The notes beneath the pieces are model-generated. The model saw only the letters and a program-made list of their open reading frames with translations, did no database searches and was not told the DNA's origin. A stretch of 62,166 bases of DNA, taken from contig CASIBY010000004.1 of assembly GCA_949373095.1 (NCBI GenBank), forward strand, positions 1 to 62,166. Direction: 5' to 3'. Made by a program: the position numbers and the translations under genes. Below are positions 1 to 62,166 of this stretch, in pieces. The stretch's first letter is position 1; each line of letters opens with the position of its first letter. Source of the DNA: Candidatus Poseidoniaceae archaeon. Lineage in GTDB: Archaea > Thermoplasmatota > Poseidoniia > Poseidoniales > Poseidoniaceae.

Positions 1-2050
1 CACCTTCAAAGAGGTTCTTTTCTCCATCAAACATTGGAGCATATCCAATATCAGAAACCCAGTGTGTAAAGCCCGTACCAGCGAGGAGGATTCCTGATAG
101 CGTCACGAAAGTTAGGATGAATAGAGGCGTTTTGATCCACGTATTGGTAGGACCAACATGGGCTGCAACTTCTCCCTTCGGAGCCCCTGCAAAGGTCTTG
201 AGCCACATTCGGGACATGTAAAATCCGGTCATTCCGGCGCCAAGAAGAACACAAAGGGCAGGATACATGAAGCGAGGGTCGTCAAGAGCGACTCGCCAGG
301 TATTGGCAATGATTCCTTCCTTGGACCAGAATCCACCGATAAGCGGGAATCCCATGATCGAGAGTGAACCAACAAGCATTGCCGTAGCGGTAATGGGCAT
401 CTTGGAAGCAAGTCCACCCATGTTATCCATGGATTGTGCATCAAATTCTTCGTGGTGGTCATCGTGGTCGTGAGCGTCTTCAAGAAGGACACGACTCAAG
501 GTGAGGTCCAGTTCTGGAACGTTTATTTTCCCATTGCCGTCAATGTCGATGGCTTTCATGAGCGGTTCCATTTCCCAGGGAGGTAGGTCTGCAACTTCTG
601 CGCTCTTGAGCGCTTCTTTGAATTCATAGGTATCAATTTCACCTGAACCATCAAGGTCAATTGAGGTGAAGAAGTCAAAAGCCGATTGGTCTTTGCCTTT
701 GAGGTAGGTTGCAAGCATCACGAGTTCCTTGGGGCTCGAGTCGTGGTGATGGTCGTCGTGATGCAAATGATGGTGTGCATGGTGGACTTCGTGAATCACT
801 GCACCACTGGCCATGAAGAGCATTCCCTTGGCCATGGCGTGGTTGAACAGGTGGAAGAGAGCAGCACCGAAGGCTACTACGACAATGCCATGTTCAACTT
901 CATGCCCTGCACCGTGCCAGTGAAGTGTGTTGGCAAGATAGAGTGCTGCCCCTAGGCCAGTGAAGATGTATGCTAATTGTGACATGGTTGAGTACGCCAG
1001 GACTTTCTTCAGGTCTGTTTGTACGAAAGCAATCGCTGCCGCCATAACTGCGGTTGTTCCACCAATTGCGGCGATGAGAAAGGCGAGGTCGTCCAATTGT
1101 CCGAACATATGCTCGGAGCCAAAGAACGGGAACATGCGAGCGACGAGGTAGAGTCCGGCGTTTACCATGGTCGCTGCGTGAATGAGAGCGGAAACAGGCG
1201 TGGGACCTTCCATTGCGTCAGGCAGCCAAACGTGGAGGGGGAATTGGGCAGACTTGCCGACTGCACCAATGAACATCAAGCCGAGTGCCCATGCCAGGCT
1301 TGAAGGGTCTACTTTTGCGATGTTATCATCGTTGAACACGTATGCATAATCGAGATGGCCGTCAAAGAGCGTCCACAGCATGGCCAGGCCGACCATAAGG
1401 AACACATCGCCTACACGGGTGGTGAGGAAGGCCTTCTTTGCTGCGTAGGCTGCACTGGGTCGCTCGTAGTAGAACCCAATGAGAAGATAGGAACAAAGTC
1501 CCATCAATTCCCAGAAGATGAACAACCAAAGGAACGAGTCTGCAAGAACCATACCGAGCATACCGGAGCAGAAGAGAACGAACTCTGCGTAGAAACGATG
1601 GTCTACAGATTATCGTTGATAGGGGTCGGTGTTCATGTAACCAATAGCAAAACTGTTGATGAGAAGGCAGAGGAATGATGCAACAAAGAGGAGAACGACG
1701 GTAATATGGTCAACGTGAACGCCAAACCCAAATACGACTGTTTTGGTTGTATTGCCGGATTCCCACATGCTCGAAGTGAACCAAGTCCAATCGGTGAACT
1801 CTTCCATGCTGGTAAAACTACCAATAAAGTCCTTGATGAGCCATAGAGACAGAAGGAGACTGGCCCCCATGATGACAAGAGCAATCAATCCGCCTTCCTT
1901 GACATTGTTCTTCCAGAATGGATTGCCGTTGAAGATCTTTCCAAGGAACAAAATCACCGGGAAAGCCAACATCGGCAAGATGAGGATAAGAGGTGCGTAT
2001 TCTACCGCACTGCTTTGAATAATTACTTCGGAACTGCTTGTACTACCCAT
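1..2050 (-). CDS. nuoL: NADH-quinone oxidoreductase subunit L (antiporter-like), 3'-truncated by window, in-frame stop
   Basis: Largest membrane subunit of complex I, an antiporter-like proton channel. The first 146 codons start at a GAGGTGAT site at 2050 and match the NuoL N-terminus (membrane helices, then GYMNTDPYQR). A TAA lies at 1610-1612. Directly after it, in the same frame, comes RFYAEFVLF and the conserved body (WELMGLCSYLLIGF, FPLHVWLPDAMEGPTPVSALIHAATMV), open to base 1. Compared with family members, about 15-18 bases containing the stop are extra, flanked by the inverted repeat AACGAT/ATCGTT. Between the conserved helices lies a His-rich loop and an inserted domain with two canonical EF-hand loops (DLDGSGEIDTYE at 623-658 and DIDGNGKINVPE at 512-547). 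The last gene of the operon visible here; nuoM/N would follow outside. Identity is certain. Whether the stop is real, a sequence artefact or a disruption is open. Confidence 0.9.
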
Positions 2051-2059
2051 CCTATCACC

Positions 2060-2363
2060 TCAGTTCTTCAAGACGTTAATATCGTCCAGCGTAATTGATT
2101 CGTGTTGTCCATACATGGCCAAGAAGATGGCGAGTCCAACAGCGACCTCACTGGCCGCAATAGCAATGGCGAAAATGGTGTATACCCACCCTGTAGCATC
2201 GCCGTGATGAATCGCTGCTGCAGCAAATTGCATATTCGCAGCATTCAGCATCAATTCAATGCACATCAGAAACGATGATAGCGTTTTTACGAGTGAAAGC
2301 TCCTGCAAGTCCAATAACAAACAACAGTGCTGAAAGACCTGAAACCCATGCTGGGTCAATCAT
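2060..2363 (-). CDS. nuoK: NADH-quinone oxidoreductase subunit K, one frameshift
   Basis: Small three-helix membrane subunit of complex I. The true start is the ATG at 2363, which overlaps the stop of the preceding gene (ATGA) and reads MIDPAWVSGLSALLFVIGLA, a typical NuoK beginning. At about 2268-2276 the frame breaks inside a GTTTC run. Removing one T joins AFTRKNAIIV to LMCIELMLNAAN, which is the conserved NuoK core with its membrane-buried Glu. The downstream part then reads to YGQHESITLDDINVLKN and stops at 2060. About 100 aa, normal for the family. The single-base excess in a homopolymer suggests a sequencing error rather than a dead gene. Ends 10 bases before nuoL. Confidence 0.88.
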
Positions 2364-2629
2364 TCTTCTTCACCTCCAAATTCCCACAATAGATTTTCCA
2401 TTCGCTCATCACGAACGAGGTACGCCGCTCCCATCATGGCCATAGCCATGAGCAAGCCAAGAACGGCCAAGGCCAATCCCCATTGATTGAGCATCGAATC
2501 AGCAAGTCCTGAGGTGGTCGGAGTGGTGGTGCTTGGATTGCTCCAAACCTCGTCATCGTTAACGATGGCGACGAGGATAAAGCCCAGAGCAACGAGCCCA
2601 AGGCGGGTAAACAGAGAGAGGAACTTCAT
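2360..2629 (-). CDS. nuoJ: NADH-quinone oxidoreductase subunit J, C-terminal half protein
   Basis: 89-aa protein with two hydrophobic segments (LFTRLGLVALGFILVAIV and WGLALAVLGLLMAMAMMGAAYLVR), separated by a Thr/Ser/Asn-rich loop. It corresponds to the C-terminal part of NuoJ. In several euryarchaeal Fpo/Nuo operons nuoJ is split into two genes, and its position directly after the J N-terminal gene fits that. Its start overlaps the stop of the upstream gene by four bases (2626-2629) and its stop overlaps the nuoK start, so translational coupling is likely. Both overlaps are clean ATGA-type junctions, so this split is a genuine gene boundary, unlike the frameshift in nuoK. Confidence 0.8.
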   Translation of the reverse strand: MKFLSLFTRLGLVALGFILVAIVNDDEVWSNPSTTTPTTSGLADSMLNQWGLALAVLGLLMAMAMMGAAYLVRDERMENLLWEFGGEEE

Positions 2630-2910
2630 TCGAAGTCCTCCTCAAGAATTTGACGACGTGTGAGCATGATACCGAACAGTACCACTAATCCTACACTCGC
2701 CAGGTAAACAAGAATCTGGATGGCTGCGAGGAATTCTGCTCCGAGAAGGATGAAGATTCCTGAGACTGCCATGAAACAGAAGATGAGCGAGAGCATTGAA
2801 TGTGCAACCCTTTGTGCGAAAATAAGTCCCAGCGCACCGCCGAGAGTAATCGCAGCAAAAAGAAAGAATACACCGGTTTCAGCAGCACTCGCTATGTCCA
2901 TCTCAAGCAT
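2626..2910 (-). CDS. nuoJ: NADH-quinone oxidoreductase subunit J, N-terminal half protein
   Basis: Membrane subunit of complex I, 94 aa from the ATG at 2910 (MLEMDIASAAETG), which overlaps the nuoI stop; an in-frame ATG at 2901 is the alternative. The upstream extension in the same frame is antisense to the Lys/Ala-rich tail of nuoI and unlikely to be translated. Contains three hydrophobic helices, including FAAITLGGALGLIFAQ and AAIQILVYLASVGLVVLFGIML. The last matches the conserved NuoJ helix 3 with its pi-bulge region. Ends by overlapping the second nuoJ gene. Confidence 0.85.
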   Translation of the reverse strand: MLEMDIASAAETGVFFLFAAITLGGALGLIFAQRVAHSMLSLIFCFMAVSGIFILLGAEFLAAIQILVYLASVGLVVLFGIMLTRRQILEEDFE

Positions 2911-3877
2911 CCCCCTTTGCAGCTTCCTTTGCAGCCTTCTTGGCTCGCTTGGTGCGTTCCTTGGAAGCACGCTTTGCTAGTTCAGCGTCAACGGCTTCTT
3001 GGTGCACGCCTGGAAGAACTCGAGTTCGTGAGGCATCAAACCACAGGTCTTGTCGTGTAAATCCGGACATACCATCGTATTCGTTGGTCATGAAGAAGGA
3101 AGTAAATCCGCAGGATTCCATGCAGAGTCCACAGAACATACAGCGTCCGAGGTCAATGCGTCCAGAGACAATTTGGTCGTCAGCAGGTCGGAGTTCAGAT
3201 TGGGAAACGATGGCTTCCTCTCCAGAATCATTCCATCGGACCGTTGCGGTATCTCCTGAAAGGTCCAGGACTTCTGCAAAGCGCCACTCATCAGGTGCAT
3301 CGGTGTGTGCTGTAACGAGATTGAATTCTTCTAGCTCCGCCTTGACTTCAGGCTTTTCAACCGCAGCGTATTTGCCGACTTCAAGTTCCATACCTAAGCC
3401 GCCATCTTCGCCGTCAGCGGAGTCCAGCACGTCAACTCGCAATTCAGTCGTCATGTGAAGGCAATCGTTCGGGCAGATGTTCACGCACATTTTACATGCA
3501 GTGCAGGTTTCCCAAATAACACCAATTCGTCCGTTGTAGTTCCCTGGTACGAACAGCCATGGCTCCATGTCTTCAAGTCGCTCGTACGGGTATTGAACCG
3601 TTTGAGGCTTCCAAAGAGTTGGCTTGAGGTCAGAAGTCACACGGTCAGGAGCAAATTCCTGGCGGGAAATATCGTTCATTACAACCGAGGAAGCGGCACG
3701 AGTTCGGCTTCCATCGTCCAAAAATTCAGGGTGGCTGGTATTGTGGTAATCACCGAGCTTCTTTCCGAATCGCTTACCGATGAACGGGAAGGTTCGGAGA
3801 GCTGTGATCAAAGTAATCTTAAACGGGTACCAAAATAGGTTTCTAAAATTCGGTTGTGCGTGTGGATGCATTGGCAT
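2903..3877 (-). CDS. nuoI: NADH-quinone oxidoreductase subunit I, two 4Fe-4S clusters with large insertion
   Basis: Peripheral-arm subunit carrying clusters N6a/N6b that pass electrons towards NuoB. 324 aa, much longer than the usual 130-180 aa. The N-terminus (FWYPFKITLITALRTFPF) is an amphipathic segment typical of NuoI. The first ferredoxin motif, CTACKMCVNICP, lies near residue 123, and the second, CMFCGLCMESCG, only near residue 246. Gly replaces the usual final Pro of the second motif. The roughly 110 residues between them are acidic (VLDSADGEDGGLGMELEVGK and following), where normal NuoI has about 20-30. The tail is Lys/Ala-rich and helical. Preceded by a GAGGTGAAACC-ATG ribosome site. 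All eight cluster Cys are present, so it should be functional. Confidence 0.93.
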   Translation of the reverse strand: MPMHPHAQPNFRNLFWYPFKITLITALRTFPFIGKRFGKKLGDYHNTSHPEFLDDGSRTRAASSVVMNDISRQEFAPDRVTSDLKPTLWKPQTVQYPYERLEDMEPWLFVPGNYNGRIGVIWETCTACKMCVNICPNDCLHMTTELRVDVLDSADGEDGGLGMELEVGKYAAVEKPEVKAELEEFNLVTAHTDAPDEWRFAEVLDLSGDTATVRWNDSGEEAIVSQSELRPADDQIVSGRIDLGRCMFCGLCMESCGFTSFFMTNEYDGMSGFTRQDLWFDASRTRVLPGVHQEAVDAELAKRASKERTKRAKKAAKEAAKGDA

Positions 3878-3886
3878 GGTTTCACC

Positions 3887-5410
3887 TCACTCCTGCCCCG
3901 GGACAACTGTTCCCGCAGGCTCTACTGTTTGTACGTGGAACATTCGTTCCTGTGCGACTGACTTGTCTTCATCGTTGAGATAGACCCAGAACATACCCAT
4001 CCAGAACAACGTTGTTGCTGCAGGTACAAAGAAGGGGATTCCAAAGGCGTCCCAAGCCATACCGCCTGCAACATCGTTCTGAGCAGACATTTCATCAGGA
4101 TTGAACAAGTAAAGTCGGTAAACCAACGAGAGAACTAGTTGGAGTACCGCAAGAGGAAGGAGCATACGCCATCCGAATTCCAAAATTTGGTCGGTTCGAA
4201 TTCGTGCGAGAGAAAAGCGAGCCCAAACGAACACGATGAGGAAGACGAGCCACGACTTGATGAGCGTCATAACAGCCCCAGGGATGAGCAGGTAAAGTCC
4301 GCCAAGTCCCAAGAATTCAATGGACCCAATGGTTCCCTGGAAGGGGAGGTGCCATCCGCCAAGGAAAAAGTGAGTAAAGAGGAAACATGCTGCATAGGTG
4401 CGGATGTATTCAGCCATAAACAGCATACCAAATCGCATACCGCCGTATTCAGTCCACCAACCTTCAACGAGTTCAGCTTCGGCTTCAGGCATATCGAACG
4501 GAACACGTTCCACTTCTGCAATCATCGTGATGAGGAATAGGGCTGCTCCTAGCGGCATCAAGAAGAGGTTCCATGAGCCCGCAGAATGCTGGAAATGGAT
4601 GCTTTCAATGATGTTGAACGTACCTGAAAGAATCGCAACCGACAAGAGGGTGAGAAGCAATGGAATCTCGTATGCTGTAAGTTGAGCGGCGGAACGGATT
4701 CCTCCGATGAGAGTGTACTTGTTGTTTGAGGACCATCCGGCGAAGAAGACGCCGATTGGAGCGATACCGAAGATGGCGATAGCATAGAGAATGGAGAGGT
4801 CCGGATTGGTTGCGTAAATGCCGCTTGAAAGTGGAATCATACCCAATATGAGTAAGGTTGAGGACACGATAAGGAACGGTGAAACTTCGAAAATCAATTT
4901 ATCCGCACGTTGAGGTACCATGTGTTCCTTAACGAGAAACTTCATTCCGTCAGCGACGTTTTGGAAGAAACCAGGAACGATGGGTTTGCCCATCCAAGAA
5001 CGGTTGTTCACACGGTCAACCGTAGCGAAGTTCTCGTCACGATTCCCGAAGTTCTTGTTCAACCATTTGTTGATAGCGCCAACTGGCTTTCCTGCTCCAA
5101 ACGGCAACATATTCCACCATTCACCAGCAGTCACACCGTTTTCACCAACCCACAACGAGCGAAGTGCGGTAGTTGCACCGTATCGGTCTTGCATACGAGC
5201 AACGGCCTTTCGTTCAATCCAAAGAATGGCAAATTGAGAGAAAAACAGCATCAAGAATACGATGTTCACTGCAGCAAATGTACCTGCTGCAAATGAGATG
5301 CTAGAGGCACTTTCTTCAGCGGCTGTACCGTCCAAGAGTTTGATGATGTTGGAACGGAAAACACCTTCCTTGTCCAAGAAGAATCCTACCAAATCGTACT
5401 TGTCATCCAT
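3887..5410 (-). CDS. nuoH: NADH-quinone oxidoreductase subunit H
   Basis: Membrane subunit that forms much of the quinone chamber at the junction of the two arms. 507 aa, longer than the usual 320-420, because of a hydrophilic segment of about 80 residues after the first helix (FGAGKPVGAINKWLNKNFGN and following). Conserved features: IERKAVARMQDRYG after helix 1, QLTAYEIPLLLTLL, AEVERVPFDMPEAEAELVEG and WTEYGGMRFGMLFMAEY, the acidic loop next to the quinone site. Starts at an ATG with a GAGGTGATAAG ribosome site, 10 bases after nuoD. Confidence 0.95.
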   Translation of the reverse strand: MDDKYDLVGFFLDKEGVFRSNIIKLLDGTAAEESASSISFAAGTFAAVNIVFLMLFFSQFAILWIERKAVARMQDRYGATTALRSLWVGENGVTAGEWWNMLPFGAGKPVGAINKWLNKNFGNRDENFATVDRVNNRSWMGKPIVPGFFQNVADGMKFLVKEHMVPQRADKLIFEVSPFLIVSSTLLILGMIPLSSGIYATNPDLSILYAIAIFGIAPIGVFFAGWSSNNKYTLIGGIRSAAQLTAYEIPLLLTLLSVAILSGTFNIIESIHFQHSAGSWNLFLMPLGAALFLITMIAEVERVPFDMPEAEAELVEGWWTEYGGMRFGMLFMAEYIRTYAACFLFTHFFLGGWHLPFQGTIGSIEFLGLGGLYLLIPGAVMTLIKSWLVFLIVFVWARFSLARIRTDQILEFGWRMLLPLAVLQLVLSLVYRLYLFNPDEMSAQNDVAGGMAWDAFGIPFFVPAATTLFWMGMFWVYLNDEDKSVAQERMFHVQTVEPAGTVVPGQE

Positions 5411-5419
5411 CTTATCACC

Positions 5420-6559
5420 TCAACGGTCGGTTTCTCCAATGCACGGGTCAAAGCTCCCCATGATAGCGGGGATGTCGGCCACTTTGTAGCCAATCATGGT
5501 CTTTGCAACGTAAGGAATGGTGATGAACATCGGTGAACGGATGGACAATCGGTACGGGTTTTTACCCCTTCCATCGCCACCGCCCTTGATGTAGAACTTG
5601 GATGCACCACGGGTGCATTCGTAGTTGGAAAAGCCTGTAGCCCCTTCCGGAGCACGAGTGGGCGCCTTTGCAAGAATCATTTCGTCACCGTTGGAGTAAT
5701 TGGTGTTCTTTCCTCCAGGGATTTTTTCAATGGCATCAAGGATCATTCGGCAAGACTGTCGCATTTCTTCCATGCGAACACGGTAGCGGTCGTAGCAATC
5801 TGCACCTTTGACTGAAGTTGGTTTTTCAACTGCAGGCTCCCAATCAACTTGGTCGTAAACGGAATACGGATGTGCCCAGCGAGCGTCGTAGTTAACTCCA
5901 GCCGCTCGGATGTTTGGACCGGATACTCCGGCGTTGACCATGTCTTCGGCGTTAGCGTAGCCAACACCTTGGAGGCGGACGAGCCAGATGGTTGACTCGT
6001 CCAACATCATTTCGTATTCTTCGATACGCCGTTCAAAGAGCTTGACTTTAGCGACGAGCCGGTCAGCGAAACCTACGGGAATATCTCGCTTGACACCACC
6101 GATACGGGGGTAATTGTAGTGCATTCGCGACCCGCCAAGTTCTTGCAGTAGATCAAGGAACATTTCACGGTCTCGCATACACCAGGTCATCAGCGTTAAA
6201 CTGCCGATATCTGGACCGTAAGCACCGAGCCACATCAGGTGAGATGCAAGGCGTTGACACTCAGCGGAGATGAGGCGAATATATTCTGCTCGCTCAGGCA
6301 CTTCAACTTCGAGCAGGTCTTCTGCTGCGTAGATGTAGGAGTTGGCCCACGTCATTGCGCTAACATAGCAGAGGCGGTCACAGTAAGGAGTGATTTGAGT
6401 AAAGTCGCGAGATTCTGCAATCTTCTCGACGCCGCGGTGAATGTAGCCAAGTTCGGCTTCAGTATCCACTACAGTTTCTCCGTCTACCTTGACGCGGAGC
6501 GTCCAAAGTCCGTGAGTCATCGGGTGTTGAGGCCCCATTGTAATCCACATTTGTGCCAT
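5420..6559 (-). CDS. nuoD: NADH-quinone oxidoreductase subunit D (49-kDa type)
   Basis: Quinone-binding peripheral subunit related to the large subunit of NiFe hydrogenases. 379 aa, the normal length. The opening MGPQHPMTHG is the conserved beta-hairpin with the quinone-contacting His. GYIHRGVEKIAE, HLMWLGAYGPDIGSLT and the C-terminal DPCIGETDR are family signatures. Hydrogenase Ni-ligand cysteines are absent, as expected. It is a separate gene, not fused to nuoC as in E. coli. The ribosome site GAGGTGATACC precedes the ATG at 6559. Central gene of the A-B-C-D-H-I-J-K-L order. Confidence 0.96.
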   Translation of the reverse strand: MAQMWITMGPQHPMTHGLWTLRVKVDGETVVDTEAELGYIHRGVEKIAESRDFTQITPYCDRLCYVSAMTWANSYIYAAEDLLEVEVPERAEYIRLISAECQRLASHLMWLGAYGPDIGSLTLMTWCMRDREMFLDLLQELGGSRMHYNYPRIGGVKRDIPVGFADRLVAKVKLFERRIEEYEMMLDESTIWLVRLQGVGYANAEDMVNAGVSGPNIRAAGVNYDARWAHPYSVYDQVDWEPAVEKPTSVKGADCYDRYRVRMEEMRQSCRMILDAIEKIPGGKNTNYSNGDEMILAKAPTRAPEGATGFSNYECTRGASKFYIKGGGDGRGKNPYRLSIRSPMFITIPYVAKTMIGYKVADIPAIMGSFDPCIGETDR

Positions 6560-6568
6560 GGTATCACC

Positions 6569-7222
6569 TCACTTAACCCGACCCTCATCGGTTGGCTTAC
6601 GACCAAACCCTTGGGCGTCGTCGTACATTTCGTTGTAATCATGATAGCGCAGTTTGTGTTGCTTTTGCAGCGGGTGGAATCCTTCAGGGCTGTCGTGAGG
6701 GTTCAAGACCCGATGCATGTTTTCGTGGCCTTCAAAACGAATACCAACCAAGTCCCATGTTTCTTTCTCATTCCAGTCAGCTCCAACCCAAACCTTCTGA
6801 ACGCTTGGAACACTTGGTTCATCGCCTTGAGGCAAGGTAACAATGATTTCAAACTCCAAAGGAATGTCTGACCCAGTAAGTTTGGAGGCAACGAGGACGG
6901 TGCTGGTGAAAGGTTTCTGGTCAACAACGGGTTGTCGCATGAGGTGGTAAACAACTTCCCAACCTCGGTCGTCCCCGCCGTCTGGGAAATGTGTTCCCGT
7001 CACCATTGAGCAGTAATTTGCCCCGTGGTCAAAACGCAAGGATTTGGCGACTGCAGGCCAGTGTTGAGGTGGGCATTGAACACGCACAAACGCCATCTTG
7101 AAGGCGTTGGAGTGGTGCTCAACGGTTGAAGTTACTTCGGACCCGCCAAACCGCTTGGTTAGGATAGCGACACAGGATTCTGCAGCAGAATCGCTTTGTT
7201 CGTTGCTAACACGCATCCCCAT
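6569..7222 (-). CDS. nuoC: NADH-quinone oxidoreductase subunit C (30-kDa type)
   Basis: Accessory peripheral-arm subunit that packs against NuoD. 217 aa. The family core is visible near residues 75-175: VYHLMRQPVVDQKPFTSTVL, VPSVQKVWVGADWNEKETWDLVGIRFEGHE and NPHDSPEGFHPLQK, which correspond to the conserved W-x-E-R-E-x-x-D-x-x-G-I signature (here WNEKETWDLVG). Stop and next start are separated by nine bases. The start at 7222 follows the nuoB stop by two bases, so the genes are co-transcribed. Confidence 0.93.
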   Translation of the reverse strand: MGMRVSNEQSDSAAESCVAILTKRFGGSEVTSTVEHHSNAFKMAFVRVQCPPQHWPAVAKSLRFDHGANYCSMVTGTHFPDGGDDRGWEVVYHLMRQPVVDQKPFTSTVLVASKLTGSDIPLEFEIIVTLPQGDEPSVPSVQKVWVGADWNEKETWDLVGIRFEGHENMHRVLNPHDSPEGFHPLQKQHKLRYHDYNEMYDDAQGFGRKPTDEGRVK

Positions 7223-7224
7223 GT

Positions 7225-7818
7225 TCAGTCCTCTCCAACGATGATGGGCTTCTCGCCCTTCCGACCACTGCTTGGTGCAGCACCGATTCGAATTATCTTT
7301 TCACGTAACAGTCCAAAACCGTCGATGAGGGCTTCGGGCCGTGGCGGGCAACCGGGAATGTAGACATCCACTGGAATGACCGTGTCAACGCCTTCTAAGA
7401 CGTTGTAGGATTGGAAGTAAGGACCTCCGGAGATTGCACATTCACCCATTGCAATGCAGTACTTTGGTTCAGGCATTTGCTCCCAGAGGCGAACGACCTT
7501 GTCAGCGAATTTCTTCGTGATTGGACCGTTGACAAGAAGGACGTCAGATTGACGTGGAGATGAGCGGAACAAAACACCGAAACGATCTCCATCGAAACGA
7601 GGTGTTGCAGCAGCAGCCATCTCAATGGCGCAGCACTTGATTCCCAAGTGGAGCGTGAACAGTGACTTTCGGCCTGCCCAATTGAAGTATCGTCCTGCGA
7701 GAACACTCAGAAATTGCTTGATTTTTGTTGCCTTGAGTGCCTCATCGGTAACATCTCCAACCATTTCAACAAGTGCTCGGCTATTGAAAGCCGCATAGTT
7801 TTCGTCTTGACCTGCCAT
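7225..7818 (-). CDS. nuoB: NADH-quinone oxidoreductase subunit B, N2 cluster protein
   Basis: Binds the terminal 4Fe-4S cluster N2 that reduces quinone. 197 aa from the ATG at 7818 ([11 protein letters not shown]), chosen because it lies ten bases after the nuoA stop. The open frame extends 19 codons further into nuoA. Cluster ligands are visible: the tandem Cys in [16 protein letters not shown], Cys in [13 protein letters not shown], and Cys in [15 protein letters not shown]. The [20 protein letters not shown] segment matches the family. Length and motifs are normal. Confidence 0.95.
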
Positions 7819-7828
7819 ATCATTCAAC

Positions 7829-8320
7829 TCAGATGTAAATGCGACCCCGCTTGCGGAACACGTACCAGACTCCAAGAGTCATGGTAGCGAAGAAAATCGC
7901 CAATGTAGTGAGAGCCTCGGTTGCGCCGGCTACAGCAGCGGTGCGATCGGTGACATCTGCTGCTGTTGCATCTGCAGCGACCATTCCACCCAATACGAGG
8001 AACATGAAGGCTACGTCGAATACCAGGAAAATGATGGCGTACCAGTAGTACTGGAAGTGAAATTGAATCATTGCATCCCCAACGGGTTCGCTTCCACATT
8101 CAAACGTCGTAAGGCGACGAGGATACAGGCTGTGGTCTCGCTCGTAGCCTTCTAACAGGTAGGAGCGTGTGATGTGGGGGCGGGCCGGATCGACCTTGGG
8201 CCGGACGACCCACGTAATGAGGAAATTCGTTAGCGGCATGATGATGCCAAGAATGGTGAGAAATCCAATGGAAAGGTATTCACTGGGTACGGATTCAATT
8301 CCAGACATGTTGACACCCAC
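7829..8320 (-). CDS. nuoA: NADH-quinone oxidoreductase subunit A
   Basis: Three-helix membrane subunit of complex I and first gene of the operon. 163 aa from the ATG at 8320; an internal ATG at 8308 ([12 protein letters not shown]) is an alternative. Typical features: YECGSEP-type motif here as [20 protein letters not shown] after the first loop, then [20 protein letters not shown]. The loop before the last helix is Ala/Thr-rich and longer than usual. The last helix reads [20 protein letters not shown]. The upstream intergenic region carries the operon promoter. Confidence 0.93.
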
Positions 8321-8471
8321 AGAGAACGCATACGCTCTCTGTTCTTTCCGAATTGAGCCCCCTCAATAAGCGTTGTCAAAGGCCATAAAGAAAAAACGCC
8401 CGTCTCGTCCGTTTTTTTATCGGCCAAACTACACTTTTTTCAAAGCGTAATTAGGGCGCAGCCCTCGGTTT
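8321..8471 (-). promoter_or_regulatory. nuo operon promoter region and T-rich terminator of the preceding gene
   Basis: The 151 bases between the end of the 960-aa surface protein gene and nuoA. On the minus strand a run GGGCGTTTTTTCTTT (about 8387-8401) resembles an archaeal T-rich terminator for the upstream gene. The AT-rich stretch that follows must hold the promoter of the complex I operon. I do not see an unambiguous TATA box. Confidence 0.35.
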
Positions 8472-11354
8472 TCAATCCCTACGGACGAGGAAGAGCAGTA
8501 AAAGGACAACAATTACCGTTGCGCCGATTGCTTGGAGCGTGGTATTGCCGGCCAAGTCAAGAACTCCTTCTGCGGGTTCGCCTTGAACGACAAACTGCAA
8601 ATTCTGACGGTCAAGAACTCCCGTGTCGGTTGGCTCTGCCGAGAGTGTGAATTTGTAAGTATCAGAAAGTTCTGCACCATAGGGCGCTCGGATGGTCGCG
8701 TTAACATACAAACGCTCTCCTTCATCCACCATACACATCAATTCATTTTGTTCAAAAGAACAATCACCGTCTCCGCTGTTCAAAACGACTGACCATCCAC
8801 GAAGGTTTTCGGAGGTAAAGACTCGAATCTCCGTCGGGACATTTCCAGTGTTGACAATTGAAATCTCATGTACGATGGCTTTTCCACCGTAGACCAAATC
8901 AAGCTCTTGTCGGGCCCCTGCCTCAATAAATTCAAGGTCTTGGATGACGGAGACATCAAGCATTATTGAGACCATACCCGTCCGATTTGCTGCGTTGGAA
9001 ACACTCGTGACAACAACCTCCAAAAGGCCACCTTGACCTGTTTCAGCACCAGGACTAACACGGATGGTCAGTTCAAAGTAAATCTCGTAAACTTTTGCTT
9101 CATGGCCGATCATAAGGCCTCTGTTGAGCATTTGATTCCCGACGTTGCTCTTCGAATCGCCCAAAATTGGCGCTCCATCTTCAAGAACAAAGGTCTCGTT
9201 AGCAATGTCCCAAATCCCATAACCACCAGGGATGTTAATTGGAGCAGAAACTGGAAGACCATTCAGTGTTAGCGAACGGGTAGCGATTCCTTCAAGCCCG
9301 TCCATTGTAAAGACGGCTTCGTCACGACCATCCCCCATGTTTGAAACCCACAGACCGTAGGTGACTTCTCCATTTGGAGGTAGGATTTTGGAACCACTTT
9401 TAGCGGTTTCACCATCCACTAGCCTCATAGACATTGCAAAGTTCCTATCGGATAAAATTGCGAGGAAATCAACCTCTCTCTGATTGTCAGGAATGCCGTC
9501 GTTGTCAAGATCTTGTGTGTTCGTATCGTCTTTGTTACGCACACGAACGGTGAGGAGTGTATTGTCAAGTTCCTCACCCGTAGGGATACTTACGACCAAG
9601 TACACGGTGGTAACCGTTTGAGGATCGAGGTTGATTTCCGTGAACTGCATTCCGTTTTCATCTTCAAACACGGTATCCCATTCAGGGCTTTCAGATTGGT
9701 CAACGACTGAAAGAGCCATTCGGTCGCGAACGTTACCTAGGTTGGATATTTCAATCGGGAAACTCACATCGGTTAAGGAACGCCCTGTTTGTTCAGTTGC
9801 AGGTGTCACGACTTCAAAGTCATGAATTGCTCCGACTGTCACTCTCAACACGACACTATCGTAGGTCGCCCCACCGCCTGATGGAAGAACTGAGAGCGTG
9901 ATTTCAACGGCTTCTGTTGCAAGAGCACCCTGAGGCACACGGATGGTCAAATCAACAGAAACCGAATCCTGATTTCCGTGCCGAGAACCAACCAGTACGG
10001 TTGACTGTTCCAATTGGATAGCCCAACCAGATGGTGCGCTCGATGAGGAGATGCGCAAGTTATCCTGTCCATTTCCTTGATTTGCGACCGTGACGACAGT
10101 GGATTTGTTGGTACCTGGGTCAATGCCATTCAGAAGTGTTGTTGCAAGAGATATACTTGCTCCGTAGGATTGGCCAACAACGACGCGCAGTTGTTTCTGG
10201 CAGTTTGGATCCACACTGCTACCATCCTTACCAAGAATTGTAATTACTGCTTCGGAACCTGCGTCTATTGAATCGTCAGGAGATACATCCAACTCGACCG
10301 AGACCGTTCCCTCTCCGTTATCGTAACGAAGGAGTCGGGACGAGGCTCCATCCACACTGATCCACCCTGCTTTACTTCCTGTAGATGCAATGCTAACGGT
10401 CCAATCCACGTTTCCTGTGTTGGTAAAAGTGGCCGTCAGTGAGGCTTCTTCATCGGGGTTGACCGACAATGAAGTCTTGCTGAGTTCAACCGAACAAGTC
10501 TTGAGTTGAGGGACAATGAGTTTGAAATCATCTGTGTCTTTTGCCTCTGTTGAAGGGTCATTGGTTACCGTGCCCGTGACATCCCAGCAATAGTCATCAG
10601 CAGATTGACCGTCCGGAATCTCAACTGTGGCAATAATGGTTTCGACATCTTCGCTATCAAGATTGATTGAAGTGTCACTGAGCGAAACGGTGAATTCCGA
10701 GGTACTGCCGCAGCCTGGTCCAGTGTTCTCATCAACAGTCAAAGCAATCGTTTCATTCGTCTGCCCGGTGTTTTCAACTTCAATTCTGTAGGTAAGTTCG
10801 TCTTCACCAGTCCAATCTTGTTCCTTGTCACCGCTGTTAACGGTGAGATCAACACCGAACACTGCGCTTCCTGAACCATCGCCAGCCGTTGTTGTGACGG
10901 TTGTTGTTTCTTGAGCGGGGGCTCCTGCAACATCTGGTGGAGTCGCCTGTTCGTTGGCGTTGACTGTTACCGTAGTGTCACAGGTCCCTTCTGCTGCTTG
11001 AGTAAGCGTCACGTTCATAGTAGCCTCCTCGTAAGCCCCGGATTCAATTGGACCGGGGATTTGAGTAATGCTTGAAGAATAGCCATTGCATTCCTGCGTT
11101 GCTTCTTGTGAGGTGCTCAACGAAACAGTCACCGGATTGGACCCTGTATTTCGCACACGGATAGTATACTCACCTGCTTCGCCCGGATTCACTTCCAACG
11201 CATTCGGGATTGGAGTAACTGTGATTGCGGCATCCCTTGCACCATCTGCAGAAACTGTGGGGGCAACCAAAGGTAGCACTGACAGTGACATCAAAACGAC
11301 GAGGAAGAGCGCCAAACGCTGGTGGGGAGCGGCCGCGCCGTCACGAGGTACCAT
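8472..11354 (-). CDS. Large exported Ig-like repeat protein with C-terminal membrane anchor
   Basis: 960 aa. An N-terminal signal peptide (LALFLVVLMSLSVLPLVAPT, cut near VSADG) is followed by about seven to eight beta-sandwich repeats. Each has phrases such as VNPGEAGEYTIRVRNTGSNP, SVNPDEEASLTATFTNTGN and ISNLGNVRDRMALSVV, the pattern of CARDB/NPCBM-associated Ig-like domains found in archaeal surface proteins. The C-terminus is one hydrophobic helix (AIGATVIVVLLLLFLV) followed by RRD, so the protein is anchored with nearly all mass outside. No catalytic motif is visible. Probably a cell-envelope or adhesion component. Same orientation and style as the following surface-protein genes. Confidence 0.75.
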   Translation of the reverse strand: MVPRDGAAAPHQRLALFLVVLMSLSVLPLVAPTVSADGARDAAITVTPIPNALEVNPGEAGEYTIRVRNTGSNPVTVSLSTSQEATQECNGYSSSITQIPGPIESGAYEEATMNVTLTQAAEGTCDTTVTVNANEQATPPDVAGAPAQETTTVTTTAGDGSGSAVFGVDLTVNSGDKEQDWTGEDELTYRIEVENTGQTNETIALTVDENTGPGCGSTSEFTVSLSDTSINLDSEDVETIIATVEIPDGQSADDYCWDVTGTVTNDPSTEAKDTDDFKLIVPQLKTCSVELSKTSLSVNPDEEASLTATFTNTGNVDWTVSIASTGSKAGWISVDGASSRLLRYDNGEGTVSVELDVSPDDSIDAGSEAVITILGKDGSSVDPNCQKQLRVVVGQSYGASISLATTLLNGIDPGTNKSTVVTVANQGNGQDNLRISSSSAPSGWAIQLEQSTVLVGSRHGNQDSVSVDLTIRVPQGALATEAVEITLSVLPSGGGATYDSVVLRVTVGAIHDFEVVTPATEQTGRSLTDVSFPIEISNLGNVRDRMALSVVDQSESPEWDTVFEDENGMQFTEINLDPQTVTTVYLVVSIPTGEELDNTLLTVRVRNKDDTNTQDLDNDGIPDNQREVDFLAILSDRNFAMSMRLVDGETAKSGSKILPPNGEVTYGLWVSNMGDGRDEAVFTMDGLEGIATRSLTLNGLPVSAPINIPGGYGIWDIANETFVLEDGAPILGDSKSNVGNQMLNRGLMIGHEAKVYEIYFELTIRVSPGAETGQGGLLEVVVTSVSNAANRTGMVSIMLDVSVIQDLEFIEAGARQELDLVYGGKAIVHEISIVNTGNVPTEIRVFTSENLRGWSVVLNSGDGDCSFEQNELMCMVDEGERLYVNATIRAPYGAELSDTYKFTLSAEPTDTGVLDRQNLQFVVQGEPAEGVLDLAGNTTLQAIGATVIVVLLLLFLVRRD

Positions 11355-11423
11355 ACCATCGCCTCAGAGTCATCCTATCAAAACCCTATGCTCTTTTTGA
11401 GTCAAAAGCAGGCTTAAAAAGCC

Positions 11424-14400
11424 TCAGGCTTGAACGAAGTGTTCTGAACTTTCGGAGCAATTAACACACTGTCCAAGCTGAGTTGCCTCACAGTTACCGT
11501 GGGCAATTCCGTGATACCGAGCGCCACACGAAGGACATCCAAGAATAGGCCCGATGACTGGCTCCCTGCAAGACCAGCACATAGGGGCGGGGGTGGCCAC
11601 CACAGCAGGTTCTGGAAGAGCATTAACTGGTAGTTGAGGGACTGCATAAGTTGGATGAGTCTTGGGGGGAAGTGTTGGTTGATTTTGAGGACTCGGTGTT
11701 CGGCGAAGGACTACTGCCCCAAGAGCCCCAAGAACGACGAGGAGAATAACCAATCCCGACACTACAGATGTGGTACTCAATCCTGATGTCAAGGAACTAC
11801 CGATGGGCTCTCCTTTTGAGGTTGCTGTAAAGGAAAAGGAACCTGAAGAATCCTCATTCCCGACCAAGTTCAAGTTCACTGTAGTTTCGCCGGGCTGATC
11901 GGCACGTAGGTCCAAACGAACCAATGTCGATTGCCCGACTTCAAGTTCAATGATGTCGTTACCATCGATTGAAGCCGACCAATCGTCTCCTGCATCTACA
12001 CGCACTTGACGCTCAAGGCGAGTGTTTCCCGTGTTCGTGATTTCAATCACAACTTGGTCGCCATCTCCAGTCTTGAAGGCCGGAACGCTCTCAACCTCCC
12101 ATCCCACGATTTCATTTTCACCAACGAGAAGGCCAACGGTCTTTGTCAGAAGTACACCCTCTCCTTCAAGTGTCACAGTGAAGGAAGGCTCAGCCAATGG
12201 CATAGCTCCATTTGCGATGAGAATAGAGCATGTGACTGGGGCCAATTGATTGAGTTCAACAGTCCCAGAGAAGGAGCAGTCCCCAAACAGTCCCGAATCG
12301 GTTTGCAAACTGACGCTTGGCGACCATGGCGTGGTCGCATCGTTACTGACTAGCCATGTGAATTTCATGGACTCTCCTGTTGGGTGAGAACCTGAGCCTT
12401 GAGGTGTTGAAAAACTGGTACCGTCAAGGAGTTCTAATCCTGCAAAGGTAAGGGATGGAGCAGCTAAAGTTTCAACGACCAAATCTCCGTCCCAAGAAAA
12501 CCGATTAGTTGGCACCTCGAGATTGAATTGAATCTGGCCTGATTTCGCTGCGCCGTTTCCTTCTAGCGTATAGAGAAGGCTTGTGCTGCTTCCCCATGCC
12601 ATGGAAACCAGTTCAATTGGGGACGTAATGGACCATCCCGGAGGAAGCGTAAATGATGGACTCAATTCAAGGTCAATGTTCCCGTTGTGTTCAACCGAAT
12701 ACAACAGAGAAACGGTGGAATTGGGACTTAGTTTCGAGTACGAGGACTCAAGATGAATGTAAACATCCCGAACGGTTTCTACTTTGATAGGGATTTCAAA
12801 GACTACCGTTTTTTGCAGTTCTGTTTGGCTGATTGCAATCAATTCAACCATGCGTTCTGCACCGGCTGCAGTCAATACTAACGGGGGCGAGAGCACGAGG
12901 TCAACCGACCTGTAGGCGCCACTGTCAATCAATCCAGTAGAACCGGACAAAGCCCCTCCTTCACTACCTAAATTAGAGAATCCTGCATCCCAACCCGTTG
13001 GAGGTACCAGGAATAAATCGTAACCAATGGCTGTATTTCCATTATTGATGAAACGGACCGTCAGGTTGGTCGGATTTGAAGGGTGTACTGGGACGATGGA
13101 ATAATCGAATTCAAGGTTTGCATTTGCCAGGTCCGGCACGATAAAACTGAGTTCAAATGGATACGTCACGCCGTTGTCTACATCAAGGCCAAGCAGGTCA
13201 ATTCGGTAGTCTCCAGGTTGAGGGGGTGCTGGATGAACCAGCGTAACCGTGATGTATTGAGACTCTTGACCTTCAAGACTGAAATTTGAGGTGGTGCTTC
13301 CAATATACCAGGGTACGCTTTGGCCGTTAGCGCTGTTGACTACTTGCCCGGTTTGCATTGAAGCATTGGTGGAAATCAGAGCCGTATTTGTCAACGTGAG
13401 ATTCCACGAGGTTGTCGTGATATTTGTTTCGGATAGGGTCATGGTTGCGGAAGGGGATTCCAATTTCACACCAGGGGCAGTAATGTTCACCGTGATATCT
13501 TGCCGATTGTTATTTTCCCGAATCTCCTCAAGCGTGTCGTCTGGGTCAATAATGAAGGAAAGTGTGCTTGTTCCCGCAGACTGCGGCGTCCAATCCCAAA
13601 CCATCTTCTTGGTTGAACCTGCCCCTAAGGCTGTTGATTTACGGCTTATTTCGGTTCCATCAACCTCAAAGATAACTGGGAAAGAGTTGGCCATCACGTT
13701 TCCAAAGTTGAACACTGAAGTTGTCAACTGAACGGGGTCCCCCACTTGTGGAATACCGACATCCATCTGGAATTCTTCGGGTTCCATCATCGGGTCGGGT
13801 CGCAAGTCATTGACACCATGACCCAAAACAGCGACGGCATAGGGTTGGGTTTGGGAGCCGCTGTGTTGCCCGTCTTGGATTTTAACCGTCCATGTCCCCG
13901 ACATGGCAGCATCGATGAGAACGACTTCCAAATTGTTCACTGTGTCTCTTGAACCGCCAGTTGTTGAACGGCCGTTAGCAAAGTCATTGCCCAAGTAGGT
14001 CGTCCCATCAGGAGAGGTGACTATCAGGTCGAGGTCATTGACGAGTTGGGCATTGGAGAATCTGGAGCCTCGCTCGTCAGACCATGTCAAGACGGCTTTG
14101 AACAAACCAGAGGCTTGTGAGACGTTGAAGGAGTAAGTTTTGCTGTTGCCTGTACCTGAAAGTAACGAACGGTCATCAACCCAGATACCCTGTCCCGTTG
14201 AGGGAGCAAGCGTGTTACGTAAGTTGATTCGGCCCCAGCCCTCGTCGTCGTTGGGTATGTTTCTTGAACCTACATCTTCGGCTCCAAGAACCAAGAGTGC
14301 CTTTACCAGAGCGCCTTGGGGTGAGGGGCGTTGTGCGATTTCTTCCAAGTATTCTCGGATCATCAAGGCCATACCAGCAGCATTGGGTGTAGCCATCGAG

Positions 14401-15968
14401 GTACCTGTATATTCGAGATAGTAGGAATTGCTCCATGTTGAACCGCCGGTGTCCGTTGCTTCTTGGGCACGGCATGAACGAACGTATCCCCCTGGGGCAA
14501 TGAGATCCGGTTTGATACGGCCATCATCCGTTGGCCCTCGTGAAGAGCCTTGCATAATCGAATCTGGAGCGCCGTTGTAGCGGTTTTGATGGTTTCCAAC
14601 CGAAACAACGTTTTTCGCAGTTGCTGGAGGAGAGACTGTTCCTGAATCAGGCCCGTCATTTCCTGCTGCAAACAGGATGGTCAGCCCTTCTCTTCCGCTG
14701 TAATAACGGTCGTAGTAACTTGCTCTGTCATCAACATCCTCAGTTTCGGAATTGTACTTTCCTTGTTGGCTAGCTGAACTTGAACCCCACGAGTTGGTGT
14801 GGGTGCGCGCATCGGCATTGTAAGCCGTATTCAACAAATTATTGAGAGAGGGGGATTGGAAATTGCCAGTGTTGTCATTTTCCATGGCTTGAAAGTACAA
14901 ATCTGCAGCATTGGCGACCCCAGAATACCCTCCCTTCGTCCCATCTCCAAGAACTGTGCACGACACGTGAGTCCCATGACCCGAGTGTTTGTCGGCAGTA
15001 GAGCCATCTCCAATAACGTCAAAATTCCCGACGACACGAGAACCAAAGTCGCCGTGGTCGTCATCCAGTCCAGAATCCGCAACCGCAACAACTTGACCTG
15101 AACCATCCAAATCGGTGGTAAAGTACGTCCTCATGGTATTGGTTTCCATATGTCCTCGGGCGTTATCATTGAATGCGGTAAAGGCTGGGTCCGGACGAAG
15201 ATACATCACCGCTGGTTGTTGCATGATGGTGAGGAGGTTTCCTTCCTCCACAAATCCCTCATAGCGTCCATCGTCCCAAGCTCTTGTTTGCTCAAGTCCT
15301 GAATGTGCAACATCACTGAGATGCTGGTCAATGACTCCGTTTCCGTTGTCCATTAACGTCACTCGTTCAATGGGGCCCTCATCGTTACGCCATCCTTCTA
15401 ATCGGATCAACATTGAAGAGAGTGCCTCTTCGCCGCCTTCCATCAGAAGAAGGTCCATCAGGGTTGATTCAACGAGCATACCTTTGGGAACTTCGTGACT
15501 TGCAGCGATTCCTTGAACCTGCTCCGATGTACGTAATGCAGTAGGAGTTCCTTGAACCATGAGTCCCGAAGGAGCGATGAATTCTCGGACTTCAAGCCCG
15601 TTGATGGAAGAGAGTTCATTTCGGACTTCGTTGAAGCGTACTTCATCAGAAACGAGCAGCAACAGGAGGTCGAAGCGAGGCTCCATCCATTCAGAGGGGA
15701 TCGGACGGTGCAGTTGTAAACCGTTCATGTCAAAGGTTCCAAAAGGTCCTACTGCAAGGGTATCTCGTTGTTCATCTACCAGCGATTCATCGAGAATCCC
15801 CACAGCGTCATGATAGACATTTTCCTTGATATCAAACCGAACCCATTCAGGCTCAAGAATCTCTTCAGCGTCCGTAATTGAATTCACGCTCATCATCGGA
15901 CTTGTAGATGCGACGAGCAGAAGGAACAGGAAGAGGATGACCCATCTTCGGTTTTGTCCTCCTGACAT
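11424..15968 (-). CDS. Subtilisin-like (S8) surface protease with Ig-like domains, TM anchor and cytoplasmic zinc-ribbon tail
   Basis: 1514 aa. Signal peptide (VILFLFLLLVASTSPMMSV), a propeptide-like region, then an S8 catalytic domain. Asp is in VVAVADSGLDDDHGDFG near residue 298, His in HSGHGTHVSCTV near 335, oxyanion Asn in ILFAAGNDGPDSG, and Ser in GTSMATPNAAGMALMI near 525. A P/pre-peptidase-like beta domain and several CARDB-type beta domains follow (VFNFGNVMANSFPVIFEVDG, SFIIDPDDTLEEIRENNN). After a C-terminal TM helix (VVSGLVILLVVLGALGAVVL) a short tail carries two CxxC pairs (CWSCREP, CPSCGARYHG) and CVNC, a zinc ribbon expected on the cytoplasmic side. Likely role: extracellular protein degradation or processing of envelope proteins. 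All three catalytic residues are present. Confidence 0.88.
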   Translation of the reverse strand: MSGGQNRRWVILFLFLLLVASTSPMMSVNSITDAEEILEPEWVRFDIKENVYHDAVGILDESLVDEQRDTLAVGPFGTFDMNGLQLHRPIPSEWMEPRFDLLLLLVSDEVRFNEVRNELSSINGLEVREFIAPSGLMVQGTPTALRTSEQVQGIAASHEVPKGMLVESTLMDLLLMEGGEEALSSMLIRLEGWRNDEGPIERVTLMDNGNGVIDQHLSDVAHSGLEQTRAWDDGRYEGFVEEGNLLTIMQQPAVMYLRPDPAFTAFNDNARGHMETNTMRTYFTTDLDGSGQVVAVADSGLDDDHGDFGSRVVGNFDVIGDGSTADKHSGHGTHVSCTVLGDGTKGGYSGVANAADLYFQAMENDNTGNFQSPSLNNLLNTAYNADARTHTNSWGSSSASQQGKYNSETEDVDDRASYYDRYYSGREGLTILFAAGNDGPDSGTVSPPATAKNVVSVGNHQNRYNGAPDSIMQGSSRGPTDDGRIKPDLIAPGGYVRSCRAQEATDTGGSTWSNSYYLEYTGTSMATPNAAGMALMIREYLEEIAQRPSPQGALVKALLVLGAEDVGSRNIPNDDEGWGRINLRNTLAPSTGQGIWVDDRSLLSGTGNSKTYSFNVSQASGLFKAVLTWSDERGSRFSNAQLVNDLDLIVTSPDGTTYLGNDFANGRSTTGGSRDTVNNLEVVLIDAAMSGTWTVKIQDGQHSGSQTQPYAVAVLGHGVNDLRPDPMMEPEEFQMDVGIPQVGDPVQLTTSVFNFGNVMANSFPVIFEVDGTEISRKSTALGAGSTKKMVWDWTPQSAGTSTLSFIIDPDDTLEEIRENNNRQDITVNITAPGVKLESPSATMTLSETNITTTSWNLTLTNTALISTNASMQTGQVVNSANGQSVPWYIGSTTSNFSLEGQESQYITVTLVHPAPPQPGDYRIDLLGLDVDNGVTYPFELSFIVPDLANANLEFDYSIVPVHPSNPTNLTVRFINNGNTAIGYDLFLVPPTGWDAGFSNLGSEGGALSGSTGLIDSGAYRSVDLVLSPPLVLTAAGAERMVELIAISQTELQKTVVFEIPIKVETVRDVYIHLESSYSKLSPNSTVSLLYSVEHNGNIDLELSPSFTLPPGWSITSPIELVSMAWGSSTSLLYTLEGNGAAKSGQIQFNLEVPTNRFSWDGDLVVETLAAPSLTFAGLELLDGTSFSTPQGSGSHPTGESMKFTWLVSNDATTPWSPSVSLQTDSGLFGDCSFSGTVELNQLAPVTCSILIANGAMPLAEPSFTVTLEGEGVLLTKTVGLLVGENEIVGWEVESVPAFKTGDGDQVVIEITNTGNTRLERQVRVDAGDDWSASIDGNDIIELEVGQSTLVRLDLRADQPGETTVNLNLVGNEDSSGSFSFTATSKGEPIGSSLTSGLSTTSVVSGLVILLVVLGALGAVVLRRTPSPQNQPTLPPKTHPTYAVPQLPVNALPEPAVVATPAPMCWSCREPVIGPILGCPSCGARYHGIAHGNCEATQLGQCVNCSESSEHFVQA

Positions 15969-16025
15969 GAATTACCCTCCTTCTTCTGCACTTTATCGCT
16001 TCGCTTTTCTTGGACAAACGATGCG

Positions 16026-16613
16026 TCAGTTAATTGGCCAATAATGTCGTGGGGCCTTATCCATAAAAATTTCTTGAGACCAGTCACCTACCGAGTGGCT
16101 CAGTTGGTTAATTTCTCTTAATTGCCCCGAATAATCAGTGTAACTCAGCGATATGACAAGTTGGTAATCGTCCCAAACCGTATGACCGATGATCATCATC
16201 TCCAACTCATCTCCAGCAATTGATGAGTGAGCCGAAATACGACTGATTGAGATTTCCATATGGTCCAAGTAATCCCCATCATCTGCCTGGAACTCGACTC
16301 GGATTTCCACATCAATAATGTCTCGGCTTCCATCATTATGGATTTCAGACATAATGAGATGGCCTCCACGCTGCATGTAGTGAGTTTCAAGTGAAACTGA
16401 GTCACGCGGAAGAAGCCAGTACCATCCGCTAAAAGTTAGCATGATGAATAGAAACACGACCGCTCCCGCCATCCCTACCCTTGACGGAGTAATCTCTTTT
16501 CCAAGTGTTTGGAGAAGTTTTGCCGCATCTTGAGCAGCCTCCCACGCTTCAAGGTCTTCACCCTCGGGCGTTTCATGGTCGCTACGAAGGTCTTCGGCTG
16601 TTGGTTGACTCAT
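16026..16613 (-). CDS. Single-pass membrane protein of unknown function
   Basis: 195 aa from the ATG at 16613 (MSQPTAEDL), chosen because the preceding gene stops at 16618. A cytosolic acidic N-terminus (HETPEGEDLEAWEAAQDAAK) is followed by one TM helix near residues 48-66 (VVFLFIMLTFSGWYWLL). The outside C-terminal beta-rich domain has short alternating strands (DVEIRVEFQ, LVISLSYTDYSG) and no Cys pairs. I do not recognise a family. Its tight spacing to the upstream large exported protein suggests that the two are co-expressed. Confidence 0.6.
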   Translation of the reverse strand: MSQPTAEDLRSDHETPEGEDLEAWEAAQDAAKLLQTLGKEITPSRVGMAGAVVFLFIMLTFSGWYWLLPRDSVSLETHYMQRGGHLIMSEIHNDGSRDIIDVEIRVEFQADDGDYLDHMEISISRISAHSSIAGDELEMMIIGHTVWDDYQLVISLSYTDYSGQLREINQLSHSVGDWSQEIFMDKAPRHYWPIN

Positions 16614-16617
16614 GAAA

Positions 16618-19600
16618 TCACCCAAACAAAAGTGCCAGTCCACTGGCTACGCCAGAACTGATGGGTTCAACCACCATGATGTGTCGCGTCTCAACAAATT
16701 CACCGGTTAACGAACCGACGAGAGAGAGGTCTGTGACCATGCCGTTAATTCCAATAGAAGAAGCAGTAGGGACGATACCAGTGAATTGTGCATCCAGCAA
16801 AACTGCTCGCCCATCTAGGCGTAGGTCTCCGAGTATAGGAACATAATATCCCGGCTGTACAAAGGCTTGAGCACTGGCAACCAAACGGCCTTCGTTGATG
16901 TCATCAATGATGATAACTGGGAATTCCCCGGGCCCTGTGTAAATATGGATGGTCGCCCCCTTGAGGTTTTCACCCACGACTTCAACCCGCTCAAGCGTGA
17001 CACCTGGAGCTGCAGGCAAGTCGGTTTGTTTGATGTATACCCGTTTCACGCCGCTATCAGAGGATACGATTCTCATGCCGTAGTCATCGGTTTGCTCAAG
17101 AACGAATCGTTTTGGAAGGTCTTCCGCAATCATCAACACGTCACCCTTTGCGTCGATTGAACGTCCTGTAGCCTCAAGATAGAGGTCCATGTCATCCGTA
17201 TTGGATGAATAGTCTAGTGTTCTCATCCCTTGGAATGCAGTTTGTTGACGAATGTCGAAACGAGAATCAGGGACTGTTGAAAGGTTCATCACGCCTGGTA
17301 AATTCTGCATGAATGCCGTTGAAGGCCACCAAAATCCATCAACGTAGCGAAGTTGCTTCAGCATTAACGAATCTGCTGAATGGTCATCAATCCGGAATTC
17401 TTCGGGGACAAAGAGATCAAGTTCCAATACGTCTCCGATGGTTGCTGATACATCGGTTGATTGAGGGATACCCATAACCAAAGCTTCAACGCGAGTAAGT
17501 GCTTGATGGTCAATCAAGAGTGCATACGCTGATTTTAATCGAACACCGGCATCATAACGCATGTCCATAGATACCCGTGGCACCGTGAGGTTTTCTTGAA
17601 CTGAAAACAAGACATTGACTTCAACATTGTTTGGCTGAGTTGTATCTAGGCCGTCAATCAACAATTCGAGGTCCTGACCCTCAAGCCCTCGTGCAACAAT
17701 GGAAATTTGTTCGCGTTCGGGCTGCCATTGAGACATTTTCAAGTCTATCTCGTAGGTCGGAACCTCACCAATCATTCTGAAATCATAGAGAATCTCAATC
17801 TTTCCAGCAGGTAAAGAAGGAAGCCAGGCCCTGATGTGCCAAGACCGACGATCTGTAAGTGTAATGCCCTCTTCTTCAAGAAGCGTGAGATTGACTCCGA
17901 TCAATTCTTCGTCGTAAATACGTCCGTCCTCGAGGGCGTCAACAAGTGCATCAGCAGCAGTAATGTTGGCTGCGTTCGCAATGGAAAGTGCTTGGTTGCG
18001 TTCGTTTTCCAAAATCATTCCGTCTTCAAGAATTTCGGTCATGGTAACACGGCTTGATTCGACAAAGGTGGGCATGCGCGAGAGGTTGAATGTGGGGAGG
18101 GTTTGTTCAATGGATTCGACCCCAATCCCATGTGACCATTCAGGTTCATTGACCAGATTGCTTCCTTTCTTCATGTCCACTGTCATGTTGAAGGCTTCTC
18201 CAGTGAAGAGGTCAAGACCAAGACTCATGTTTTCATTTTCACCAATCACGCCACCTACGTCAACGGTTAAGGCATGGACGAAATCATTGACGACCGTACC
18301 AAAGTCAACCAAATCTCCCAAGAAGAACGACAATGCTTCGATGCCTTCATCTTCACCAAAGGTTGGTAATTCAAGTCCATCCGAATCAACGTCGCTCGGT
18401 AGTGTAAGCGATATGTTTGCAGGAAGGGGCGCAAAATACACCTTGCCGTTAAGTCCGAGGAACGGATCCTCATAATTCGTATCGTCCTCAATGGACACAC
18501 CGAACGGAGAGGATTGAGAGCGGACCAGTTCAACTACGGAATTTCCTTCTGGGCCCGAGGAACCAGGTATGAGCGGGCTTAATCGCTGAATTGATGTTAC
18601 ATCGGAAATTTGAGTGCTCAAACTTGCTTCAGCCGTATCTTCATCCACCCAAAAGCGCATGTGGTCACCGTCCATGGTGAGTGGGACTGTGGCGTTTGTC
18701 ATCTGAACCTGAATGCTCTCCATTGGAGCATCAGCGACGTAACCCACCGTGTCTCCAAGAATCAATGAGAAGGTTGCCGGCAAGCCGTCCAGACGGATGG
18801 CGTTTCGCTGAGTACCGGATTCGCCGCCGTAAGTAATGGTCCCAATTGGCTCACTTGCGCTATATTGGAGCGCCTCTGCTTCTTGTAAAATGTTGAATGT
18901 TCCCGGACGGTTTGAAACGGTGGCGGACTGCTTGACTGCTTCATCAAGATTACCGTCGTTGTGCCGAATATGCCCGATGAGGAGAGATCCCGCTGCTTCG
19001 CCATCCAGTTCCATTATACGTATTTCATTCACTGGATCAAACGAATGCCGGACGTGGGAGATGCCTCCGATACGCATGCTCATGGCCACAGGGACCAGCG
19101 GGTCTTGTGGGTCCTAAGCGGCCGTTAACCACCTCGATATTGGTGTCTTCAGAGAGCAAGATGTGGTCCATTTCAGGCAACCAAGGCTGAGGGACTGCTC
19201 GCCAAGTGCAAAGGCCATTTCCCCGAGGTAGGTCGCTTCTCTTTGGGACGATGGGTAGACTTTTCTTCACCTGGTTGAAACACTCGGATGTCAACCTCTC
19301 CACCGGTTGAACCCGCAGTCCCAACAACCGCGTTGGGCAGTCCGTTGAGAATCGTCCCGATGTCCAATACGACCTCGATGACGGTCAGGAGGGCGTTGTC
19401 AAGCAATTGTGCAATTGAATTCAAATTCGGATTATCATAATTGATCCGACTCGTTCCACTTGAAGGGATGAGGAAGCTTCCTTGAATCACAATGACTCGC
19501 GGCACCTGTTCGACCCGAACGAGCATTGACGAACTGTCATCTTCATATCCTCCTCGTTTAAATGTTGAAATAAAGTCTAGAGAATCAATTGATCCTGTTC

Positions 19601-21293
19601 CAGCGATCAAGAGTAATGTATTGGGTGGAGCGGCTGGATTAATGGGCAACGTTGGGTCATTGACGTTATCGGTTTGGTCTCCGGTGAAATTCTTAATGGC
19701 GATGATGAAGGACAGGCGTTCCGGTATTTCACCAGGCAGGTTCACTGAGCCAGGGGCTTCCCCAATCATCGTGAAGATGGCGTTGATTTCGTCCTCGTGC
19801 AACGAATCCGAGGGAAGGCCGCGAATCCAAATGCGCGAATCCGTGATGTTCCCGAACGGACTGTCGCCTTCCGGGACGTTTGAACGGTCCTCAAAGTAGT
19901 GGAGGTACACGTCGATGTCAACATCGGAGAACAATTCAACGGTATCAAAGGAGTTTTGCCCGTAGTTGTCGTTGCGTAGCGTCAAATCAACTTCGGCTCG
20001 GCAGGAGCGATGCACCCTTTGTCGGGATGGAATCCCACGTCGAGGTAAGCCAACTTCAAGAATGGGCACCGTACCATCTGCTCCTTGCTTCACCAAAGTG
20101 AACGTAACCAATACCGATTCCAATGCTGCATTTGTGCGCACGACTTTCCGCATCACCGTCCGTAGCAGGGTCGTAGTTGAACGTCTGGCTGCAGTCTGTC
20201 TGCTTCTGCCCACCGGCGGCGTTTGGATTTGCTAAACGGACGGCGTAAGGCGCTGAGACGCTCGTGAGCGCGAGGTCGCTCGAGTTGACTTCCACCTCCA
20301 AGAAGGTCGATGGCCTAACTGACCGACCGATGCGTACACGGCGCTGAGGGCGAACGTCATCTTTTGGATGCCGACCCCGAGTGTTACGTCGTGTGGAGGT
20401 TGAGTAAATCTTGTATCGATGACAATGGCGTAAGATTCTGAATTGGACAAGGTAATATCAAAGGCGAGTCCCTTCATCAACGACACTTCAAGATGCTCAA
20501 GTTCATCCCAAAGCGGGTCGTTTTCGTTGAGGGCCTCAACGTTCCATTGGAAGGTCGGCCGAAGCCAGATTTCTTCAATGACGGGGATAATCCCGTCGCC
20601 AAACTCAACGCCCCAGCCTTCGTTAAGGGTTGCAAGCCCCTCAATGGTAAGAGCAACTGAAAGGTCATCCGTACCGTCACCATCAATGTCAATGAAATTT
20701 TTGAAAAGGACGAGGTCGGTTCCAACAAGAAGTTCTCCAGTGAATGTTCCTGAATCCCATGCTTCGTAAGAAGGCCCGTTGTTTCGAGAAGTGAAATTGA
20801 CGTAAATTGCATACGTATTGATACCAACGCCCAGGAGGTTATCTAAGCCGAGGTTTTCAACCGAAAACAAGGTCTGCCAGAGGTTGTAGGGCCATTCTTC
20901 CGGGCTTGTCGCCAAGTCGGTCAAGAATTGGTAGGGTCGCGGGTGGTCTTCAACCAGCGGCGAAGTATCCCGAAGTTCGACTTGGTTGAGGTAACCCTCT
21001 GCATCAGCAAGAGCGTCACCCGCCTGAACAGGGCGTTTTGAAGCATCGAGAATAGCGAATGAATTCTGTGCTCCGTTGATGGCTACGAGTTCTTCATTTG
21101 CGTCCGAACGGCTTGCAAGTGTTTCTGCAAGCGCATCAAGAACGCCAAAGTCATCGCGGTCCACCGTAGCATCTGCAGAAACGGGTTGCATCATTGAAAG
21201 CATCATGATGACAACAAGGAGCAATGCAGCCTTTCTTGGGTCGCCCGATTGGGGAAGGCCCGCACGAACAACACGCGTAGCCTTCTCATCCAT
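16618..21293 (-). CDS. Very large exported protein (about 1,550 aa), reading frame broken by several indels
   Basis: One gene in pieces. It starts at the ATG at 21293 with a signal peptide (ALLLVVIMMLSMMQPVSADA) and continues in frame to about 20308, then in other frames at about 20300-20150, 20140-19262, 19262-19105 and finally 19105-16618. The pieces abut and each reads as plausible protein, for example RPF then LEVEVNSSDLAL, and DPLVPVAMSMRIGG at the last junction. Most breaks sit at short homopolymers (CTTC, GAAAAG, GACCC). A further pair of compensating shifts around 20000-20060 is likely. It contains IDIDGDGTDDLSV, a Ca-binding-like loop, and long beta-rich regions, and ends with a hydrophobic stretch (ISSGVASGLALLFG). 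Function unknown. The same style of protein is seen in neighbouring genes. Sequencing error is the most likely cause; a recent pseudogene is the alternative. Confidence 0.7.
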
Positions 21294-21367
21294 GCTACAA
21301 CCTCGGGGGTCATCCTTTAGGAAGGATTCGCCGGTTTGCTCATACAAACAGATGTTCTTCAGCCGTA

Positions 21368-23887
21368 TTAAGAGGCCGATTGGGAGATGGTTTGGTCAAC
21401 ACCGCAACCAGGACAACCGACGACCGCAACTTCAACACCACTTGGCATATCGATCTCAAACACCGCGTTGCATGCAGTACATGTGTGACGAATATTTACC
21501 GATGCAGCAGCTTGTTCTACTTCTTTTGGAGCAGGTTGGGGTTCACTGGCCATTACTGGCATCTGGATTTCGGAACGGTTGGCTTCCGGCTCATAAGGAG
21601 GGATTGCAGGTTCTGAGGTAGCGACTGGCTGTTCCACCGGCGCAGGCGCAGGGGCGGGTTCAGGTTCATCGTCCATAAACGCTGCAAGTGCATCAAGTGT
21701 TACGGCTGAAGATGGCGCTGTAGTCTGCTCCATGTCAAAGAGCGATGCAGCCTCTAAAGCCGCTTGATTGCTCCCTTGTGAAACCGCTTCGGCTTGATAC
21801 TGAGGAGGAGGAGCAAACGATAGGTTAGGATCTGCTGTACTTGCTGAACTACCGTAAATGGCCTCCATTTCTGCAGCCTTTGCGTCAGCTTCGGAATCAT
21901 CCTTCGATTGGATTTCTCCCTGGTCCAATCCTGCAATTTCTGTTGCTTTAGCAAACAAAGAGATTTTGCGCCGTTGAGCGACCATTCCGATGTGACCTTG
22001 CGCCTCTTCTTCATTGAGGCCCCGACCAGTCAACAACTCAACTGCAAGTCGGCGCTGCCAGGAACGGAAGCCGAGAACCGATACAACACCGGTAAGGCAG
22101 AGTACGAACAGAACCATCATGGCTGGCCCAGCAAGGCCTGCCGTAGAAGGTGGAGAATTCACTTCAACTTTGAAGGCGAACGAAGCCGTATTGTTAGATG
22201 CGTCAAAAACCGTGATGACAATATCTTGAATTCCCTCATTGTCGAATGCAATATTAGGCTGAAGTCCCATCATATCAGCATCGTCCCGAGTATCTCCGTT
22301 CCCGTCAGAATCCTTTGACGGATTTAGGTCCCAATGCACGCGCAAACTGGAATCGCTATCGTACGCGTCACTTACTTCAACATTGAACTTGAAACTGTCA
22401 CCTGCGTATACCTCGGTCGGGAAGTCCGCCAAAAGTGAGGTGTTGAATGCAGGAAGGGTCGGATCGATTGAACGAATGGTAGCAGATGTATTCGCAGTAT
22501 TTCCCGCAGCGTCTGAAACGATGAGACCTAGTTGGTAAACTCCTATCTCTTCCCAGAGTAGTGGAAGAGTAGTTGTGTTTCCAAAGGCTACTCCGTTGAG
22601 GGTCCAATCGCACGAAGCCACTGCATCATCATCGGTACTTGAGAGGCAGTTCATCGAGATACCCGTGCCTCTGTCAACTTTCCATCCACCCGAAACCGGC
22701 GTACCGTTTGAGGAAATGCGAGCGATTGGGTCTTGGGTATCCACAACGGTTACTGAATAATTAGAAGACGCCTGTTCTCCAGTTGGAGAAGTGGACGTAA
22801 CCGTGATAATTTTGACACCGGGGGTATCCCATGATGGAGAAGCTGTGAATCCAGAACCATCTGCGTCATTGGAGGGGTTTCCGTCCTCATTGCTGTCCAC
22901 AGTATCATCAAAGTCCCACTGCATCGAGGCTATTTGTCCAAGGCGGTTTGCAGTTGCTGACCCGTCAAGTAAGATGGAGTCTCCAATGGATACCGTTGAA
23001 TTGCTTGAATCCGAAACTTTTGGAGTCAATGGAGGTGCAAGTTCGATTCGTACCGTCATGCGCAGGTCTTGTGTTCCATTCCCTCCTCCAAGAGGCACGT
23101 CCGTATTGTCTACAACCAAAAGCAGTTCTTCACCGTCAAGGTCGCTGGGTACCATCCAGGTCACAGATTTAGGAACTTCAACGCCCTGAAGGGCGCCGCC
23201 GTCGATGTATTGCACGCCTACCGCACCTAATTCGTAGCGCTGATGCATCAAGCGTGTTTGCAAATACACATCTCCAATGAAATCTAAATCCCATCCGGAA
23301 ACCACGACGGTTGTTCCCGCATCGAGGCGCAAATCATCACCTGAGAGGAGGATGGAGAAATCATCTTGGCCTACCGCAACCAAATCGTGGTACGGTGTCC
23401 AGTAGGCCTGTTCTAAGGATGTCACTGAGGCTGAGATTTTGCTACGTACGCCACCCTGGTCCCCGGCTTCATCATCGCCATCATGAGCAAGATTGTCCAA
23501 AACCATGTACCAGTTTTTGGATTGAATAGAAGGAGGAACTGCCCAGTGGAACTCATACCCTCCTAATGCAGATTCAGTGGATGCCGGTTGTTCCATAGTT
23601 GAACGGTACGATTGGCCCAATTCATATGGCTGAATGGTATTCTGGTTGAAGAACAAAACATCCAGGGCATCATCAAGAATAATCAGTTCAATTTCGAAGA
23701 CATCTCCTGGGACAAGAGTGCCCAGGTCCACGATAATGCAGACTCCTGGGTCAATGTCAACCGTCGATGCAAGGTTACCGATAGTTTGTGTCAAACATCC
23801 TGGGCTATCTCGCCCTTCTGTGGCAGATGCAGCCATGGGAACGCAGGCCGCTGATAGCAAAAGAAAGACCAAAACGAACGAGCGCAT
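21368..23887 (-). CDS. PKD-domain surface protein with TM helix and cytoplasmic zinc-ribbon tail
   Basis: 839 aa. Signal peptide (FVLVFLLLSAACVPMAASA), then an extracellular part of about 590 residues with PKD-like domains (DGSATANRLGQIASMQWDFD, WDTPGVKIITVTSTSPTG, VYQLGLIVSDAAGNTANTSA). Dockerin-like Asp/Asn loops (DSNEDGNPSNDADGSG) suggest Ca binding. A TM helix (MMVLFVLCLTGVVSVLGF) lies near residue 600. The cytoplasmic part has a short helical module (LLTGRGLNEEEAQGHIGMVA), an Ala/Pro/Glu-rich linker and a terminal zinc ribbon with CTACNAVF and CPGCGVDQ. The outside-PKD/inside-ribbon architecture parallels the protease at 11424-15968. Function unknown; a surface sensor or scaffold is possible. 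Confidence 0.75.
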   Translation of the reverse strand: MRSFVLVFLLLSAACVPMAASATEGRDSPGCLTQTIGNLASTVDIDPGVCIIVDLGTLVPGDVFEIELIILDDALDVLFFNQNTIQPYELGQSYRSTMEQPASTESALGGYEFHWAVPPSIQSKNWYMVLDNLAHDGDDEAGDQGGVRSKISASVTSLEQAYWTPYHDLVAVGQDDFSILLSGDDLRLDAGTTVVVSGWDLDFIGDVYLQTRLMHQRYELGAVGVQYIDGGALQGVEVPKSVTWMVPSDLDGEELLLVVDNTDVPLGGGNGTQDLRMTVRIELAPPLTPKVSDSSNSTVSIGDSILLDGSATANRLGQIASMQWDFDDTVDSNEDGNPSNDADGSGFTASPSWDTPGVKIITVTSTSPTGEQASSNYSVTVVDTQDPIARISSNGTPVSGGWKVDRGTGISMNCLSSTDDDAVASCDWTLNGVAFGNTTTLPLLWEEIGVYQLGLIVSDAAGNTANTSATIRSIDPTLPAFNTSLLADFPTEVYAGDSFKFNVEVSDAYDSDSSLRVHWDLNPSKDSDGNGDTRDDADMMGLQPNIAFDNEGIQDIVITVFDASNNTASFAFKVEVNSPPSTAGLAGPAMMVLFVLCLTGVVSVLGFRSWQRRLAVELLTGRGLNEEEAQGHIGMVAQRRKISLFAKATEIAGLDQGEIQSKDDSEADAKAAEMEAIYGSSASTADPNLSFAPPPQYQAEAVSQGSNQAALEAASLFDMEQTTAPSSAVTLDALAAFMDDEPEPAPAPAPVEQPVATSEPAIPPYEPEANRSEIQMPVMASEPQPAPKEVEQAAASVNIRHTCTACNAVFEIDMPSGVEVAVVGCPGCGVDQTISQSAS

Positions 23888-23912
23888 GAAACGAGGATGA
23901 GCGTTTTCCTCT

Positions 23913-25061
23913 TCAACGATTTGGTGACATGTTTCGCTTAGACCATCCTTCTTGACTGAAAACGAGGTGACTCACTGAACCATCTTCACCAACACGAAGA
24001 CGGTCACCATCGTTGAGGCAGACAACATCAAGATGTACATCTCCAACATCAACTTCATTTGAAACCGTTTCAAGATCTTTTATTCTGCTACTGTAATGGG
24101 TGAGAGCAAGATGGCTGACCTTCATTTGTTGAGCGGTTCGTACTGCTCCAGCAACGGTTGAGTGGAGGTGTTCTACCGCTTTATCGCTTTGAGCTTCTAG
24201 GAATGTTGCCTCGTGAACGAGCAAGGTTGGCGTTGCTGTACTAAGGAGTCCTGGAGCGCCTTCTGCAGTATCGCCTGAAAGAATGACGCTCAATCCGGAG
24301 CCCGATTTACCTCGGAATGAATCGGCATCGAGAAGGTCTCCGTTCTCAAGCGTTACATCATCTCCACGAGCAAGACTCATCCGTTGCTCTTCGGTCAAAC
24401 GGAGTTCTGCAGCACGGAGGCGGTCAAATTTACCTCGTTTACCAACTTGCTTGATGGCCCAAGCACATGAAGGAACGGAGTGGCGGGTTTGCAAGGCCTC
24501 AATTTTACATGAAGACCATCCAATGGGCTGGGGCATGCTGTCCAAGGCTACTGCTTTACCTGTCTGAGCATTGAGTTCAACCCAACGATTTTTGTTTATG
24601 TCTCCAAGGACCCAGCGAGTTGGAAAAGAGAGCCCTGAATCGTTAGCACCGAGAGAATGCCAACTGCGCCACTGGCGTGCAAGCTCAGAAGGATGCGTGT
24701 CTTTGGGCAATTCGGACCCGCTCAAAAGAGCATCAAGAACCGCTCCAGTGCTTGGGCCAAGAATCAACAACGGAGTATCTCTATGGTCAAGGCTCATGGT
24801 TTGCATCCAAGGAAGTGCCCCCCAGGTGTGGTCAAGATGGCCGTGAGTAAACAATAACACGTCGACGTTTCCGGGTTTGAGCGTCGTTCCCTTTTCATGT
24901 TGCTTCAGCATCTTACGCTGATGAGAAAAACGGTTTTGGAACCCTTCACCACAATCGATTACAGCAATGCCTTCAGGACATTTTACCGCACTTCCGCTAA
25001 CGTCACGACGGTTGGTCGGGCGTGCAGAAGCAGTTCCGAGAACATGAACATCAATACCCAT
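23913..25061 (-). CDS. RNase Z-like metallo-beta-lactamase fold hydrolase
   Basis: 382 aa, about the size of archaeal RNase Z with an insertion. The N-terminus MGIDVHVLGTASARPTNRRD matches the RNase Z opening (LGT-x-x-x-x-P-x-x-x-R). The metal-binding motif is FTHGHLDHTWGALPWM near residue 72. Later conserved elements are VILSGDTAEGAPGLL, LLVHEATFL and ALTHYSSRI with the last metal His. RNase Z removes 3' trailers from tRNA precursors in the cytoplasm. The role is from the family; the motif THGHLDH differs slightly from the usual THLHGDH, so another phosphodiesterase of the family cannot be excluded. Followed by a PRC-barrel gene in the same orientation. Confidence 0.78.
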   Translation of the reverse strand: MGIDVHVLGTASARPTNRRDVSGSAVKCPEGIAVIDCGEGFQNRFSHQRKMLKQHEKGTTLKPGNVDVLLFTHGHLDHTWGALPWMQTMSLDHRDTPLLILGPSTGAVLDALLSGSELPKDTHPSELARQWRSWHSLGANDSGLSFPTRWVLGDINKNRWVELNAQTGKAVALDSMPQPIGWSSCKIEALQTRHSVPSCAWAIKQVGKRGKFDRLRAAELRLTEEQRMSLARGDDVTLENGDLLDADSFRGKSGSGLSVILSGDTAEGAPGLLSTATPTLLVHEATFLEAQSDKAVEHLHSTVAGAVRTAQQMKVSHLALTHYSSRIKDLETVSNEVDVGDVHLDVVCLNDGDRLRVGEDGSVSHLVFSQEGWSKRNMSPNR

Positions 25062-25070
25062 CTGAACACC

Positions 25071-25337
25071 TCAAGAATTCATTGGTATCGGAGTCGTTGG
25101 AAACCAGCGAAGTAACACCACTTCGTCAATCGCACGGACCCATCGCCATGGTACCGCAACATGCAAGTTACCCTCGACTAAGTCCTCTGGTGTATCTCGG
25201 ACAAAGAGGTGCGTGCAATGGAGAGTGTTGGTGTCAATTACGGCGTCATAAACAGTGCCGAGTTTCCTTCCAGTGGGCAGGTAGACTTCGAGGCCGGCCC
25301 AACGGGACATGACCTCTTCTCCTTGCACCATGGTCAT
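25071..25337 (-). CDS. PRC-barrel domain protein
   Basis: 88 aa, the whole of it a single PRC-barrel: GLEVYLPTGRKLGTVYDAVID, then HLFVRDTPEDLVEGNLHVAVPWRWVRAIDEVVLL. Small free-standing PRC-barrel proteins are common in archaea and are proposed to bind RNA or act in cell-division and RNA-processing complexes; the exact role is unknown. It lies nine bases upstream of the RNase Z-like gene on the same strand, which suggests co-transcription and a link to RNA metabolism. Confidence 0.75.
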   Translation of the reverse strand: MTMVQGEEVMSRWAGLEVYLPTGRKLGTVYDAVIDTNTLHCTHLFVRDTPEDLVEGNLHVAVPWRWVRAIDEVVLLRWFPTTPIPMNS

Positions 25338-25413
25338 CCACTACCGGCTAGGGTCAATAAAGCAACGGCTCAAGATGATTACAAAGAACCAAACGCCAGC
25401 ACTGCTGAACGCT

Positions 25414-26019
25414 TCACTTACCACGGTTGAGGTTTGCCTTGAGCGAAGGACGCAACTTCTCTGCACCCTTACCCTTCTTGTGCAATCCACGTCCTCGCTT
25501 ACCAGCAGAGGTCTTACCTCGGTAAGCACGACCACGGTGGGCGGTCTTGCCGTTTGCACGGGAAAACACACCAAGTTGCTTGTCGTTAACGATAGCAGGG
25601 TGGTGTGTGTCGATGAGGATCACTTCGAAGAACTTGTGCTTTCCGTCTTGACCAACCCAATAGGAGTTGAGAACTTCCAGGTTGGGGAAGTGACGTGCAA
25701 CACGCTCTTCAGCGATACGCTGCGTGTTCTTGGCCATAGTAATCTTGGAGATACCGGCCTTGGATGGCTTGCGCTTCATGTTAATCTTACCCTTGCGAAG
25801 TCCACCTCGGCGGACACGGGTGCGGATGAGGACAACGCCTTGCTTTGCTTTGTATCCCATTCGGCGAGCGGCGTCAAGGCGAGTTGGGCGTTCGATGCGA
25901 CAATTGACCGGTTCGCGGCGCCATTGCGCCATGCGAGTCTGCCGGTACATGTGGGGCAGTGCATCCTTTGGACGCTTCCAAGTTGAACGAACATGTTGGT
26001 ACAAACCTTGAGTCATCAT
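25414..26019 (-). CDS. rpl15e: 50S ribosomal protein L15e
   Basis: Archaeal/eukaryotic-type ribosomal protein of the large subunit. 201 aa from the ATG at 26019, which follows a GGTGGTT site. Highly basic. Family signatures include YQHVRSTWKRPKD, RMAQWRREPVNCRIERPTRL, ARRMGYKAKQGVVLIRTRVR, PNLEVLNSYWVGQDGKHKFFEVILID and the C-terminal RGRAYRGKTSAGKRGRGLHKKG. Bacteria lack this protein, so it is one of the clear markers of an archaeal origin for the window. Confidence 0.97.
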   Translation of the reverse strand: MMTQGLYQHVRSTWKRPKDALPHMYRQTRMAQWRREPVNCRIERPTRLDAARRMGYKAKQGVVLIRTRVRRGGLRKGKINMKRKPSKAGISKITMAKNTQRIAEERVARHFPNLEVLNSYWVGQDGKHKFFEVILIDTHHPAIVNDKQLGVFSRANGKTAHRGRAYRGKTSAGKRGRGLHKKGKGAEKLRPSLKANLNRGK

Positions 26020-26090
26020 AACCACCTACGCTTCTCAGCATCCTGCGGACAAAACTCCCCTTTATGAGGCTGCCCACGCGATGAAGAGGA

Positions 26091-26468
26091 CTAAGCCCTC
26101 CAAATACGGAGCCCTTCGGCTTGGATTCCACGCCACCCACCCCACAACGATGATACATTTGTCCATCCCATATCCTGTAAGGACTTCGCCGCTAATGCAC
26201 TTCGATATCCACCACCGCAATACAACACGATTCGGGCATCGTCAGCAACATCTTGCTTCTCAATATCTCGCTCAAGCACACCTTTTCCGATGTGAACCGC
26301 GCCCTCAAGATGACCTGCTTCAAATTCATGGCGCTCCCTGACATCAATGACAAGAAGCGACTGGTTGTCTGACAGCATTAGTTTCAATTCTTGAGCATTG
26401 CATTCAGGAATGGATTCTCTTGCCGATTCCACAATAGCCAAGAAGCGGGGTGGATGTTGTTTCGCCAT
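26091..26468 (-). CDS. Rhodanese-like sulfurtransferase domain protein
   Basis: 125-aa single-domain rhodanese. Visible features: LLVIDVRERHEFEAGHLEGAVHIG (CH2A-type motif), the active-site loop with Cys in IVLYCGGGYRSALAAKSL, and GWTNVSSLWGGWRGIQAEGL. It may transfer sulfur from persulfides to an acceptor such as cyanide or a thiolation partner; the physiological substrate cannot be told from the sequence. Transcribed divergently from the SpoU methyltransferase gene with only 50 bases between starts. Confidence 0.85.
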   Translation of the reverse strand: MAKQHPPRFLAIVESARESIPECNAQELKLMLSDNQSLLVIDVRERHEFEAGHLEGAVHIGKGVLERDIEKQDVADDARIVLYCGGGYRSALAAKSLQDMGWTNVSSLWGGWRGIQAEGLRIWRA

Positions 26469-26518
26469 ACCCTCCCCAGAAGGGTTAGCCTCTTGAGCAT
26501 CCCGCTCTAGCCCAAGAC

Positions 26519-27229
26519 ATGGCTGGACAAATCACGGGATTGACTGCGGTCATGGACGCCTTGAACAACGGAGTCGCCATTGACCGAGTACTGGTTGACC
26601 GAGAACATGATACTGAGGAACTTCGGGCACTTTGTGAAACCTTGGACGTGCCTCTCGAGGAGGGCTCAACCAATGACCTTTGGAGAATGTCGGCCGATGG
26701 AACTCAGGTCGCCCTTGCGCTGACCGGACGAACCCAGCATGAAACGCTGGACGAAGTCATGAAGGCCGGTGGGTGCGTTTGGCTTTTTGACGGCGTAGAG
26801 TATTCTACGAATTTGGGATTCACCATACGAACTGCTGAAGTTTCAGGAGCCGATGCTGTGCTTCTCAACGTTGTCAAGACGCATGAAGAACGACGTACCA
26901 TTCGTAGGGCAAGCATGCGGGCCGACCGATTTATTCCTGTCATTTACACCACGACTGAGGAACTATTGATCAGTGCAAAAGAAAACGGTTTTCGAATCGT
27001 TGCCGCTGAAGACATCGGAACTCACGGGCCATGGGACGAGGATTTGACTGGAAATGTTATGCTGGTCGTGGGCGCAGAACGGCATGGTGTAAGTCAAGCG
27101 GTGTTGGACGCAAGTGATGCTGTGGTCAAACTTCCTATGGACGGATTTGTACCTTCCTACAATCTTCAAGTTGCAGTCAGTGTTTTAGCGGTTGAAGCCC
27201 TTCATCAGCGTCTTGACCGGAGAAACTGA
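26519..27229 (+). CDS. SpoU/TrmH family RNA 2'-O-methyltransferase
   Basis: 236 aa. The N-terminal substrate-binding segment (GLTAVMDALNNGVAIDRVLVD) is followed by the trefoil-knot SPOUT domain. Motif 1 is DGVEYSTNLGFTIRTAEVSGADAV (N and R of the family are conserved), motif 2 is VMLVVGAERHGVSQAVLDASD, and motif 3 is LPMDGFVPSYNLQVAVSVLAVE. Uses S-adenosylmethionine to methylate a ribose 2'-OH in tRNA or rRNA. The exact nucleotide is unknown. Length is normal for this family. Confidence 0.9.
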   Translation: MAGQITGLTAVMDALNNGVAIDRVLVDREHDTEELRALCETLDVPLEEGSTNDLWRMSADGTQVALALTGRTQHETLDEVMKAGGCVWLFDGVEYSTNLGFTIRTAEVSGADAVLLNVVKTHEERRTIRRASMRADRFIPVIYTTTEELLISAKENGFRIVAAEDIGTHGPWDEDLTGNVMLVVGAERHGVSQAVLDASDAVVKLPMDGFVPSYNLQVAVSVLAVEALHQRLDRRN

Positions 27230-27256
27230 ATTAAAGCAAAGGCGTTTCGGAAGACT

Positions 27257-28117
27257 ATGGGATTCTTCGCAACCATTGGACGCGGCTGGCAAATGAGTAA
27301 ACTGAGCATGAGTGTAGTTAGGAAAGATCCTGAACTCATGGTGTACATGATTATTTCCGGTGTGATGAGCATGGCAACATTTGTTGCCATAGCCATACCC
27401 TCGTTGATGGAAATGACTTGGGCTGTAGACTCGACTGGAGCCTTCACCCCTGCCTACTTTGGACTAACCTTTGCAGGTTACATGCTGGTAAGCATCTTCG
27501 TGGTGTTTTGGAATTGCGCCATTGTAGCCAACGCCAACATCCGTCTTTCTGGCGGAGACCCGTCGTTTTCCGACGGATTCAAGGCTGCATTAAGTCGCCT
27601 CCCCATCATCATCTTGTGGGGACTTATTGCTGGAACCGTTGGGCTTCTTCTCAAGATGCTTGAGGGTGCTGCTCGTGGTAGCGAGAACGGCGCCATGCAA
27701 GCCTTGGCGTTCATTGTGCACCTCATCGGTGGACTTGCGTGGTTTGTCATGTCCTTCTTCATGCTACCACACCTTATCATCGAAGGTAAGAGTGTCGGAG
27801 AGAGCCTCAAGTTGAGCAAGAACATGTTCTTCAAGACATGGGGAGAGCAAATTACCTCAGGACTTGGTATTGGCTTGATCGCACTCTTGATTGGAATACC
27901 TATCGTCATCGTCACACTCGCTCTAACGGTTGCACTCGGCCCAATTGGCCTACTTTTCGGTGCTGTTGGGATTGCAATCCTGCTTGCATGCGTCAATGCC
28001 GCTGAGCAGGTTGCTGTTGTTGCCCTCTACCATTTCGCAAAGACAGGACAAATGCCCCAGCTCTACCAACAAGCAGGCATGATGACCTATTCCTTTGGAA
28101 ATGCCGCTACCGTCTGA
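27257..28117 (+). CDS. Multi-pass membrane protein (DUF6159-like)
   Basis: 286 aa with about six hydrophobic segments, including MVYMIISGVMSMATFVAIAI, GYMLVSIFVVFWNCAIVANA, LPIIILWGLIAGTVGLLL and GIGLIALLIGIPIVIVTLAL. The conserved-looking cytosolic loop RLSGGDPSFSDGFKAALSRL, and HLIIEGKSVGESLKLSKNMF before the next helix, are typical of a family of uncharacterised archaeal/bacterial membrane proteins. No transport or enzymatic motif visible. Starts 27 bases after the methyltransferase gene. Confidence 0.7.
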   Translation: MGFFATIGRGWQMSKLSMSVVRKDPELMVYMIISGVMSMATFVAIAIPSLMEMTWAVDSTGAFTPAYFGLTFAGYMLVSIFVVFWNCAIVANANIRLSGGDPSFSDGFKAALSRLPIIILWGLIAGTVGLLLKMLEGAARGSENGAMQALAFIVHLIGGLAWFVMSFFMLPHLIIEGKSVGESLKLSKNMFFKTWGEQITSGLGIGLIALLIGIPIVIVTLALTVALGPIGLLFGAVGIAILLACVNAAEQVAVVALYHFAKTGQMPQLYQQAGMMTYSFGNAATV

Positions 28118-28126
28118 GTTGAATCT

Positions 28127-29599
28127 TCAATCGTTAAGTCCTTCTTCACGACGAAGGCGAAGTTGACGTTCACACTCAAGGGCGACCCCCTTAAAATCGG
28201 ATTTGGTTCCTTGATGAAGCACTTCACTGGTCCGCGGGTGTGTTTTGAAAGAGGCAATCCAGCGATAGGCTTGCCGTGAGACAAACCTCATGTCGTGAGA
28301 AGTTTGGCTCTCGATAAGGCGAAACGCTTGGTCGGTTCCTACATTTGCAAGATGGGGCATCAAGCTCGTCCTTACCGCCCCTGATGAACTGTGCATAAGT
28401 TTCTCCCAGAGGGGGGAGCGGTCAAACGAAGTGTTTGCCATCAAAGCCTCTACAATGCTCCGATTCAACCTGCTCCGGCCAATTTCAACCCATTCGAAAG
28501 CGATTTCTTCAAACCAAGCCCCATAGGTTTTGATTTCAAACACGAAGGTAGGTAATTCATGGGGCTGAAGTTCTCCAATCATGGCCCGAATAGAATCGTC
28601 CATGTTGCGATAATTAGACATGAATGGGAGTATCTTTGTCCTGAAATCATGATCTTCGGATTCGGTAAAGAGTATTTCACAACGGTCAAGTAAGGATTCT
28701 TGCAGGTCTGGAAACTCAAGGAGTCGAACGACGATTTCCCAAAAAGATTCATTCCAAGTGTGGCCAAGAAGCGGCGAGAATGCGTCCCAACCATCTTCGC
28801 TATCAACGACTTGATAATTCTCAATCGCATACCGAGCAACATCTTCTGCCTGGTGACTCATAAAGATCGGAAGGCGTTCGTTATAGTGCTCCGGGTCAAG
28901 TGTTTGAATGATGTCCAACGCCCATACAATATTGATTCCATTTCTCCGCTCAATTCCTCGGCCTAAGATGCGTTCAGCGTGGAAGCGGGCACACTCAGGA
29001 TACGTAAGTGGATCCAACAAAGGAAGACAATGGACCCATGACCGTTCATCCAATGCTCCAAAAAAGGCCATGGCTTCATCTTCAGTACCCACCTCTCCGT
29101 GAAATTGCTCACGAAGGCGTTGTCGTTCTGGACTGAAAAATATATCAAATCGCCCTCCTGGGAACGCTTTAGGATAGAGAACTTTTCCAAGAGTTTTAGG
29201 AAGTTCTTCAAGAGGAGGGTCCTCAATGCAGAACAACTGTAAGAGCGAAGCAACCAAATCGGTGTGAAGAAGCAAGGATTTGTTCCGTCCAGTGATTCCT
29301 GGTTTTGGAACCACGCATACGGGGTGGTCGTTAACCGTAACAGGGAGATGATGGCGAGAAAAGCCGGTTTTATCATCTCCAAAATCCTGTCTTGCAGCAA
29401 GGATCGGAGATAATGTGACTTTTGCACCGTTCACGAAACGCTCCACAACGACATGTTTTTTTACGGCCTTTCGGCGCCAAAGAGATGTTCCTTCCGTTAT
29501 TGTATCGCACCACTGCAGTGCCCGTTTAACGGCACTAACTCGCTCACTTGGAACGCTATGGGGTACATGAAGAGGTCCAAATGAGGTCGCAAGGTTCAT
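28127..29599 (-). CDS. Uncharacterised protein, possibly helical-repeat
   Basis: 490 aa, cytosolic, no signal peptide or membrane helix. The N-terminal 150 residues are beta/alpha-like (KKHVVVERFVNGAKVTLSPI, GKVLYPKAFPGGRFDIFF). The remaining part is rich in paired amphipathic helices (SWVHCLPLLDPLTYPECA, LLEFPDLQESLLDRCEILF, SSSGAVRTSLMPHLANVGTD) and resembles HEAT/ARM-type repeats. I do not recognise a family. A TATA-like GTTTATATGC lies about 25 bases upstream of the ATG, consistent with a leaderless transcript. Convergent with the membrane protein gene at 27257. Confidence 0.55.
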   Translation of the reverse strand: MNLATSFGPLHVPHSVPSERVSAVKRALQWCDTITEGTSLWRRKAVKKHVVVERFVNGAKVTLSPILAARQDFGDDKTGFSRHHLPVTVNDHPVCVVPKPGITGRNKSLLLHTDLVASLLQLFCIEDPPLEELPKTLGKVLYPKAFPGGRFDIFFSPERQRLREQFHGEVGTEDEAMAFFGALDERSWVHCLPLLDPLTYPECARFHAERILGRGIERRNGINIVWALDIIQTLDPEHYNERLPIFMSHQAEDVARYAIENYQVVDSEDGWDAFSPLLGHTWNESFWEIVVRLLEFPDLQESLLDRCEILFTESEDHDFRTKILPFMSNYRNMDDSIRAMIGELQPHELPTFVFEIKTYGAWFEEIAFEWVEIGRSRLNRSIVEALMANTSFDRSPLWEKLMHSSSGAVRTSLMPHLANVGTDQAFRLIESQTSHDMRFVSRQAYRWIASFKTHPRTSEVLHQGTKSDFKGVALECERQLRLRREEGLND

Positions 29600-29824
29600 G
29601 GTTATTTACATTCATCACCGCATATAAACCAAGGAACAATGAAAATCTTTGATTTGTCTTCCAAAATTATGTTAGGAGACTCGTCCGCTTCTGATAAAAC
29701 AAGCCACAATATGACTGACTGGAGCAAGATGACCCCCTCTTGTTTTAGGTAAGAGGAAGGACCGAACGCTGTTCTGGCTCATAGGTACATCCTCTGCATC
29801 AAGACCCAATTGGAGAAAAATAGG

Positions 29825-31195
29825 ATGGACACTTTCGAATCACTCGGACTTTCAAAAGCACTTTTACGCGCCGTAGAAGACGAAGGCTACACCACGCCAA
29901 CTCCAGTTCAATTGCAGGCAATACCTCCCTTGCTGGACGGAAAAGACGTTCTTGGAGTCGCTCAAACTGGAACCGGGAAAACAGCAGCTTTTGCCCTCCC
30001 TGTACTACAGGTCATGAGCCGTGGCAGACCACAAGGTAAGCGGCATATTCGCGCCCTTGTCCTGTCTCCAACCCGAGAACTTGCAGCTCAAATTGATGAG
30101 CGTTTTTCAGCATACAGTGAGCATTTGGACATCCGGCATAAGGTCATATTTGGAGGGGTGAAACAAAACCCTCAGGTACGCGCTCTGCAGAAAGGATTGG
30201 ATATTCTGGTCGCCACACCAGGACGTTTACTCGATCTGATTGGCCAAGGATTTGTTGACCTTGGACGAGTTGAATTCTTTGTTCTTGATGAGGCTGACCA
30301 AATGCTGGATATGGGCTTTATTCGGGATATCCGCAAGGTACTCAATTTACTTCCAAAACGCCGACAAAACCTGTTGTTCAGTGCAACCATGCCGAAATCA
30401 ATTGCAGACCTCGCCTCCTCCTTCCTCAACAAGGCCGTGATGGTTGATGTCAGTCCAGAAGAGATTACCGTTGAGCGAATCGCTCAGAAGATTATGTTTG
30501 TACGGAAAGCGGACAAGCGCAGGCTCATCGTTGACATCATTAAGGAAGAAGATGTTTACCGGGGCATTGTCTTTACACGAACCAAGCACGGTGCGAATCG
30601 CTTGGTAAAACAACTTGACCAGGCAGGTATCAATGCTGCCGCAATTCATGGAAACAAGAGTCAAGGCGCACGAACGAAGGCCCTTGCAAATTTCAAAAAC
30701 GGAACTACATTGATTTTGGTAGCCACAGATATTGCAAGCAGAGGGATTGACGTGGATGACATTTCTCACGTCTTCAATTACGATTTACCTAACGAGCCAG
30801 AGAGTTATGTTCACCGAATAGGAAGGACGGCCCGAGCAGGGAAATCCGGAATTGCATACGGCTTTTGTGACGAGTCAGAATCGGGTTATTTGGTTGGTAT
30901 TGAACGGTTGATTGGATTTGAAGTCCCCCGTGATGAAGAGCATCAGTATCACTATCCAGCGGCGATTCCAAAACCTGGTCAGAAACCGGGTAAAATCAAA
31001 GACGGGAAATCGTCTGGAAGTGGTTCAAATAATTCACGAAACCGAAATAGGAGGCCCAATAACTCTGGTGGTGGAGGACGGAACTCCAGGCCCAACCGCG
31101 GCGGTGGAGGAAATCAGGGCTCAAATCGTTCACGAGGTCAGAACAACCGTGGCGGCGGGGGCAATCAAGGCTCAGGTCGTTCAAGGAACCGCTGA
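29825..31195 (+). CDS. DEAD-box RNA helicase with Gly/Arg/Asn-rich tail
   Basis: ATP-dependent RNA helicase of the RhlE/DeaD type, likely acting on structured RNA. 456 aa from the ATG at 29825, nine bases after a GGAG; an in-frame TTG at 29810 is an alternative. Motifs in order: Q motif (GYTTPTPVQLQAIPPLL), I (AQTGTGKTAAF), Ia (LVLSPTRELAAQ), Ib (VATPGRLLDL), II (FVLDEADQMLDMGF), III (LLFSATMP), IV (GIVFTRTKHGANRL), V (ILVATDIASRGIDV) and VI (HRIGRTARAGKSG). The last 75 residues are a low-complexity RNA-binding tail with repeats such as NRGGGGNQGS, typical of cold-adapted or marine lineages. Confidence 0.95.
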   Translation: MDTFESLGLSKALLRAVEDEGYTTPTPVQLQAIPPLLDGKDVLGVAQTGTGKTAAFALPVLQVMSRGRPQGKRHIRALVLSPTRELAAQIDERFSAYSEHLDIRHKVIFGGVKQNPQVRALQKGLDILVATPGRLLDLIGQGFVDLGRVEFFVLDEADQMLDMGFIRDIRKVLNLLPKRRQNLLFSATMPKSIADLASSFLNKAVMVDVSPEEITVERIAQKIMFVRKADKRRLIVDIIKEEDVYRGIVFTRTKHGANRLVKQLDQAGINAAAIHGNKSQGARTKALANFKNGTTLILVATDIASRGIDVDDISHVFNYDLPNEPESYVHRIGRTARAGKSGIAYGFCDESESGYLVGIERLIGFEVPRDEEHQYHYPAAIPKPGQKPGKIKDGKSSGSGSNNSRNRNRRPNNSGGGGRNSRPNRGGGGNQGSNRSRGQNNRGGGGNQGSGRSRNR

Positions 31196-31224
31196 GTTCC
31201 ATTCTGAATCATCCATTGAGGATG

Positions 31225-31635
31225 TTATGGATTGAGTGGTTGAGGTTCTTCAGTGAGTTGCCCAGCAATCAGCAAAGAAAGAGCAATCATGCCTGTTTGA
31301 GCGACCAAGCGAAGCACGTGCCAAACATCTGCGTAAGTCTTACCACCAATGGCGATGTTGTTGATCCACATGTTGAAGTTGGCCCAATATACAGCAACAA
31401 GAAACGCTGCACTCCACAGTCCGGCTTGGCGTCGGGTTTGAGGGATGATGAGTCCGATGCCAAGAGCGATTTCAATGACGCCGGTCACGTAGACCCAAAA
31501 GGCTGCGTCTCCGATAATTGCGGGGACGATTGGCTCGAACCAAACAGTATTGGTGAAGTGCTGAACGCCGACATTGACGTACATTCCACCAAAAACCACA
31601 GTCATTGCAAGACTTGCCCATTTTACAAAATTCAT
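31225..31635 (-). CDS. DoxX-like membrane protein
   Basis: 136 aa from the ATG at 31635; an in-frame TTG three codons upstream is weaker. Four predicted TM helices with DoxX family features: VFGGMYVNVGVQHFTN in helix 1, AFWVYVTGVIEIALGIGLII in helix 2, LWSAAFLVAVYWANFNMWIN and WHVLRLVAQTGMIALSLLIA. DoxX-like proteins are linked to quinone-dependent redox reactions in some organisms, but the role of this one cannot be told. Convergent with the helicase gene. Confidence 0.75.
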   Translation of the reverse strand: MNFVKWASLAMTVVFGGMYVNVGVQHFTNTVWFEPIVPAIIGDAAFWVYVTGVIEIALGIGLIIPQTRRQAGLWSAAFLVAVYWANFNMWINNIAIGGKTYADVWHVLRLVAQTGMIALSLLIAGQLTEEPQPLNP

Positions 31636-31729
31636 TAATCTCAACGGTTTTCGGTTAGCATCATTCTACATTAAACACTGCATCGTTAAACATTAATTTT
31701 GGCTCAATCCCTAAATTCTAAAAGCGCGA

Positions 31730-31739
31730 AGTATAAAAC
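31730..31739 (+). promoter_or_regulatory. TATA-like element upstream of the STAND NTPase gene
   Basis: AGTATAAAAC lies about 22-31 bases upstream of the GTG start at 31761. That spacing fits an archaeal leaderless transcript and supports the GTG as the true start; the ATG at 31750 runs into a stop after four codons. The palindrome found in the Ubl locus is not present here. Confidence 0.5.
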
Positions 31740-31760
31740 AATTGGACTCATGGAGCAATT

Positions 31761-34700
31761 GTGAAGCATATTCCTGCGTCAAAGCTTCTCGAATACTACA
31801 GTGCTGTCCAAGCCGACAAATACAGGTATTGCTATGATAGCACCAACGTAGATTTTTCCGACGTTGACAAGAAAGGTGAGTCGAAGAGTAAGTGGATGGC
31901 TATTTGCCGGCCATATGCCACAATTTACGACATACTTGATGAGGCAATCAGGACTGATGACTGGGCAATGGAACTGAAGAAAAAAGACTGGAAATTTATC
32001 AAGGAAGCATGTGATGCAGAAGGGATTAAGGTCGACCGAGACGATGTAGAAGAATCTCTTGTTACATTTGGAAAGCGTCTGTCTGATGCCAAAACTTTGT
32101 CAGCCCGTGGAGAAAGGGCCGATGCATTCTGCGATTTCTTGGATTTGTCGTTTTTCCACCCTACGATGAATCAGATTTTCAAAAATAACGAAATTACTGT
32201 TCAATCCGAAGAAATTTTTTGCGGGAAAACAAGAACAAAAGCAATCAAAGATGGATCCTGTACCTGTGAATGGAAAGCTCGAGCCAAAGTAGAGGAAGGC
32301 GCTGCTGCTTATGTTCGTGGATGTAATGCTTGCGACCCTATTGAATTTCTATTTTCTTCTGAAACCATACGCCTTGGAAAAATCGGATACGTGCATGAGG
32401 CTGACATTTTTAGTAAATCATCCCAAAAGAAGGACTACTTATCATTTGATAAAATTCGCGAGTCTTTCTTGGCAGGTAGGGAGATCCGCCAACGCTTGAG
32501 TGGCCCCCAGCTTACCAAGGTGATTGCAACAATTTTCCATATGGCCGGAGCAAACTCAACACTATGGGACAAAAGTCCCGAGAGTATTGAAGAAATTTGG
32601 TCAAATTATCCAACACTGACAGCACGTGAGACATTAGAAAAAACAGTCGATGAACTTCTTGAAAATAACGATGGGTGGGGAAATGAGAATTACATTGACA
32701 AAAACAACAGAATAGAAGGGTTGCGCCTACAACTCAATGCTGGAAAAATTGTAACCATTCATGGAGAAGGAGGTCTCGGGAAAACTGAACTAGTCTATCA
32801 AACACTCAAGAGCGCCCTTGGCGACAAGGAATCTGCTCTCGCCTTTGATTACCTCATGCCGTTCACCTTTAAGGGGAAATTACAAGGTGAATTTGATCCT
32901 TCAAAACCAAACAAAGTAAAAAAAGCGAATCAAAAAGGTTGGGAAACTACGACCAATTTTCATGAAATGGTTCGCCTGCTAGCTAATGAAAACAACAATA
33001 ATAACGCAGACTATACCCAACGCGAGATTGTCTATGAAAATGCGGTGGAATTTCTGATTAAAAATAAGGTATGGCTCATCATTGACAATCATGAGGTTCA
33101 AGACAAAGAAGGTGGTTTAGACAAATTGCTCACAATGTTCTTGGCCCAAAAAGATATTCAAAATAGCAACACAAGAATCATCATCACAACACGGGTAACT
33201 CCCGGTAAAGATCGCCCTGGAGCGATTATTCCGATTAAAGGATTGTCCGATACTGAAATGCCAGCCCTTGCAAAGAAAAGAGCCATTTGGCTGTCGAAAA
33301 GAAGCAATAAAGATGATATCCAATTCGATCTCCATTCTGAAACTGATCAGGGGTGGGAGACCGTCACAGCATTCATGAGAGATGAATTGAAAACACCGCG
33401 TCTTGAAAAAACAGCAGGCCACCCTTATGTTGTTTTCTTAGCAGTTTACATGAGTATGTTTGGACAAGATGAAGGCCCCAAGAAATCATTTACTGACATC
33501 TTAAAGGATTTGATTCAAAATGCAATTGAAAAGGTAGATGGGGGAGATGATGGCCCAATCGACTCGCTTTTGAGGTACATCATAGGTTTCTCATTCAATT
33601 ATATGAAAACTCTGAGTACTCAAGAAGATGCCCAGAAATATCTTGAACTCACCAATTATGATGTCATAAAATCAAAAGACATGCTCAAGATATTTCAGGC
33701 AGGGCATCGGGTTTGCCTCCAAGAACTTGAAAATTTGGAAGTATTAATTCGGAAATCCGGTGACCCTGTAGATAGTGAATATGTATTCCGGACCATGCAA
33801 CACCGAATGGAACTTAGAAAGTATGTATTTGACACATGGCCAAGTCTTCAAGAAAAGAAACAAATTTGGTCATGGTGGGCTGGGAGAATAAACTTATTGA
33901 CGCCCGACTCAACTCTTAGTGAAGACTCATTGGGGATGATTGGGATTGGAGGGAAATATACTGATGCTCGGAAAGAAATATTTGAAGACAACATTGAACT
34001 CCTGTCCTTAAAAAATCCAGTTACTAGTGAGGAAGACGCGCTAAAGGTTATTGCTTTGGTGAGTTATCTCGGAAAACTCTTGACTACTATTCAACAAACT
34101 GAACAAAGAACATATCTCTGCCAAGACCGCAGAGAAGACTTTCAACAATCTTTAGTGCTCTTCCTAAAGAATACAGTAGACTGTGGAATTTTGGGCATTC
34201 AACGATTCATTGTCAATCGTATGAAAGATCAACGTGCACTATCAATAAATATCTTGAGCCGGATAACGCGACTACTATTGAGCGCCCATGAAGTTCTGAA
34301 AAACCAGGACCCTGTTGATGAAATATTTCCAGAATTCAACAATGAATTCTACACTCAATTTTACTCTGTAAATTCCCACCATGAATTCGAAAACCTTCTA
34401 CAGTTGGTTTGCCTAGCTCTGCCACCAAGTGATAAACACACGTACTCTCCGATGTGGGACCTTTGGAAACTAACTGAAGAGAAGGGTCTCAAAGGGATTT
34501 CCACATTTACTTTAGGAATTAAAATTCTCAACCCGGGAGGAAATGCTCGTGCCAACGAAGTAGTGACCAAATTACTCTCAATTTATGGTGAAGATTCGGG
34601 ATTTGAACATACCAGATTCAGTGACGATTTGATAAGTGAAAAACAGGTTCGTCCACTCGGGACCTATATTCACGCCGAACCTAGTTTAATATCTGAGACT

Positions 34701-35285
34701 ACAAATTTTCTTGAATTTCTCCGTCACCTTCCTCAAATTGTAAGTAAAGAATCAAAACTTTTTCAACTGACTTCTGAAATTATAAAAATAACTGAAACAG
34801 GGATTAAACTTTCAGCCACAGGTATTTACAATGGAGATGATGTAACATATCTCATTTACGGATCAAATCACATCGGCCTCAATAAGGGCGATATTGCCCA
34901 CATTGAAATTATACCTTACCACCGTGAAATCCAGGATGAGGACCAAACACTGATTTATGCAATATGGGCTGGTTCTGAGGTTATTTATGTTGATGAAGAA
35001 CAAGATAAAATACCCGAAATTGCTTCTGACTTGACGCCTATTGAAGCGGTCAGCAAAGAGCAAATGTGGGAGCTCCTTGACTCTATCGAATTTCAATCCA
35101 TTTCTGGTGCCATGTTGTTCGGAATTATGTTAAAAGAAGTTCTCGAAAGAGCCAAAATTGAGAATACGGGAAAGGCCTGGAAAAGGTGGAAAAGAGCTCA
35201 CTTCTCTGGAGTGACGCCACAACTCACAAAGCAAAGAAGATCGTCGACATCATTCCAGAGTTGTCAAACAATGAATGGAAAGTAG
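31761..35285 (+). CDS. STAND-type NTPase, putative defence sensor; C-terminus probably continues to 35449 after a frameshift
   Basis: 1174 aa as read. The N-terminal 320 residues contain Cys clusters (CTCEWKARAKVEEG, RGCNAC) that may bind Zn. The NTPase core starts near residue 330: Walker A GEGGLGKTE (about 335-343), Walker B VWLIIDNHE (about 435), sensor RIIITTR (about 473) and a winged-helix-like region. This is the AP-ATPase/NACHT-like arrangement of STAND proteins, which use nucleotide-driven oligomerisation. About 600 helical residues follow. The final 33 residues (after KAWKRWK) look out of frame. The +1 frame gives KSSLLWSDATTHKAKKIVDI and runs to 35449, just before the next gene. Codon composition is AT-rich compared with flanking genes. 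Forms a unit with the Cas10-like gene. Function as an immune sensor is inference. Confidence 0.75.
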   Translation: MKHIPASKLLEYYSAVQADKYRYCYDSTNVDFSDVDKKGESKSKWMAICRPYATIYDILDEAIRTDDWAMELKKKDWKFIKEACDAEGIKVDRDDVEESLVTFGKRLSDAKTLSARGERADAFCDFLDLSFFHPTMNQIFKNNEITVQSEEIFCGKTRTKAIKDGSCTCEWKARAKVEEGAAAYVRGCNACDPIEFLFSSETIRLGKIGYVHEADIFSKSSQKKDYLSFDKIRESFLAGREIRQRLSGPQLTKVIATIFHMAGANSTLWDKSPESIEEIWSNYPTLTARETLEKTVDELLENNDGWGNENYIDKNNRIEGLRLQLNAGKIVTIHGEGGLGKTELVYQTLKSALGDKESALAFDYLMPFTFKGKLQGEFDPSKPNKVKKANQKGWETTTNFHEMVRLLANENNNNNADYTQREIVYENAVEFLIKNKVWLIIDNHEVQDKEGGLDKLLTMFLAQKDIQNSNTRIIITTRVTPGKDRPGAIIPIKGLSDTEMPALAKKRAIWLSKRSNKDDIQFDLHSETDQGWETVTAFMRDELKTPRLEKTAGHPYVVFLAVYMSMFGQDEGPKKSFTDILKDLIQNAIEKVDGGDDGPIDSLLRYIIGFSFNYMKTLSTQEDAQKYLELTNYDVIKSKDMLKIFQAGHRVCLQELENLEVLIRKSGDPVDSEYVFRTMQHRMELRKYVFDTWPSLQEKKQIWSWWAGRINLLTPDSTLSEDSLGMIGIGGKYTDARKEIFEDNIELLSLKNPVTSEEDALKVIALVSYLGKLLTTIQQTEQRTYLCQDRREDFQQSLVLFLKNTVDCGILGIQRFIVNRMKDQRALSINILSRITRLLLSAHEVLKNQDPVDEIFPEFNNEFYTQFYSVNSHHEFENLLQLVCLALPPSDKHTYSPMWDLWKLTEEKGLKGISTFTLGIKILNPGGNARANEVVTKLLSIYGEDSGFEHTRFSDDLISEKQVRPLGTYIHAEPSLISETTNFLEFLRHLPQIVSKESKLFQLTSEIIKITETGIKLSATGIYNGDDVTYLIYGSNHIGLNKGDIAHIEIIPYHREIQDEDQTLIYAIWAGSEVIYVDEEQDKIPEIASDLTPIEAVSKEQMWELLDSIEFQSISGAMLFGIMLKEVLERAKIENTGKAWKRWKRAHFSGVTPQLTKQRRSSTSFQSCQTMNGK

Positions 35286-35483
35286 AAACTGGAGGCGGCA
35301 TGGATATTACGATACGGAGAGTACCATCTGTAGTAAAATATCTCAGGCAAAGAGAAGAGCGATGGCATCATGACCCAAACAATGTATTCGATAAAGAAAC
35401 AGAACTCCGCCGAAAAATCGACAAGAGTGAAGGGAAGACTTGGGACTAAACCTAATGAATACTCCACGTTATGAGGGATAAAA

Positions 35484-37708
35484 ATGTCGAATACTAGGAA
35501 ACATTCAATTGACCCTTGGGAGCCCTGAATAAAGACTCCAATGAACTTCCAAATTGGGACCATGAAGATTATGAAACTCCGTTTCACCTTATGGCGGATT
35601 TGTTGATAAATTGGCCCGGCTCTACGCCAACGTCTGAATTGCCGTCCGAAACACGACACTTGAGATTGGTTGAGGTAGTTGCCGGATACCCAGAAGTATC
35701 AGTTGGTCGACGTCCTTTGGATTTTCCATTTTTCAAACGATCTTCTGATGCGCTTCAATTGTCATTATTTCTTGACAAGATCAAGTGTGGTAGAAACTCC
35801 GAATGGCATTCATTACGCACATATTTACTTCATTGGGACCTTGTTGAACATCGTCAGCCCCAGCAGTTAAGCAAAAAGAAACAAGTCCAATTCTTACACT
35901 ACCTCATCGATACAATCCGTACTGAATCTTACCATCGTGGAGAAAAATACTCTCCAGATAAGCTCGATAGCGGGGAAGTGAAATTCCTTACGGCCTTACA
36001 TTCAATGCAGATCACTCGGAGAGATACATTTTGGCCTGCGATTGACGAAGGAAATGATATTCAATTCAAAAGGGAACTTGAGCATAAAAAACCTTTACGC
36101 ATCAATACAAACGCAAAAAAACATAACTATGTTGAGCATGAATTCAAACTTGACAAAATACAAACAAAAATCCGCCAGTGGGCGAACGACAATGGATGGC
36201 TACACGAAAATACTCGGCATAATCTAAGGGTTGGGTATTCCACTCTTTTAGAAAGTCTTTTTGCAAAAATTCGCTCTCAAATCCTCAAGGAAAGGCGACC
36301 GGGCTCAATCTGTGTTGATGGAGGAGGTAGAATCACGTATCTTTCTCACAAAAGTGAAGAAGAAGAAAATAAATGGGTTCACGAGAAATTATTGAATTCG
36401 ATGTTGTTTGGACAAGTACACCCACACCCCTATGCATATGTCATCACAAATGAAATAGAAAGATACGGCAAATGTACTATGGAAAATATCAGTACTTTAT
36501 TGTATAAAGAATACATTTCCTCAGACTCTTTCTGGAAACTAAACCAAGAAGGTGGTCGGAATGCAAAAAGTGGACTCTATAAAGAACTATTAGGGAAAGA
36601 AAAAATTGGGCATTTCTATCCAAAACTCGTTGTCGGACACAATGAGGATGGGACTCCAATAAGCATCTCCAATAAGACTGACAAACCTTGGGAAATGGAA
36701 CAATGTTACTTTTGCTCTATACCCAAACCAAAAGATCAGGACCCTGTGAGTACACCCAAGGAAATGATTGAAAATGATAAATTCGTATGCCAATTTCACT
36801 TTTTGATCTATGAAATTGGAAAAAAGGCGATCCTCCGTCAGTCAAGCCAAGAATTCAAACCTACCTCTTTGAATGAATTTGGTAAAATTTCAGATATCAT
36901 TATTTTTGACGGGAATGCGATAGGCAAATTGTTTACACCAGCTCAACAATCAAGGAAAATACCCGGCCATAGTGATGTTGACGTGAATGAGTTACTTAAG
37001 AAAATTAGTGATGAGGAGTTGGAAAACCTTCACGATCTTAGGGTAGAATGGCCAGAATGTATGCATCCCGCAGAAGATGGATATGAAGGTGATGAAAACC
37101 TATCCGATGAAAATAAAAAGCAGAAGTCACAAATAAATGACATATTGCATGGGCTGCGATATCCAAACATCATTCAAAAGCAACGTAAATCTTTCAACTT
37201 CAATGCTATGTGGTGGACGAGTCTGAGAGAGAGCATTACTGAAAATGGAGTTCTCACCCCATGGATTGCAGCCGGTGACGACATTGTTTTAGTAAATCAA
37301 TCAAATGGAAATCAATCCGTTGTAAGGGATGGGCTGGAGCATATCCACAGAAACCTATCAAAGCGTTTTCCAAAATCATCTCCAGTTACCTTCGCAGGTG
37401 GTTGGGCGCAGCGTAAAGGCGGTTCAATTTACGCAGCTTATGAAAAGGCTCATCGTCTTGAACAACGGGCATCTCATTGTTGGAAGGGACACATAAAAAG
37501 AGAATTCCCTGGAAGTGTCAAGGATTTCATCGGTGAAATAAAGAATGACGAATTTGAACAAAAGGAAGGAAGTGAATACGATTCAAAAGTAGATTTCGAT
37601 TCTGCCTCAGAACATAAACTTGTATTCACGACTGAATTAGATGGTCATCATATGAGTGACGTTGATCGGATAGAATTCCCAAGCATCATCATTAGTGAAG
37701 ACATTTAA
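35484..37708 (+). CDS. Cas10-like palm/Zn-finger/palm nucleotidyl cyclase or polymerase, not linked to CRISPR
   Basis: About 740 aa. The likely start is the ATG at 35484 with a strong GAGGG site (35473-35477). That frame stops after 13 codons (IDPWEP-stop), and a single missing C in GAGCCCTGA restores the long frame, giving IDPWEPLNKDSNELP; otherwise a TTG at 35516 would be used. Order of domains: unknown N-terminus of about 260 residues; first palm-like part (SICVDGGGRITYLSH); zinc finger CYFC...CQFH followed by YEIGKKAI, as in Csm1/Cas10; second palm with metal Asp in IIIFDGNAIGKLF and the GGDD-equivalent IAAGDDIVLV; then FAGGWAQRKGGSIYAAYEKA, matching the Cas10 strand and helix after GGDD. 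No HD domain, no Cas proteins and no array nearby. May synthesise a cyclic nucleotide messenger for a local effector. The domain call is from motif pattern only. Confidence 0.65.
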
Positions 37709-37751
37709 GACTCATCACCTCTCATGCGAGAAGGAGTAAATGGCAACATGC

Positions 37752-39446
37752 TCAACAACCTTCCCGCAAAGATGGATCATCAAGTTCAACAGAAACTTGA
37801 GGCTTCAACACCTCGTTTTGAATAAGTTTGGATTCAACTTTTTGTTCAATGACGATTTCAGACGAGACCTCAACTTGCGCCTCTTCAGGCAAGATCTTGT
37901 CTTTTGATTCTTCAATAGGATGTTCGCTAACCGGTTCCTCTTCGGCATTGTCAATCGACTTGCGCTCAACTCTGACCTCATCCATTTGCTTGGCCAATGT
38001 GTCAAGTTCCTGACGTTGCTCATCGATTTTCTTCTTTAGAATTTCATCTCTGGAGTAGAGTGTTTGGATTTTCGACTTTTGCGAATCGATTTTGCGCTTG
38101 AGCTGAGCCACTTCTCGGTCAACCTTTGACCCTACATCACGAATGAGACTCTCCATTGCTTGAATGCGTTGGAGTGCCGTTGCAAGACGTTCGGTTTCAC
38201 TGATTGAATGGAGATTCAACTTATCAAGGGTTTGGAGTTTAGCTTCCATGATGTCGTCAACATCACCCATAGCTACACGTTGCTGGTACAAGACGCCGGG
38301 CAAAATGAACGGAATTTCAGTCTTCCCCTTCTTGGTTTGAACAGCGCGCAATCGGTTTAGGAACTTGTGGTATCGAGCTTCCAAGTCTTCAGCAAGGTTG
38401 ACTTCACCATCAGCAGATTCAGCATCTCGGTTTTGGGCCTTCTTTTCGCTAATAAATACACCATGTTCCTTGCGAATAGGGTCAACGACCACTGCTACAC
38501 AACGGTTTTCGAATGAATGGGTTCGCAACCGACCAAAGGTGTCAACGTCAATTCCTGAAAGAAAAATACCAATGTCCGGATGGGTATGAATCCAACCGAT
38601 GACCCGCAGGTCTGGCGTGTGTGGCCCTCCGGCCTTTTCATTGGCATAATCACATGCAGCAGCAGCAATAGCACTGAACGAGCCATGAAATTCACAATAT
38701 CCAGAGGATGCTTGGTCTTGGCGAGGGAAAAATCCGCAAACTACAACGTTGTTACCATACGAATCAACGTGCCCGATCAAGAGCCCGCCCATTTCAAGGC
38801 GCCCACGCGGCTGAGTGAAAGCAGTGGTTTGTTCGATAATCTCCTTTGGCACAATGGCCTGATATGTTTCGGGACTGCGACGAAAAAGCTTCGTTCGTCC
38901 CTTGTTCTTGACAGAGCCACCGCCAGGGAGAGCCCTCATTTGGATACGGAACGACCGACCGACCATTCCGGCTGCCATTCGGCTGCTTACGACATTACCG
39001 TCGTTGTCCATTACCTCCATTGGCGTACCGTCTCTCGGTCCGCCAACCGCACGCTTGTACACTTGGATGAGCATCTCGCCTTCACCTGGTTGGGCATTAT
39101 GCCGCTCCCCGCTGGGAAGGATGAAAATTACTTCGCGCGGCTTAACCAATGGCTCGTCATCGTCCAAATCCCATGCGTCATCATCATCAAGATCGAGTCC
39201 CGGATGGTTTGCACCCCCAGCAACCTTGGCCACACCTACGTAGACGGTACTGTCGCGATGGTTTGCGACCGATTGGTTGGAGATGACCTTCCCCATTTGA
39301 TCGTACACGTCGAAGTCGCCTTCGGGTGAGAGCTTTTGGTCCTGAACGACCTGCTTCAGGGTTTGACTTGGCTTTGCCTCGATGCGTTGCTTTGCAGTTT
39401 GGTTGAGTGTATTTGCTACGGTTAGGGGGATCATTGTGTTCATCAT
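37752..39446 (-). CDS. Tandem ubiquitin-like domains fused to JAB/MPN (JAMM) metalloprotease with coiled-coil tail
   Basis: 564 aa from the ATG at 39446. This start has a GGAGATGA site with five bases spacing; the frame is open to 39497. Residues 1-78 are a ubiquitin-like beta-grasp domain ending STVYVGVAKVAGG. A poly-Asp linker (LDLDDDDAWDLDDDEP) leads to a second Ubl (about 104-177, REVIFILPSGERH to IQMRALPGGG). The JAB domain has the metal ligands in GRLEMGGLLIGH and WIHTHPDIGIFLSGID (E, HxH, S, D all present). A coiled coil (about 400-490) and acidic tail follow. Expected to cleave isopeptide or peptide bonds after Gly-Gly, so it may process Ubl precursors or remove conjugates. The first 328 bases with promoter are one of three identical repeats. 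Confidence 0.85.
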   Translation of the reverse strand: MMNTMIPLTVANTLNQTAKQRIEAKPSQTLKQVVQDQKLSPEGDFDVYDQMGKVISNQSVANHRDSTVYVGVAKVAGGANHPGLDLDDDDAWDLDDDEPLVKPREVIFILPSGERHNAQPGEGEMLIQVYKRAVGGPRDGTPMEVMDNDGNVVSSRMAAGMVGRSFRIQMRALPGGGSVKNKGRTKLFRRSPETYQAIVPKEIIEQTTAFTQPRGRLEMGGLLIGHVDSYGNNVVVCGFFPRQDQASSGYCEFHGSFSAIAAAACDYANEKAGGPHTPDLRVIGWIHTHPDIGIFLSGIDVDTFGRLRTHSFENRCVAVVVDPIRKEHGVFISEKKAQNRDAESADGEVNLAEDLEARYHKFLNRLRAVQTKKGKTEIPFILPGVLYQQRVAMGDVDDIMEAKLQTLDKLNLHSISETERLATALQRIQAMESLIRDVGSKVDREVAQLKRKIDSQKSKIQTLYSRDEILKKKIDEQRQELDTLAKQMDEVRVERKSIDNAEEEPVSEHPIEESKDKILPEEAQVEVSSEIVIEQKVESKLIQNEVLKPQVSVELDDPSLREGC

Positions 39447-39540
39447 ATTCTTCATCTCCAATTTTTTTCTTGTTTGATTACGTTCGTGCGCTCTCATCTA
39501 CAACGTGGTTCGTTGAGTTTGTTTTCTGTCATTATTGACA
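39213..39540 (-). repeat. 328-bp repeat, copy 1: promoter, leader and ubiquitin-like domain
   Basis: Encodes the first 95 codons of the open frame at 39497 plus 43 bases of upstream DNA including the palindrome. It is identical to copies 2 and 3 except for one upstream base (GAG here, GAT in the others) and the outermost base of copy 2. Identity extends through synonymous positions and non-coding DNA and stops abruptly after the Gly-Gly codons. Confidence 0.95.
39527..39540 (-). promoter_or_regulatory. Palindrome upstream of Ubl-JAMM gene
   Basis: TGTCAATAATGACA on the minus strand, a perfect 5-4-5 inverted repeat with an AT-only centre. It sits 80 bases before the chosen ATG, leaving room for an initiator about 25 bases downstream and a leader with a ribosome site. 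Could be an operator or a composite TATA/factor site. Confidence 0.65.
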
Positions 39541-39543
39541 GAT

Positions 39544-40236
39544 TCACAATACATAGGCATCCTCCCCTTCATTGTAATGTTCTGGACGAACTGTGAGCGT
39601 CGTTCCAAAAAAAGAAGATACCTTTTGTTGTTGGGATACTCTTCTTCGACCTTTCTTCAACACAAGACGTGTTCCGTCTCTCGGTTGATATCCCGTTCGT
39701 GCAAACAATTCTTCAAAGGTTTCATCTTCATTTACGTCGTCTATCAAAACTGAAGGATTCCAGATGAAGTCAAGCGTGAGAGGCGGTGGGGTGAGGCTGA
39801 CCCATTCAATGTGAACTCCCGAAATACATGTTAGGTGAGAACCATCATCTTTCTCAATAAGAACTTCACCCTGGATGTTTTCTTCCTCAAACAAGTAATC
39901 CTCGATACTCTTGATGTATTGATTAAATGTGATTGAAACGCTGAGTTCTCGCTTCTTTTGGGAAATTTCAATAAACGATTCTGAGAGGTCACAATTTAGG
40001 ATATATCGTTTACGGAATTTAACATCAATACTGTTTTTCCCAGCCTTTGCAGCATCCTTGATTTTCTTGTCAAAACGATGAGCTTTCATCAACTTAGAAA
40101 TCTTATTCTTGAGTTCTCTCTGAGCGATACTCTGTAATTTCAAACGAGATTGTTCGCGTTTCTCTTGCTCTCTCTTGATGATGTCGACCAAGCCTTTCTT
40201 TTTTAGATGAATACTAGGGAAAGCGATCTCATTCAT
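39544..40236 (-). CDS. Protein with C-terminal ubiquitin-like (UBX-like?) domain, no Gly-Gly
   Basis: 230 aa. The start ATG overlaps the stop of the E1-like gene (ATGA) behind a GGAGGTG site, so the two are coupled. The N-terminal third is a charged helix (IIKREQEKREQSRLKLQ, RFDKKIKDAAKAGKNS). Residues about 60-150 are beta-rich. Residues about 153-225 look like a beta-grasp domain: TLDFIWNPSVLIDDVNEDET, FEELFARTGYQPRDGTRLVL and SSFFGTTLTVRPE. It ends YNEGEDAYVL, without the GG needed for conjugation. A non-conjugated Ubl domain in an operon with a Cdc48-like ATPase suggests an adaptor role analogous to UBX proteins (inference). No known family recognised. Confidence 0.55.
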   Translation of the reverse strand: MNEIAFPSIHLKKKGLVDIIKREQEKREQSRLKLQSIAQRELKNKISKLMKAHRFDKKIKDAAKAGKNSIDVKFRKRYILNCDLSESFIEISQKKRELSVSITFNQYIKSIEDYLFEEENIQGEVLIEKDDGSHLTCISGVHIEWVSLTPPPLTLDFIWNPSVLIDDVNEDETFEELFARTGYQPRDGTRLVLKKGRRRVSQQQKVSSFFGTTLTVRPEHYNEGEDAYVL

Positions 40237-41735
40237 AGTGACACCTCCACATCAGGCCAAAGTGCTCGTTCCAAACGCCCAACCTGGGCTGTTCGATCCA
40301 ATCTACCATCGGAATGTACGAGATGAAATTCATTCTCGAAGGCATTCCAGTAGACCGATTTAACGACAGAAGTTTGATGCTTTGAGAGACGTTGAATCGC
40401 TGATAGAGCTTGGAAGGCCCCAACGAGTGCATTCGTGAGAACCATTGATGACTGTGGGACTTCACCGTCTTCTTGGCAAGAACTTACCTTGCGGTCTTGA
40501 GCGATTGATTCTCCATAGAGTTCGACCAGTGATGATGACGAAAATTCTCTAAACTCACCGGAATAATTTGCAATTCCTCCATTAGAATAGGGAAGACCTC
40601 GTTGGGCGGCAATCAAATCAGCCAAAACTCGTGGACGCATGGCATCTAGGCAACCCAGTACAAGGTCGGTTTTATTGAGATGTTCAAACACTTCTGAGGC
40701 GTCCAAAACATCAGTAACTTCACTGCCAGAATCAATCGGCTCATCGAAAAATTCATCCAAATCGGCTCCGTCATCACACGCCTCAACCTCATGAACCATC
40801 GAATCTATCAATTCATAGACGATGTCAACCTTTGAGCCTTCAAGCCGTTGGGCAAGCCAGCGACGGGTTGCTTCAATTTTAGGCAGCCCAATATCGGCTT
40901 CGGTGAAAATGACTTGTCGGTTCAAATTATGCCTCTCTACTTCCATGTCCTTGTCAAAAATCAAGAACGAGACGTGCTGTTCCTTTGAACGACGCAATCC
41001 TTCAACAAGCGTGTGCAAACACCATGTGCCAAGACCTCCAGCTCCAACAACCGTCAAGTGACCTTCAAGCCTTGGAGATACGGAAGGCAATTCAAATTCC
41101 AAACATGGAAATTTGGGGAATTGGGATTCATTGAGTGCTCGGATTTCGAGAGCATCCCGCAGTTGAATTGCAATAGGGTCTTCATCGTCCAAACGAAGGA
41201 GGACTCTCCTGTGAGCACTACCATCGTTCGTCTCACGGACATTTTGATGAGTGAGGTGACCCTTCAATCCAAATTCAAGTTGCGAGATATTCGTATGCTG
41301 TGAGTTTTCATTCACCCTTACGTTCACTGAAACTGAAACCTTCGGGATTTCGACCGGCGTATATGCCTGTGAACGCCGAAGGATTTCACTCCAAACCATG
41401 CAGGCTGCAATGGTGGCGATTGAGGGCTCATAAACAGGGTCAACCGCTGAAGCAGAGACTCTTCCATCCAAATAGATTCCATGCGTGTCGTAGGTCACTG
41501 CAATCTTATTCGGGTTAATTTCAATGTCAACTGCTTTTTGACCACTCCAACTCACACTGTAAGAAGCCTCTGGTGGAGTCACTGGAAATGTATCAACACC
41601 AAGATGCTCTCCTAGACACACCATTGCATCCTTGAACGGCTCCGGCATTGCGTCCTCACTGGCTAGGTGAACTCGAAGTCCTTGGACTACCGATTGACGA
41701 ATCAGTCCACGTTGGCGGGAAAATCTATCACTCAT
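40233..41735 (-). CDS. E1-like ThiF-family Ubl-activating enzyme with degenerate N-terminal half
   Basis: 500 aa from the ATG at 41735, which overlaps the stop of the AAA ATPase gene. It opens RFSRQRGLIRQSVVQGLRV, the entry sequence of a ThiF fold, but no nucleotide-binding glycine loop follows in the first 220 residues. The active adenylation domain begins near residue 226: LTVVGAGGLGTWCLHTLVEG, IFDKDMEVERHNLNRQVIF (the D-x-D...NLNRQ element), GLPKIEAT (Lys that contacts ATP) and LVLGCLDAMRPRV. A candidate catalytic Cys is in SSCQEDGEVPQSS. Would adenylate the Gly-Gly terminus of the Ubl and form a thioester. Second of two E1-like genes in the locus. Confidence 0.8.
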   Translation of the reverse strand: MSDRFSRQRGLIRQSVVQGLRVHLASEDAMPEPFKDAMVCLGEHLGVDTFPVTPPEASYSVSWSGQKAVDIEINPNKIAVTYDTHGIYLDGRVSASAVDPVYEPSIATIAACMVWSEILRRSQAYTPVEIPKVSVSVNVRVNENSQHTNISQLEFGLKGHLTHQNVRETNDGSAHRRVLLRLDDEDPIAIQLRDALEIRALNESQFPKFPCLEFELPSVSPRLEGHLTVVGAGGLGTWCLHTLVEGLRRSKEQHVSFLIFDKDMEVERHNLNRQVIFTEADIGLPKIEATRRWLAQRLEGSKVDIVYELIDSMVHEVEACDDGADLDEFFDEPIDSGSEVTDVLDASEVFEHLNKTDLVLGCLDAMRPRVLADLIAAQRGLPYSNGGIANYSGEFREFSSSSLVELYGESIAQDRKVSSCQEDGEVPQSSMVLTNALVGAFQALSAIQRLSKHQTSVVKSVYWNAFENEFHLVHSDGRLDRTAQVGRLERALWPDVEVSL

Positions 41736-43891
41736 GGAATCACCCAATCATCATCATCATCATCATTCCAGTCCTTTTGTTCGGGAAGTTCATTTGCATA
41801 ACCTGCAAACAAATGAGGGCTGCTCGCAAGGGCTGCGATCATGTCTCTCTCTTCTAGGGATGCATCGGATTCTCCATGTCCAATGGACCGAGAAACTGCA
41901 TAACGCTTGGCGGTGTTGATAAGGCCGAAGAGGTCTGCCCCTGTAGCCTCATCAACCATTCTGTTGATCAAAACAGCCCACTGGTCTTCAGTAATTGAAG
42001 AAAGGCATTCCTTTACTTCGTTCTCAAAGAAACGCTTGAATGCGTTCTTTGGAAGGGGCCCAACATGGATGGCACGCTCAAAGCGGCCAGGGCGCAAAAA
42101 GGCACGATCAACCAATTCAATTTGGTTCGTAGAAGCCATGAGGTAGATGTCCTCGTTGTTTCCGAGCCCATCCATGATGGACAGCAATTGAGCGACAACC
42201 GAGTTTGAATGGGAGGATCCTTCCCCGCCGTCCCTTTGTCGTCCAAGAGCATCAAATTCATCGAAAAAGATGACAACCGGGGCTGCTTCTTGAGCAGCTT
42301 GGAACAATTCTCTGACAGCGCGTTCAGATTCACCGACCCACTTTGACAGCAACTCGGGGCCCGAAACCGCCATAAATTGAACCTCAGATAGGCTTGCAGC
42401 AGCCTTGCCCAGCATTGTTTTACCAGTACCAGGTGGCCCGTGCAAAATAACACCGCCATTGCAGTTCAATCCCATTGCAGCAAACTTTTCTTTGTGAAGA
42501 ATTGGCAGTACCAAATGCTCTCGCAACTCTTGCTTCGCTTGTTCATGTCCAATGACTTGGTCCATGTCATGGTATCCCATGTTTGCAGGTCGTCGGTTTT
42601 CCAACTGATACGGCGTTGCTCGGACCATCGCGTCTGAAAAGTCTTCATCTAGGATTTCCAACTCTGAAAGTTCCTCATCACTGAGAGGTTCTTGCTGCTT
42701 CAAACGCTCTCCAAACACGCGTCGCATGGCAACCACGGCTGCATGTCGGCAAAGGTTGGCAAGGTCTGCTCCGGTAAATCCGTTGGTCTTTCTCGCCCAA
42801 TCTTCCAAAGCGAACTCAGCTTCTAGGGGCATTGAAGAGGAATGAATTGTCAAAATTTGTTCACGGCCTGAGATGTCGGGATAAGGAACGTGGATTCTTC
42901 GGTCAAAACGACCCGCTCTTAGAAGTGCTCCGTCGATGGAATCCATCATGTTTGTAGAACCTACAACTAGAACCTGTCCCCGATCCTCGAATCCATCCAA
43001 TTCAGTGAGCAATTGCGTCAAGATGCGCTTTTCAAGTTGGCCCTTTCCATCCTTACGAGACCCCGAGATAGCATCTATTTCATCAATATAAATCACCGAT
43101 GGGGCCTCTTTCTTGGCTTGAGCAAACACTTCTCTGAGTTTCTTTTCAGATTCTCCATAATTTGCTGAGAACAATTCGGGCCCGTTGATTGAGATAAAAT
43201 TACATTGCGCCTCTCGTGCTAGGGCCTTAGCAAGGAGGGTTTTACCAACGCCAGGTGGCCCGTACAACAAAATACCCTTTGGTGGGTCTTGCCCAGCCTT
43301 TTGATACACTTCAGGATGAACAAGCGGAACAATTGCAATTTCCTTAACTTCTTCGATGGTTTCGTCGAGACCTCCAATGTCCTCAAAGGAAACACTCGGA
43401 ATATTCTCCCCATTACGGCGAACAGGGGTTGATTTAATCACAACACGCGTGTTTGAAACCAACCAACCATGAGCGGGCTTAATGCCAGAAGCACAGACTT
43501 CAATCTGTTCTCCGTTCACAGTGGCGACAAAACGATCGCCCTTTGACACGTACACTTCTCCAAGAAGTTTGACTGCTCGTTGTAGGTCCTCCTCATCAAT
43601 TCCATGCTTGAGGGGTTGAAACCTAATCTTCTGAATGACTTGAGCATCCACCGGTGCAAGGGATACAACATCTCCTTCGGCGACATCAGCGTTAATTCGC
43701 ATTGTAGCTCCCATCAACATATGACCGGATTCGACCTCATCAGAGATCACCAATTGGGCAACGGTCTTCTTAGAACCGCTCAGCATTACTGGCGAGCCAG
43801 CGTGAAATCTTCCTTGCGCACTATCTTCATAACAGATAGCAATCTTGTTCTCTCCAACTTCGGCTGTTGCTTGACATGTAAATTCCATCAT
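41732..43891 (-). CDS. Cdc48/p97-type double AAA+ ATPase
   Basis: 719 aa. A double-psi-barrel-like N-domain (about 1-165) is followed by D1 with Walker A GPPGVGKT, Walker B YIDEIDAI and arginine fingers in ALLRAGRFDRRIH, then D2 with GPPGTGKT, FFDEFDAL and AFLRPGRFERAIH. The acidic terminus NDDDDDDWVIP mirrors the acidic tail of Cdc48/VAT that recruits partners. Unfolds or extracts protein substrates in the cytoplasm, in eukaryotes mostly ubiquitinated ones. It differs from a housekeeping VAT in its D1/D2 linker (EEELSELEILDEDFSDAMVR-type). First gene of an operon with an E1 and the Ubl-like adaptor, which makes a Ubl-directed unfoldase likely. Confidence 0.92.
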   Translation of the reverse strand: MMEFTCQATAEVGENKIAICYEDSAQGRFHAGSPVMLSGSKKTVAQLVISDEVESGHMLMGATMRINADVAEGDVVSLAPVDAQVIQKIRFQPLKHGIDEEDLQRAVKLLGEVYVSKGDRFVATVNGEQIEVCASGIKPAHGWLVSNTRVVIKSTPVRRNGENIPSVSFEDIGGLDETIEEVKEIAIVPLVHPEVYQKAGQDPPKGILLYGPPGVGKTLLAKALAREAQCNFISINGPELFSANYGESEKKLREVFAQAKKEAPSVIYIDEIDAISGSRKDGKGQLEKRILTQLLTELDGFEDRGQVLVVGSTNMMDSIDGALLRAGRFDRRIHVPYPDISGREQILTIHSSSMPLEAEFALEDWARKTNGFTGADLANLCRHAAVVAMRRVFGERLKQQEPLSDEELSELEILDEDFSDAMVRATPYQLENRRPANMGYHDMDQVIGHEQAKQELREHLVLPILHKEKFAAMGLNCNGGVILHGPPGTGKTMLGKAAASLSEVQFMAVSGPELLSKWVGESERAVRELFQAAQEAAPVVIFFDEFDALGRQRDGGEGSSHSNSVVAQLLSIMDGLGNNEDIYLMASTNQIELVDRAFLRPGRFERAIHVGPLPKNAFKRFFENEVKECLSSITEDQWAVLINRMVDEATGADLFGLINTAKRYAVSRSIGHGESDASLEERDMIAALASSPHLFAGYANELPEQKDWNDDDDDDWVIP

Positions 43892-43935
43892 TTCAATCTC
43901 CTCATCTAGTACCCGTCGTTCATTCCTCTTTTTTC

Positions 43936-43949
43936 TGTCAAATATGACG
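43936..43949 (-). promoter_or_regulatory. Palindrome upstream of AAA ATPase operon
   Basis: CGTCATATTTGACA on the minus strand, matching the locus palindrome at the conserved arms (TCA...TGACA). It lies 44 bases before the ATG at 43891 and includes the stop codon of the upstream E1-like gene. This implies that the operon has its own promoter inside the end of the preceding gene. Confidence 0.55.
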
Positions 43950-45494
43950 CAAACATGGTTCGTTAAACCAAGGTGGCTTTGAATTCACTTGAATTCGCTC
44001 AACTGCGCCTTTATGCCACTGCAAGCGAGGCGCTGACTGTTCGGTCAGTTCTGATGCTTCAATGAGGCCAAGTGCCGCCATCATCGCACCAGCCCAGGCT
44101 GTTGTAGTAGCAATGGAAGCAATTGGTCGTGCACCTTCTTCAGTACAGGAGATGACCTCGGATTCATACGCGGAATCCCGCCCATAACGACAGACCATAC
44201 AACCTTCTGAAGCATTCAAACGTTCTACAATAGCATGAACAGATTCACTTCCGCCGTTGATCATTGTTGCTTTGAAGTTCAAAGCTGCTTCATTTAGAAG
44301 AGTACGAGCGCGCATGTTATCGAGGCAACCAAAATACAGTGAACTGGATGTGAGGGCATCGGTAAGATAACTGCCAGGGCCATCTTCGTCAAGGTCAAAG
44401 ATAAGCTCGTCACTTTCGTCATCCTCTTCGACGTTCAAATGCCCAGGCAAAAGGTGTTCTTCGTGAGCTACGATGGTGATGTTAGCATTGAGTTCTTTGA
44501 GCTGTTGCTCTGCAACGGTGGCTTTTGCTTGTCCTACGTGTGTTTCGTTGTAGAGTACTTGTCGATTCAAGTTATGCTGTTCAATGGAAAGATCGCCGTC
44601 AACAATATGAAGAGTTCCAGAAGGCATTTGTTGTGCCAGCAATGGTGCTGCCCAACTACCCAAGCCTCCAACACCCAACATCACAGCATCGACTGGCAAG
44701 ACTGAGGTCAATCCATCCAACTCGGTTGGCATCGAATTCCAATCTATCAATCCAACATTGTGATGCAAATCAACTTGCTTTTGTTGATGTTCCTTCTTGA
44801 TGTTGATAAATTGGTATGGATTTCCTGGCATCGGATAAGGAACTCTCACACGCGCAAGAGTTGCAAGTCCATCGCTTGTTGGCTGATAGGACATTGGAAT
44901 TCCGTTCATTCCAGCAACATATTCTGCCGCCATGCTGGTGTCAGTTGTTTCAATGCGGCATGTTACAGTGAACCAAGCATCGCTAACCGAAATTTGATTC
45001 TTTGCCCCAATGTAGGTTAGCATTGTTTCAACCAACGCTGAAGCACAAGCAATGCGAAGTGACGGAGTCAATGGATGGCTCTCGTGTTCGAATTGTCCCT
45101 TGGCGATTGGTTCATTTGAAATCAATGCCCGAGGACCCCATGAACGGCCATACAGGTTGGCTGCATGTTCTGAACTACCGTTCAGTGAAAGATGAATGTC
45201 CCATTCATCACTGTCTGCACAATCCACGACCACATACTTGTTTTCGGAAGTTGTAACGAGTTCAGAGAATGTTGCTGACTTTGGAAAGGCAAGCTTCCAG
45301 AATACAGATGTTGGGGCCTTATGATGTTCACAAAGAATTCCGATACGCCCCTTTCCTCCTGCAATTCCTAGTTGTTGAAACAGCACAATCAAATCTGCAA
45401 TTCCTTCATTTGAACCTGAAACAAGGACATTGAGTGACTGGAGGCGTTCTTGGTCAACCAAGCCAAGTTGTCGGAAAAAACGGTTCTGCATCAT
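43938..45494 (-). CDS. Two-domain E1-like Ubl-activating enzyme (inactive N-half, active C-half)
   Basis: 518 aa, with a GGGAGGT site; the ATG directly follows the stop of the upstream Ubl-E2 gene. The N-half opens RFFRQLGLVDQERLQSLNVLVSGSNEGIADLI, a ThiF Rossmann start in which the glycine loop is altered (GSNEGI). It lacks the ATP and metal residues, like the inactive adenylation domain of eukaryotic UBA1/AOS1. The C-half, from about residue 265, is intact: VMLGVGGLGSWAAPLLA, IVDGDLSIEQHNLNRQVLY, GQAKATVAE, YFGCLDNMRARTLL, a CMVC pair possibly for Zn and the likely catalytic Cys in VISCTEEGARPIAS. Expected to activate the Ubl encoded in the gene just before it. Confidence 0.83.
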   Translation of the reverse strand: MMQNRFFRQLGLVDQERLQSLNVLVSGSNEGIADLIVLFQQLGIAGGKGRIGILCEHHKAPTSVFWKLAFPKSATFSELVTTSENKYVVVDCADSDEWDIHLSLNGSSEHAANLYGRSWGPRALISNEPIAKGQFEHESHPLTPSLRIACASALVETMLTYIGAKNQISVSDAWFTVTCRIETTDTSMAAEYVAGMNGIPMSYQPTSDGLATLARVRVPYPMPGNPYQFINIKKEHQQKQVDLHHNVGLIDWNSMPTELDGLTSVLPVDAVMLGVGGLGSWAAPLLAQQMPSGTLHIVDGDLSIEQHNLNRQVLYNETHVGQAKATVAEQQLKELNANITIVAHEEHLLPGHLNVEEDDESDELIFDLDEDGPGSYLTDALTSSSLYFGCLDNMRARTLLNEAALNFKATMINGGSESVHAIVERLNASEGCMVCRYGRDSAYESEVISCTEEGARPIASIATTTAWAGAMMAALGLIEASELTEQSAPRLQWHKGAVERIQVNSKPPWFNEPCLRHI

Positions 45495-46178
45495 TCAGAC
45501 CTCCCTTGCATAATCATCTGGATTTGGATGCTTCAATACATGAATAAGATGGTCGAGAAAGACTCCAAACTTCATGAGGCGGTCGCAGGGATTATCCTGC
45601 CATTCCGCTGCCCATTGGTCTCGGAACGAATCTCCAGTACAAACAGCACTGAGTTCCCTGTTTGGAGCAATAGCAAAAACTTGGCTAGGATAGATGTTTG
45701 AGTGTTGAATCTCTGAAGACTTCGGAGAGAGAACGTAGGCGGATGGAAGAGCCGGAAGCGAACGAAGGTCAATCAGCACAGTGTATTCGATCGTTGACGT
45801 GTCCCAGTGTGACTTAACACCTGGAATGGGCAATACAAGTGCCCCAACATGTGCTTCAGAGGAATACTTCGTGATGTGACGAATGCGAGGAAATTCAATT
45901 GTTTTCAACTGCTTAAATTCTTGGGGAGAAATACCTCCAATTGCACCCCCAGCAACCTTGGCCACACCTACGTAGACGGTACTGTCGCGATGGTTTGCGA
46001 CCGATTGGTTGGAGATGACCTTCCCCATTTGATCGTACACGTCGAAGTCGCCTTCGGGTGAGAGCTTTTGGTCCTGAACGACCTGCTTCAGGGTTTGACT
46101 TGGCTTTGCCTCGATGCGTTGCTTTGCAGTTTGGTTGAGTGTATTTGCTACGGTTAGGGGGATCATTGTGTTCATCAT
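45495..46178 (-). CDS. Ubiquitin-like domain fused to E2-like (UBC fold) domain, copy a
   Basis: 227 aa from the ATG at 46178 (GGAGATGA site). Residues 1-78 are identical to the Ubl of the JAMM protein and end VAKVAGG followed by Ala, as in a cleavable precursor. The rest has the order of a ubiquitin-conjugating fold: helix, strands (AHVGALVLPIPG, IEYTVLIDLRS), LPSAYVLSP, then IQHSNIYPS in the position of the HPN motif, the candidate active Cys in LSAVCTGDSFRDQW, and a closing helix FGVFLDHLIHVLKHPNP. Similarity to canonical E2 is structural rather than obvious. Translationally coupled to the E1-like gene that follows, which supports an E1-E2 pair. Confidence 0.7.
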   Translation of the reverse strand: MMNTMIPLTVANTLNQTAKQRIEAKPSQTLKQVVQDQKLSPEGDFDVYDQMGKVISNQSVANHRDSTVYVGVAKVAGGAIGGISPQEFKQLKTIEFPRIRHITKYSSEAHVGALVLPIPGVKSHWDTSTIEYTVLIDLRSLPALPSAYVLSPKSSEIQHSNIYPSQVFAIAPNRELSAVCTGDSFRDQWAAEWQDNPCDRLMKFGVFLDHLIHVLKHPNPDDYAREV

Positions 46179-46271
46179 ATTCTTCATCTCCAATTTTTTT
46201 CTTGTTTGATTACGTTCGTGCGCTCTCATCTACAACGTGGTTCGTTGATTTTGTTTTCTGTCATTATTGAC
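45945..46271 (-). repeat. 328-bp repeat, copy 2
   Basis: Second copy of the promoter/leader/Ubl repeat, at the head of the Ubl-E2 copy a gene. Identical to copy 3 throughout except that its palindrome ends in CG rather than CA at the outer base. Differs from copy 1 at one more upstream base. Confidence 0.95.
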
Positions 46272-46272
46272 G
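46259..46272 (-). promoter_or_regulatory. Palindrome upstream of Ubl-E2 copy a
   Basis: CGTCAATAATGACA on the minus strand, one mismatch from the perfect palindrome of the other two repeat copies. Same 80-base distance to the chosen ATG. Confidence 0.6.
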
Positions 46273-46334
46273 TATTTACAAATCCGTTAATGTCCTCAAG
46301 TATGAGCCCCACCACGCACATTATCCTCACCTCA

Positions 46335-46658
46335 TCAAGCTGCAGCAGCCGCATGACGAGCGACTGAACTTATTTTTTCAATATCGAAATGTTGCATGCA
46401 ACGTCCGAACCTTCGGGTAATGTGATTTGGGATATGAGCAACCCAGCTCTGGGTTCGGTCGTTCCATTCAAACGATGGCTTGCACTGAGAAACAGCAAGT
46501 GCAATCGTCTTGTTACGAGCTTCAACACTCTTGGGCTCACAGCCGCAGGAACGGAAGTAAGTGTTGGAGTTGCTGCGCGCAGGGTCGTCCTTTCGAGGAC
46601 GGCGGTTGCCGTTGTGATTTCGCTTGTGATGATTCATAATTCTCTTGTTCTTTCCCAT
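46335..46658 (-). CDS. Small basic protein of unknown function
   Basis: 107 aa from the ATG at 46658, placed five bases after GGAAGTGA. That leader resembles the Ubl leaders (TGAAGAATATG in both), and the palindrome 92 bases upstream is similarly placed. The open frame extends to 46721. The N-terminus is His/Asn/Arg/Lys-rich (NHHKRNHNGNRRPRKDD). The middle has FRSCGCEPKS and SQCKPSFEWNDRTQSWVAHI. It ends in Ala repeats. Contains four Cys. Nucleic-acid or protein binding is possible, but I recognise no family. Sits alone between the Ubl-E2 copy a and the membrane protein gene. Confidence 0.5.
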   Translation of the reverse strand: MGKNKRIMNHHKRNHNGNRRPRKDDPARSNSNTYFRSCGCEPKSVEARNKTIALAVSQCKPSFEWNDRTQSWVAHIPNHITRRFGRCMQHFDIEKISSVARHAAAAA

Positions 46659-46750
46659 ATTCTTCACTTCCTGATTTATTTTGTTCACTGTTCTGTAATT
46701 CGGTTTGTTCGGTTCCTTCATCTAATAGGGGTCATGATAACGCAGTATTG

Positions 46751-46764
46751 TGTATATTTTGACA
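46751..46764 (-). promoter_or_regulatory. Degenerate palindrome upstream of small basic protein gene
   Basis: TGTCAAAATATACA on the minus strand. The left arm is perfect and the right arm has two changes (ATACA for TGACA). Distance to the open frame start at 46721 is 29 bases, exactly as in the three Ubl repeats, which supports a shared promoter architecture. Confidence 0.45.
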
Positions 46765-46808
46765 GAAATCTAGCCTCGGTTCTGAGACTGGATTTTGTTG
46801 AAACAAAA

Positions 46809-47396
46809 CTATGAAAAGAAACCGAAGAACCAAAGGAGAACGCTATTCGCATACACGAGAATTGAGTAGATGAGCCAAAATGGAAAGAGGATGATCGCCA
46901 CTGCAGTCCAAAAGAGAGCCTCAATCACCTCAAAAATGAAGGTGATAATCGAGACGACAAGATTGATGACAAACGAAATCGCTTCAACAATCGCATTGAC
47001 CACATCAAGAATAAAATTTACAACCTCAAGTACGGCATTAATGATGGTTTCAATGACATCGAATACAAATTGGACGATTTCAAGGACAATGGACACTACA
47101 AAAATTCCTGCAACTACAACAACGTAGCCAACTACGAGAATCGCAGCAAGCAGTAGCAATTTTGAAAGGATGTCCCAATAATTAAACGATTCATTTTGAC
47201 GTTGATTTCTCTGTGCGTTTTGATGGTGATGGTGCCCCATATACCTGTCCGCAATATCCACAAAATGCTGGGCTGGTCGTTGACGAACAGGTTCGGCGCG
47301 ATGCTGGCGCTTTTTGGGTTTTGAAAGAACGACTTTCCTTGCGCCTCTTCGAGCAGGCTCACCAGGGAGGTCATTCAAATCCAATCCATCATCCAT
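46809..47396 (-). CDS. Membrane protein with long hydrophobic helices, unknown function
   Basis: 195 aa from the ATG at 47396 with a GGTGAAGG site, 22 bases after the stop of Ubl-E2 copy b, so probably co-transcribed. Residues 1-75 are soluble and basic with a His stretch (DRYMGHHHHQNAQRNQ). The rest is one hydrophobic region of about 115 residues: LLLLAAILVVGYVVVVAGIF, then a heptad-like series rich in Ile/Val with regularly spaced Asn/Glu (VIETIINAVLEVVNFIL, VVNAIVEAISFVINLVV, IFEVIEALFWTAVAIILF), ending LLWFFGFFS. The periodic repeats could be amphipathic helices in a pore or membrane-shaping protein. A membrane effector or anchor of the Ubl system is possible (inference). Confidence 0.55.
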   Translation of the reverse strand: MDDGLDLNDLPGEPARRGARKVVLSKPKKRQHRAEPVRQRPAQHFVDIADRYMGHHHHQNAQRNQRQNESFNYWDILSKLLLLAAILVVGYVVVVAGIFVVSIVLEIVQFVFDVIETIINAVLEVVNFILDVVNAIVEAISFVINLVVSIITFIFEVIEALFWTAVAIILFPFWLIYSILVYANSVLLWFFGFFS

Positions 47397-47418
47397 GACC
47401 TTCACCTTTTTTCACATG

Positions 47419-48075
47419 TCATGAGTTGAGCAGATTCTGAATATGATTTACATAAGCTCCCACGCGTGCAATGGGGTCGTTTCCGAGTCGATTCAGGTGT
47501 GGTAGAATATTTCCATGACAGACCCAATGACCTCTTCTTCTAGAGCCTGGAATCGTTCCATTACCTGAGCCACTGGCATAAGAGACCGAAGGTGGATTTG
47601 GGTACAAAGAAACTCCTGGACGGGTGGAAATTTCATCAAAATTGAGGACATAAGCGTGCATGAGACCGGATGAAGCATTTGGGCAATATACCACAACTTC
47701 CCAAAATCCACTCTTCGTCTTTCCATTGGATGGAAACCTTAGTCGGAGCATTTGGGCGCTTGACTTTGTCAAATGCTGCTTTACTGGTTGGAGCGAAGGA
47801 TACTCAATTTGAAGTTCCTTCACCCTATTACGAGGGACAGAACCCCCAGCAACCTTGGCCACACCTACGTAGACGGTACTGTCGCGATGGTTTGCGACCG
47901 ATTGGTTGGAGATGACCTTCCCCATTTGATCGTACACGTCGAAGTCGCCTTCGGGTGAGAGCTTTTGGTCCTGAACGACCTGCTTCAGGGTTTGACTTGG
48001 CTTTGCCTCGATGCGTTGCTTTGCAGTTTGGTTGAGTGTATTTGCTACGGTTAGGGGGATCATTGTGTTCATCAT
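47419..48075 (-). CDS. Ubiquitin-like domain fused to E2-like domain, copy b
   Basis: 218 aa from the ATG at 48075. Residues 1-78 are the same Ubl as in the other two fusions, ending VAGG followed by Ser. The second domain is shorter and unlike copy a in sequence, but shows the same layout: LRLRFPSNGKTKSGFWEVVV strands, LMHAYVLNFDEI, a Tyr-Pro-Asn element (SLYPNPPSVSYA), the candidate catalytic Cys in RRGHWVCHGNIL and a final helix (ARVGAYVNHIQNLLNS). The WVCHG motif resembles the Cys site of divergent bacterial E2 proteins. It probably accepts the Ubl from one of the two E1 enzymes. Followed by the membrane protein gene. Confidence 0.65.
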   Translation of the reverse strand: MMNTMIPLTVANTLNQTAKQRIEAKPSQTLKQVVQDQKLSPEGDFDVYDQMGKVISNQSVANHRDSTVYVGVAKVAGGSVPRNRVKELQIEYPSLQPVKQHLTKSSAQMLRLRFPSNGKTKSGFWEVVVYCPNASSGLMHAYVLNFDEISTRPGVSLYPNPPSVSYASGSGNGTIPGSRRRGHWVCHGNILPHLNRLGNDPIARVGAYVNHIQNLLNS

Positions 48076-48169
48076 ATTCTTCATCTCCAATTTTTTTCTT
48101 GTTTGATTACGTTCGTGCGCTCTCATCTACAACGTGGTTCGTTGATTTTGTTTTCTGTCATTATTGACA
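47842..48169 (-). repeat. 328-bp repeat, copy 3
   Basis: Third copy of the promoter/leader/Ubl repeat, at the head of the Ubl-E2 copy b gene. The unique sequence on both sides (AACCCCC after the Gly-Gly codons; CCCTTATCC upstream of the palindrome) is unrelated to the flanks of the other copies. Confidence 0.95.
48156..48169 (-). promoter_or_regulatory. Palindrome upstream of Ubl-E2 copy b
   Basis: TGTCAATAATGACA on the minus strand, a perfect inverted repeat, four bases downstream of the stop region of the ART-like gene. Same spacing to the gene as in the other repeat copies. Confidence 0.65.
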
Positions 48170-48173
48170 GCCC

Positions 48174-48704
48174 TTATCCATGTGCGACAAGTCCCCAACT
48201 CAGAAAGAACACATATGCCAGTACACCTGTACAGAGAAGGAAAATCTTTCGTGAAAACCCGTAAGTGAACAAAGGGGGTTCATTCTGATTCGGTCGCAAC
48301 TCTCTCTTGACATAGACAGGGTCAGTGGAAATGTACATCCATCCATGACGTGGATGTGGAACTTTTGCGAATTTCATCTGGTTGGTATCGACCCTGTAAA
48401 CAGACCCAATACGATTTGGAGTAGTTCCTTGAAGATAGCACTCAATCAATGTTTCCAAACCTTTCTCAGCAGTATACAGTCGGGCAACTTGAATGTCGCC
48501 GGTCAAAAATACAAGAGGAGGAATTCTATGAAGATAAGACGAGTTTTTCAAAAAATTAGCCTGGGGTTTGATTTCTTTTAGACCCGTAATGGGTGAACCG
48601 TGGTATAGCGGTTCAACGACCGAAGAGGCATACTTGAGGCGACTAGGCACGTCAACGATGTTCTGAAAAGAATCGTCCCGGTTTTTGCTTCCCTTCCAAA
48701 ACAT
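48174..48704 (-). CDS. Putative ADP-ribosyltransferase-like domain protein with C-terminal TM helix
   Basis: 176 aa from the ATG at 48704 behind an ACAGGTGATTT site. The soluble part has EPLYHGSPITGLKEIKPQ, then PPLVFLTGDIQVARLYTAEKG and GSVYRVDT. A YHGS strand followed by a strand with Thr and an A-x-x-Y helix is the layout of small ADP-ribosyltransferase-fold proteins with an H-Y-x triad; the third residue is not clear. The C-terminus is a TM helix (KIFLLCTGVLAYVFFLSWG). Membrane-tethered ART domains are known in conflict and modification systems. It sits within the Ubl locus, downstream of the small Zn protein. The family call is tentative. Confidence 0.45.
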   Translation of the reverse strand: MFWKGSKNRDDSFQNIVDVPSRLKYASSVVEPLYHGSPITGLKEIKPQANFLKNSSYLHRIPPLVFLTGDIQVARLYTAEKGLETLIECYLQGTTPNRIGSVYRVDTNQMKFAKVPHPRHGWMYISTDPVYVKRELRPNQNEPPLFTYGFSRKIFLLCTGVLAYVFFLSWGLVAHG

Positions 48705-48736
48705 CAAATCACCTGTAACATCTTTCTTTGAGGATT

Positions 48737-48925
48737 CTAATCAATTTCATATTTCGTACCAGCGATGTAAAAATACTCTTCATTTGATCTCCACTCCCCG
48801 AGGTTATCATCGCAACATGCGCAATAATAGTAATCACCTCTTGTAATCAGTTTTGGATGATCACAATCTTCGTAGAATCTGCTGCATTCTTTGGTTCCAC
48901 ACTTCTTACACGATTTCTTGCTCAT
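48737..48925 (-). CDS. Small Cys-rich zinc-binding protein
   Basis: 62 aa from the ATG at 48925, with a strong AAAGGAGATG site; longer in-frame extensions upstream lack a site. Cys and His are arranged as CKKCGTKECSRFYEDCDHP and, after 14 residues, YYCACCDD, enough for one or two zinc sites of the treble-clef or ribbon type. The end FYIAGTKYEID is short. Function unknown. In the same direction as, and 33 bases ahead of, the ART-like gene. Confidence 0.6.
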   Translation of the reverse strand: MSKKSCKKCGTKECSRFYEDCDHPKLITRGDYYYCACCDDNLGEWRSNEEYFYIAGTKYEID

Positions 48926-48980
48926 ATTGACATCTCCTTTGGGGTGTTTATCTTGAAAGGGACGTGACGAAGTTATTTTC

Positions 48981-48994
48981 TGTAAAATTCGACA
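48981..48994 (-). promoter_or_regulatory. Weak palindrome match upstream of small Zn protein gene
   Basis: TGTCGAATTTTACA on the minus strand, arms TGTC and TACA with two changes from consensus, 55 bases before the ATG at 48925. The weakest member of the set. Confidence 0.3.
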
Positions 48995-49047
48995 TGTGCT
49001 GTACTCATACTGAAAAAATAGGAATAATGAATAGATTCTCATGATGG

Positions 49048-50169
49048 TTATTCTGAATACGTATCCAACGAATCAGCTGAAAACATATGCTGTGCTTCAG
49101 GAAGAAGACCTTCTTTGAATTTAATTTCAAGGTCCTTAAGCCGGTTGGAGAGACCTGCAGGGGAGAGTCCAACTGCTCCTGCAACACGTCCGAGCTGATG
49201 CTTCTCCATGCCAAGGATAGCCAAGGCAGAAAACATCACACATCCTGAAAGGTAACCAATTGCAAGGTTAGCCATAGGGCCGTCGGCAGATGGTTCATCC
49301 AAGTCCGTCATAAGGTTCCAAAATATGTGGTGAATTGATTTCAATTCATTCTCGTCGAAATGCGGAGCAAGTGTTCCAATCAAGTTTTCAGCAGCAATAT
49401 CAAATTTATCGGCTCGCAGAGCAGAGCGTTCCATGACATCTGGAATTACGGCCCATCCCATTCGACAACGTGCTTTATAGGATTTCGAAATTGTCTGCTT
49501 TGCATTACGGAATTGCTTATTTGAGATCCCATACTGCTCCATGATTGGCATTGGATTGAATGCGGGTGTTCTCAACCACTTGTGAGAGAGCGTTGCAACC
49601 GCAAGGGCCATAATTTGCAAATTATGCTGATGGCTATTCCCTCGGATTCCCTTTGGTTTACGAGTGATGGAGGTCTTTGGGCAGATCAATGCAGTTTTTT
49701 CTCCAGATGACAATGTTCTACGAATGGCTTCTCGTTCATGTGACAATTTTCGACAAGCAGCATCAACCAAATGAGTGGTAGCACGAGCCAAATTTTCGCC
49801 AAACATGGTTGAAAGCGTTTGCTTTAGTTCGCGGCACATGGGGTCTTGTTCGCGTTGACTTGAGCGATCGGCCCTACCCAAACGGATGAATACCTGACGC
49901 TGGGCTGATGTAAGGCGATTTCCTGCATAATCGGTTCGGTCTCCGAAAGGATTCATTCGACCTCCTTTGGCTGAATTAGGATTGTTAGAAAACACATCGA
50001 TCGCTTCGCTATGGCGAGTGTCTCCTAGGCTTGAGCTGCTGTTAGTGTCTGCATCAAGAGTGTAATGATTGTCAACCAAACCACAATCTGAACAGACTCG
50101 CTCAGCTCGGGTAATATCCAAGTCAAATGTCGTTCCAAGGCAGTCTTCACAAGGGGCGTTATTGGTCAT
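49048..50169 (-). CDS. tfb: Divergent transcription initiation factor TFB
   Basis: 373 aa from the ATG at 50169; the site GGAGATGA five bases upstream decides the start over the GTG at 50202. N-terminal zinc ribbon: CEDCLG and CSDCGLVDN separated by about 15 residues, as in TFIIB. Region 50-95 (the B-reader/linker) has SLGDTRHSEA and RMNPFGDRTDYAGNRL. Two cyclin-like repeats follow (QHNLQIMALAVATLSHKWL and LAIGYLSGCVMFSALAILG...GRVAGAVGLSPAGLSNRL, the second with the helix-turn-helix that reads the BRE). It is more divergent than a housekeeping TFB. Placed inside the Ubl locus behind the same palindrome, it may direct RNA polymerase to these promoters (inference). Confidence 0.82.
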   Translation of the reverse strand: MTNNAPCEDCLGTTFDLDITRAERVCSDCGLVDNHYTLDADTNSSSSLGDTRHSEAIDVFSNNPNSAKGGRMNPFGDRTDYAGNRLTSAQRQVFIRLGRADRSSQREQDPMCRELKQTLSTMFGENLARATTHLVDAACRKLSHEREAIRRTLSSGEKTALICPKTSITRKPKGIRGNSHQHNLQIMALAVATLSHKWLRTPAFNPMPIMEQYGISNKQFRNAKQTISKSYKARCRMGWAVIPDVMERSALRADKFDIAAENLIGTLAPHFDENELKSIHHIFWNLMTDLDEPSADGPMANLAIGYLSGCVMFSALAILGMEKHQLGRVAGAVGLSPAGLSNRLKDLEIKFKEGLLPEAQHMFSADSLDTYSE

Positions 50170-50231
50170 TGCATTCATCTCCGGTTGAGGTGGTTGCCTC
50201 ACTAATAAGGGGCTTTGATTAAGCCAATATC

Positions 50232-50245
50232 AGTCATTTTTGACA
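50232..50245. promoter_or_regulatory. Palindrome upstream of tfb
   Basis: AGTCATTTTTGACA on the plus strand (TGTCAAAAATGACT on minus), 62 bases before the tfb ATG. Identical as a 14-mer to the copy between the two divergent operons at 51398. Confidence 0.6.
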
Positions 50246-50262
50246 CAAAACAATACGATGCC

Positions 50263-51366
50263 TCATTCATTGGTTCGGCCCCCCTTTTTGCTGAAATCAC
50301 GGGGAAAACCAACTACCCGAAGAGCTCGCTTGTACCGCGTATGGCGCTTCAATTGAACAATGACCCAGCGACCACGATAGTTGTCAAGCGGATGCTCTTC
50401 GCTGTTGATCAATGTGCATTCCACATTATCCTTCATCATCGGGTTATGCAGATGGACCGTACGACCCTGTTCTGGAATCTTGATGAACTGCGTCATTCCG
50501 TATGAAAATCCCTCGAGATTCACCAAGTTAGGACGTGACTGGTTGCTCTTTGCCACCAAGATCCCACGCTTTGGGGATGGACTACTCTGCACTGAACCGC
50601 ATACCAATACAGGCCAGGAATTGGGGCCTATGGTTCGACTTCGGTGAATGGGCGGGTCCAACTGAACGATTGAAAGGTTACCAATTTCCACATGCCTGCT
50701 CTTGGTACGACCACCAGGCCTTGCCTTAGGCAGATATGGTGTGAAGTCCCGAGGAATCGGCGTGACATCTTCACGAAACTTGACGCTGTGCAATTCTGTG
50801 ATCTCCCATGCAGACCAAAGGCCTCTGATTGCATCAAGTCGTTCCTTTTCGCATTCCAACTTCACCTTGTGATCACACAATCCGGTTTCGGGATTATAGA
50901 GATTTGATGCGGCTCCCTTCAGTGGTACTTGCAGAAAAACCAATCCCTGTGTGGAATAATAGGGAGGTTGTGGCGAGAACTGATACCCAACCAAATGATC
51001 ACCCCTTTTCCAAGAGGTAATGTAAGCGGTGGTGAACGTGTCAACCACTCCCCCCAGCACCGTAATATCACGGCCAAGATGGTCTTGTGACGGAGCGAAA
51101 TATGGGCCTCGTAAGTGGTCAATCCATATTTGAGCCACATTTCTCGGTGGTTCAACACGAATAACATCAGGACCTGAATGCGCTTTTTGATAATTGACCA
51201 TCATGCCATGAGAATCAGATAATAAACGATAGGAGCCATCTCTAGATGCAAGACCGTTGGTCCTCATGACATCATTAAGTGTTGAACTCTCATCAACGAT
51301 GGAAACAACGGTGGAATAGTCCGCATCTGGAAACAGAATTGTGAGACGCTTGACTTCCCTTGTCAT
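50263..51366 (-). CDS. Unknown protein with N-terminal ubiquitin-like beta-grasp domain
   Basis: 367 aa from the ATG at 51366; the open frame begins with a TTG two codons earlier. Residues 1-75 have beta-grasp order: VKRLTILFPDADYSTVVSIV, a helix STLNDVMRTNGL, then SYRLLSDSHGMMVNYQKA and DVIRVEPP. No Gly-Gly follows, so it would not be conjugated. The remaining 290 residues are mostly beta with many Pro and aromatic residues (GYQFSPQPPYYSTQGLVFLQ, GRTVHLHNPMMKDNVECTLI, RWVIVQLKRHTRYKRALRVV) and no recognisable catalytic motif. No ribosome site; CATAAATA lies about 25 bases upstream, so the transcript may be leaderless. Last gene of the locus on this strand. Confidence 0.55.
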   Translation of the reverse strand: MTREVKRLTILFPDADYSTVVSIVDESSTLNDVMRTNGLASRDGSYRLLSDSHGMMVNYQKAHSGPDVIRVEPPRNVAQIWIDHLRGPYFAPSQDHLGRDITVLGGVVDTFTTAYITSWKRGDHLVGYQFSPQPPYYSTQGLVFLQVPLKGAASNLYNPETGLCDHKVKLECEKERLDAIRGLWSAWEITELHSVKFREDVTPIPRDFTPYLPKARPGGRTKSRHVEIGNLSIVQLDPPIHRSRTIGPNSWPVLVCGSVQSSPSPKRGILVAKSNQSRPNLVNLEGFSYGMTQFIKIPEQGRTVHLHNPMMKDNVECTLINSEEHPLDNYRGRWVIVQLKRHTRYKRALRVVGFPRDFSKKGGRTNE

Positions 51367-51397
51367 GACCAAAACCGGCCTTGACAGGGTATTTATG

Positions 51398-51411
51398 TGT
51401 CAAAAATGACT
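51398..51411. promoter_or_regulatory. Palindrome in the divergent promoter region
   Basis: TGTCAAAAATGACT on the plus strand, 31 bases before the ATG at 51366 on the minus side and 68 bases before the ATG at 51480 on the plus side. It could control both directions. Confidence 0.6.
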
Positions 51412-51450
51412 GAAAGACTCCAATCTAAATCCCGGAACTTACGAGAATGG

Positions 51451-51458
51451 TATATATG
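51451..51458 (+). promoter_or_regulatory. TATA box of the 51480 operon
   Basis: TATATATG centred about 25 bases upstream of the ATG at 51480. No ribosome site is present between them, so a leaderless transcript is expected. Confidence 0.6.
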
Positions 51459-51479
51459 GTGTAGCAGCAAGCGTATATC

Positions 51480-53156
51480 ATGGATGTAGTCATCACGGCA
51501 CACGGCGCTGCAGGCAGTGAAAGCGTTCTTTCGCAGCACGTTATTGATTGGATTCAACAAACTTCAATCTCAAGATGCGTGTTGCTTGTTCCGAGAGACG
51601 AAGAATACCGATTAATCGAAGAAGAATTAAACAATTCTCTTAGCGTAGCCTGCTTGGTTGAGCGTGTGGTATTACCAAAAATGCAGACCAAAAACATACA
51701 AACTCCTACAGATCTAAAATCACAACCATGGGCAATACTCAATCACATCCAAAAATGCATGAACCTCAACAACGAAACCACCGTTTTTCTCGGGCGTGGC
51801 TCGAGATTGCATGACCATCTTCTGTGGCTGAGTGCACAGTGCCACCCGAACGCTCATCTTCTCCACATTGATTCACTTCAACCAGCTCTTTCAATCAAGC
51901 GCACGGGTTCAACAACAGACATCGCTACCAGTACCCTGCGTGGACTGCTGTATTTCCACCTACAAGACATTGAAAACAAAAGGCCTGAGCACCTCGGTTA
52001 CAGTGACGCGGAACGATTGAGTGGATATGCTGGGGCAGGCACTGCGCTAGGAGTGCGCCCTGCATTGCAAACATTTGTTGAAAAAAATCTTGTCGAAAAG
52101 TTGCCGGTCGCCAAAGACTCTGTTTCGTACAAACTCACTCCGGCTGGTTTTGCTGATGCGTTCGCCTCATATTGCGACCGTCGCTTTTCTGAAGACGACA
52201 CTATACGGCGAAATCTCAACATTGTGTTCGGGAGACTGCCCCACATCCAAACGGAAAACAAAAAGGGGGAGAAACAGGATTTTAATCTCTTTCAATACCT
52301 TGCCCCGCTTCAACCAATTGATGGACTTCTTGTTGTGTTGCAACGTCATTCCGATGAAATCGAAGGAACACATGTTGTCACTTTAGAAGATGCGCTCGTT
52401 CAATTTGAACACTCAGATGCTCATTTTATTGGCGATTTACGTAATGCGCATCGAGTCCTGATGCGGCGTTCTCAAGAAGACTTGATCGATATGAAACGGC
52501 ACTTGGTCGTCATCAATCCTGAAGCAACACAAGAATTCCATCTTGAATTTTTGCTTCGCCTCCTCAATGAATGCCAAATCTTTGAGGAGAACTTTGGGCT
52601 GTCAAGGTGGAATATTGATCTAACACAGCCCCTCGGTAAATTACACAGTGCCGTTTCCTTTTTCACACTGCTTTCAGGCGCCATAACAACCTACATTTAC
52701 AGAAATCAATTACCAAACGAAGAGCAATCGCCATTCACTCGAAAAGAGCATCTTATTCCAGTCCCGAATAAAATGGCTTTTGAAACACTCAACGCGTTCA
52801 AAAATCCACATGGAAACACAAAAGATGCTCCAAATTTCTTGCAGATTTTGCTGCTTTGGGAACGCTATCGCGAGGGACAAAATGCCAGTTTAGAAGGTAA
52901 TTTGTTCGAGGCACCGAAGTCCGCAACAACACAACAACAAACTGCCAACAACGCTAACCTCTCTAAATTTTATGAGCGTGAATTGAAGTCCAAATATAAG
53001 GAGATATTTTATCCTACAAATTTTAATCGAATCATAAAGAATCTCAATGGACATGGATTAGTCGTCAAACAAGGAATGGCGTACTTGCTCACTGACCTCG
53101 GTACTTTCGTTGCAGAACAACTCCTAAAAATAACAGAAATGGAGGCGTTGAATTGA
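51480..53156 (+). CDS. Rossmann-like/winged-helix protein, unknown function (CARF-like?)
   Basis: 558 aa. The first 150 residues alternate strands and helices: MDVVITAHGAAGSESVLSQH, RCVLLVPRDEEYRLIEEELN, TTVFLGRGSRLHDHLLWLSA and HLLHIDSL, a Rossmann-type arrangement as in CARF or related ligand-sensing domains. A winged helix seems to follow (GTALGVRPALQTFVEKNLVE, DSVSYKLTPAGFADAF). The C-terminal 330 residues are mixed, with a second helix-turn-helix-like end (FNRIIKNLNGHGLVVKQGMA, YLLTDLGTFVAEQLL). Overlaps the next gene by four bases. Role uncertain: a ligand-responsive regulator or defence sensor is possible. I would not assign a family without a profile search. Confidence 0.5.
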   Translation: MDVVITAHGAAGSESVLSQHVIDWIQQTSISRCVLLVPRDEEYRLIEEELNNSLSVACLVERVVLPKMQTKNIQTPTDLKSQPWAILNHIQKCMNLNNETTVFLGRGSRLHDHLLWLSAQCHPNAHLLHIDSLQPALSIKRTGSTTDIATSTLRGLLYFHLQDIENKRPEHLGYSDAERLSGYAGAGTALGVRPALQTFVEKNLVEKLPVAKDSVSYKLTPAGFADAFASYCDRRFSEDDTIRRNLNIVFGRLPHIQTENKKGEKQDFNLFQYLAPLQPIDGLLVVLQRHSDEIEGTHVVTLEDALVQFEHSDAHFIGDLRNAHRVLMRRSQEDLIDMKRHLVVINPEATQEFHLEFLLRLLNECQIFEENFGLSRWNIDLTQPLGKLHSAVSFFTLLSGAITTYIYRNQLPNEEQSPFTRKEHLIPVPNKMAFETLNAFKNPHGNTKDAPNFLQILLLWERYREGQNASLEGNLFEAPKSATTQQQTANNANLSKFYERELKSKYKEIFYPTNFNRIIKNLNGHGLVVKQGMAYLLTDLGTFVAEQLLKITEMEALN

Positions 53157-54700
53157 TACCCTCCGAAGTGTATTGTGTTTGTAAGAAATGCAATGATTAC
53201 AGTAGGTTGGATTTGCATTCATTCCATTGCGAAAATGGGCATACTCAACTTCCCGGTTTCCTTTTTCATGACGGAATTGATTATCTTTACAATTGTGACT
53301 CAAAATGCGAGGGTGGGGCCGAGTACTCAATGGGGAAGTGCACCGGTTGCGATGAAGAAATGGGGAAGATTTTGAGTTTGGACTCAGTGGGCCGAAAAAA
53401 ACCAAAAAACTTCCAGATACTGTACACAAAGGACGAGGTGGAAGCAGACCGAGTCGCAATTGCAAAAAGGAAGAAATCAGCCCCAAAGGCTCAACCGGTG
53501 CCTATTTGTCTGTATTGTGAGCGAAATAACAAAGCGACTTTTATCACCGAACCAAACCGCGTTGAACAACTTGGTTTTCGTCCATATGGTGAACCTACAG
53601 GCAGACAATCATCAGACGATTTTGCGCCTCTCGGTTTGTGCATTTCCGTGGTGTGCCTGCGTGATGCGGGAAGAGAGCATGACTTCGGAATACCTCTTGT
53701 CAGCCAGGAAGTCTTTGACCAAAGCGTGACAATGGAAGCACCAGAACCTTGTGAAGAGTGTGGCTCAGGAAACATAGTGGTCAATGAAAAAGAGACTTTT
53801 TACGTTTGTAATAATCCATCATGTGGTATCCAGTACGGTAAGGAATTTGACAAAGGCGAGGGACATGGAGGTAGAGGAGATAACTCCTTCATATTACAAA
53901 AATGCTATTCGGATGCAATCGCCGACAGAAGGCATTTCGTTGAGCCTCCCTATCATTTCACCATTGCTGAAAATCCATTTATGCAGAAGAAATCTATTGA
54001 TCAGGCCATCAAAATTGAAAAAGAAAACAGGGCTTCAAAGTACAAGAGCACAAAAGATTGGTTTGAATGTTTAGGGCCATACTTATCAGTCCTCTACAGA
54101 AAAGAGATTGGAGAATACAAAGAGCACATTATTTTGGCAACATATCTCGACAAAACATATCAGATGTACCATATTGAACCTTTATGGCTCTTTGCCAACA
54201 GAATCGGAATCAATGACCGCGTGGTAAAACGTTCTTTTGACCTCTATGAGCATGCTGAACTTGCTTTTGAACATATACTTCGTCAAGAACAGGATGAAAT
54301 CCTTGTCACGCGAACCCGACTTGGCCCAATTGTGTCTCATCTCAAAAATCAAATCTCACCTTGGCCGATAAGTATTGACGACAATGAACTTCTTGCTGCT
54401 GGAATAGAGTGTTATGATAAAATGAATCAGGCTGGACATCTACACAACTTGCTCAATGCATCCTTGCTCAATGAGGACTTCACGCTCAATGGAAAAATCA
54501 AGACACCCATTGGTTTTGTTGAAGCGTTGTGCGCTCTAGGAGGCTTTTTCAAACTTAACCCCCAATTTGCAAAAGATGTTTTGAGGTATATGTTCCCGAC
54601 CACAGGCGGAAACGATCTTTGGAAATCAGTACTCAATGAAAACGGAATACATTTTGTGAACAACAACTTGATGACATTAGTTCGAGCGATTTCTTCTTGA
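53153..54700 (+). CDS. Cys-rich zinc-finger protein, unknown function
   Basis: 515 aa with a TTG start at 53153 that overlaps the stop of the preceding gene and follows GGAGG by seven bases. The N-terminal 230 residues hold several Cys pairs: VYCVCKKCND, FHCENGHTQ, CDSKCEGG, GKCTGCDEE, ICLYCERN, PCEECGSG and YVCNNPSC, enough for three or four zinc ribbons. The C-terminal half is helical and may form winged helices (DEILVTRTRLGPIVSHLKNQ). No catalytic motif recognised. Tight coupling to the Rossmann-like gene shows that the two act together. Possibly a DNA- or RNA-binding partner. Confidence 0.55.
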   Translation: MIPSEVYCVCKKCNDYSRLDLHSFHCENGHTQLPGFLFHDGIDYLYNCDSKCEGGAEYSMGKCTGCDEEMGKILSLDSVGRKKPKNFQILYTKDEVEADRVAIAKRKKSAPKAQPVPICLYCERNNKATFITEPNRVEQLGFRPYGEPTGRQSSDDFAPLGLCISVVCLRDAGREHDFGIPLVSQEVFDQSVTMEAPEPCEECGSGNIVVNEKETFYVCNNPSCGIQYGKEFDKGEGHGGRGDNSFILQKCYSDAIADRRHFVEPPYHFTIAENPFMQKKSIDQAIKIEKENRASKYKSTKDWFECLGPYLSVLYRKEIGEYKEHIILATYLDKTYQMYHIEPLWLFANRIGINDRVVKRSFDLYEHAELAFEHILRQEQDEILVTRTRLGPIVSHLKNQISPWPISIDDNELLAAGIECYDKMNQAGHLHNLLNASLLNEDFTLNGKIKTPIGFVEALCALGGFFKLNPQFAKDVLRYMFPTTGGNDLWKSVLNENGIHFVNNNLMTLVRAISS

Positions 54701-54737
54701 TGTATTCACTACCTTGGACGACCAACTACTCGCCCAT

Positions 54738-55466
54738 TTACATCATTTCATGCTTGCGAGTGTACTCAACTTCGTTGTCAGGATTGATGAACACTTCAAC
54801 ACCATAGTACTCCGCCAACGGCCCGGTTGCATCACCTGCAACTTCCGGAGAAAGCAACGAAAAGATGCCGTGCAACCCTTCTGTTGTCAAAAGGTAAACC
54901 CCGGGTTCAAGGGAATCGGAGTATTTCATCTGCGCCTCAGGATGATACCGTGTGCTCTCAAAGTCATGGTTTCTCACAACAATCGCCTGTACCTTCTCGT
55001 GCTTGAACGTCCTCACCTTACCAACAGCTATGGGTTTAGGCATGGAAGAAACGCTACCTGCGGCTGCATCAAATACCAACGTTCGAAATCCGTTGAATTT
55101 TTCAGAAGCAAGAACAATCATCCACGGTGCAATAGCCATGAAACCAAACATCGTCAACCAACTGCCTTCGGCGTTGAAAACGTCTTCCATCAACTTACCT
55201 TCAATCACTGCTATGATGAATCCAAACAAAGAAAGAACGCCGAGCATGCCCGCAAAAATGTAAAACATTCCACCGAACAATTGGCGTATTCGTTCTGAAG
55301 CGGTCGCTGAGGGCTTCATGCTCAAAATGCTGTTGGCCAACTCAACATTGATCTTTTCACATTCGCCATAATTGATAAGAAAGCCCCGCCCCATGAATTC
55401 GGGCAAAGAAGAGAAATCAGGACCATCGGATGGTTCGGTCGCTTCGTTCCAAAACCCTTTTTCCAT
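54738..55466 (-). CDS. Two-helix membrane protein of unknown function
   Basis: 242 aa from the ATG at 55466 (MEKGFWNEATEPSDG); the frame is open ten codons further. The N-terminal domain of about 75 residues is cytosolic. Two TM helices follow (GGMFYIFAGMLGVLSLFGFIIAV-type and MFGFMAIAPWMIVLASEKF), then a soluble C-terminal domain (GKVRTFKHEKVQAIVVRNHD, LEPGVYLLTTEGLHGIFSLL). No family recognised. Convergent with the Zn-finger gene, divergent from the ABA4-like gene. Confidence 0.5.
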   Translation of the reverse strand: MEKGFWNEATEPSDGPDFSSLPEFMGRGFLINYGECEKINVELANSILSMKPSATASERIRQLFGGMFYIFAGMLGVLSLFGFIIAVIEGKLMEDVFNAEGSWLTMFGFMAIAPWMIVLASEKFNGFRTLVFDAAAGSVSSMPKPIAVGKVRTFKHEKVQAIVVRNHDFESTRYHPEAQMKYSDSLEPGVYLLTTEGLHGIFSLLSPEVAGDATGPLAEYYGVEVFINPDNEVEYTRKHEMM

Positions 55467-55565
55467 GACCCACCGAAAAATCGCTACTATATTCAAGCAT
55501 CGTCTATCTCAAGAAGTGCCTCATAGAAACGAGTAACTAAAGGGGATAATAACGAAATCACTCAC

Positions 55566-56024
55566 ATGGACGCCTACGATTACTCTTTTTTCTTATCAAC
55601 TATGTGGGTCGGCCCGTTTTGGATGGCCATGCTCATCGCCCCTGAGCACGACCTCACCAAGAAAATCATGCAAGGGCCGTGGTTTTTCCTCGGACCAATC
55701 CTGATTTGGTGGGCGGTTACCATCGCTTCACCGCAAGGATTGATTGATTTCGCAAAGGATTCAACAAACCCTGCAGGAATTCTTGACAGTCTCGCTGCGC
55801 TAATGGGTACCAAAGCCGGTGCATCCGCTGCCTGGGCTCACATGGTTGCAGGTGATATTTTCGTGACACATTGGATGTGGAAACGCTGCATGGAACACAA
55901 CAGTGAGCGATGGGTCACAGCGGTAACTGTCTTTTTCGGAGTCATGTTGATGCCCGTTGGGATCGCACTGCATGCTGCGTTGGTTCGGTCAAACAATAGC
56001 GAAGAAGCCAGCGTTGTGGCTTGA
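55566..56024 (+). CDS. ABA4-like (DUF4281) membrane protein
   Basis: 152 aa with four TM helices. Family features: FLSTMWVGPFWMAMLIAPEH near the start, MQGPWFFLGPILIWWAVTIA, and the conserved AWAHMVAGDIFVTHWMWKR followed by VTVFFGVMLMPVGIALH. The plant homologue ABA4 is needed for neoxanthin formation and bacterial/archaeal relatives lie near carotenoid genes. A role in carotenoid or pigment chemistry is possible, but no other such gene is nearby. Confidence 0.75.
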   Translation: MDAYDYSFFLSTMWVGPFWMAMLIAPEHDLTKKIMQGPWFFLGPILIWWAVTIASPQGLIDFAKDSTNPAGILDSLAALMGTKAGASAAWAHMVAGDIFVTHWMWKRCMEHNSERWVTAVTVFFGVMLMPVGIALHAALVRSNNSEEASVVA

Positions 56025-56082
56025 TTGAGTCCTCGTTAGCATCGTAACCTCATTCTATTAGTTGGTATAGATACAGATTAAC

Positions 56083-57927
56083 ATGTCCGGAAGAGGTCCG
56101 CCGCCTTCTATGGAAAGACGCCAGCGGAGTTTTGTTCCTAACTGGGAAGATTTACCTGAAGGGGAATGGTTGGAGAACGACGAAAACGGGAACCACTGGT
56201 ACCTTGACGTTGAAGGAAACTACTGGCATTCCACGGATGACGGTTATCGCATTTGGGTTGAGGAAGAGGAAGTTACAACCTCGTCAAGTACCGAGTCAAC
56301 GTACCAATACGAACCAGATGAAGGTGGCGAAGGTGATGGCGAGGAGGAAGAAGAACCGGGACCTTCCCCCCGTTTAGGTGCCGGAACAGCCCTGCTGGGG
56401 ATTGGCCTTGCCCTTATTGTCATTGCTTGGACTTATTTCATCACCATGCCAACTGCAAAACTGAATATTGAGTTGCAATCCTCGGAAGCGACTCAGTGGG
56501 AAGGTGAAATGAGCAAGGTGTTTCTTGACGGAATGGAACTCTACCAACTCCTCAACATCGCAACCCTCGTAATCGCAATGGTTATGATCGGCCTAGCGGT
56601 CATGACCCTCACCAAAAAAACACCATGGTGGACAGTCTCTGCATCCAATTTTGCCCTTCTGTGTGTTCTTTTCATCGCATCACTGGTTGCTTTTTCTTCG
56701 GAGCAGAAGAGTGTAGATGCTTGTGACCCTTTGGTGTATTACTGCTATGGTTTTGAACAACCTTCGATACTTCTCATTGACGCTTTTTACCCTGCGCTAT
56801 TTTCAATGGCTGCCTTTTTCTACATCCTCAACACATCATTGAAAACTTGGGCTGATTTTGACCCGAATCAAGAACCTGAACCCGAATTAGACATCCAAAT
56901 TTTCTCAAGAGATGCTCCTAAATTGGGTGCTTTTCCAGCATTAATTGGGCTGGTTACAGGACTTGCTGTTCTTGCATTTACCCAAATTGTTTCCGTTGCT
57001 GAGGCCGTAGAAAACATTGACATCGCAAACGATTTCGGGATGGCTGACATGGCCGAGATGTTTGAAACGGTTCTTTTTTACAATCAATTGGCCGTTGGAC
57101 TTTCAAGTTTGGTCGTGCTTGTTTCCTTGCTTTCGCTCATCAAAAAGGCTCCCTGGTGGACCTTACCTGCGTCCTATTTCCTTCTGATTCCGAGCCTGTT
57201 CATCATCGTCAATAAGAGTGATTACAACGGTTTGACTACGTTTGAACAAGATGCATTCTTCACAGGAGCAGGTTCGCTTGTCGCAGCGATGATCATCAGC
57301 GTGAGTGCCTTTCGCACCCTGGCAAACCACGAATGGGAGGAACTTGACGGAGACGAAGGGTACAGTGACTTCAGTGAAACAAATTCTTTTGACTTCTACG
57401 ATGACGAGGAAGAACTTCAGGGATGGCGTGGCAAGGTGAGGACCGCCGCCATGGTGATGTTGGTTTTGACGGCAGGAATTGGAGGCTTCTTCTTACAGCA
57501 ATACGTAACCTCTGCGGCAAATGAACCAACCTTCAGCATACGAGACGCAAACGGTGTTCTCAGCGGTGGAAGTTACGATGAATTGGTTGTCCTTGATTTA
57601 ATGGACAAAACCAGAAAATTCTCAGAGGAAACAATTGAAGTCAAAATCGAGTCCGACGCAAATGAGTTAGGAGAAGTCGTATGCAGGTGGAAGCAATCAG
57701 GCAAGTGTACGTTTGAGTATCTTGAAATTTTTGACGACCGTAGGTTGACGGCTATGGAAAGTATTCTCATCTCAGAAGGCGGTTCTGTTGATTGGTGTTC
57801 TGGCGCTGCTGACGAAACATGCAAAATCACTGTCGGTGTTTACCACTCCCGTTCTACAGAAGATGAAGACATGCAAGTCTCGGTTGAAGTAATTGAGCTT
57901 GGTAGTTACACGATTACGGTTGTTTGA
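56083..57927 (+). CDS. Multi-pass membrane protein with WW-like N-terminus
   Basis: 614 aa. Residues 1-65 have Trp/Tyr/Gly motifs (GEWLENDENGNHWYLDVEGN, YWHSTDDGYRIW) of the sort found at the head of many Poseidoniales surface and membrane proteins. An acidic linker (EGDGEEEEEPGPS) follows. The membrane region has two similar blocks, each with three helices and the phrase KKTPWWTVSASNFALL or KKAPWWTLPASYFLLI, so the region is an internal duplication. One more TM helix (MVMLVLTAGIGGFFLQQYV) leads to an extracellular beta domain with Cys pairs. Function unknown. Confidence 0.6.
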   Translation: MSGRGPPPSMERRQRSFVPNWEDLPEGEWLENDENGNHWYLDVEGNYWHSTDDGYRIWVEEEEVTTSSSTESTYQYEPDEGGEGDGEEEEEPGPSPRLGAGTALLGIGLALIVIAWTYFITMPTAKLNIELQSSEATQWEGEMSKVFLDGMELYQLLNIATLVIAMVMIGLAVMTLTKKTPWWTVSASNFALLCVLFIASLVAFSSEQKSVDACDPLVYYCYGFEQPSILLIDAFYPALFSMAAFFYILNTSLKTWADFDPNQEPEPELDIQIFSRDAPKLGAFPALIGLVTGLAVLAFTQIVSVAEAVENIDIANDFGMADMAEMFETVLFYNQLAVGLSSLVVLVSLLSLIKKAPWWTLPASYFLLIPSLFIIVNKSDYNGLTTFEQDAFFTGAGSLVAAMIISVSAFRTLANHEWEELDGDEGYSDFSETNSFDFYDDEEELQGWRGKVRTAAMVMLVLTAGIGGFFLQQYVTSAANEPTFSIRDANGVLSGGSYDELVVLDLMDKTRKFSEETIEVKIESDANELGEVVCRWKQSGKCTFEYLEIFDDRRLTAMESILISEGGSVDWCSGAADETCKITVGVYHSRSTEDEDMQVSVEVIELGSYTITVV

Positions 57928-58066
57928 GCAAGGCCACACTATGTGGGCCGAGGACGAAGAAGACATTCAACAAGAGGAGACTCGGCAAGAGGGTTATTCG
58001 GCTCTAAAAATAACTCCGAATTGGTGCAAAATGAAGATGAGGCGACCTATTGTATCTGCGAGATGT

Positions 58067-59113
58067 TTAGTTCCCGCCATCCTGCTTTGATATCCAATCT
58101 ATTTTTTCATTAATGTTCCCCACATGACATACATGAACGTCTGGATATTCATCTTTATATGTTCCAGAGTAATATTTTTCGGCAACATGTCGAGACGTAG
58201 CAAGAATTGAATAAATACGCTCTTTTGGAAAATTCAAAGGAGGAATTAATCGGAGCCTTTTAACTTCCTTTTCTATAGTTCCGATGTTCTTTGTGAATTT
58301 ACAACTTATCCAAATTATCTGTTGCGATTTTGTTAGCACAAAGAAATCCTCTTCTTGGGATTCTCTATTGTGGGTTCCAAAATACACGGAATGGTAGATT
58401 TCGATTAGATCTCGGTTCGTGCTTAAAATCGATTGAACTATACTTTCAAATCCAAAGCCGAAGGTAGGGTTAATATGTTCAATAATGTATTTCGTTGACT
58501 CTTCATGGGTTCCCTTAACCTCAATATCGATAGCCCTTTTGTGAACCTGGGGGATGGTCGCTACCGGTAAAACTGTGTTGAAGTTTCCATTACTGGGTTC
58601 ATCAAGTATCATTTTGAGGGTTTGATATTTATCGGTTTTCAAGGGGACCTTTTTCATTCTAATTTTTGGCAAACCCGCTGGTCCAAACGTTGTTTTATGT
58701 AGTGCAAACATGGTGATAGTTTTTCCATCCGGGTTTGGATGACACAAACCAATATTACCTTCCCTAAAGTCGAAAGAATTCGTAACTTCATGCAAAATCT
58801 TTCCAAGCAAAATGCCAGGGTGTGGAAGAAGAATCCAATCTTTATCGCGAAGCCCGTAGTCTCCATTCCAATTTGAAACCTCTCCTAAAGAAGGGATTAC
58901 TAATTCATCTAGCTCAATCTTGTAATTTTTGTTCTTGATAGCATTAACGTGTTCATCAATCATGTCCTGGGAAAAGGAATTGTCATACAGGAGAAGAACC
59001 CTTTCAATTAAGGGTAAACCATCTTGATGCTGAAATAGATGTAATGTTGAATTAAGCTTTGTAACCGCCCATTCAATGTTGTGGGGTTGGGCAAAGAAAA
59101 TCAGCCGACTCAT
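58067..59113 (-). CDS. Putative PD-(D/E)xK nuclease-like protein with Rossmann-like (CARF?) N-terminus
   Basis: 348 aa from the ATG at 59113, two bases after the stop of the upstream gene. The N-terminus (RLIFFAQPHNIEWAVTKLNS, RVLLLYDNSFSQDMIDEHVN) resembles a CARF-type Rossmann fold. The C-terminal domain has the pattern of a restriction-endonuclease-like core: helix with Glu in NPTFGFGFESIVQSIL, strand with Asp in EEDFFVLTKSQ and QIIWISCKFTK, where Ser replaces the usual Glu of ExK. That layout parallels Card1/Can-type CARF nucleases. The altered motif may reduce activity. The two-gene unit is AT-rich and lies beside repeat DNA. Family call is tentative. Confidence 0.45.
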   Translation of the reverse strand: MSRLIFFAQPHNIEWAVTKLNSTLHLFQHQDGLPLIERVLLLYDNSFSQDMIDEHVNAIKNKNYKIELDELVIPSLGEVSNWNGDYGLRDKDWILLPHPGILLGKILHEVTNSFDFREGNIGLCHPNPDGKTITMFALHKTTFGPAGLPKIRMKKVPLKTDKYQTLKMILDEPSNGNFNTVLPVATIPQVHKRAIDIEVKGTHEESTKYIIEHINPTFGFGFESIVQSILSTNRDLIEIYHSVYFGTHNRESQEEDFFVLTKSQQIIWISCKFTKNIGTIEKEVKRLRLIPPLNFPKERIYSILATSRHVAEKYYSGTYKDEYPDVHVCHVGNINEKIDWISKQDGGN

Positions 59114-59115
59114 AT

Positions 59116-59814
59116 TCAACGGCCCCCTCTAAAACCCGCTTGCTGAAATCTGTCGTGTGCGTTTTGGTGCCAGCCAAATTCCCCAAGAGGGGGGTGGCGC
59201 CCGTCCACTGCATGTTTTCCAAATCTTTTCTGGGCTTCTTGCAATATTCCTACCGCTTTATCTTGAAAGCCCCTTATTCTTTTAAGACTGAATTCCACAG
59301 CATCTCTTGGAAATTGAACATTGTAAATAAATCTGTTAGAATGAACATCCCAAATAATACGATTTGCCTGAATGAAGGATAAGTCATCAGCCAATAATAC
59401 AGATTTTACAACAGTTTTCTCAAGTATAGACATCGGGATTTTTGCGCCCGTATAGGACGATAAAAATCGCTTGTCGTTCTTTTGGTCCGGGCTTTCTTCA
59501 ATAAACCAAAACGTTGGGATATATGAATGATTGAACAGTAAGGAAAGTGTCCTAAGCTGTTCTTCTCTAGTTGATGGTCCAATAAGGAAATTGAATTCTA
59601 TATCACCATTGGCTTTTTCCAACTCCTCAGCAAGGTCGTCATGGAAAATAGCTTTTATTTTAGGGTTATATTCTTCGAAGCGTTCACAAACCGAACGTGT
59701 TTCTGGGGTTGAAATTATCCAGCAAATCCAATTCTCGCCTTCATTAAGAAAAGATAAACTGCACTGCAGTGTGTTCAAGGACGATAGCCCTGAGGGGAAA
59801 ATTGCAATCTTCAT
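59116..59814 (-). CDS. Rossmann-like protein, possible sensor partner
   Basis: 232 aa. Alternating strands and helices: MKIAIFPSGLSSLNTLQCSL, WICWIISTPETRSVCERFEE, EFNFLIGPSTREEQLRTLSL, PTFWFIEESPDQ. This has the shape of a nucleotide- or cyclic-nucleotide-binding Rossmann domain. The C-terminal 80 residues are helical, ending in a Gly/His/Arg-rich tail (RHPPLGEFGWHQNAHDRF). No catalytic motif seen. Stops just before the nuclease-like gene starts, so the two are coupled. It could be the sensing subunit of that pair (inference). Confidence 0.4.
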   Translation of the reverse strand: MKIAIFPSGLSSLNTLQCSLSFLNEGENWICWIISTPETRSVCERFEEYNPKIKAIFHDDLAEELEKANGDIEFNFLIGPSTREEQLRTLSLLFNHSYIPTFWFIEESPDQKNDKRFLSSYTGAKIPMSILEKTVVKSVLLADDLSFIQANRIIWDVHSNRFIYNVQFPRDAVEFSLKRIRGFQDKAVGILQEAQKRFGKHAVDGRHPPLGEFGWHQNAHDRFQQAGFRGGR

Positions 59815-60001
59815 ATAGAATTCTCATCACTTACTTTACAAAAAGGTTTTGAGACGCTATATTTACAGTAAACATATTCCTAATTTTAGATTAAGCAAGT
59901 CATTCGCTCCATCCTCACCGAGACTCTCCCCGTAGCAAGATATATCTGGAAATATCATTCAACCTCTCGATTTTGCGGAGACGTAACGTGAGGCTACGAT
60001 T

Positions 60002-60066
60002 AGAGTCCCCGCTCCCATGAGAGAGGACACAGCAAAAAGCGCTCAACCTCCCGATAGAGCGTGGAC
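60002..60066. repeat. Repeat unit R1 (tRNA-tail-like/hairpin)
   Basis: About 65 bases: AGAGTCCCCGCTCCCATGAG then AGAGGACACAGC, and a second half GCGCTCAACCTCCCGATAGA ending GCGTGGAC. The halves can each fold (GTCC/GGAC and CGCTC/GAGCG stems). The 13-mer GTCCCCGCTCCCA is the same as in the tRNA-Tyr acceptor/T-arm end. Confidence 0.8.
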
Positions 60067-60094
60067 CACGATGCAATCTGATGCCTACGGAAGT

Positions 60095-60119
60095 GGTCCC
60101 CGCTCCCAGACTTGAACTG
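60095..60119 (-). repeat. 25-bp duplicate of the tRNA-Tyr 3' end (candidate att site)
   Basis: GGTCCCCGCTCCCAGACTTG plus AACTG, identical to 60740-60764, which is the 3' end of the tRNA-Tyr gene. The duplicated tail of a tRNA at some distance downstream is the usual mark of integrase-mediated insertion. No integrase gene lies between the two. Confidence 0.65.
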
Positions 60120-60122
60120 ATG

Positions 60123-60506
60123 TCATCGTTTGTTGAATTTTGAAGCCAAAATATTCAGATTTTTGTTTTGCTGCTTTCGTGCAGAATTAAGTTCAGAAGC
60201 GAGTTTTTTTGCGTCTGCAAGTAGAAGAAGTAGCCCGATTAGTTGTAGAATCGTGACAAATAATGTGATGTTCGTTGTTAATATTAAGCCTTGATTGAAA
60301 CTATCCAAATTATCAGTATCAAGAGTGGGGGGTGACAACAGCATGAAAAAATTGATGAAAACCCCTATAATTAGGAATGATAATCCGAAAGTGGCCATTG
60401 TTCCAAATTCAACAGCACGATAAGCTGAGAGAATATTATGATCTGCGGCAGAAGGCTCAAGTGAGCTGGAATCTACTGAGTATGTATCCCAATCTGAATT
60501 GTCCAT
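60123..60506 (-). CDS. Small two-helix membrane protein
   Basis: 127 aa. Soluble acidic N-terminus (DNSDWDTYSVDSSSLEPSAA), two TM helices (FGLSFLIIGVFINFFMLL and TLFVTILQLIGLLLLLADA) and a basic C-terminus (KLASELNSARKQQNKNLN). No family recognised. It is the only gene between the two copies of the tRNA-Tyr 3' end, so it may be all that remains of an inserted element. Confidence 0.5.
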   Translation of the reverse strand: MDNSDWDTYSVDSSSLEPSAADHNILSAYRAVEFGTMATFGLSFLIIGVFINFFMLLSPPTLDTDNLDSFNQGLILTTNITLFVTILQLIGLLLLLADAKKLASELNSARKQQNKNLNILASKFNKR

Positions 60507-60561
60507 GCTCTATTGAAAGCATGCCTAGAAATAGTCTTTTCACAAGGTTTCTGATGGAATA

Positions 60562-60626
60562 AGAGTCCCCGCTCCCATGAGAGAGGACACAGCAAGAAAG
60601 CGCTCAACCTCTCGATTTAGCGTGGA
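60562..60626. repeat. Repeat unit R2
   Basis: Second unit, same order as R1, differing at a few positions in the spacer and at GATTTAGCG for GATAGAGCG. Followed after 20 bases by R3. Confidence 0.8.
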
Positions 60627-60646
60627 CTATCCGAACTGATAGAATT

Positions 60647-60711
60647 AGAGTCCCCGCTCCCATGAGAGAGGACGCAAATGGAAGCGCTCAACCTCTCGAT
60701 AGAGCGTGGAC
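60647..60711. repeat. Repeat unit R3
   Basis: Third unit, with GACGCAAATGGAAGCG in the spacer. It ends about 30 bases before the tRNA-Tyr gene. The segment AGGCTACGAT that follows (60721) also precedes R1 (59991), so the duplicated block is larger than the unit itself. Confidence 0.8.
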
Positions 60712-60739
60712 GCACGCCAAAGGCTACGATTGCCAATGA

Positions 60740-60764
60740 GGTCCCCGCTCCCAGACTTGAACTG
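60740..60764 (-). repeat. 25-bp tRNA-Tyr 3' end, partner of the copy at 60095
   Basis: Covers discriminator, acceptor 3' strand and part of the T arm of the tRNA gene, the standard target of tyrosine-recombinase integration. Its exact duplicate at 60095-60119 lies on the downstream side of the tRNA gene, as expected for insertion. Confidence 0.65.
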
Positions 60765-60842
60765 GGGACACCCTGATGTCTGCTGAGACGTTTGTTTTTA
60801 CACAACTACAGTCAGGTGCTCTACCAACTGAGCTAAGCGAGG
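60742..60842 (-). tRNA. tRNA-Tyr (GTA) with 28-nt intron
   Basis: Cloverleaf reads CCTCGCT / AGCGGGG acceptor (C1-G72, the archaeal Tyr identity pair), D arm GCTC-AGTTGGTA-GAGC, anticodon stem CCTGA / TCAGG with loop CTGTAG + A, and T arm CCCAG-TTCAAGT-CTGGG, discriminator A. The anticodon loop is interrupted after position 37 by 28 bases (TTGTGTAAAA to CAGCAGAC). A bulge-helix-bulge forms from CTGT paired with GCAG and three-base bulges AGT and ACA, so cutting gives exactly these exon ends. Total 101 bases, no encoded CCA. Confidence 0.93.
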
Positions 60843-61067
60843 TATTCTGTCGCACTTGCCTCCAGTACTTAACCCTCATCAATGAAATGAGCGAGGTTGC
60901 ACACCGTTTCCCCAGGAGAGGGAGAGGCTTTTCAAAGGTTGAGGGATTTGCAATAACTAGAGATAACGGAGCCGAGAATTTACCTCCAAAATCGCCATCT
61001 TCGCCATCGTTTGAAGGGTCGCGGTTATGTAGGGTAAGGAGAGGCTCGCAAACGGAGGAGTGAAAGG

Positions 61068-62166
61068 ATGGGACCTGGGCATGCTTCTAGTGGTACAAAC
61101 GGTGGGGCGAGCGGTAGCGATAACGCATTTGCCGACATGATACAGGGTCTGAAAGATGATGCTATTCATCGCGGCGCTACAACCCTCATGGATGAGGAAG
61201 TTGGCTCGTTCGGAGTACCCAATCCTCGTATTCTCATCGTTGGCTGTGGCGGCTCAGGAAACAACACTCTGAATCGTATCACCCATCTTGGCGTCGAAGG
61301 CGCTGTGACTGTTGCCATCAATACCGATAAGCAACATCTCGACCACACACGCGCCCTGCAAAAGTTGCTCGTAGGCCGACACATCACCCGGGGATTGGGT
61401 GCTGGTGGCGATCCGTCCACCGGACGTCGCTGTGCTGAAGCAGGCCGTGAAATGATCAAGCGAATCGTAACCGGCGCAGACCTCGTCTTCATTGCATCAG
61501 GTCTCGGTGGTGGTTCAGGAACCGGTATCTGTCCTATCGTTGCTGAAGAAGCAAAGGCTGCTGGCGCTCTTGTCGTCGGTATTGTGACCACGCCCTTCCA
61601 CGTTGAGCGACGTCAACGCATGAACCGTGCGTTAGAAGGATTGGAATCCCTTCGCCGATGTGCTGACGCCGTCTTGGTTTTGGACAATAACCGCCTGCTT
61701 CACTTCGTACCTAACCTCCCTCTCGATGAGGCATTTTCTATCATGGACCAACTGGTTGCAGAAATTGTCAAAGGAATCGTTGAAACCATCACCCTGCCTT
61801 CACTCATCAACCTTGACTTCGCTGATATTCGGGCCATTATGGCCAACGGCGGCGTGACCATGATGCTCTACGGTGAATCCGACCGTGGTCCCGAAGAAGT
61901 TGTTCACGAAGCGCTCAACCATCCACTCTTGGACGTTGATATTTCAGGAGCCACTGGCGTACTCATTCACGTCACAGGTGGACCTTACATGACGCTTGAA
62001 GCAGCAAATCAGGTAGTAGACCTCTTGACCGCAAAGGTCAGCGATAACGCCAACGTGATTTGGGGTGCCCGACAAGATGCTGGATTCGGAGACACCATCA
62101 AGGTCATGGCCATCATTACCGGCGTAGGCGGAACCACGCTCAACGTCGCACGAATGCAACCTGATG
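61068..62166 (+). CDS. ftsZ: Cell division protein FtsZ, cut by the window end
   Basis: Tubulin-like GTPase that forms the division ring. 366 codons visible; the end is outside. Start ATG at 61068 behind GGAGTGAAAGG. N-terminal GTP-binding elements: RILIVGCGGSGNNTLNRI, AINTDKQHLDHTRA, LGAGGDPSTGRR, the tubulin signature GLGGGSGTG in FIASGLGGGSGTGICPIVAE, and VTTPFHVERRQRMNRALEGL. T7-loop-like NLDFADIRAIM carries the catalytic Asp that completes the GTPase site. Archaeal FtsZ1/FtsZ2 subtype cannot be told with confidence. Confidence 0.96.
   Translation, partial: MGPGHASSGTNGGASGSDNAFADMIQGLKDDAIHRGATTLMDEEVGSFGVPNPRILIVGCGGSGNNTLNRITHLGVEGAVTVAINTDKQHLDHTRALQKLLVGRHITRGLGAGGDPSTGRRCAEAGREMIKRIVTGADLVFIASGLGGGSGTGICPIVAEEAKAAGALVVGIVTTPFHVERRQRMNRALEGLESLRRCADAVLVLDNNRLLHFVPNLPLDEAFSIMDQLVAEIVKGIVETITLPSLINLDFADIRAIMANGGVTMMLYGESDRGPEEVVHEALNHPLLDVDISGATGVLIHVTGGPYMTLEAANQVVDLLTAKVSDNANVIWGARQDAGFGDTIKVMAIITGVGGTTLNVARMQPD

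What the first reader, a model, noticed from the sequence alone, without database searches (positions are those of the whole stretch)
37752..51366. A complete, apparently undescribed ubiquitin-like conjugation locus in a euryarchaeon
Seen: three genes starting with one ubiquitin-sized domain ending Gly-Gly, two ThiF/E1-like enzymes, two E2-like domains, a JAMM protease, a Cdc48-type double AAA ATPase, a Ubl-like protein without GG, a TFB, and a small Zn and an ART-like membrane protein, all on one strand within 14 kb with coupled starts. Known: archaeal SAMP systems usually have one E1 and no E2; full E1-E2-JAMM sets are described for Caldiarchaeum/Asgard lineages and in bacterial operons. Inference: this is a separate, self-contained modification system, perhaps inducible and used in stress or defence.
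Basis: partly seen in the sequence, partly recalled or inferred. Interest (0 to 1): 0.95.

Follow-up and report, generated by a model that had tools for sequence, protein, structure and literature searches.

The report
Archaeal ubiquitin-like system beside Cas10-like cyclase
A marine archaeon carries, on a variable genomic island, what looks like a complete miniature ubiquitin pathway whose tag is encoded three times as near-exact DNA copies at the front of its own enzymes, next to a relative of the CRISPR alarm-molecule enzyme Cas10, which hints at an antiviral role.

Summary
The locus encodes a ubiquitin-fold modifier ending Gly-Gly, two E1-like proteins, two E2-like domains (E2a modelled as a UBC fold; shared Cys), a JAMM protease and a Cdc48-like double AAA ATPase. 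The TFB is weakly supported; no profile supports the ART-like protein. (1) The three modifier heads are one DNA sequence: tracts of about 327 nt with 0 or 1 mismatch that stop at the Gly-Gly codons. Relative G178 has its own 99% pair, while copies in different genomes mostly share 58-73%. Homogenisation by recombination is the simplest reading. (2) The gene 43 bp downstream is a divergent Cas10-like polymerase, beside the JAMM gene in three genomes. Seven of 318 genomes of the order have it, five of them among the 12 with the E2. CARF genes lie in or near some related loci. Best reading: an accessory, probably antiviral Ubl-conjugation system of Poseidoniales, plausibly controlled by nucleotide second messengers. 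Conjugation, cleavage, signalling and defence are inferred, not shown. Ten full-text searches of an incomplete library listed no description of it.

The parts
35516..37708 (+). Cas10-like (palm polymerase/cyclase) protein, convergent with the JAMM gene
   Evidence: hhalign of family A7 (5 members) against 7 Cas10 proteins: 95.9%, E 5e-9 over the palm-1 region; one control pair 0.2%; collinear motifs DGGGR, FDGNAIG, AGDD; Pfam palm2 E=0.011 in 1 of 5 members; the window protein itself matches no such Pfam or NCBIfam model
37752..39446 (-). Ubl1(GG)-acidic linker-Ubl2-like(GGG)-JAMM-coiled coil
   Evidence: JAB E=7e-7; E218, HTHP 287-290, S297, D300 invariant in 4 of 4 aligned homologues; Ubl1 identical to the other two heads over 222 nt. 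Start at 39446 is inferred; Ubl2 by eye
39544..40236 (-). conserved 230-aa accessory protein; C-terminal part looks Ubl-like, no GG end
   Evidence: homologues in G008 and G122 near the same genes, 32% and 43%; Ubl-like by eye only
40233..41747 (-). E1b: N-terminal half plus C-terminal ThiF/E1 domain
   Evidence: ThiF E=3e-23; ATP-site residues and candidate catalytic Cys invariant in 8 of 8 aligned E1a/E1b sequences
41732..43891 (-). Cdc48/p97-like double AAA ATPase
   Evidence: two AAA stretches, E=8e-86; CDC48_N E=2e-6, below its cut-off; homologues in related loci
43938..45494 (-). E1a: N-terminal half plus C-terminal ThiF/E1 domain
   Evidence: ThiF E=8e-30; best PDB hits of the joint E1 profile are ThiF, MoeB, SUMO and ubiquitin E1
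45495..46178 (-). Ubl1-GG-E2a
   Evidence: AF2 models, Foldseek; candidate Cys in A1 and A9
46335..46721 (-). small protein, function unknown
   Evidence: ORF only
46809..47405 (-). protein with a hydrophobic C-terminal half, probably membrane-bound
   Evidence: sequence; weak homologue in G122, 35.7% over 56 aa
47419..48075 (-). Ubl1-GG-E2b
   Evidence: 66% and 73% to the orthologues in G008 and G122; aligned with E2a, same Cys; not modelled
39213..39541 (-). Ubl repeat copy 1 (JAMM): 329 nt shared with copy 3, 1 mismatch
   Evidence: converted to window coordinates; 300-nt core 39209-39508
45945..46271 (-). Ubl repeat copy 2 (E2a): 327 nt shared with copy 3, no mismatch
   Evidence: converted; core 45941-46240
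47842..48168 (-). Ubl repeat copy 3 (E2b)
   Evidence: converted; core 47838-48137
   Evidence: no family match
48737..49042 (-). small Cys-rich protein
   Evidence: ORF, no Pfam match
49048..50202 (-). possible TFB-like protein (zinc ribbon)
   Evidence: Zn_Ribbon_TF E=9.7e-4, below cut-off
50263..51372 (-). conserved first gene of the operon (X50263)
   Evidence: homologues in G122 (42%) and G178 (28%), there too divergent from the 51480 family
51480..53156 (+). divergent regulator-like protein with a C-terminal winged HTH; CARF-like by eye, not confirmed
   Evidence: HVO_A0261_N E=2e-6, below cut-off; hhalign against confirmed CARFs only 13%; homologues beside or near the Ubl genes in G122, G178, G183
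53153..54700 (+). partner gene of 51480 with zinc-ribbon motifs
   Evidence: homologues adjoin the 51480 homologue in G178 and G134; PADR1 zinc ribbon E=0.0047, below cut-off

Best explanation
An island-borne ubiquitin-like conjugation system of Poseidoniales. The modifier (about 78 aa, ending VAGG) is made as the N-terminal head of three precursors: Ubl-E2a, Ubl-E2b and Ubl-Ubl2-JAMM. The JAMM protease cuts after Gly-Gly and frees one identical modifier and the mature enzymes. E1a and/or E1b adenylate it and take it as a thioester, E2a and/or E2b pass it to targets, and the Cdc48-like ATPase unfolds tagged proteins, perhaps for the cell's 20S proteasome. The three heads stay identical because recombination homogenises them and because all must fit one E1/E2/JAMM set. 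Expression or activity is controlled by nucleotide signalling: the Cas10-like neighbour makes a cyclic oligonucleotide on infection, and CARF-type or wHTH proteins respond. Shown: gene content, modelled folds of Ubl and E2a, conserved active-site residues, DNA identity, Cas10 homology and linkage. Inferred: cleavage, thioesters, targets, signalling, antiviral role.
For: Ubl fold and E2a fold; E1 ATP-site residues and Cys invariant in 8 of 8 aligned; candidate E2 Cys in 8 of 8 of A1 and 12 of the 13 A9 rows that reach it; JAMM ligands 4 of 4. Repeat tract ends at GG. E2 in 12 of 318 genomes of the order. Cas10-like family: hhalign 95.9%, motifs, convergent with JAMM in the window, G178 and G211, in 7 of 318 genomes, 5 of them with the E2, P=6e-7 without correction for kinship. 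CARF or CARF-nuclease models match at E<=1e-3 in 7 of the 9 candidates (best: G072 3e-22, G076 8e-14, G134 2e-11) and 1 of 9 (inside the G122 operon, 1.8e-9). Empty site: in G022 the DoxX-like gene lies 0.4 kb from the homologue of window gene 61068. Two proteasome-family genes in the genome.
Against: No biochemistry. 7 of 12 E2 genomes show no Cas10-like gene, and G134 and G019 have it without an E2 hit; but only 2 of the 12 are in the best quality class. In G076, G211 and G307 the Cas10-like gene and the E2 are on different contigs. No curated Cas10 model recognises the window protein; it reads AGDD rather than GGDD and may be inactive. The window's own 51480 is not confirmed as CARF, 8 of 9 further candidates gave no CARF match, and the G076 and G134 CARF genes are not on a contig with Ubl genes. 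One E2a row (G183) has Ser in place of the Cys (74). In G122 the two Ubl copies are only 73% alike. E2 hits have modest scores.
Confidence: 0.6

Rival explanations
1. The Ubl pathway and the Cas10-like gene are independent tenants of one island: defence genes cluster, and neither controls the other.
For: 7 of 12 E2 genomes lack a Cas10-like hit; G134 has it with CARF genes but no E2 hit. A NACHT/STAND-like gene (31761-35285; NB-ARC below cut-off) lies in the same island.
Against: Same convergent junction with JAMM in three genomes of three genera; CARF genes inside the Ubl gene row of G122.
Confidence: 0.3
2. The Ubl heads are not released. They are permanent docking domains that tether E2s and JAMM to a common partner, and their identity reflects one recent spread of a domain cassette.
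For: No free-standing Ubl gene noticed in the loci read (not searched systematically); in G178, G183 and G100 E2a lacks the full head, so heads can be dispensable.
Against: GG invariant in 10 of 10 aligned Ubl sequences, tract ends there, JAMM in the operon; G178 and the window each have their own homogenised copies although Ubl-E2b is shared by both.
Confidence: 0.15
3. A general SAMP/Urm1-like sulphur-carrier or protein-modification pathway without a role in defence.
For: Two further ThiF-family genes and two proteasome-family genes in the genome; archaeal SAMP precedent (recalled).
Against: Two E2-like domains, presence in only 12 of 318 genomes, island position, Cas10-like and, in some relatives, CARF neighbours.
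Confidence: 0.12
4. The identical copies are an assembly artefact of a metagenome bin.
For: Repeats are a known cause of mis-assembly; 5 of 24 contig ends of relatives fall within 60 nt of a Ubl (P=3e-4; distance limit chosen afterwards, partial matches counted), which shows that assemblers break there.
Against: Each copy is in frame with a different downstream domain and has its own flanks; G178, whose record is AG-333-I22, shows the same pattern independently.
Confidence: 0.05

Closest known systems
Caldiarchaeum subterraneum ubiquitin operon (PMC5654768: search listing with start of abstract; PMC6043591: abstract and outline)
   Same: archaeal Ub, E1, E2 and JAMM/Rpn11-type protease, precursor processing
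   Different: RING E3 there, no RING match among the proteins scanned here; nothing about repeated Ubl-enzyme fusions or a Cas10-like neighbour in the little I read; here an accessory island
Bacterial BilABCD (PMC11354881: passages; antiviral role recalled)
   Same: Ubl, E1, E2 and JAB/JAMM in one operon; BilD has an inactive and an active adenylation half, and E1a/E1b may too (by eye)
   Different: separate Ubl gene, one E1 and one E2, four genes; PADLOC BilD model matches E1a (3e-5) and E1b (3e-4) only weakly
CBASS Cap2/Cap3 (PMC10097602: abstract and outline)
   Same: a nucleotide cyclase coupled to E1/E2 and deconjugating enzymes in defence
   Different: there the cGAS-like cyclase is itself the conjugated protein; here a separate Ubl and a Cas10-like enzyme
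FtsH-ternary systems with Ubl-E2 fusion (PMC7159879: passages)
   Same: Ubl fused to E2, JAB proposed to release it, AAA+ partner
   Different: described there with EAD1, vWA-MoxR, caspase-like effector and RING E3, mainly in bacteria
Panoptes/mCpol and type III CRISPR Cas10-CARF signalling (PMC12657218: passages)
   Same: Cas10-type palm polymerase; 40% of mCpol genes reported with a CARF-2TM partner
   Different: no Ubl pathway named with mCpol in the 12 of 22 places shown; here a two-palm Cas10-like layout

Membership tests
Ubiquitin-like E1-E2-Ubl-JAMM conjugation system | beta-grasp modifier with terminal Gly-Gly | tested here: met
   (model, not experiment)
Ubiquitin-like E1-E2-Ubl-JAMM conjugation system | E1 with ATP site and candidate catalytic Cys | tested here: met
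   by sequence only, 8 of the 10 E1 sequences then in hand were aligned
Ubiquitin-like E1-E2-Ubl-JAMM conjugation system | UBC fold with conserved Cys | tested here: met
   E2a; E2b by alignment only; 1 of 13 rows has Ser
Ubiquitin-like E1-E2-Ubl-JAMM conjugation system | JAMM metal-ligand motif | tested here: met
   4 of 4 aligned; partial or interrupted copies not aligned
Ubiquitin-like E1-E2-Ubl-JAMM conjugation system | thioester and isopeptide formation | not testable with these tools
   needs biochemistry
Cas10/CRISPR polymerase superfamily | palm-1 region, zinc cluster, palm-2 with acidic motif in order | tested here: met
   hhalign covers palm-1 only, the rest by motif; zinc cysteines by eye; AGDD in 4 of 5, GGDD in G076
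Cas10/CRISPR polymerase superfamily | match to curated family model over cut-off | tested here: not met
Type III CRISPR-Cas | other Cas genes and array | tested here: not met
   no Cas1 in the 82% complete genome; no direct repeats of 20 nt or more within 500 nt in 31.6-55.6 kb (96); PADLOC scan of ten island genes gave one chance-level Cas match (Cas8g, E=0.019, on E1a)
CBASS | CD-NTase with Cap2/Cap3 | tested here: not met
   no CD-NTase among the Pfam matches listed for 20 proteins or the ten scanned with PADLOC
Bil systems | BilA double Ubl plus BilB/C/D set | tested here: inconclusive
   weak BilD matches to E1a and E1b only; E2b and AAA proteins were not scanned with PADLOC
CARF regulators (window 51480) | CARF Rossmann fold | tested here: inconclusive
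   hhalign 13% (78); PADLOC match E=0.024 only at the HTH end; homologues in G178, G183, G134 no match

The most novel reading that the evidence does not exclude
A ubiquitin pathway run as the effector arm of a Cas10/CARF second-messenger immune system: infection makes a Cas10-like enzyme synthesise a cyclic oligonucleotide, CARF proteins switch on the operon, and one modifier, stored as DNA-identical heads of its own E2s and protease, is released and attached to targets that a dedicated Cdc48 unfolds. The heads are kept identical by gene conversion, a prokaryotic parallel of concerted evolution in polyubiquitin and ubiquitin-ribosomal fusions.
Probability: 0.35. Interest if true: 0.95.

Novelty: new variant of a known kind. 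Interest (0 to 1): 0.87.

Why it matters
It would place a full E1-E2-JAMM-Cdc48 module in uncultivated marine archaea, link ubiquitin-type tagging to Cas10/CARF signalling in archaea, and offer a compact case of a modifier kept uniform by recombination. It makes the question of how ubiquitin systems relate to defence modules directly testable with expressible proteins.

Tried and rejected
Viral or plasmid origin: scans with E1a and the Ubl found no relatives in viral contigs; E2b has no match in plasmids. CARF identity of 51480 by hhalign: too weak to claim. PDB sequence search with E2 profile A1: only chance-level hits, so the fold had to be modelled. PDB search with the Cas10-like profile A7: one chance-level hit. 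The first fold search was swamped by ubiquitin hits, so E2a was modelled alone. Bacterial-type promoter scan: 14 found, 18.5 expected; terminator-like sites 24 found, 13.8 (sd 3.3) expected, an excess I did not interpret (a bacterial-type scan on an archaeon). The genome-contig scan found 8 loci and missed the divergent G072 copy, so it finds close relatives only.

Rows dropped before counts: the G122 E2b (L055) was left out of A5 and A9 because it contains X; one G183 E2a copy that looks frameshifted was left out of A5 and A9. A1 used the 8 E2 sequences recognised by then. A2 used 8 of 10 E1 sequences then in hand (left out: the long G072 fusion and the truncated G009 copy). A8 used 7 of the 8 PF22335 loci (L077, shorter and Cmr2-like by eye, left out). 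A12 used 4 JAMM sequences. The gene name DoxX is by eye, not from a search.
Full report
Observation. The window is one contig of an 82% complete, 1.87-Mb genome. The 8 named records found with its Ubl are titled Euryarchaeota, uncultured euryarchaeote or Candidatus Poseidoniales. On the minus strand from 51372 to 37752 lie, in order, X50263, a possible TFB, a small Cys-rich protein, an unknown protein, Ubl-E2b, a hydrophobic (probably membrane) protein, a small protein, Ubl-E2a, E1a, a Cdc48-like ATPase, E1b, a 230-aa accessory protein and Ubl-Ubl2-JAMM. Pfam supports both ThiF domains, JAB and AAA over its cut-offs, and CDC48_N and the TFIIB zinc ribbon only below them.

Folds and active sites. 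The Ubl-E2a model (13 rows, pLDDT 78.9, pTM 0.59) gives a ubiquitin-type fold for the head, and ubiquitin chains dominate the 50 rows listed of 894. The E2a domain alone (14 rows) gives pLDDT 87.6 and pTM 0.83. Of the 50 rows listed, 49 are by title E2 chains or fusions (Rad6, Ubc9, Atg3, UFC1 and others) and one is an RWD domain. Scores are modest: E-values 0.008 to 0.16, none of the 205 matches at 0.001 or below, TM-scores 0.34-0.54 of the query. The candidate catalytic Cys is present in 8 of 8 sequences of A1 and in 12 of the 13 A9 rows that reach it; the G183 row has Ser. E2b was not modelled. E1a and E1b share GxGGLG, HNLNRQ, Lys, Asp and SCxE residues in 8 of 8 aligned sequences; their roles are recalled from E1 biochemistry. 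JAMM ligands are invariant in 4 of 4 aligned.

Three identical heads. The repeat finder gives three 300-nt copies at 100, 100 and 99%. Pairwise, E2a and E2b share 327 nt without a mismatch, JAMM and E2b 329 nt with one; JAMM and E2a align over 341 nt with 4 mismatches, all outside the Ubl itself. The tract starts about 105 nt upstream of the MIPL codon and stops at the Gly-Gly codons or a few bases after. In G178 (record AG-333-I22) the JAMM and E2b copies are 99% identical over the Ubl and also part just after Gly-Gly. Between genomes the Ubl is 58-73% identical, except G122 against G211 E2a (94%) and G178 against G183 (85%). G122's own two copies are only 73% alike, so homogenisation is not universal. 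Copies alike within a genome and unlike between genomes, in fusions that both genomes share, is the signature of concerted evolution. The mechanism (gene conversion) is inferred.

Distribution. The E2 profile finds 12 of 318 genomes of the order, 2 of 35 of the best quality class, in 8 of 22 genera, and no further ones among 339 genomes of the class. In G022, a genome of the same genus, the DoxX-like gene lies 0.4 kb from the homologue of window gene 61068, so the stretch that holds the locus in the window is absent there; in G005 other ORFs sit between the DoxX-like gene and the homologues of 60776-61068. This is a variable island. In G183, G076 and G280 the second Ubl-like domain is fused to E2b.

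The Cas10-like neighbour. Gene 35516-37708 ends 43 bp from the JAMM gene. Its family (A7, 5 members) matches 7 Cas10 proteins by profile comparison at 95.9% (E 5e-9) over 79 columns of the palm-1 region; one control pair gives 0.2%. Motifs are collinear: the window has FDGNAIGKLFT where a Cas10 of the same phylum has IDGNMMGRIFT, then AGDD against GGDD. Against this, no curated model recognises the window protein, and one of five members matches the palm-2 model, at E=0.011. The gene is convergent with JAMM in the window, G178 and G211. The family is in 7 of 318 genomes, 5 of which have the E2 (hypergeometric P=6e-7, kinship ignored); in G076, G211 and G307 the two are on different contigs. 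Seven of the 12 E2 genomes show no Cas10-like match. No Cas1 was found and no array-like repeats in the island.

CARF genes. In one search, 7 of 9 candidate proteins from related loci match CARF or CARF-nuclease models of PADLOC at E<=1e-3: G072 3e-22 (same contig as its Ubl genes), G122 1e-4 (in the row of Ubl genes), G260 6e-4, three in G076 (best 8e-14) and one in G134 (2e-11), the last four beside Cas10-like genes and not on a contig with Ubl genes. In one search, 1 of 9 further candidates matches: the G122 gene next to the one above, 1.8e-9. The other 8, among them the homologues of 51480 in G178, G183 and G134, do not. For the window's own 51480, PADLOC gives only an HTH-end match (E=0.024) and hhalign 13%. 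Its position, divergent from X50263, is conserved in G122 and G178.

How it most likely works. JAMM releases the modifier from its precursors, E1 and E2 transfer it, the Cdc48-like ATPase unfolds tagged proteins, and nucleotide signalling sets when this happens. All of these steps are inferred. The weakest links are the coupling to the Cas10-like gene and the antiviral role.

Literature. Ten full-text searches ran. No title or abstract start that they listed describes this system; lists 37, 82 and 99 were capped (15 of 26, 20 of 35, 10 of 130). 'Poseidoniales' with 'ubiquitin' gave two papers, each with one mention of Poseidoniales. The library lacks preprints and most subscription papers, and one relevant paper that I sought was not held. 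The closest published systems (Caldiarchaeum, Bil, CBASS Cap2/Cap3, FtsH-ternary Ubl-E2, Panoptes) were seen as listings, abstracts or passages only.

Noticed in passing
window 31761-35285 (+): 1174-aa NACHT/STAND-like ATPase (NB-ARC E=9e-4, below cut-off) in the same island; not between the Cas10-like gene and the DoxX-like gene in G019 (L074).
   Followed up: partly
L054 8405-9599 (G183): E2a is duplicated in tandem (96.8% over 525 nt); one copy looks frameshifted and the other has Ser in place of the candidate Cys.
   Followed up: partly
L073 1781-9630 (G076), L072 8301-18857 (G134): Cas10-like genes with CARF genes nearby, in G076 also a CARF-nuclease type, in G134 without an E2 hit: possibly a separate Cas10-like/CARF system of Poseidoniales.
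   Followed up: partly
window 48130-48144, 46233-46247, 39501-39515: The shared leader of the three Ubl genes holds a small inverted repeat (CAACG...CGTTG).
   Followed up: no
L022 13414-14855 (G072): The Ubl-JAMM gene of G072 appears interrupted in this assembly.
   Followed up: no
L101 (G001) 3-3866: A genome of the same genus has homologues (86-93%) of 53153-54700, 54738-55496 and 56083-57927 on a 4-kb contig but no close E1a match.
   Followed up: no
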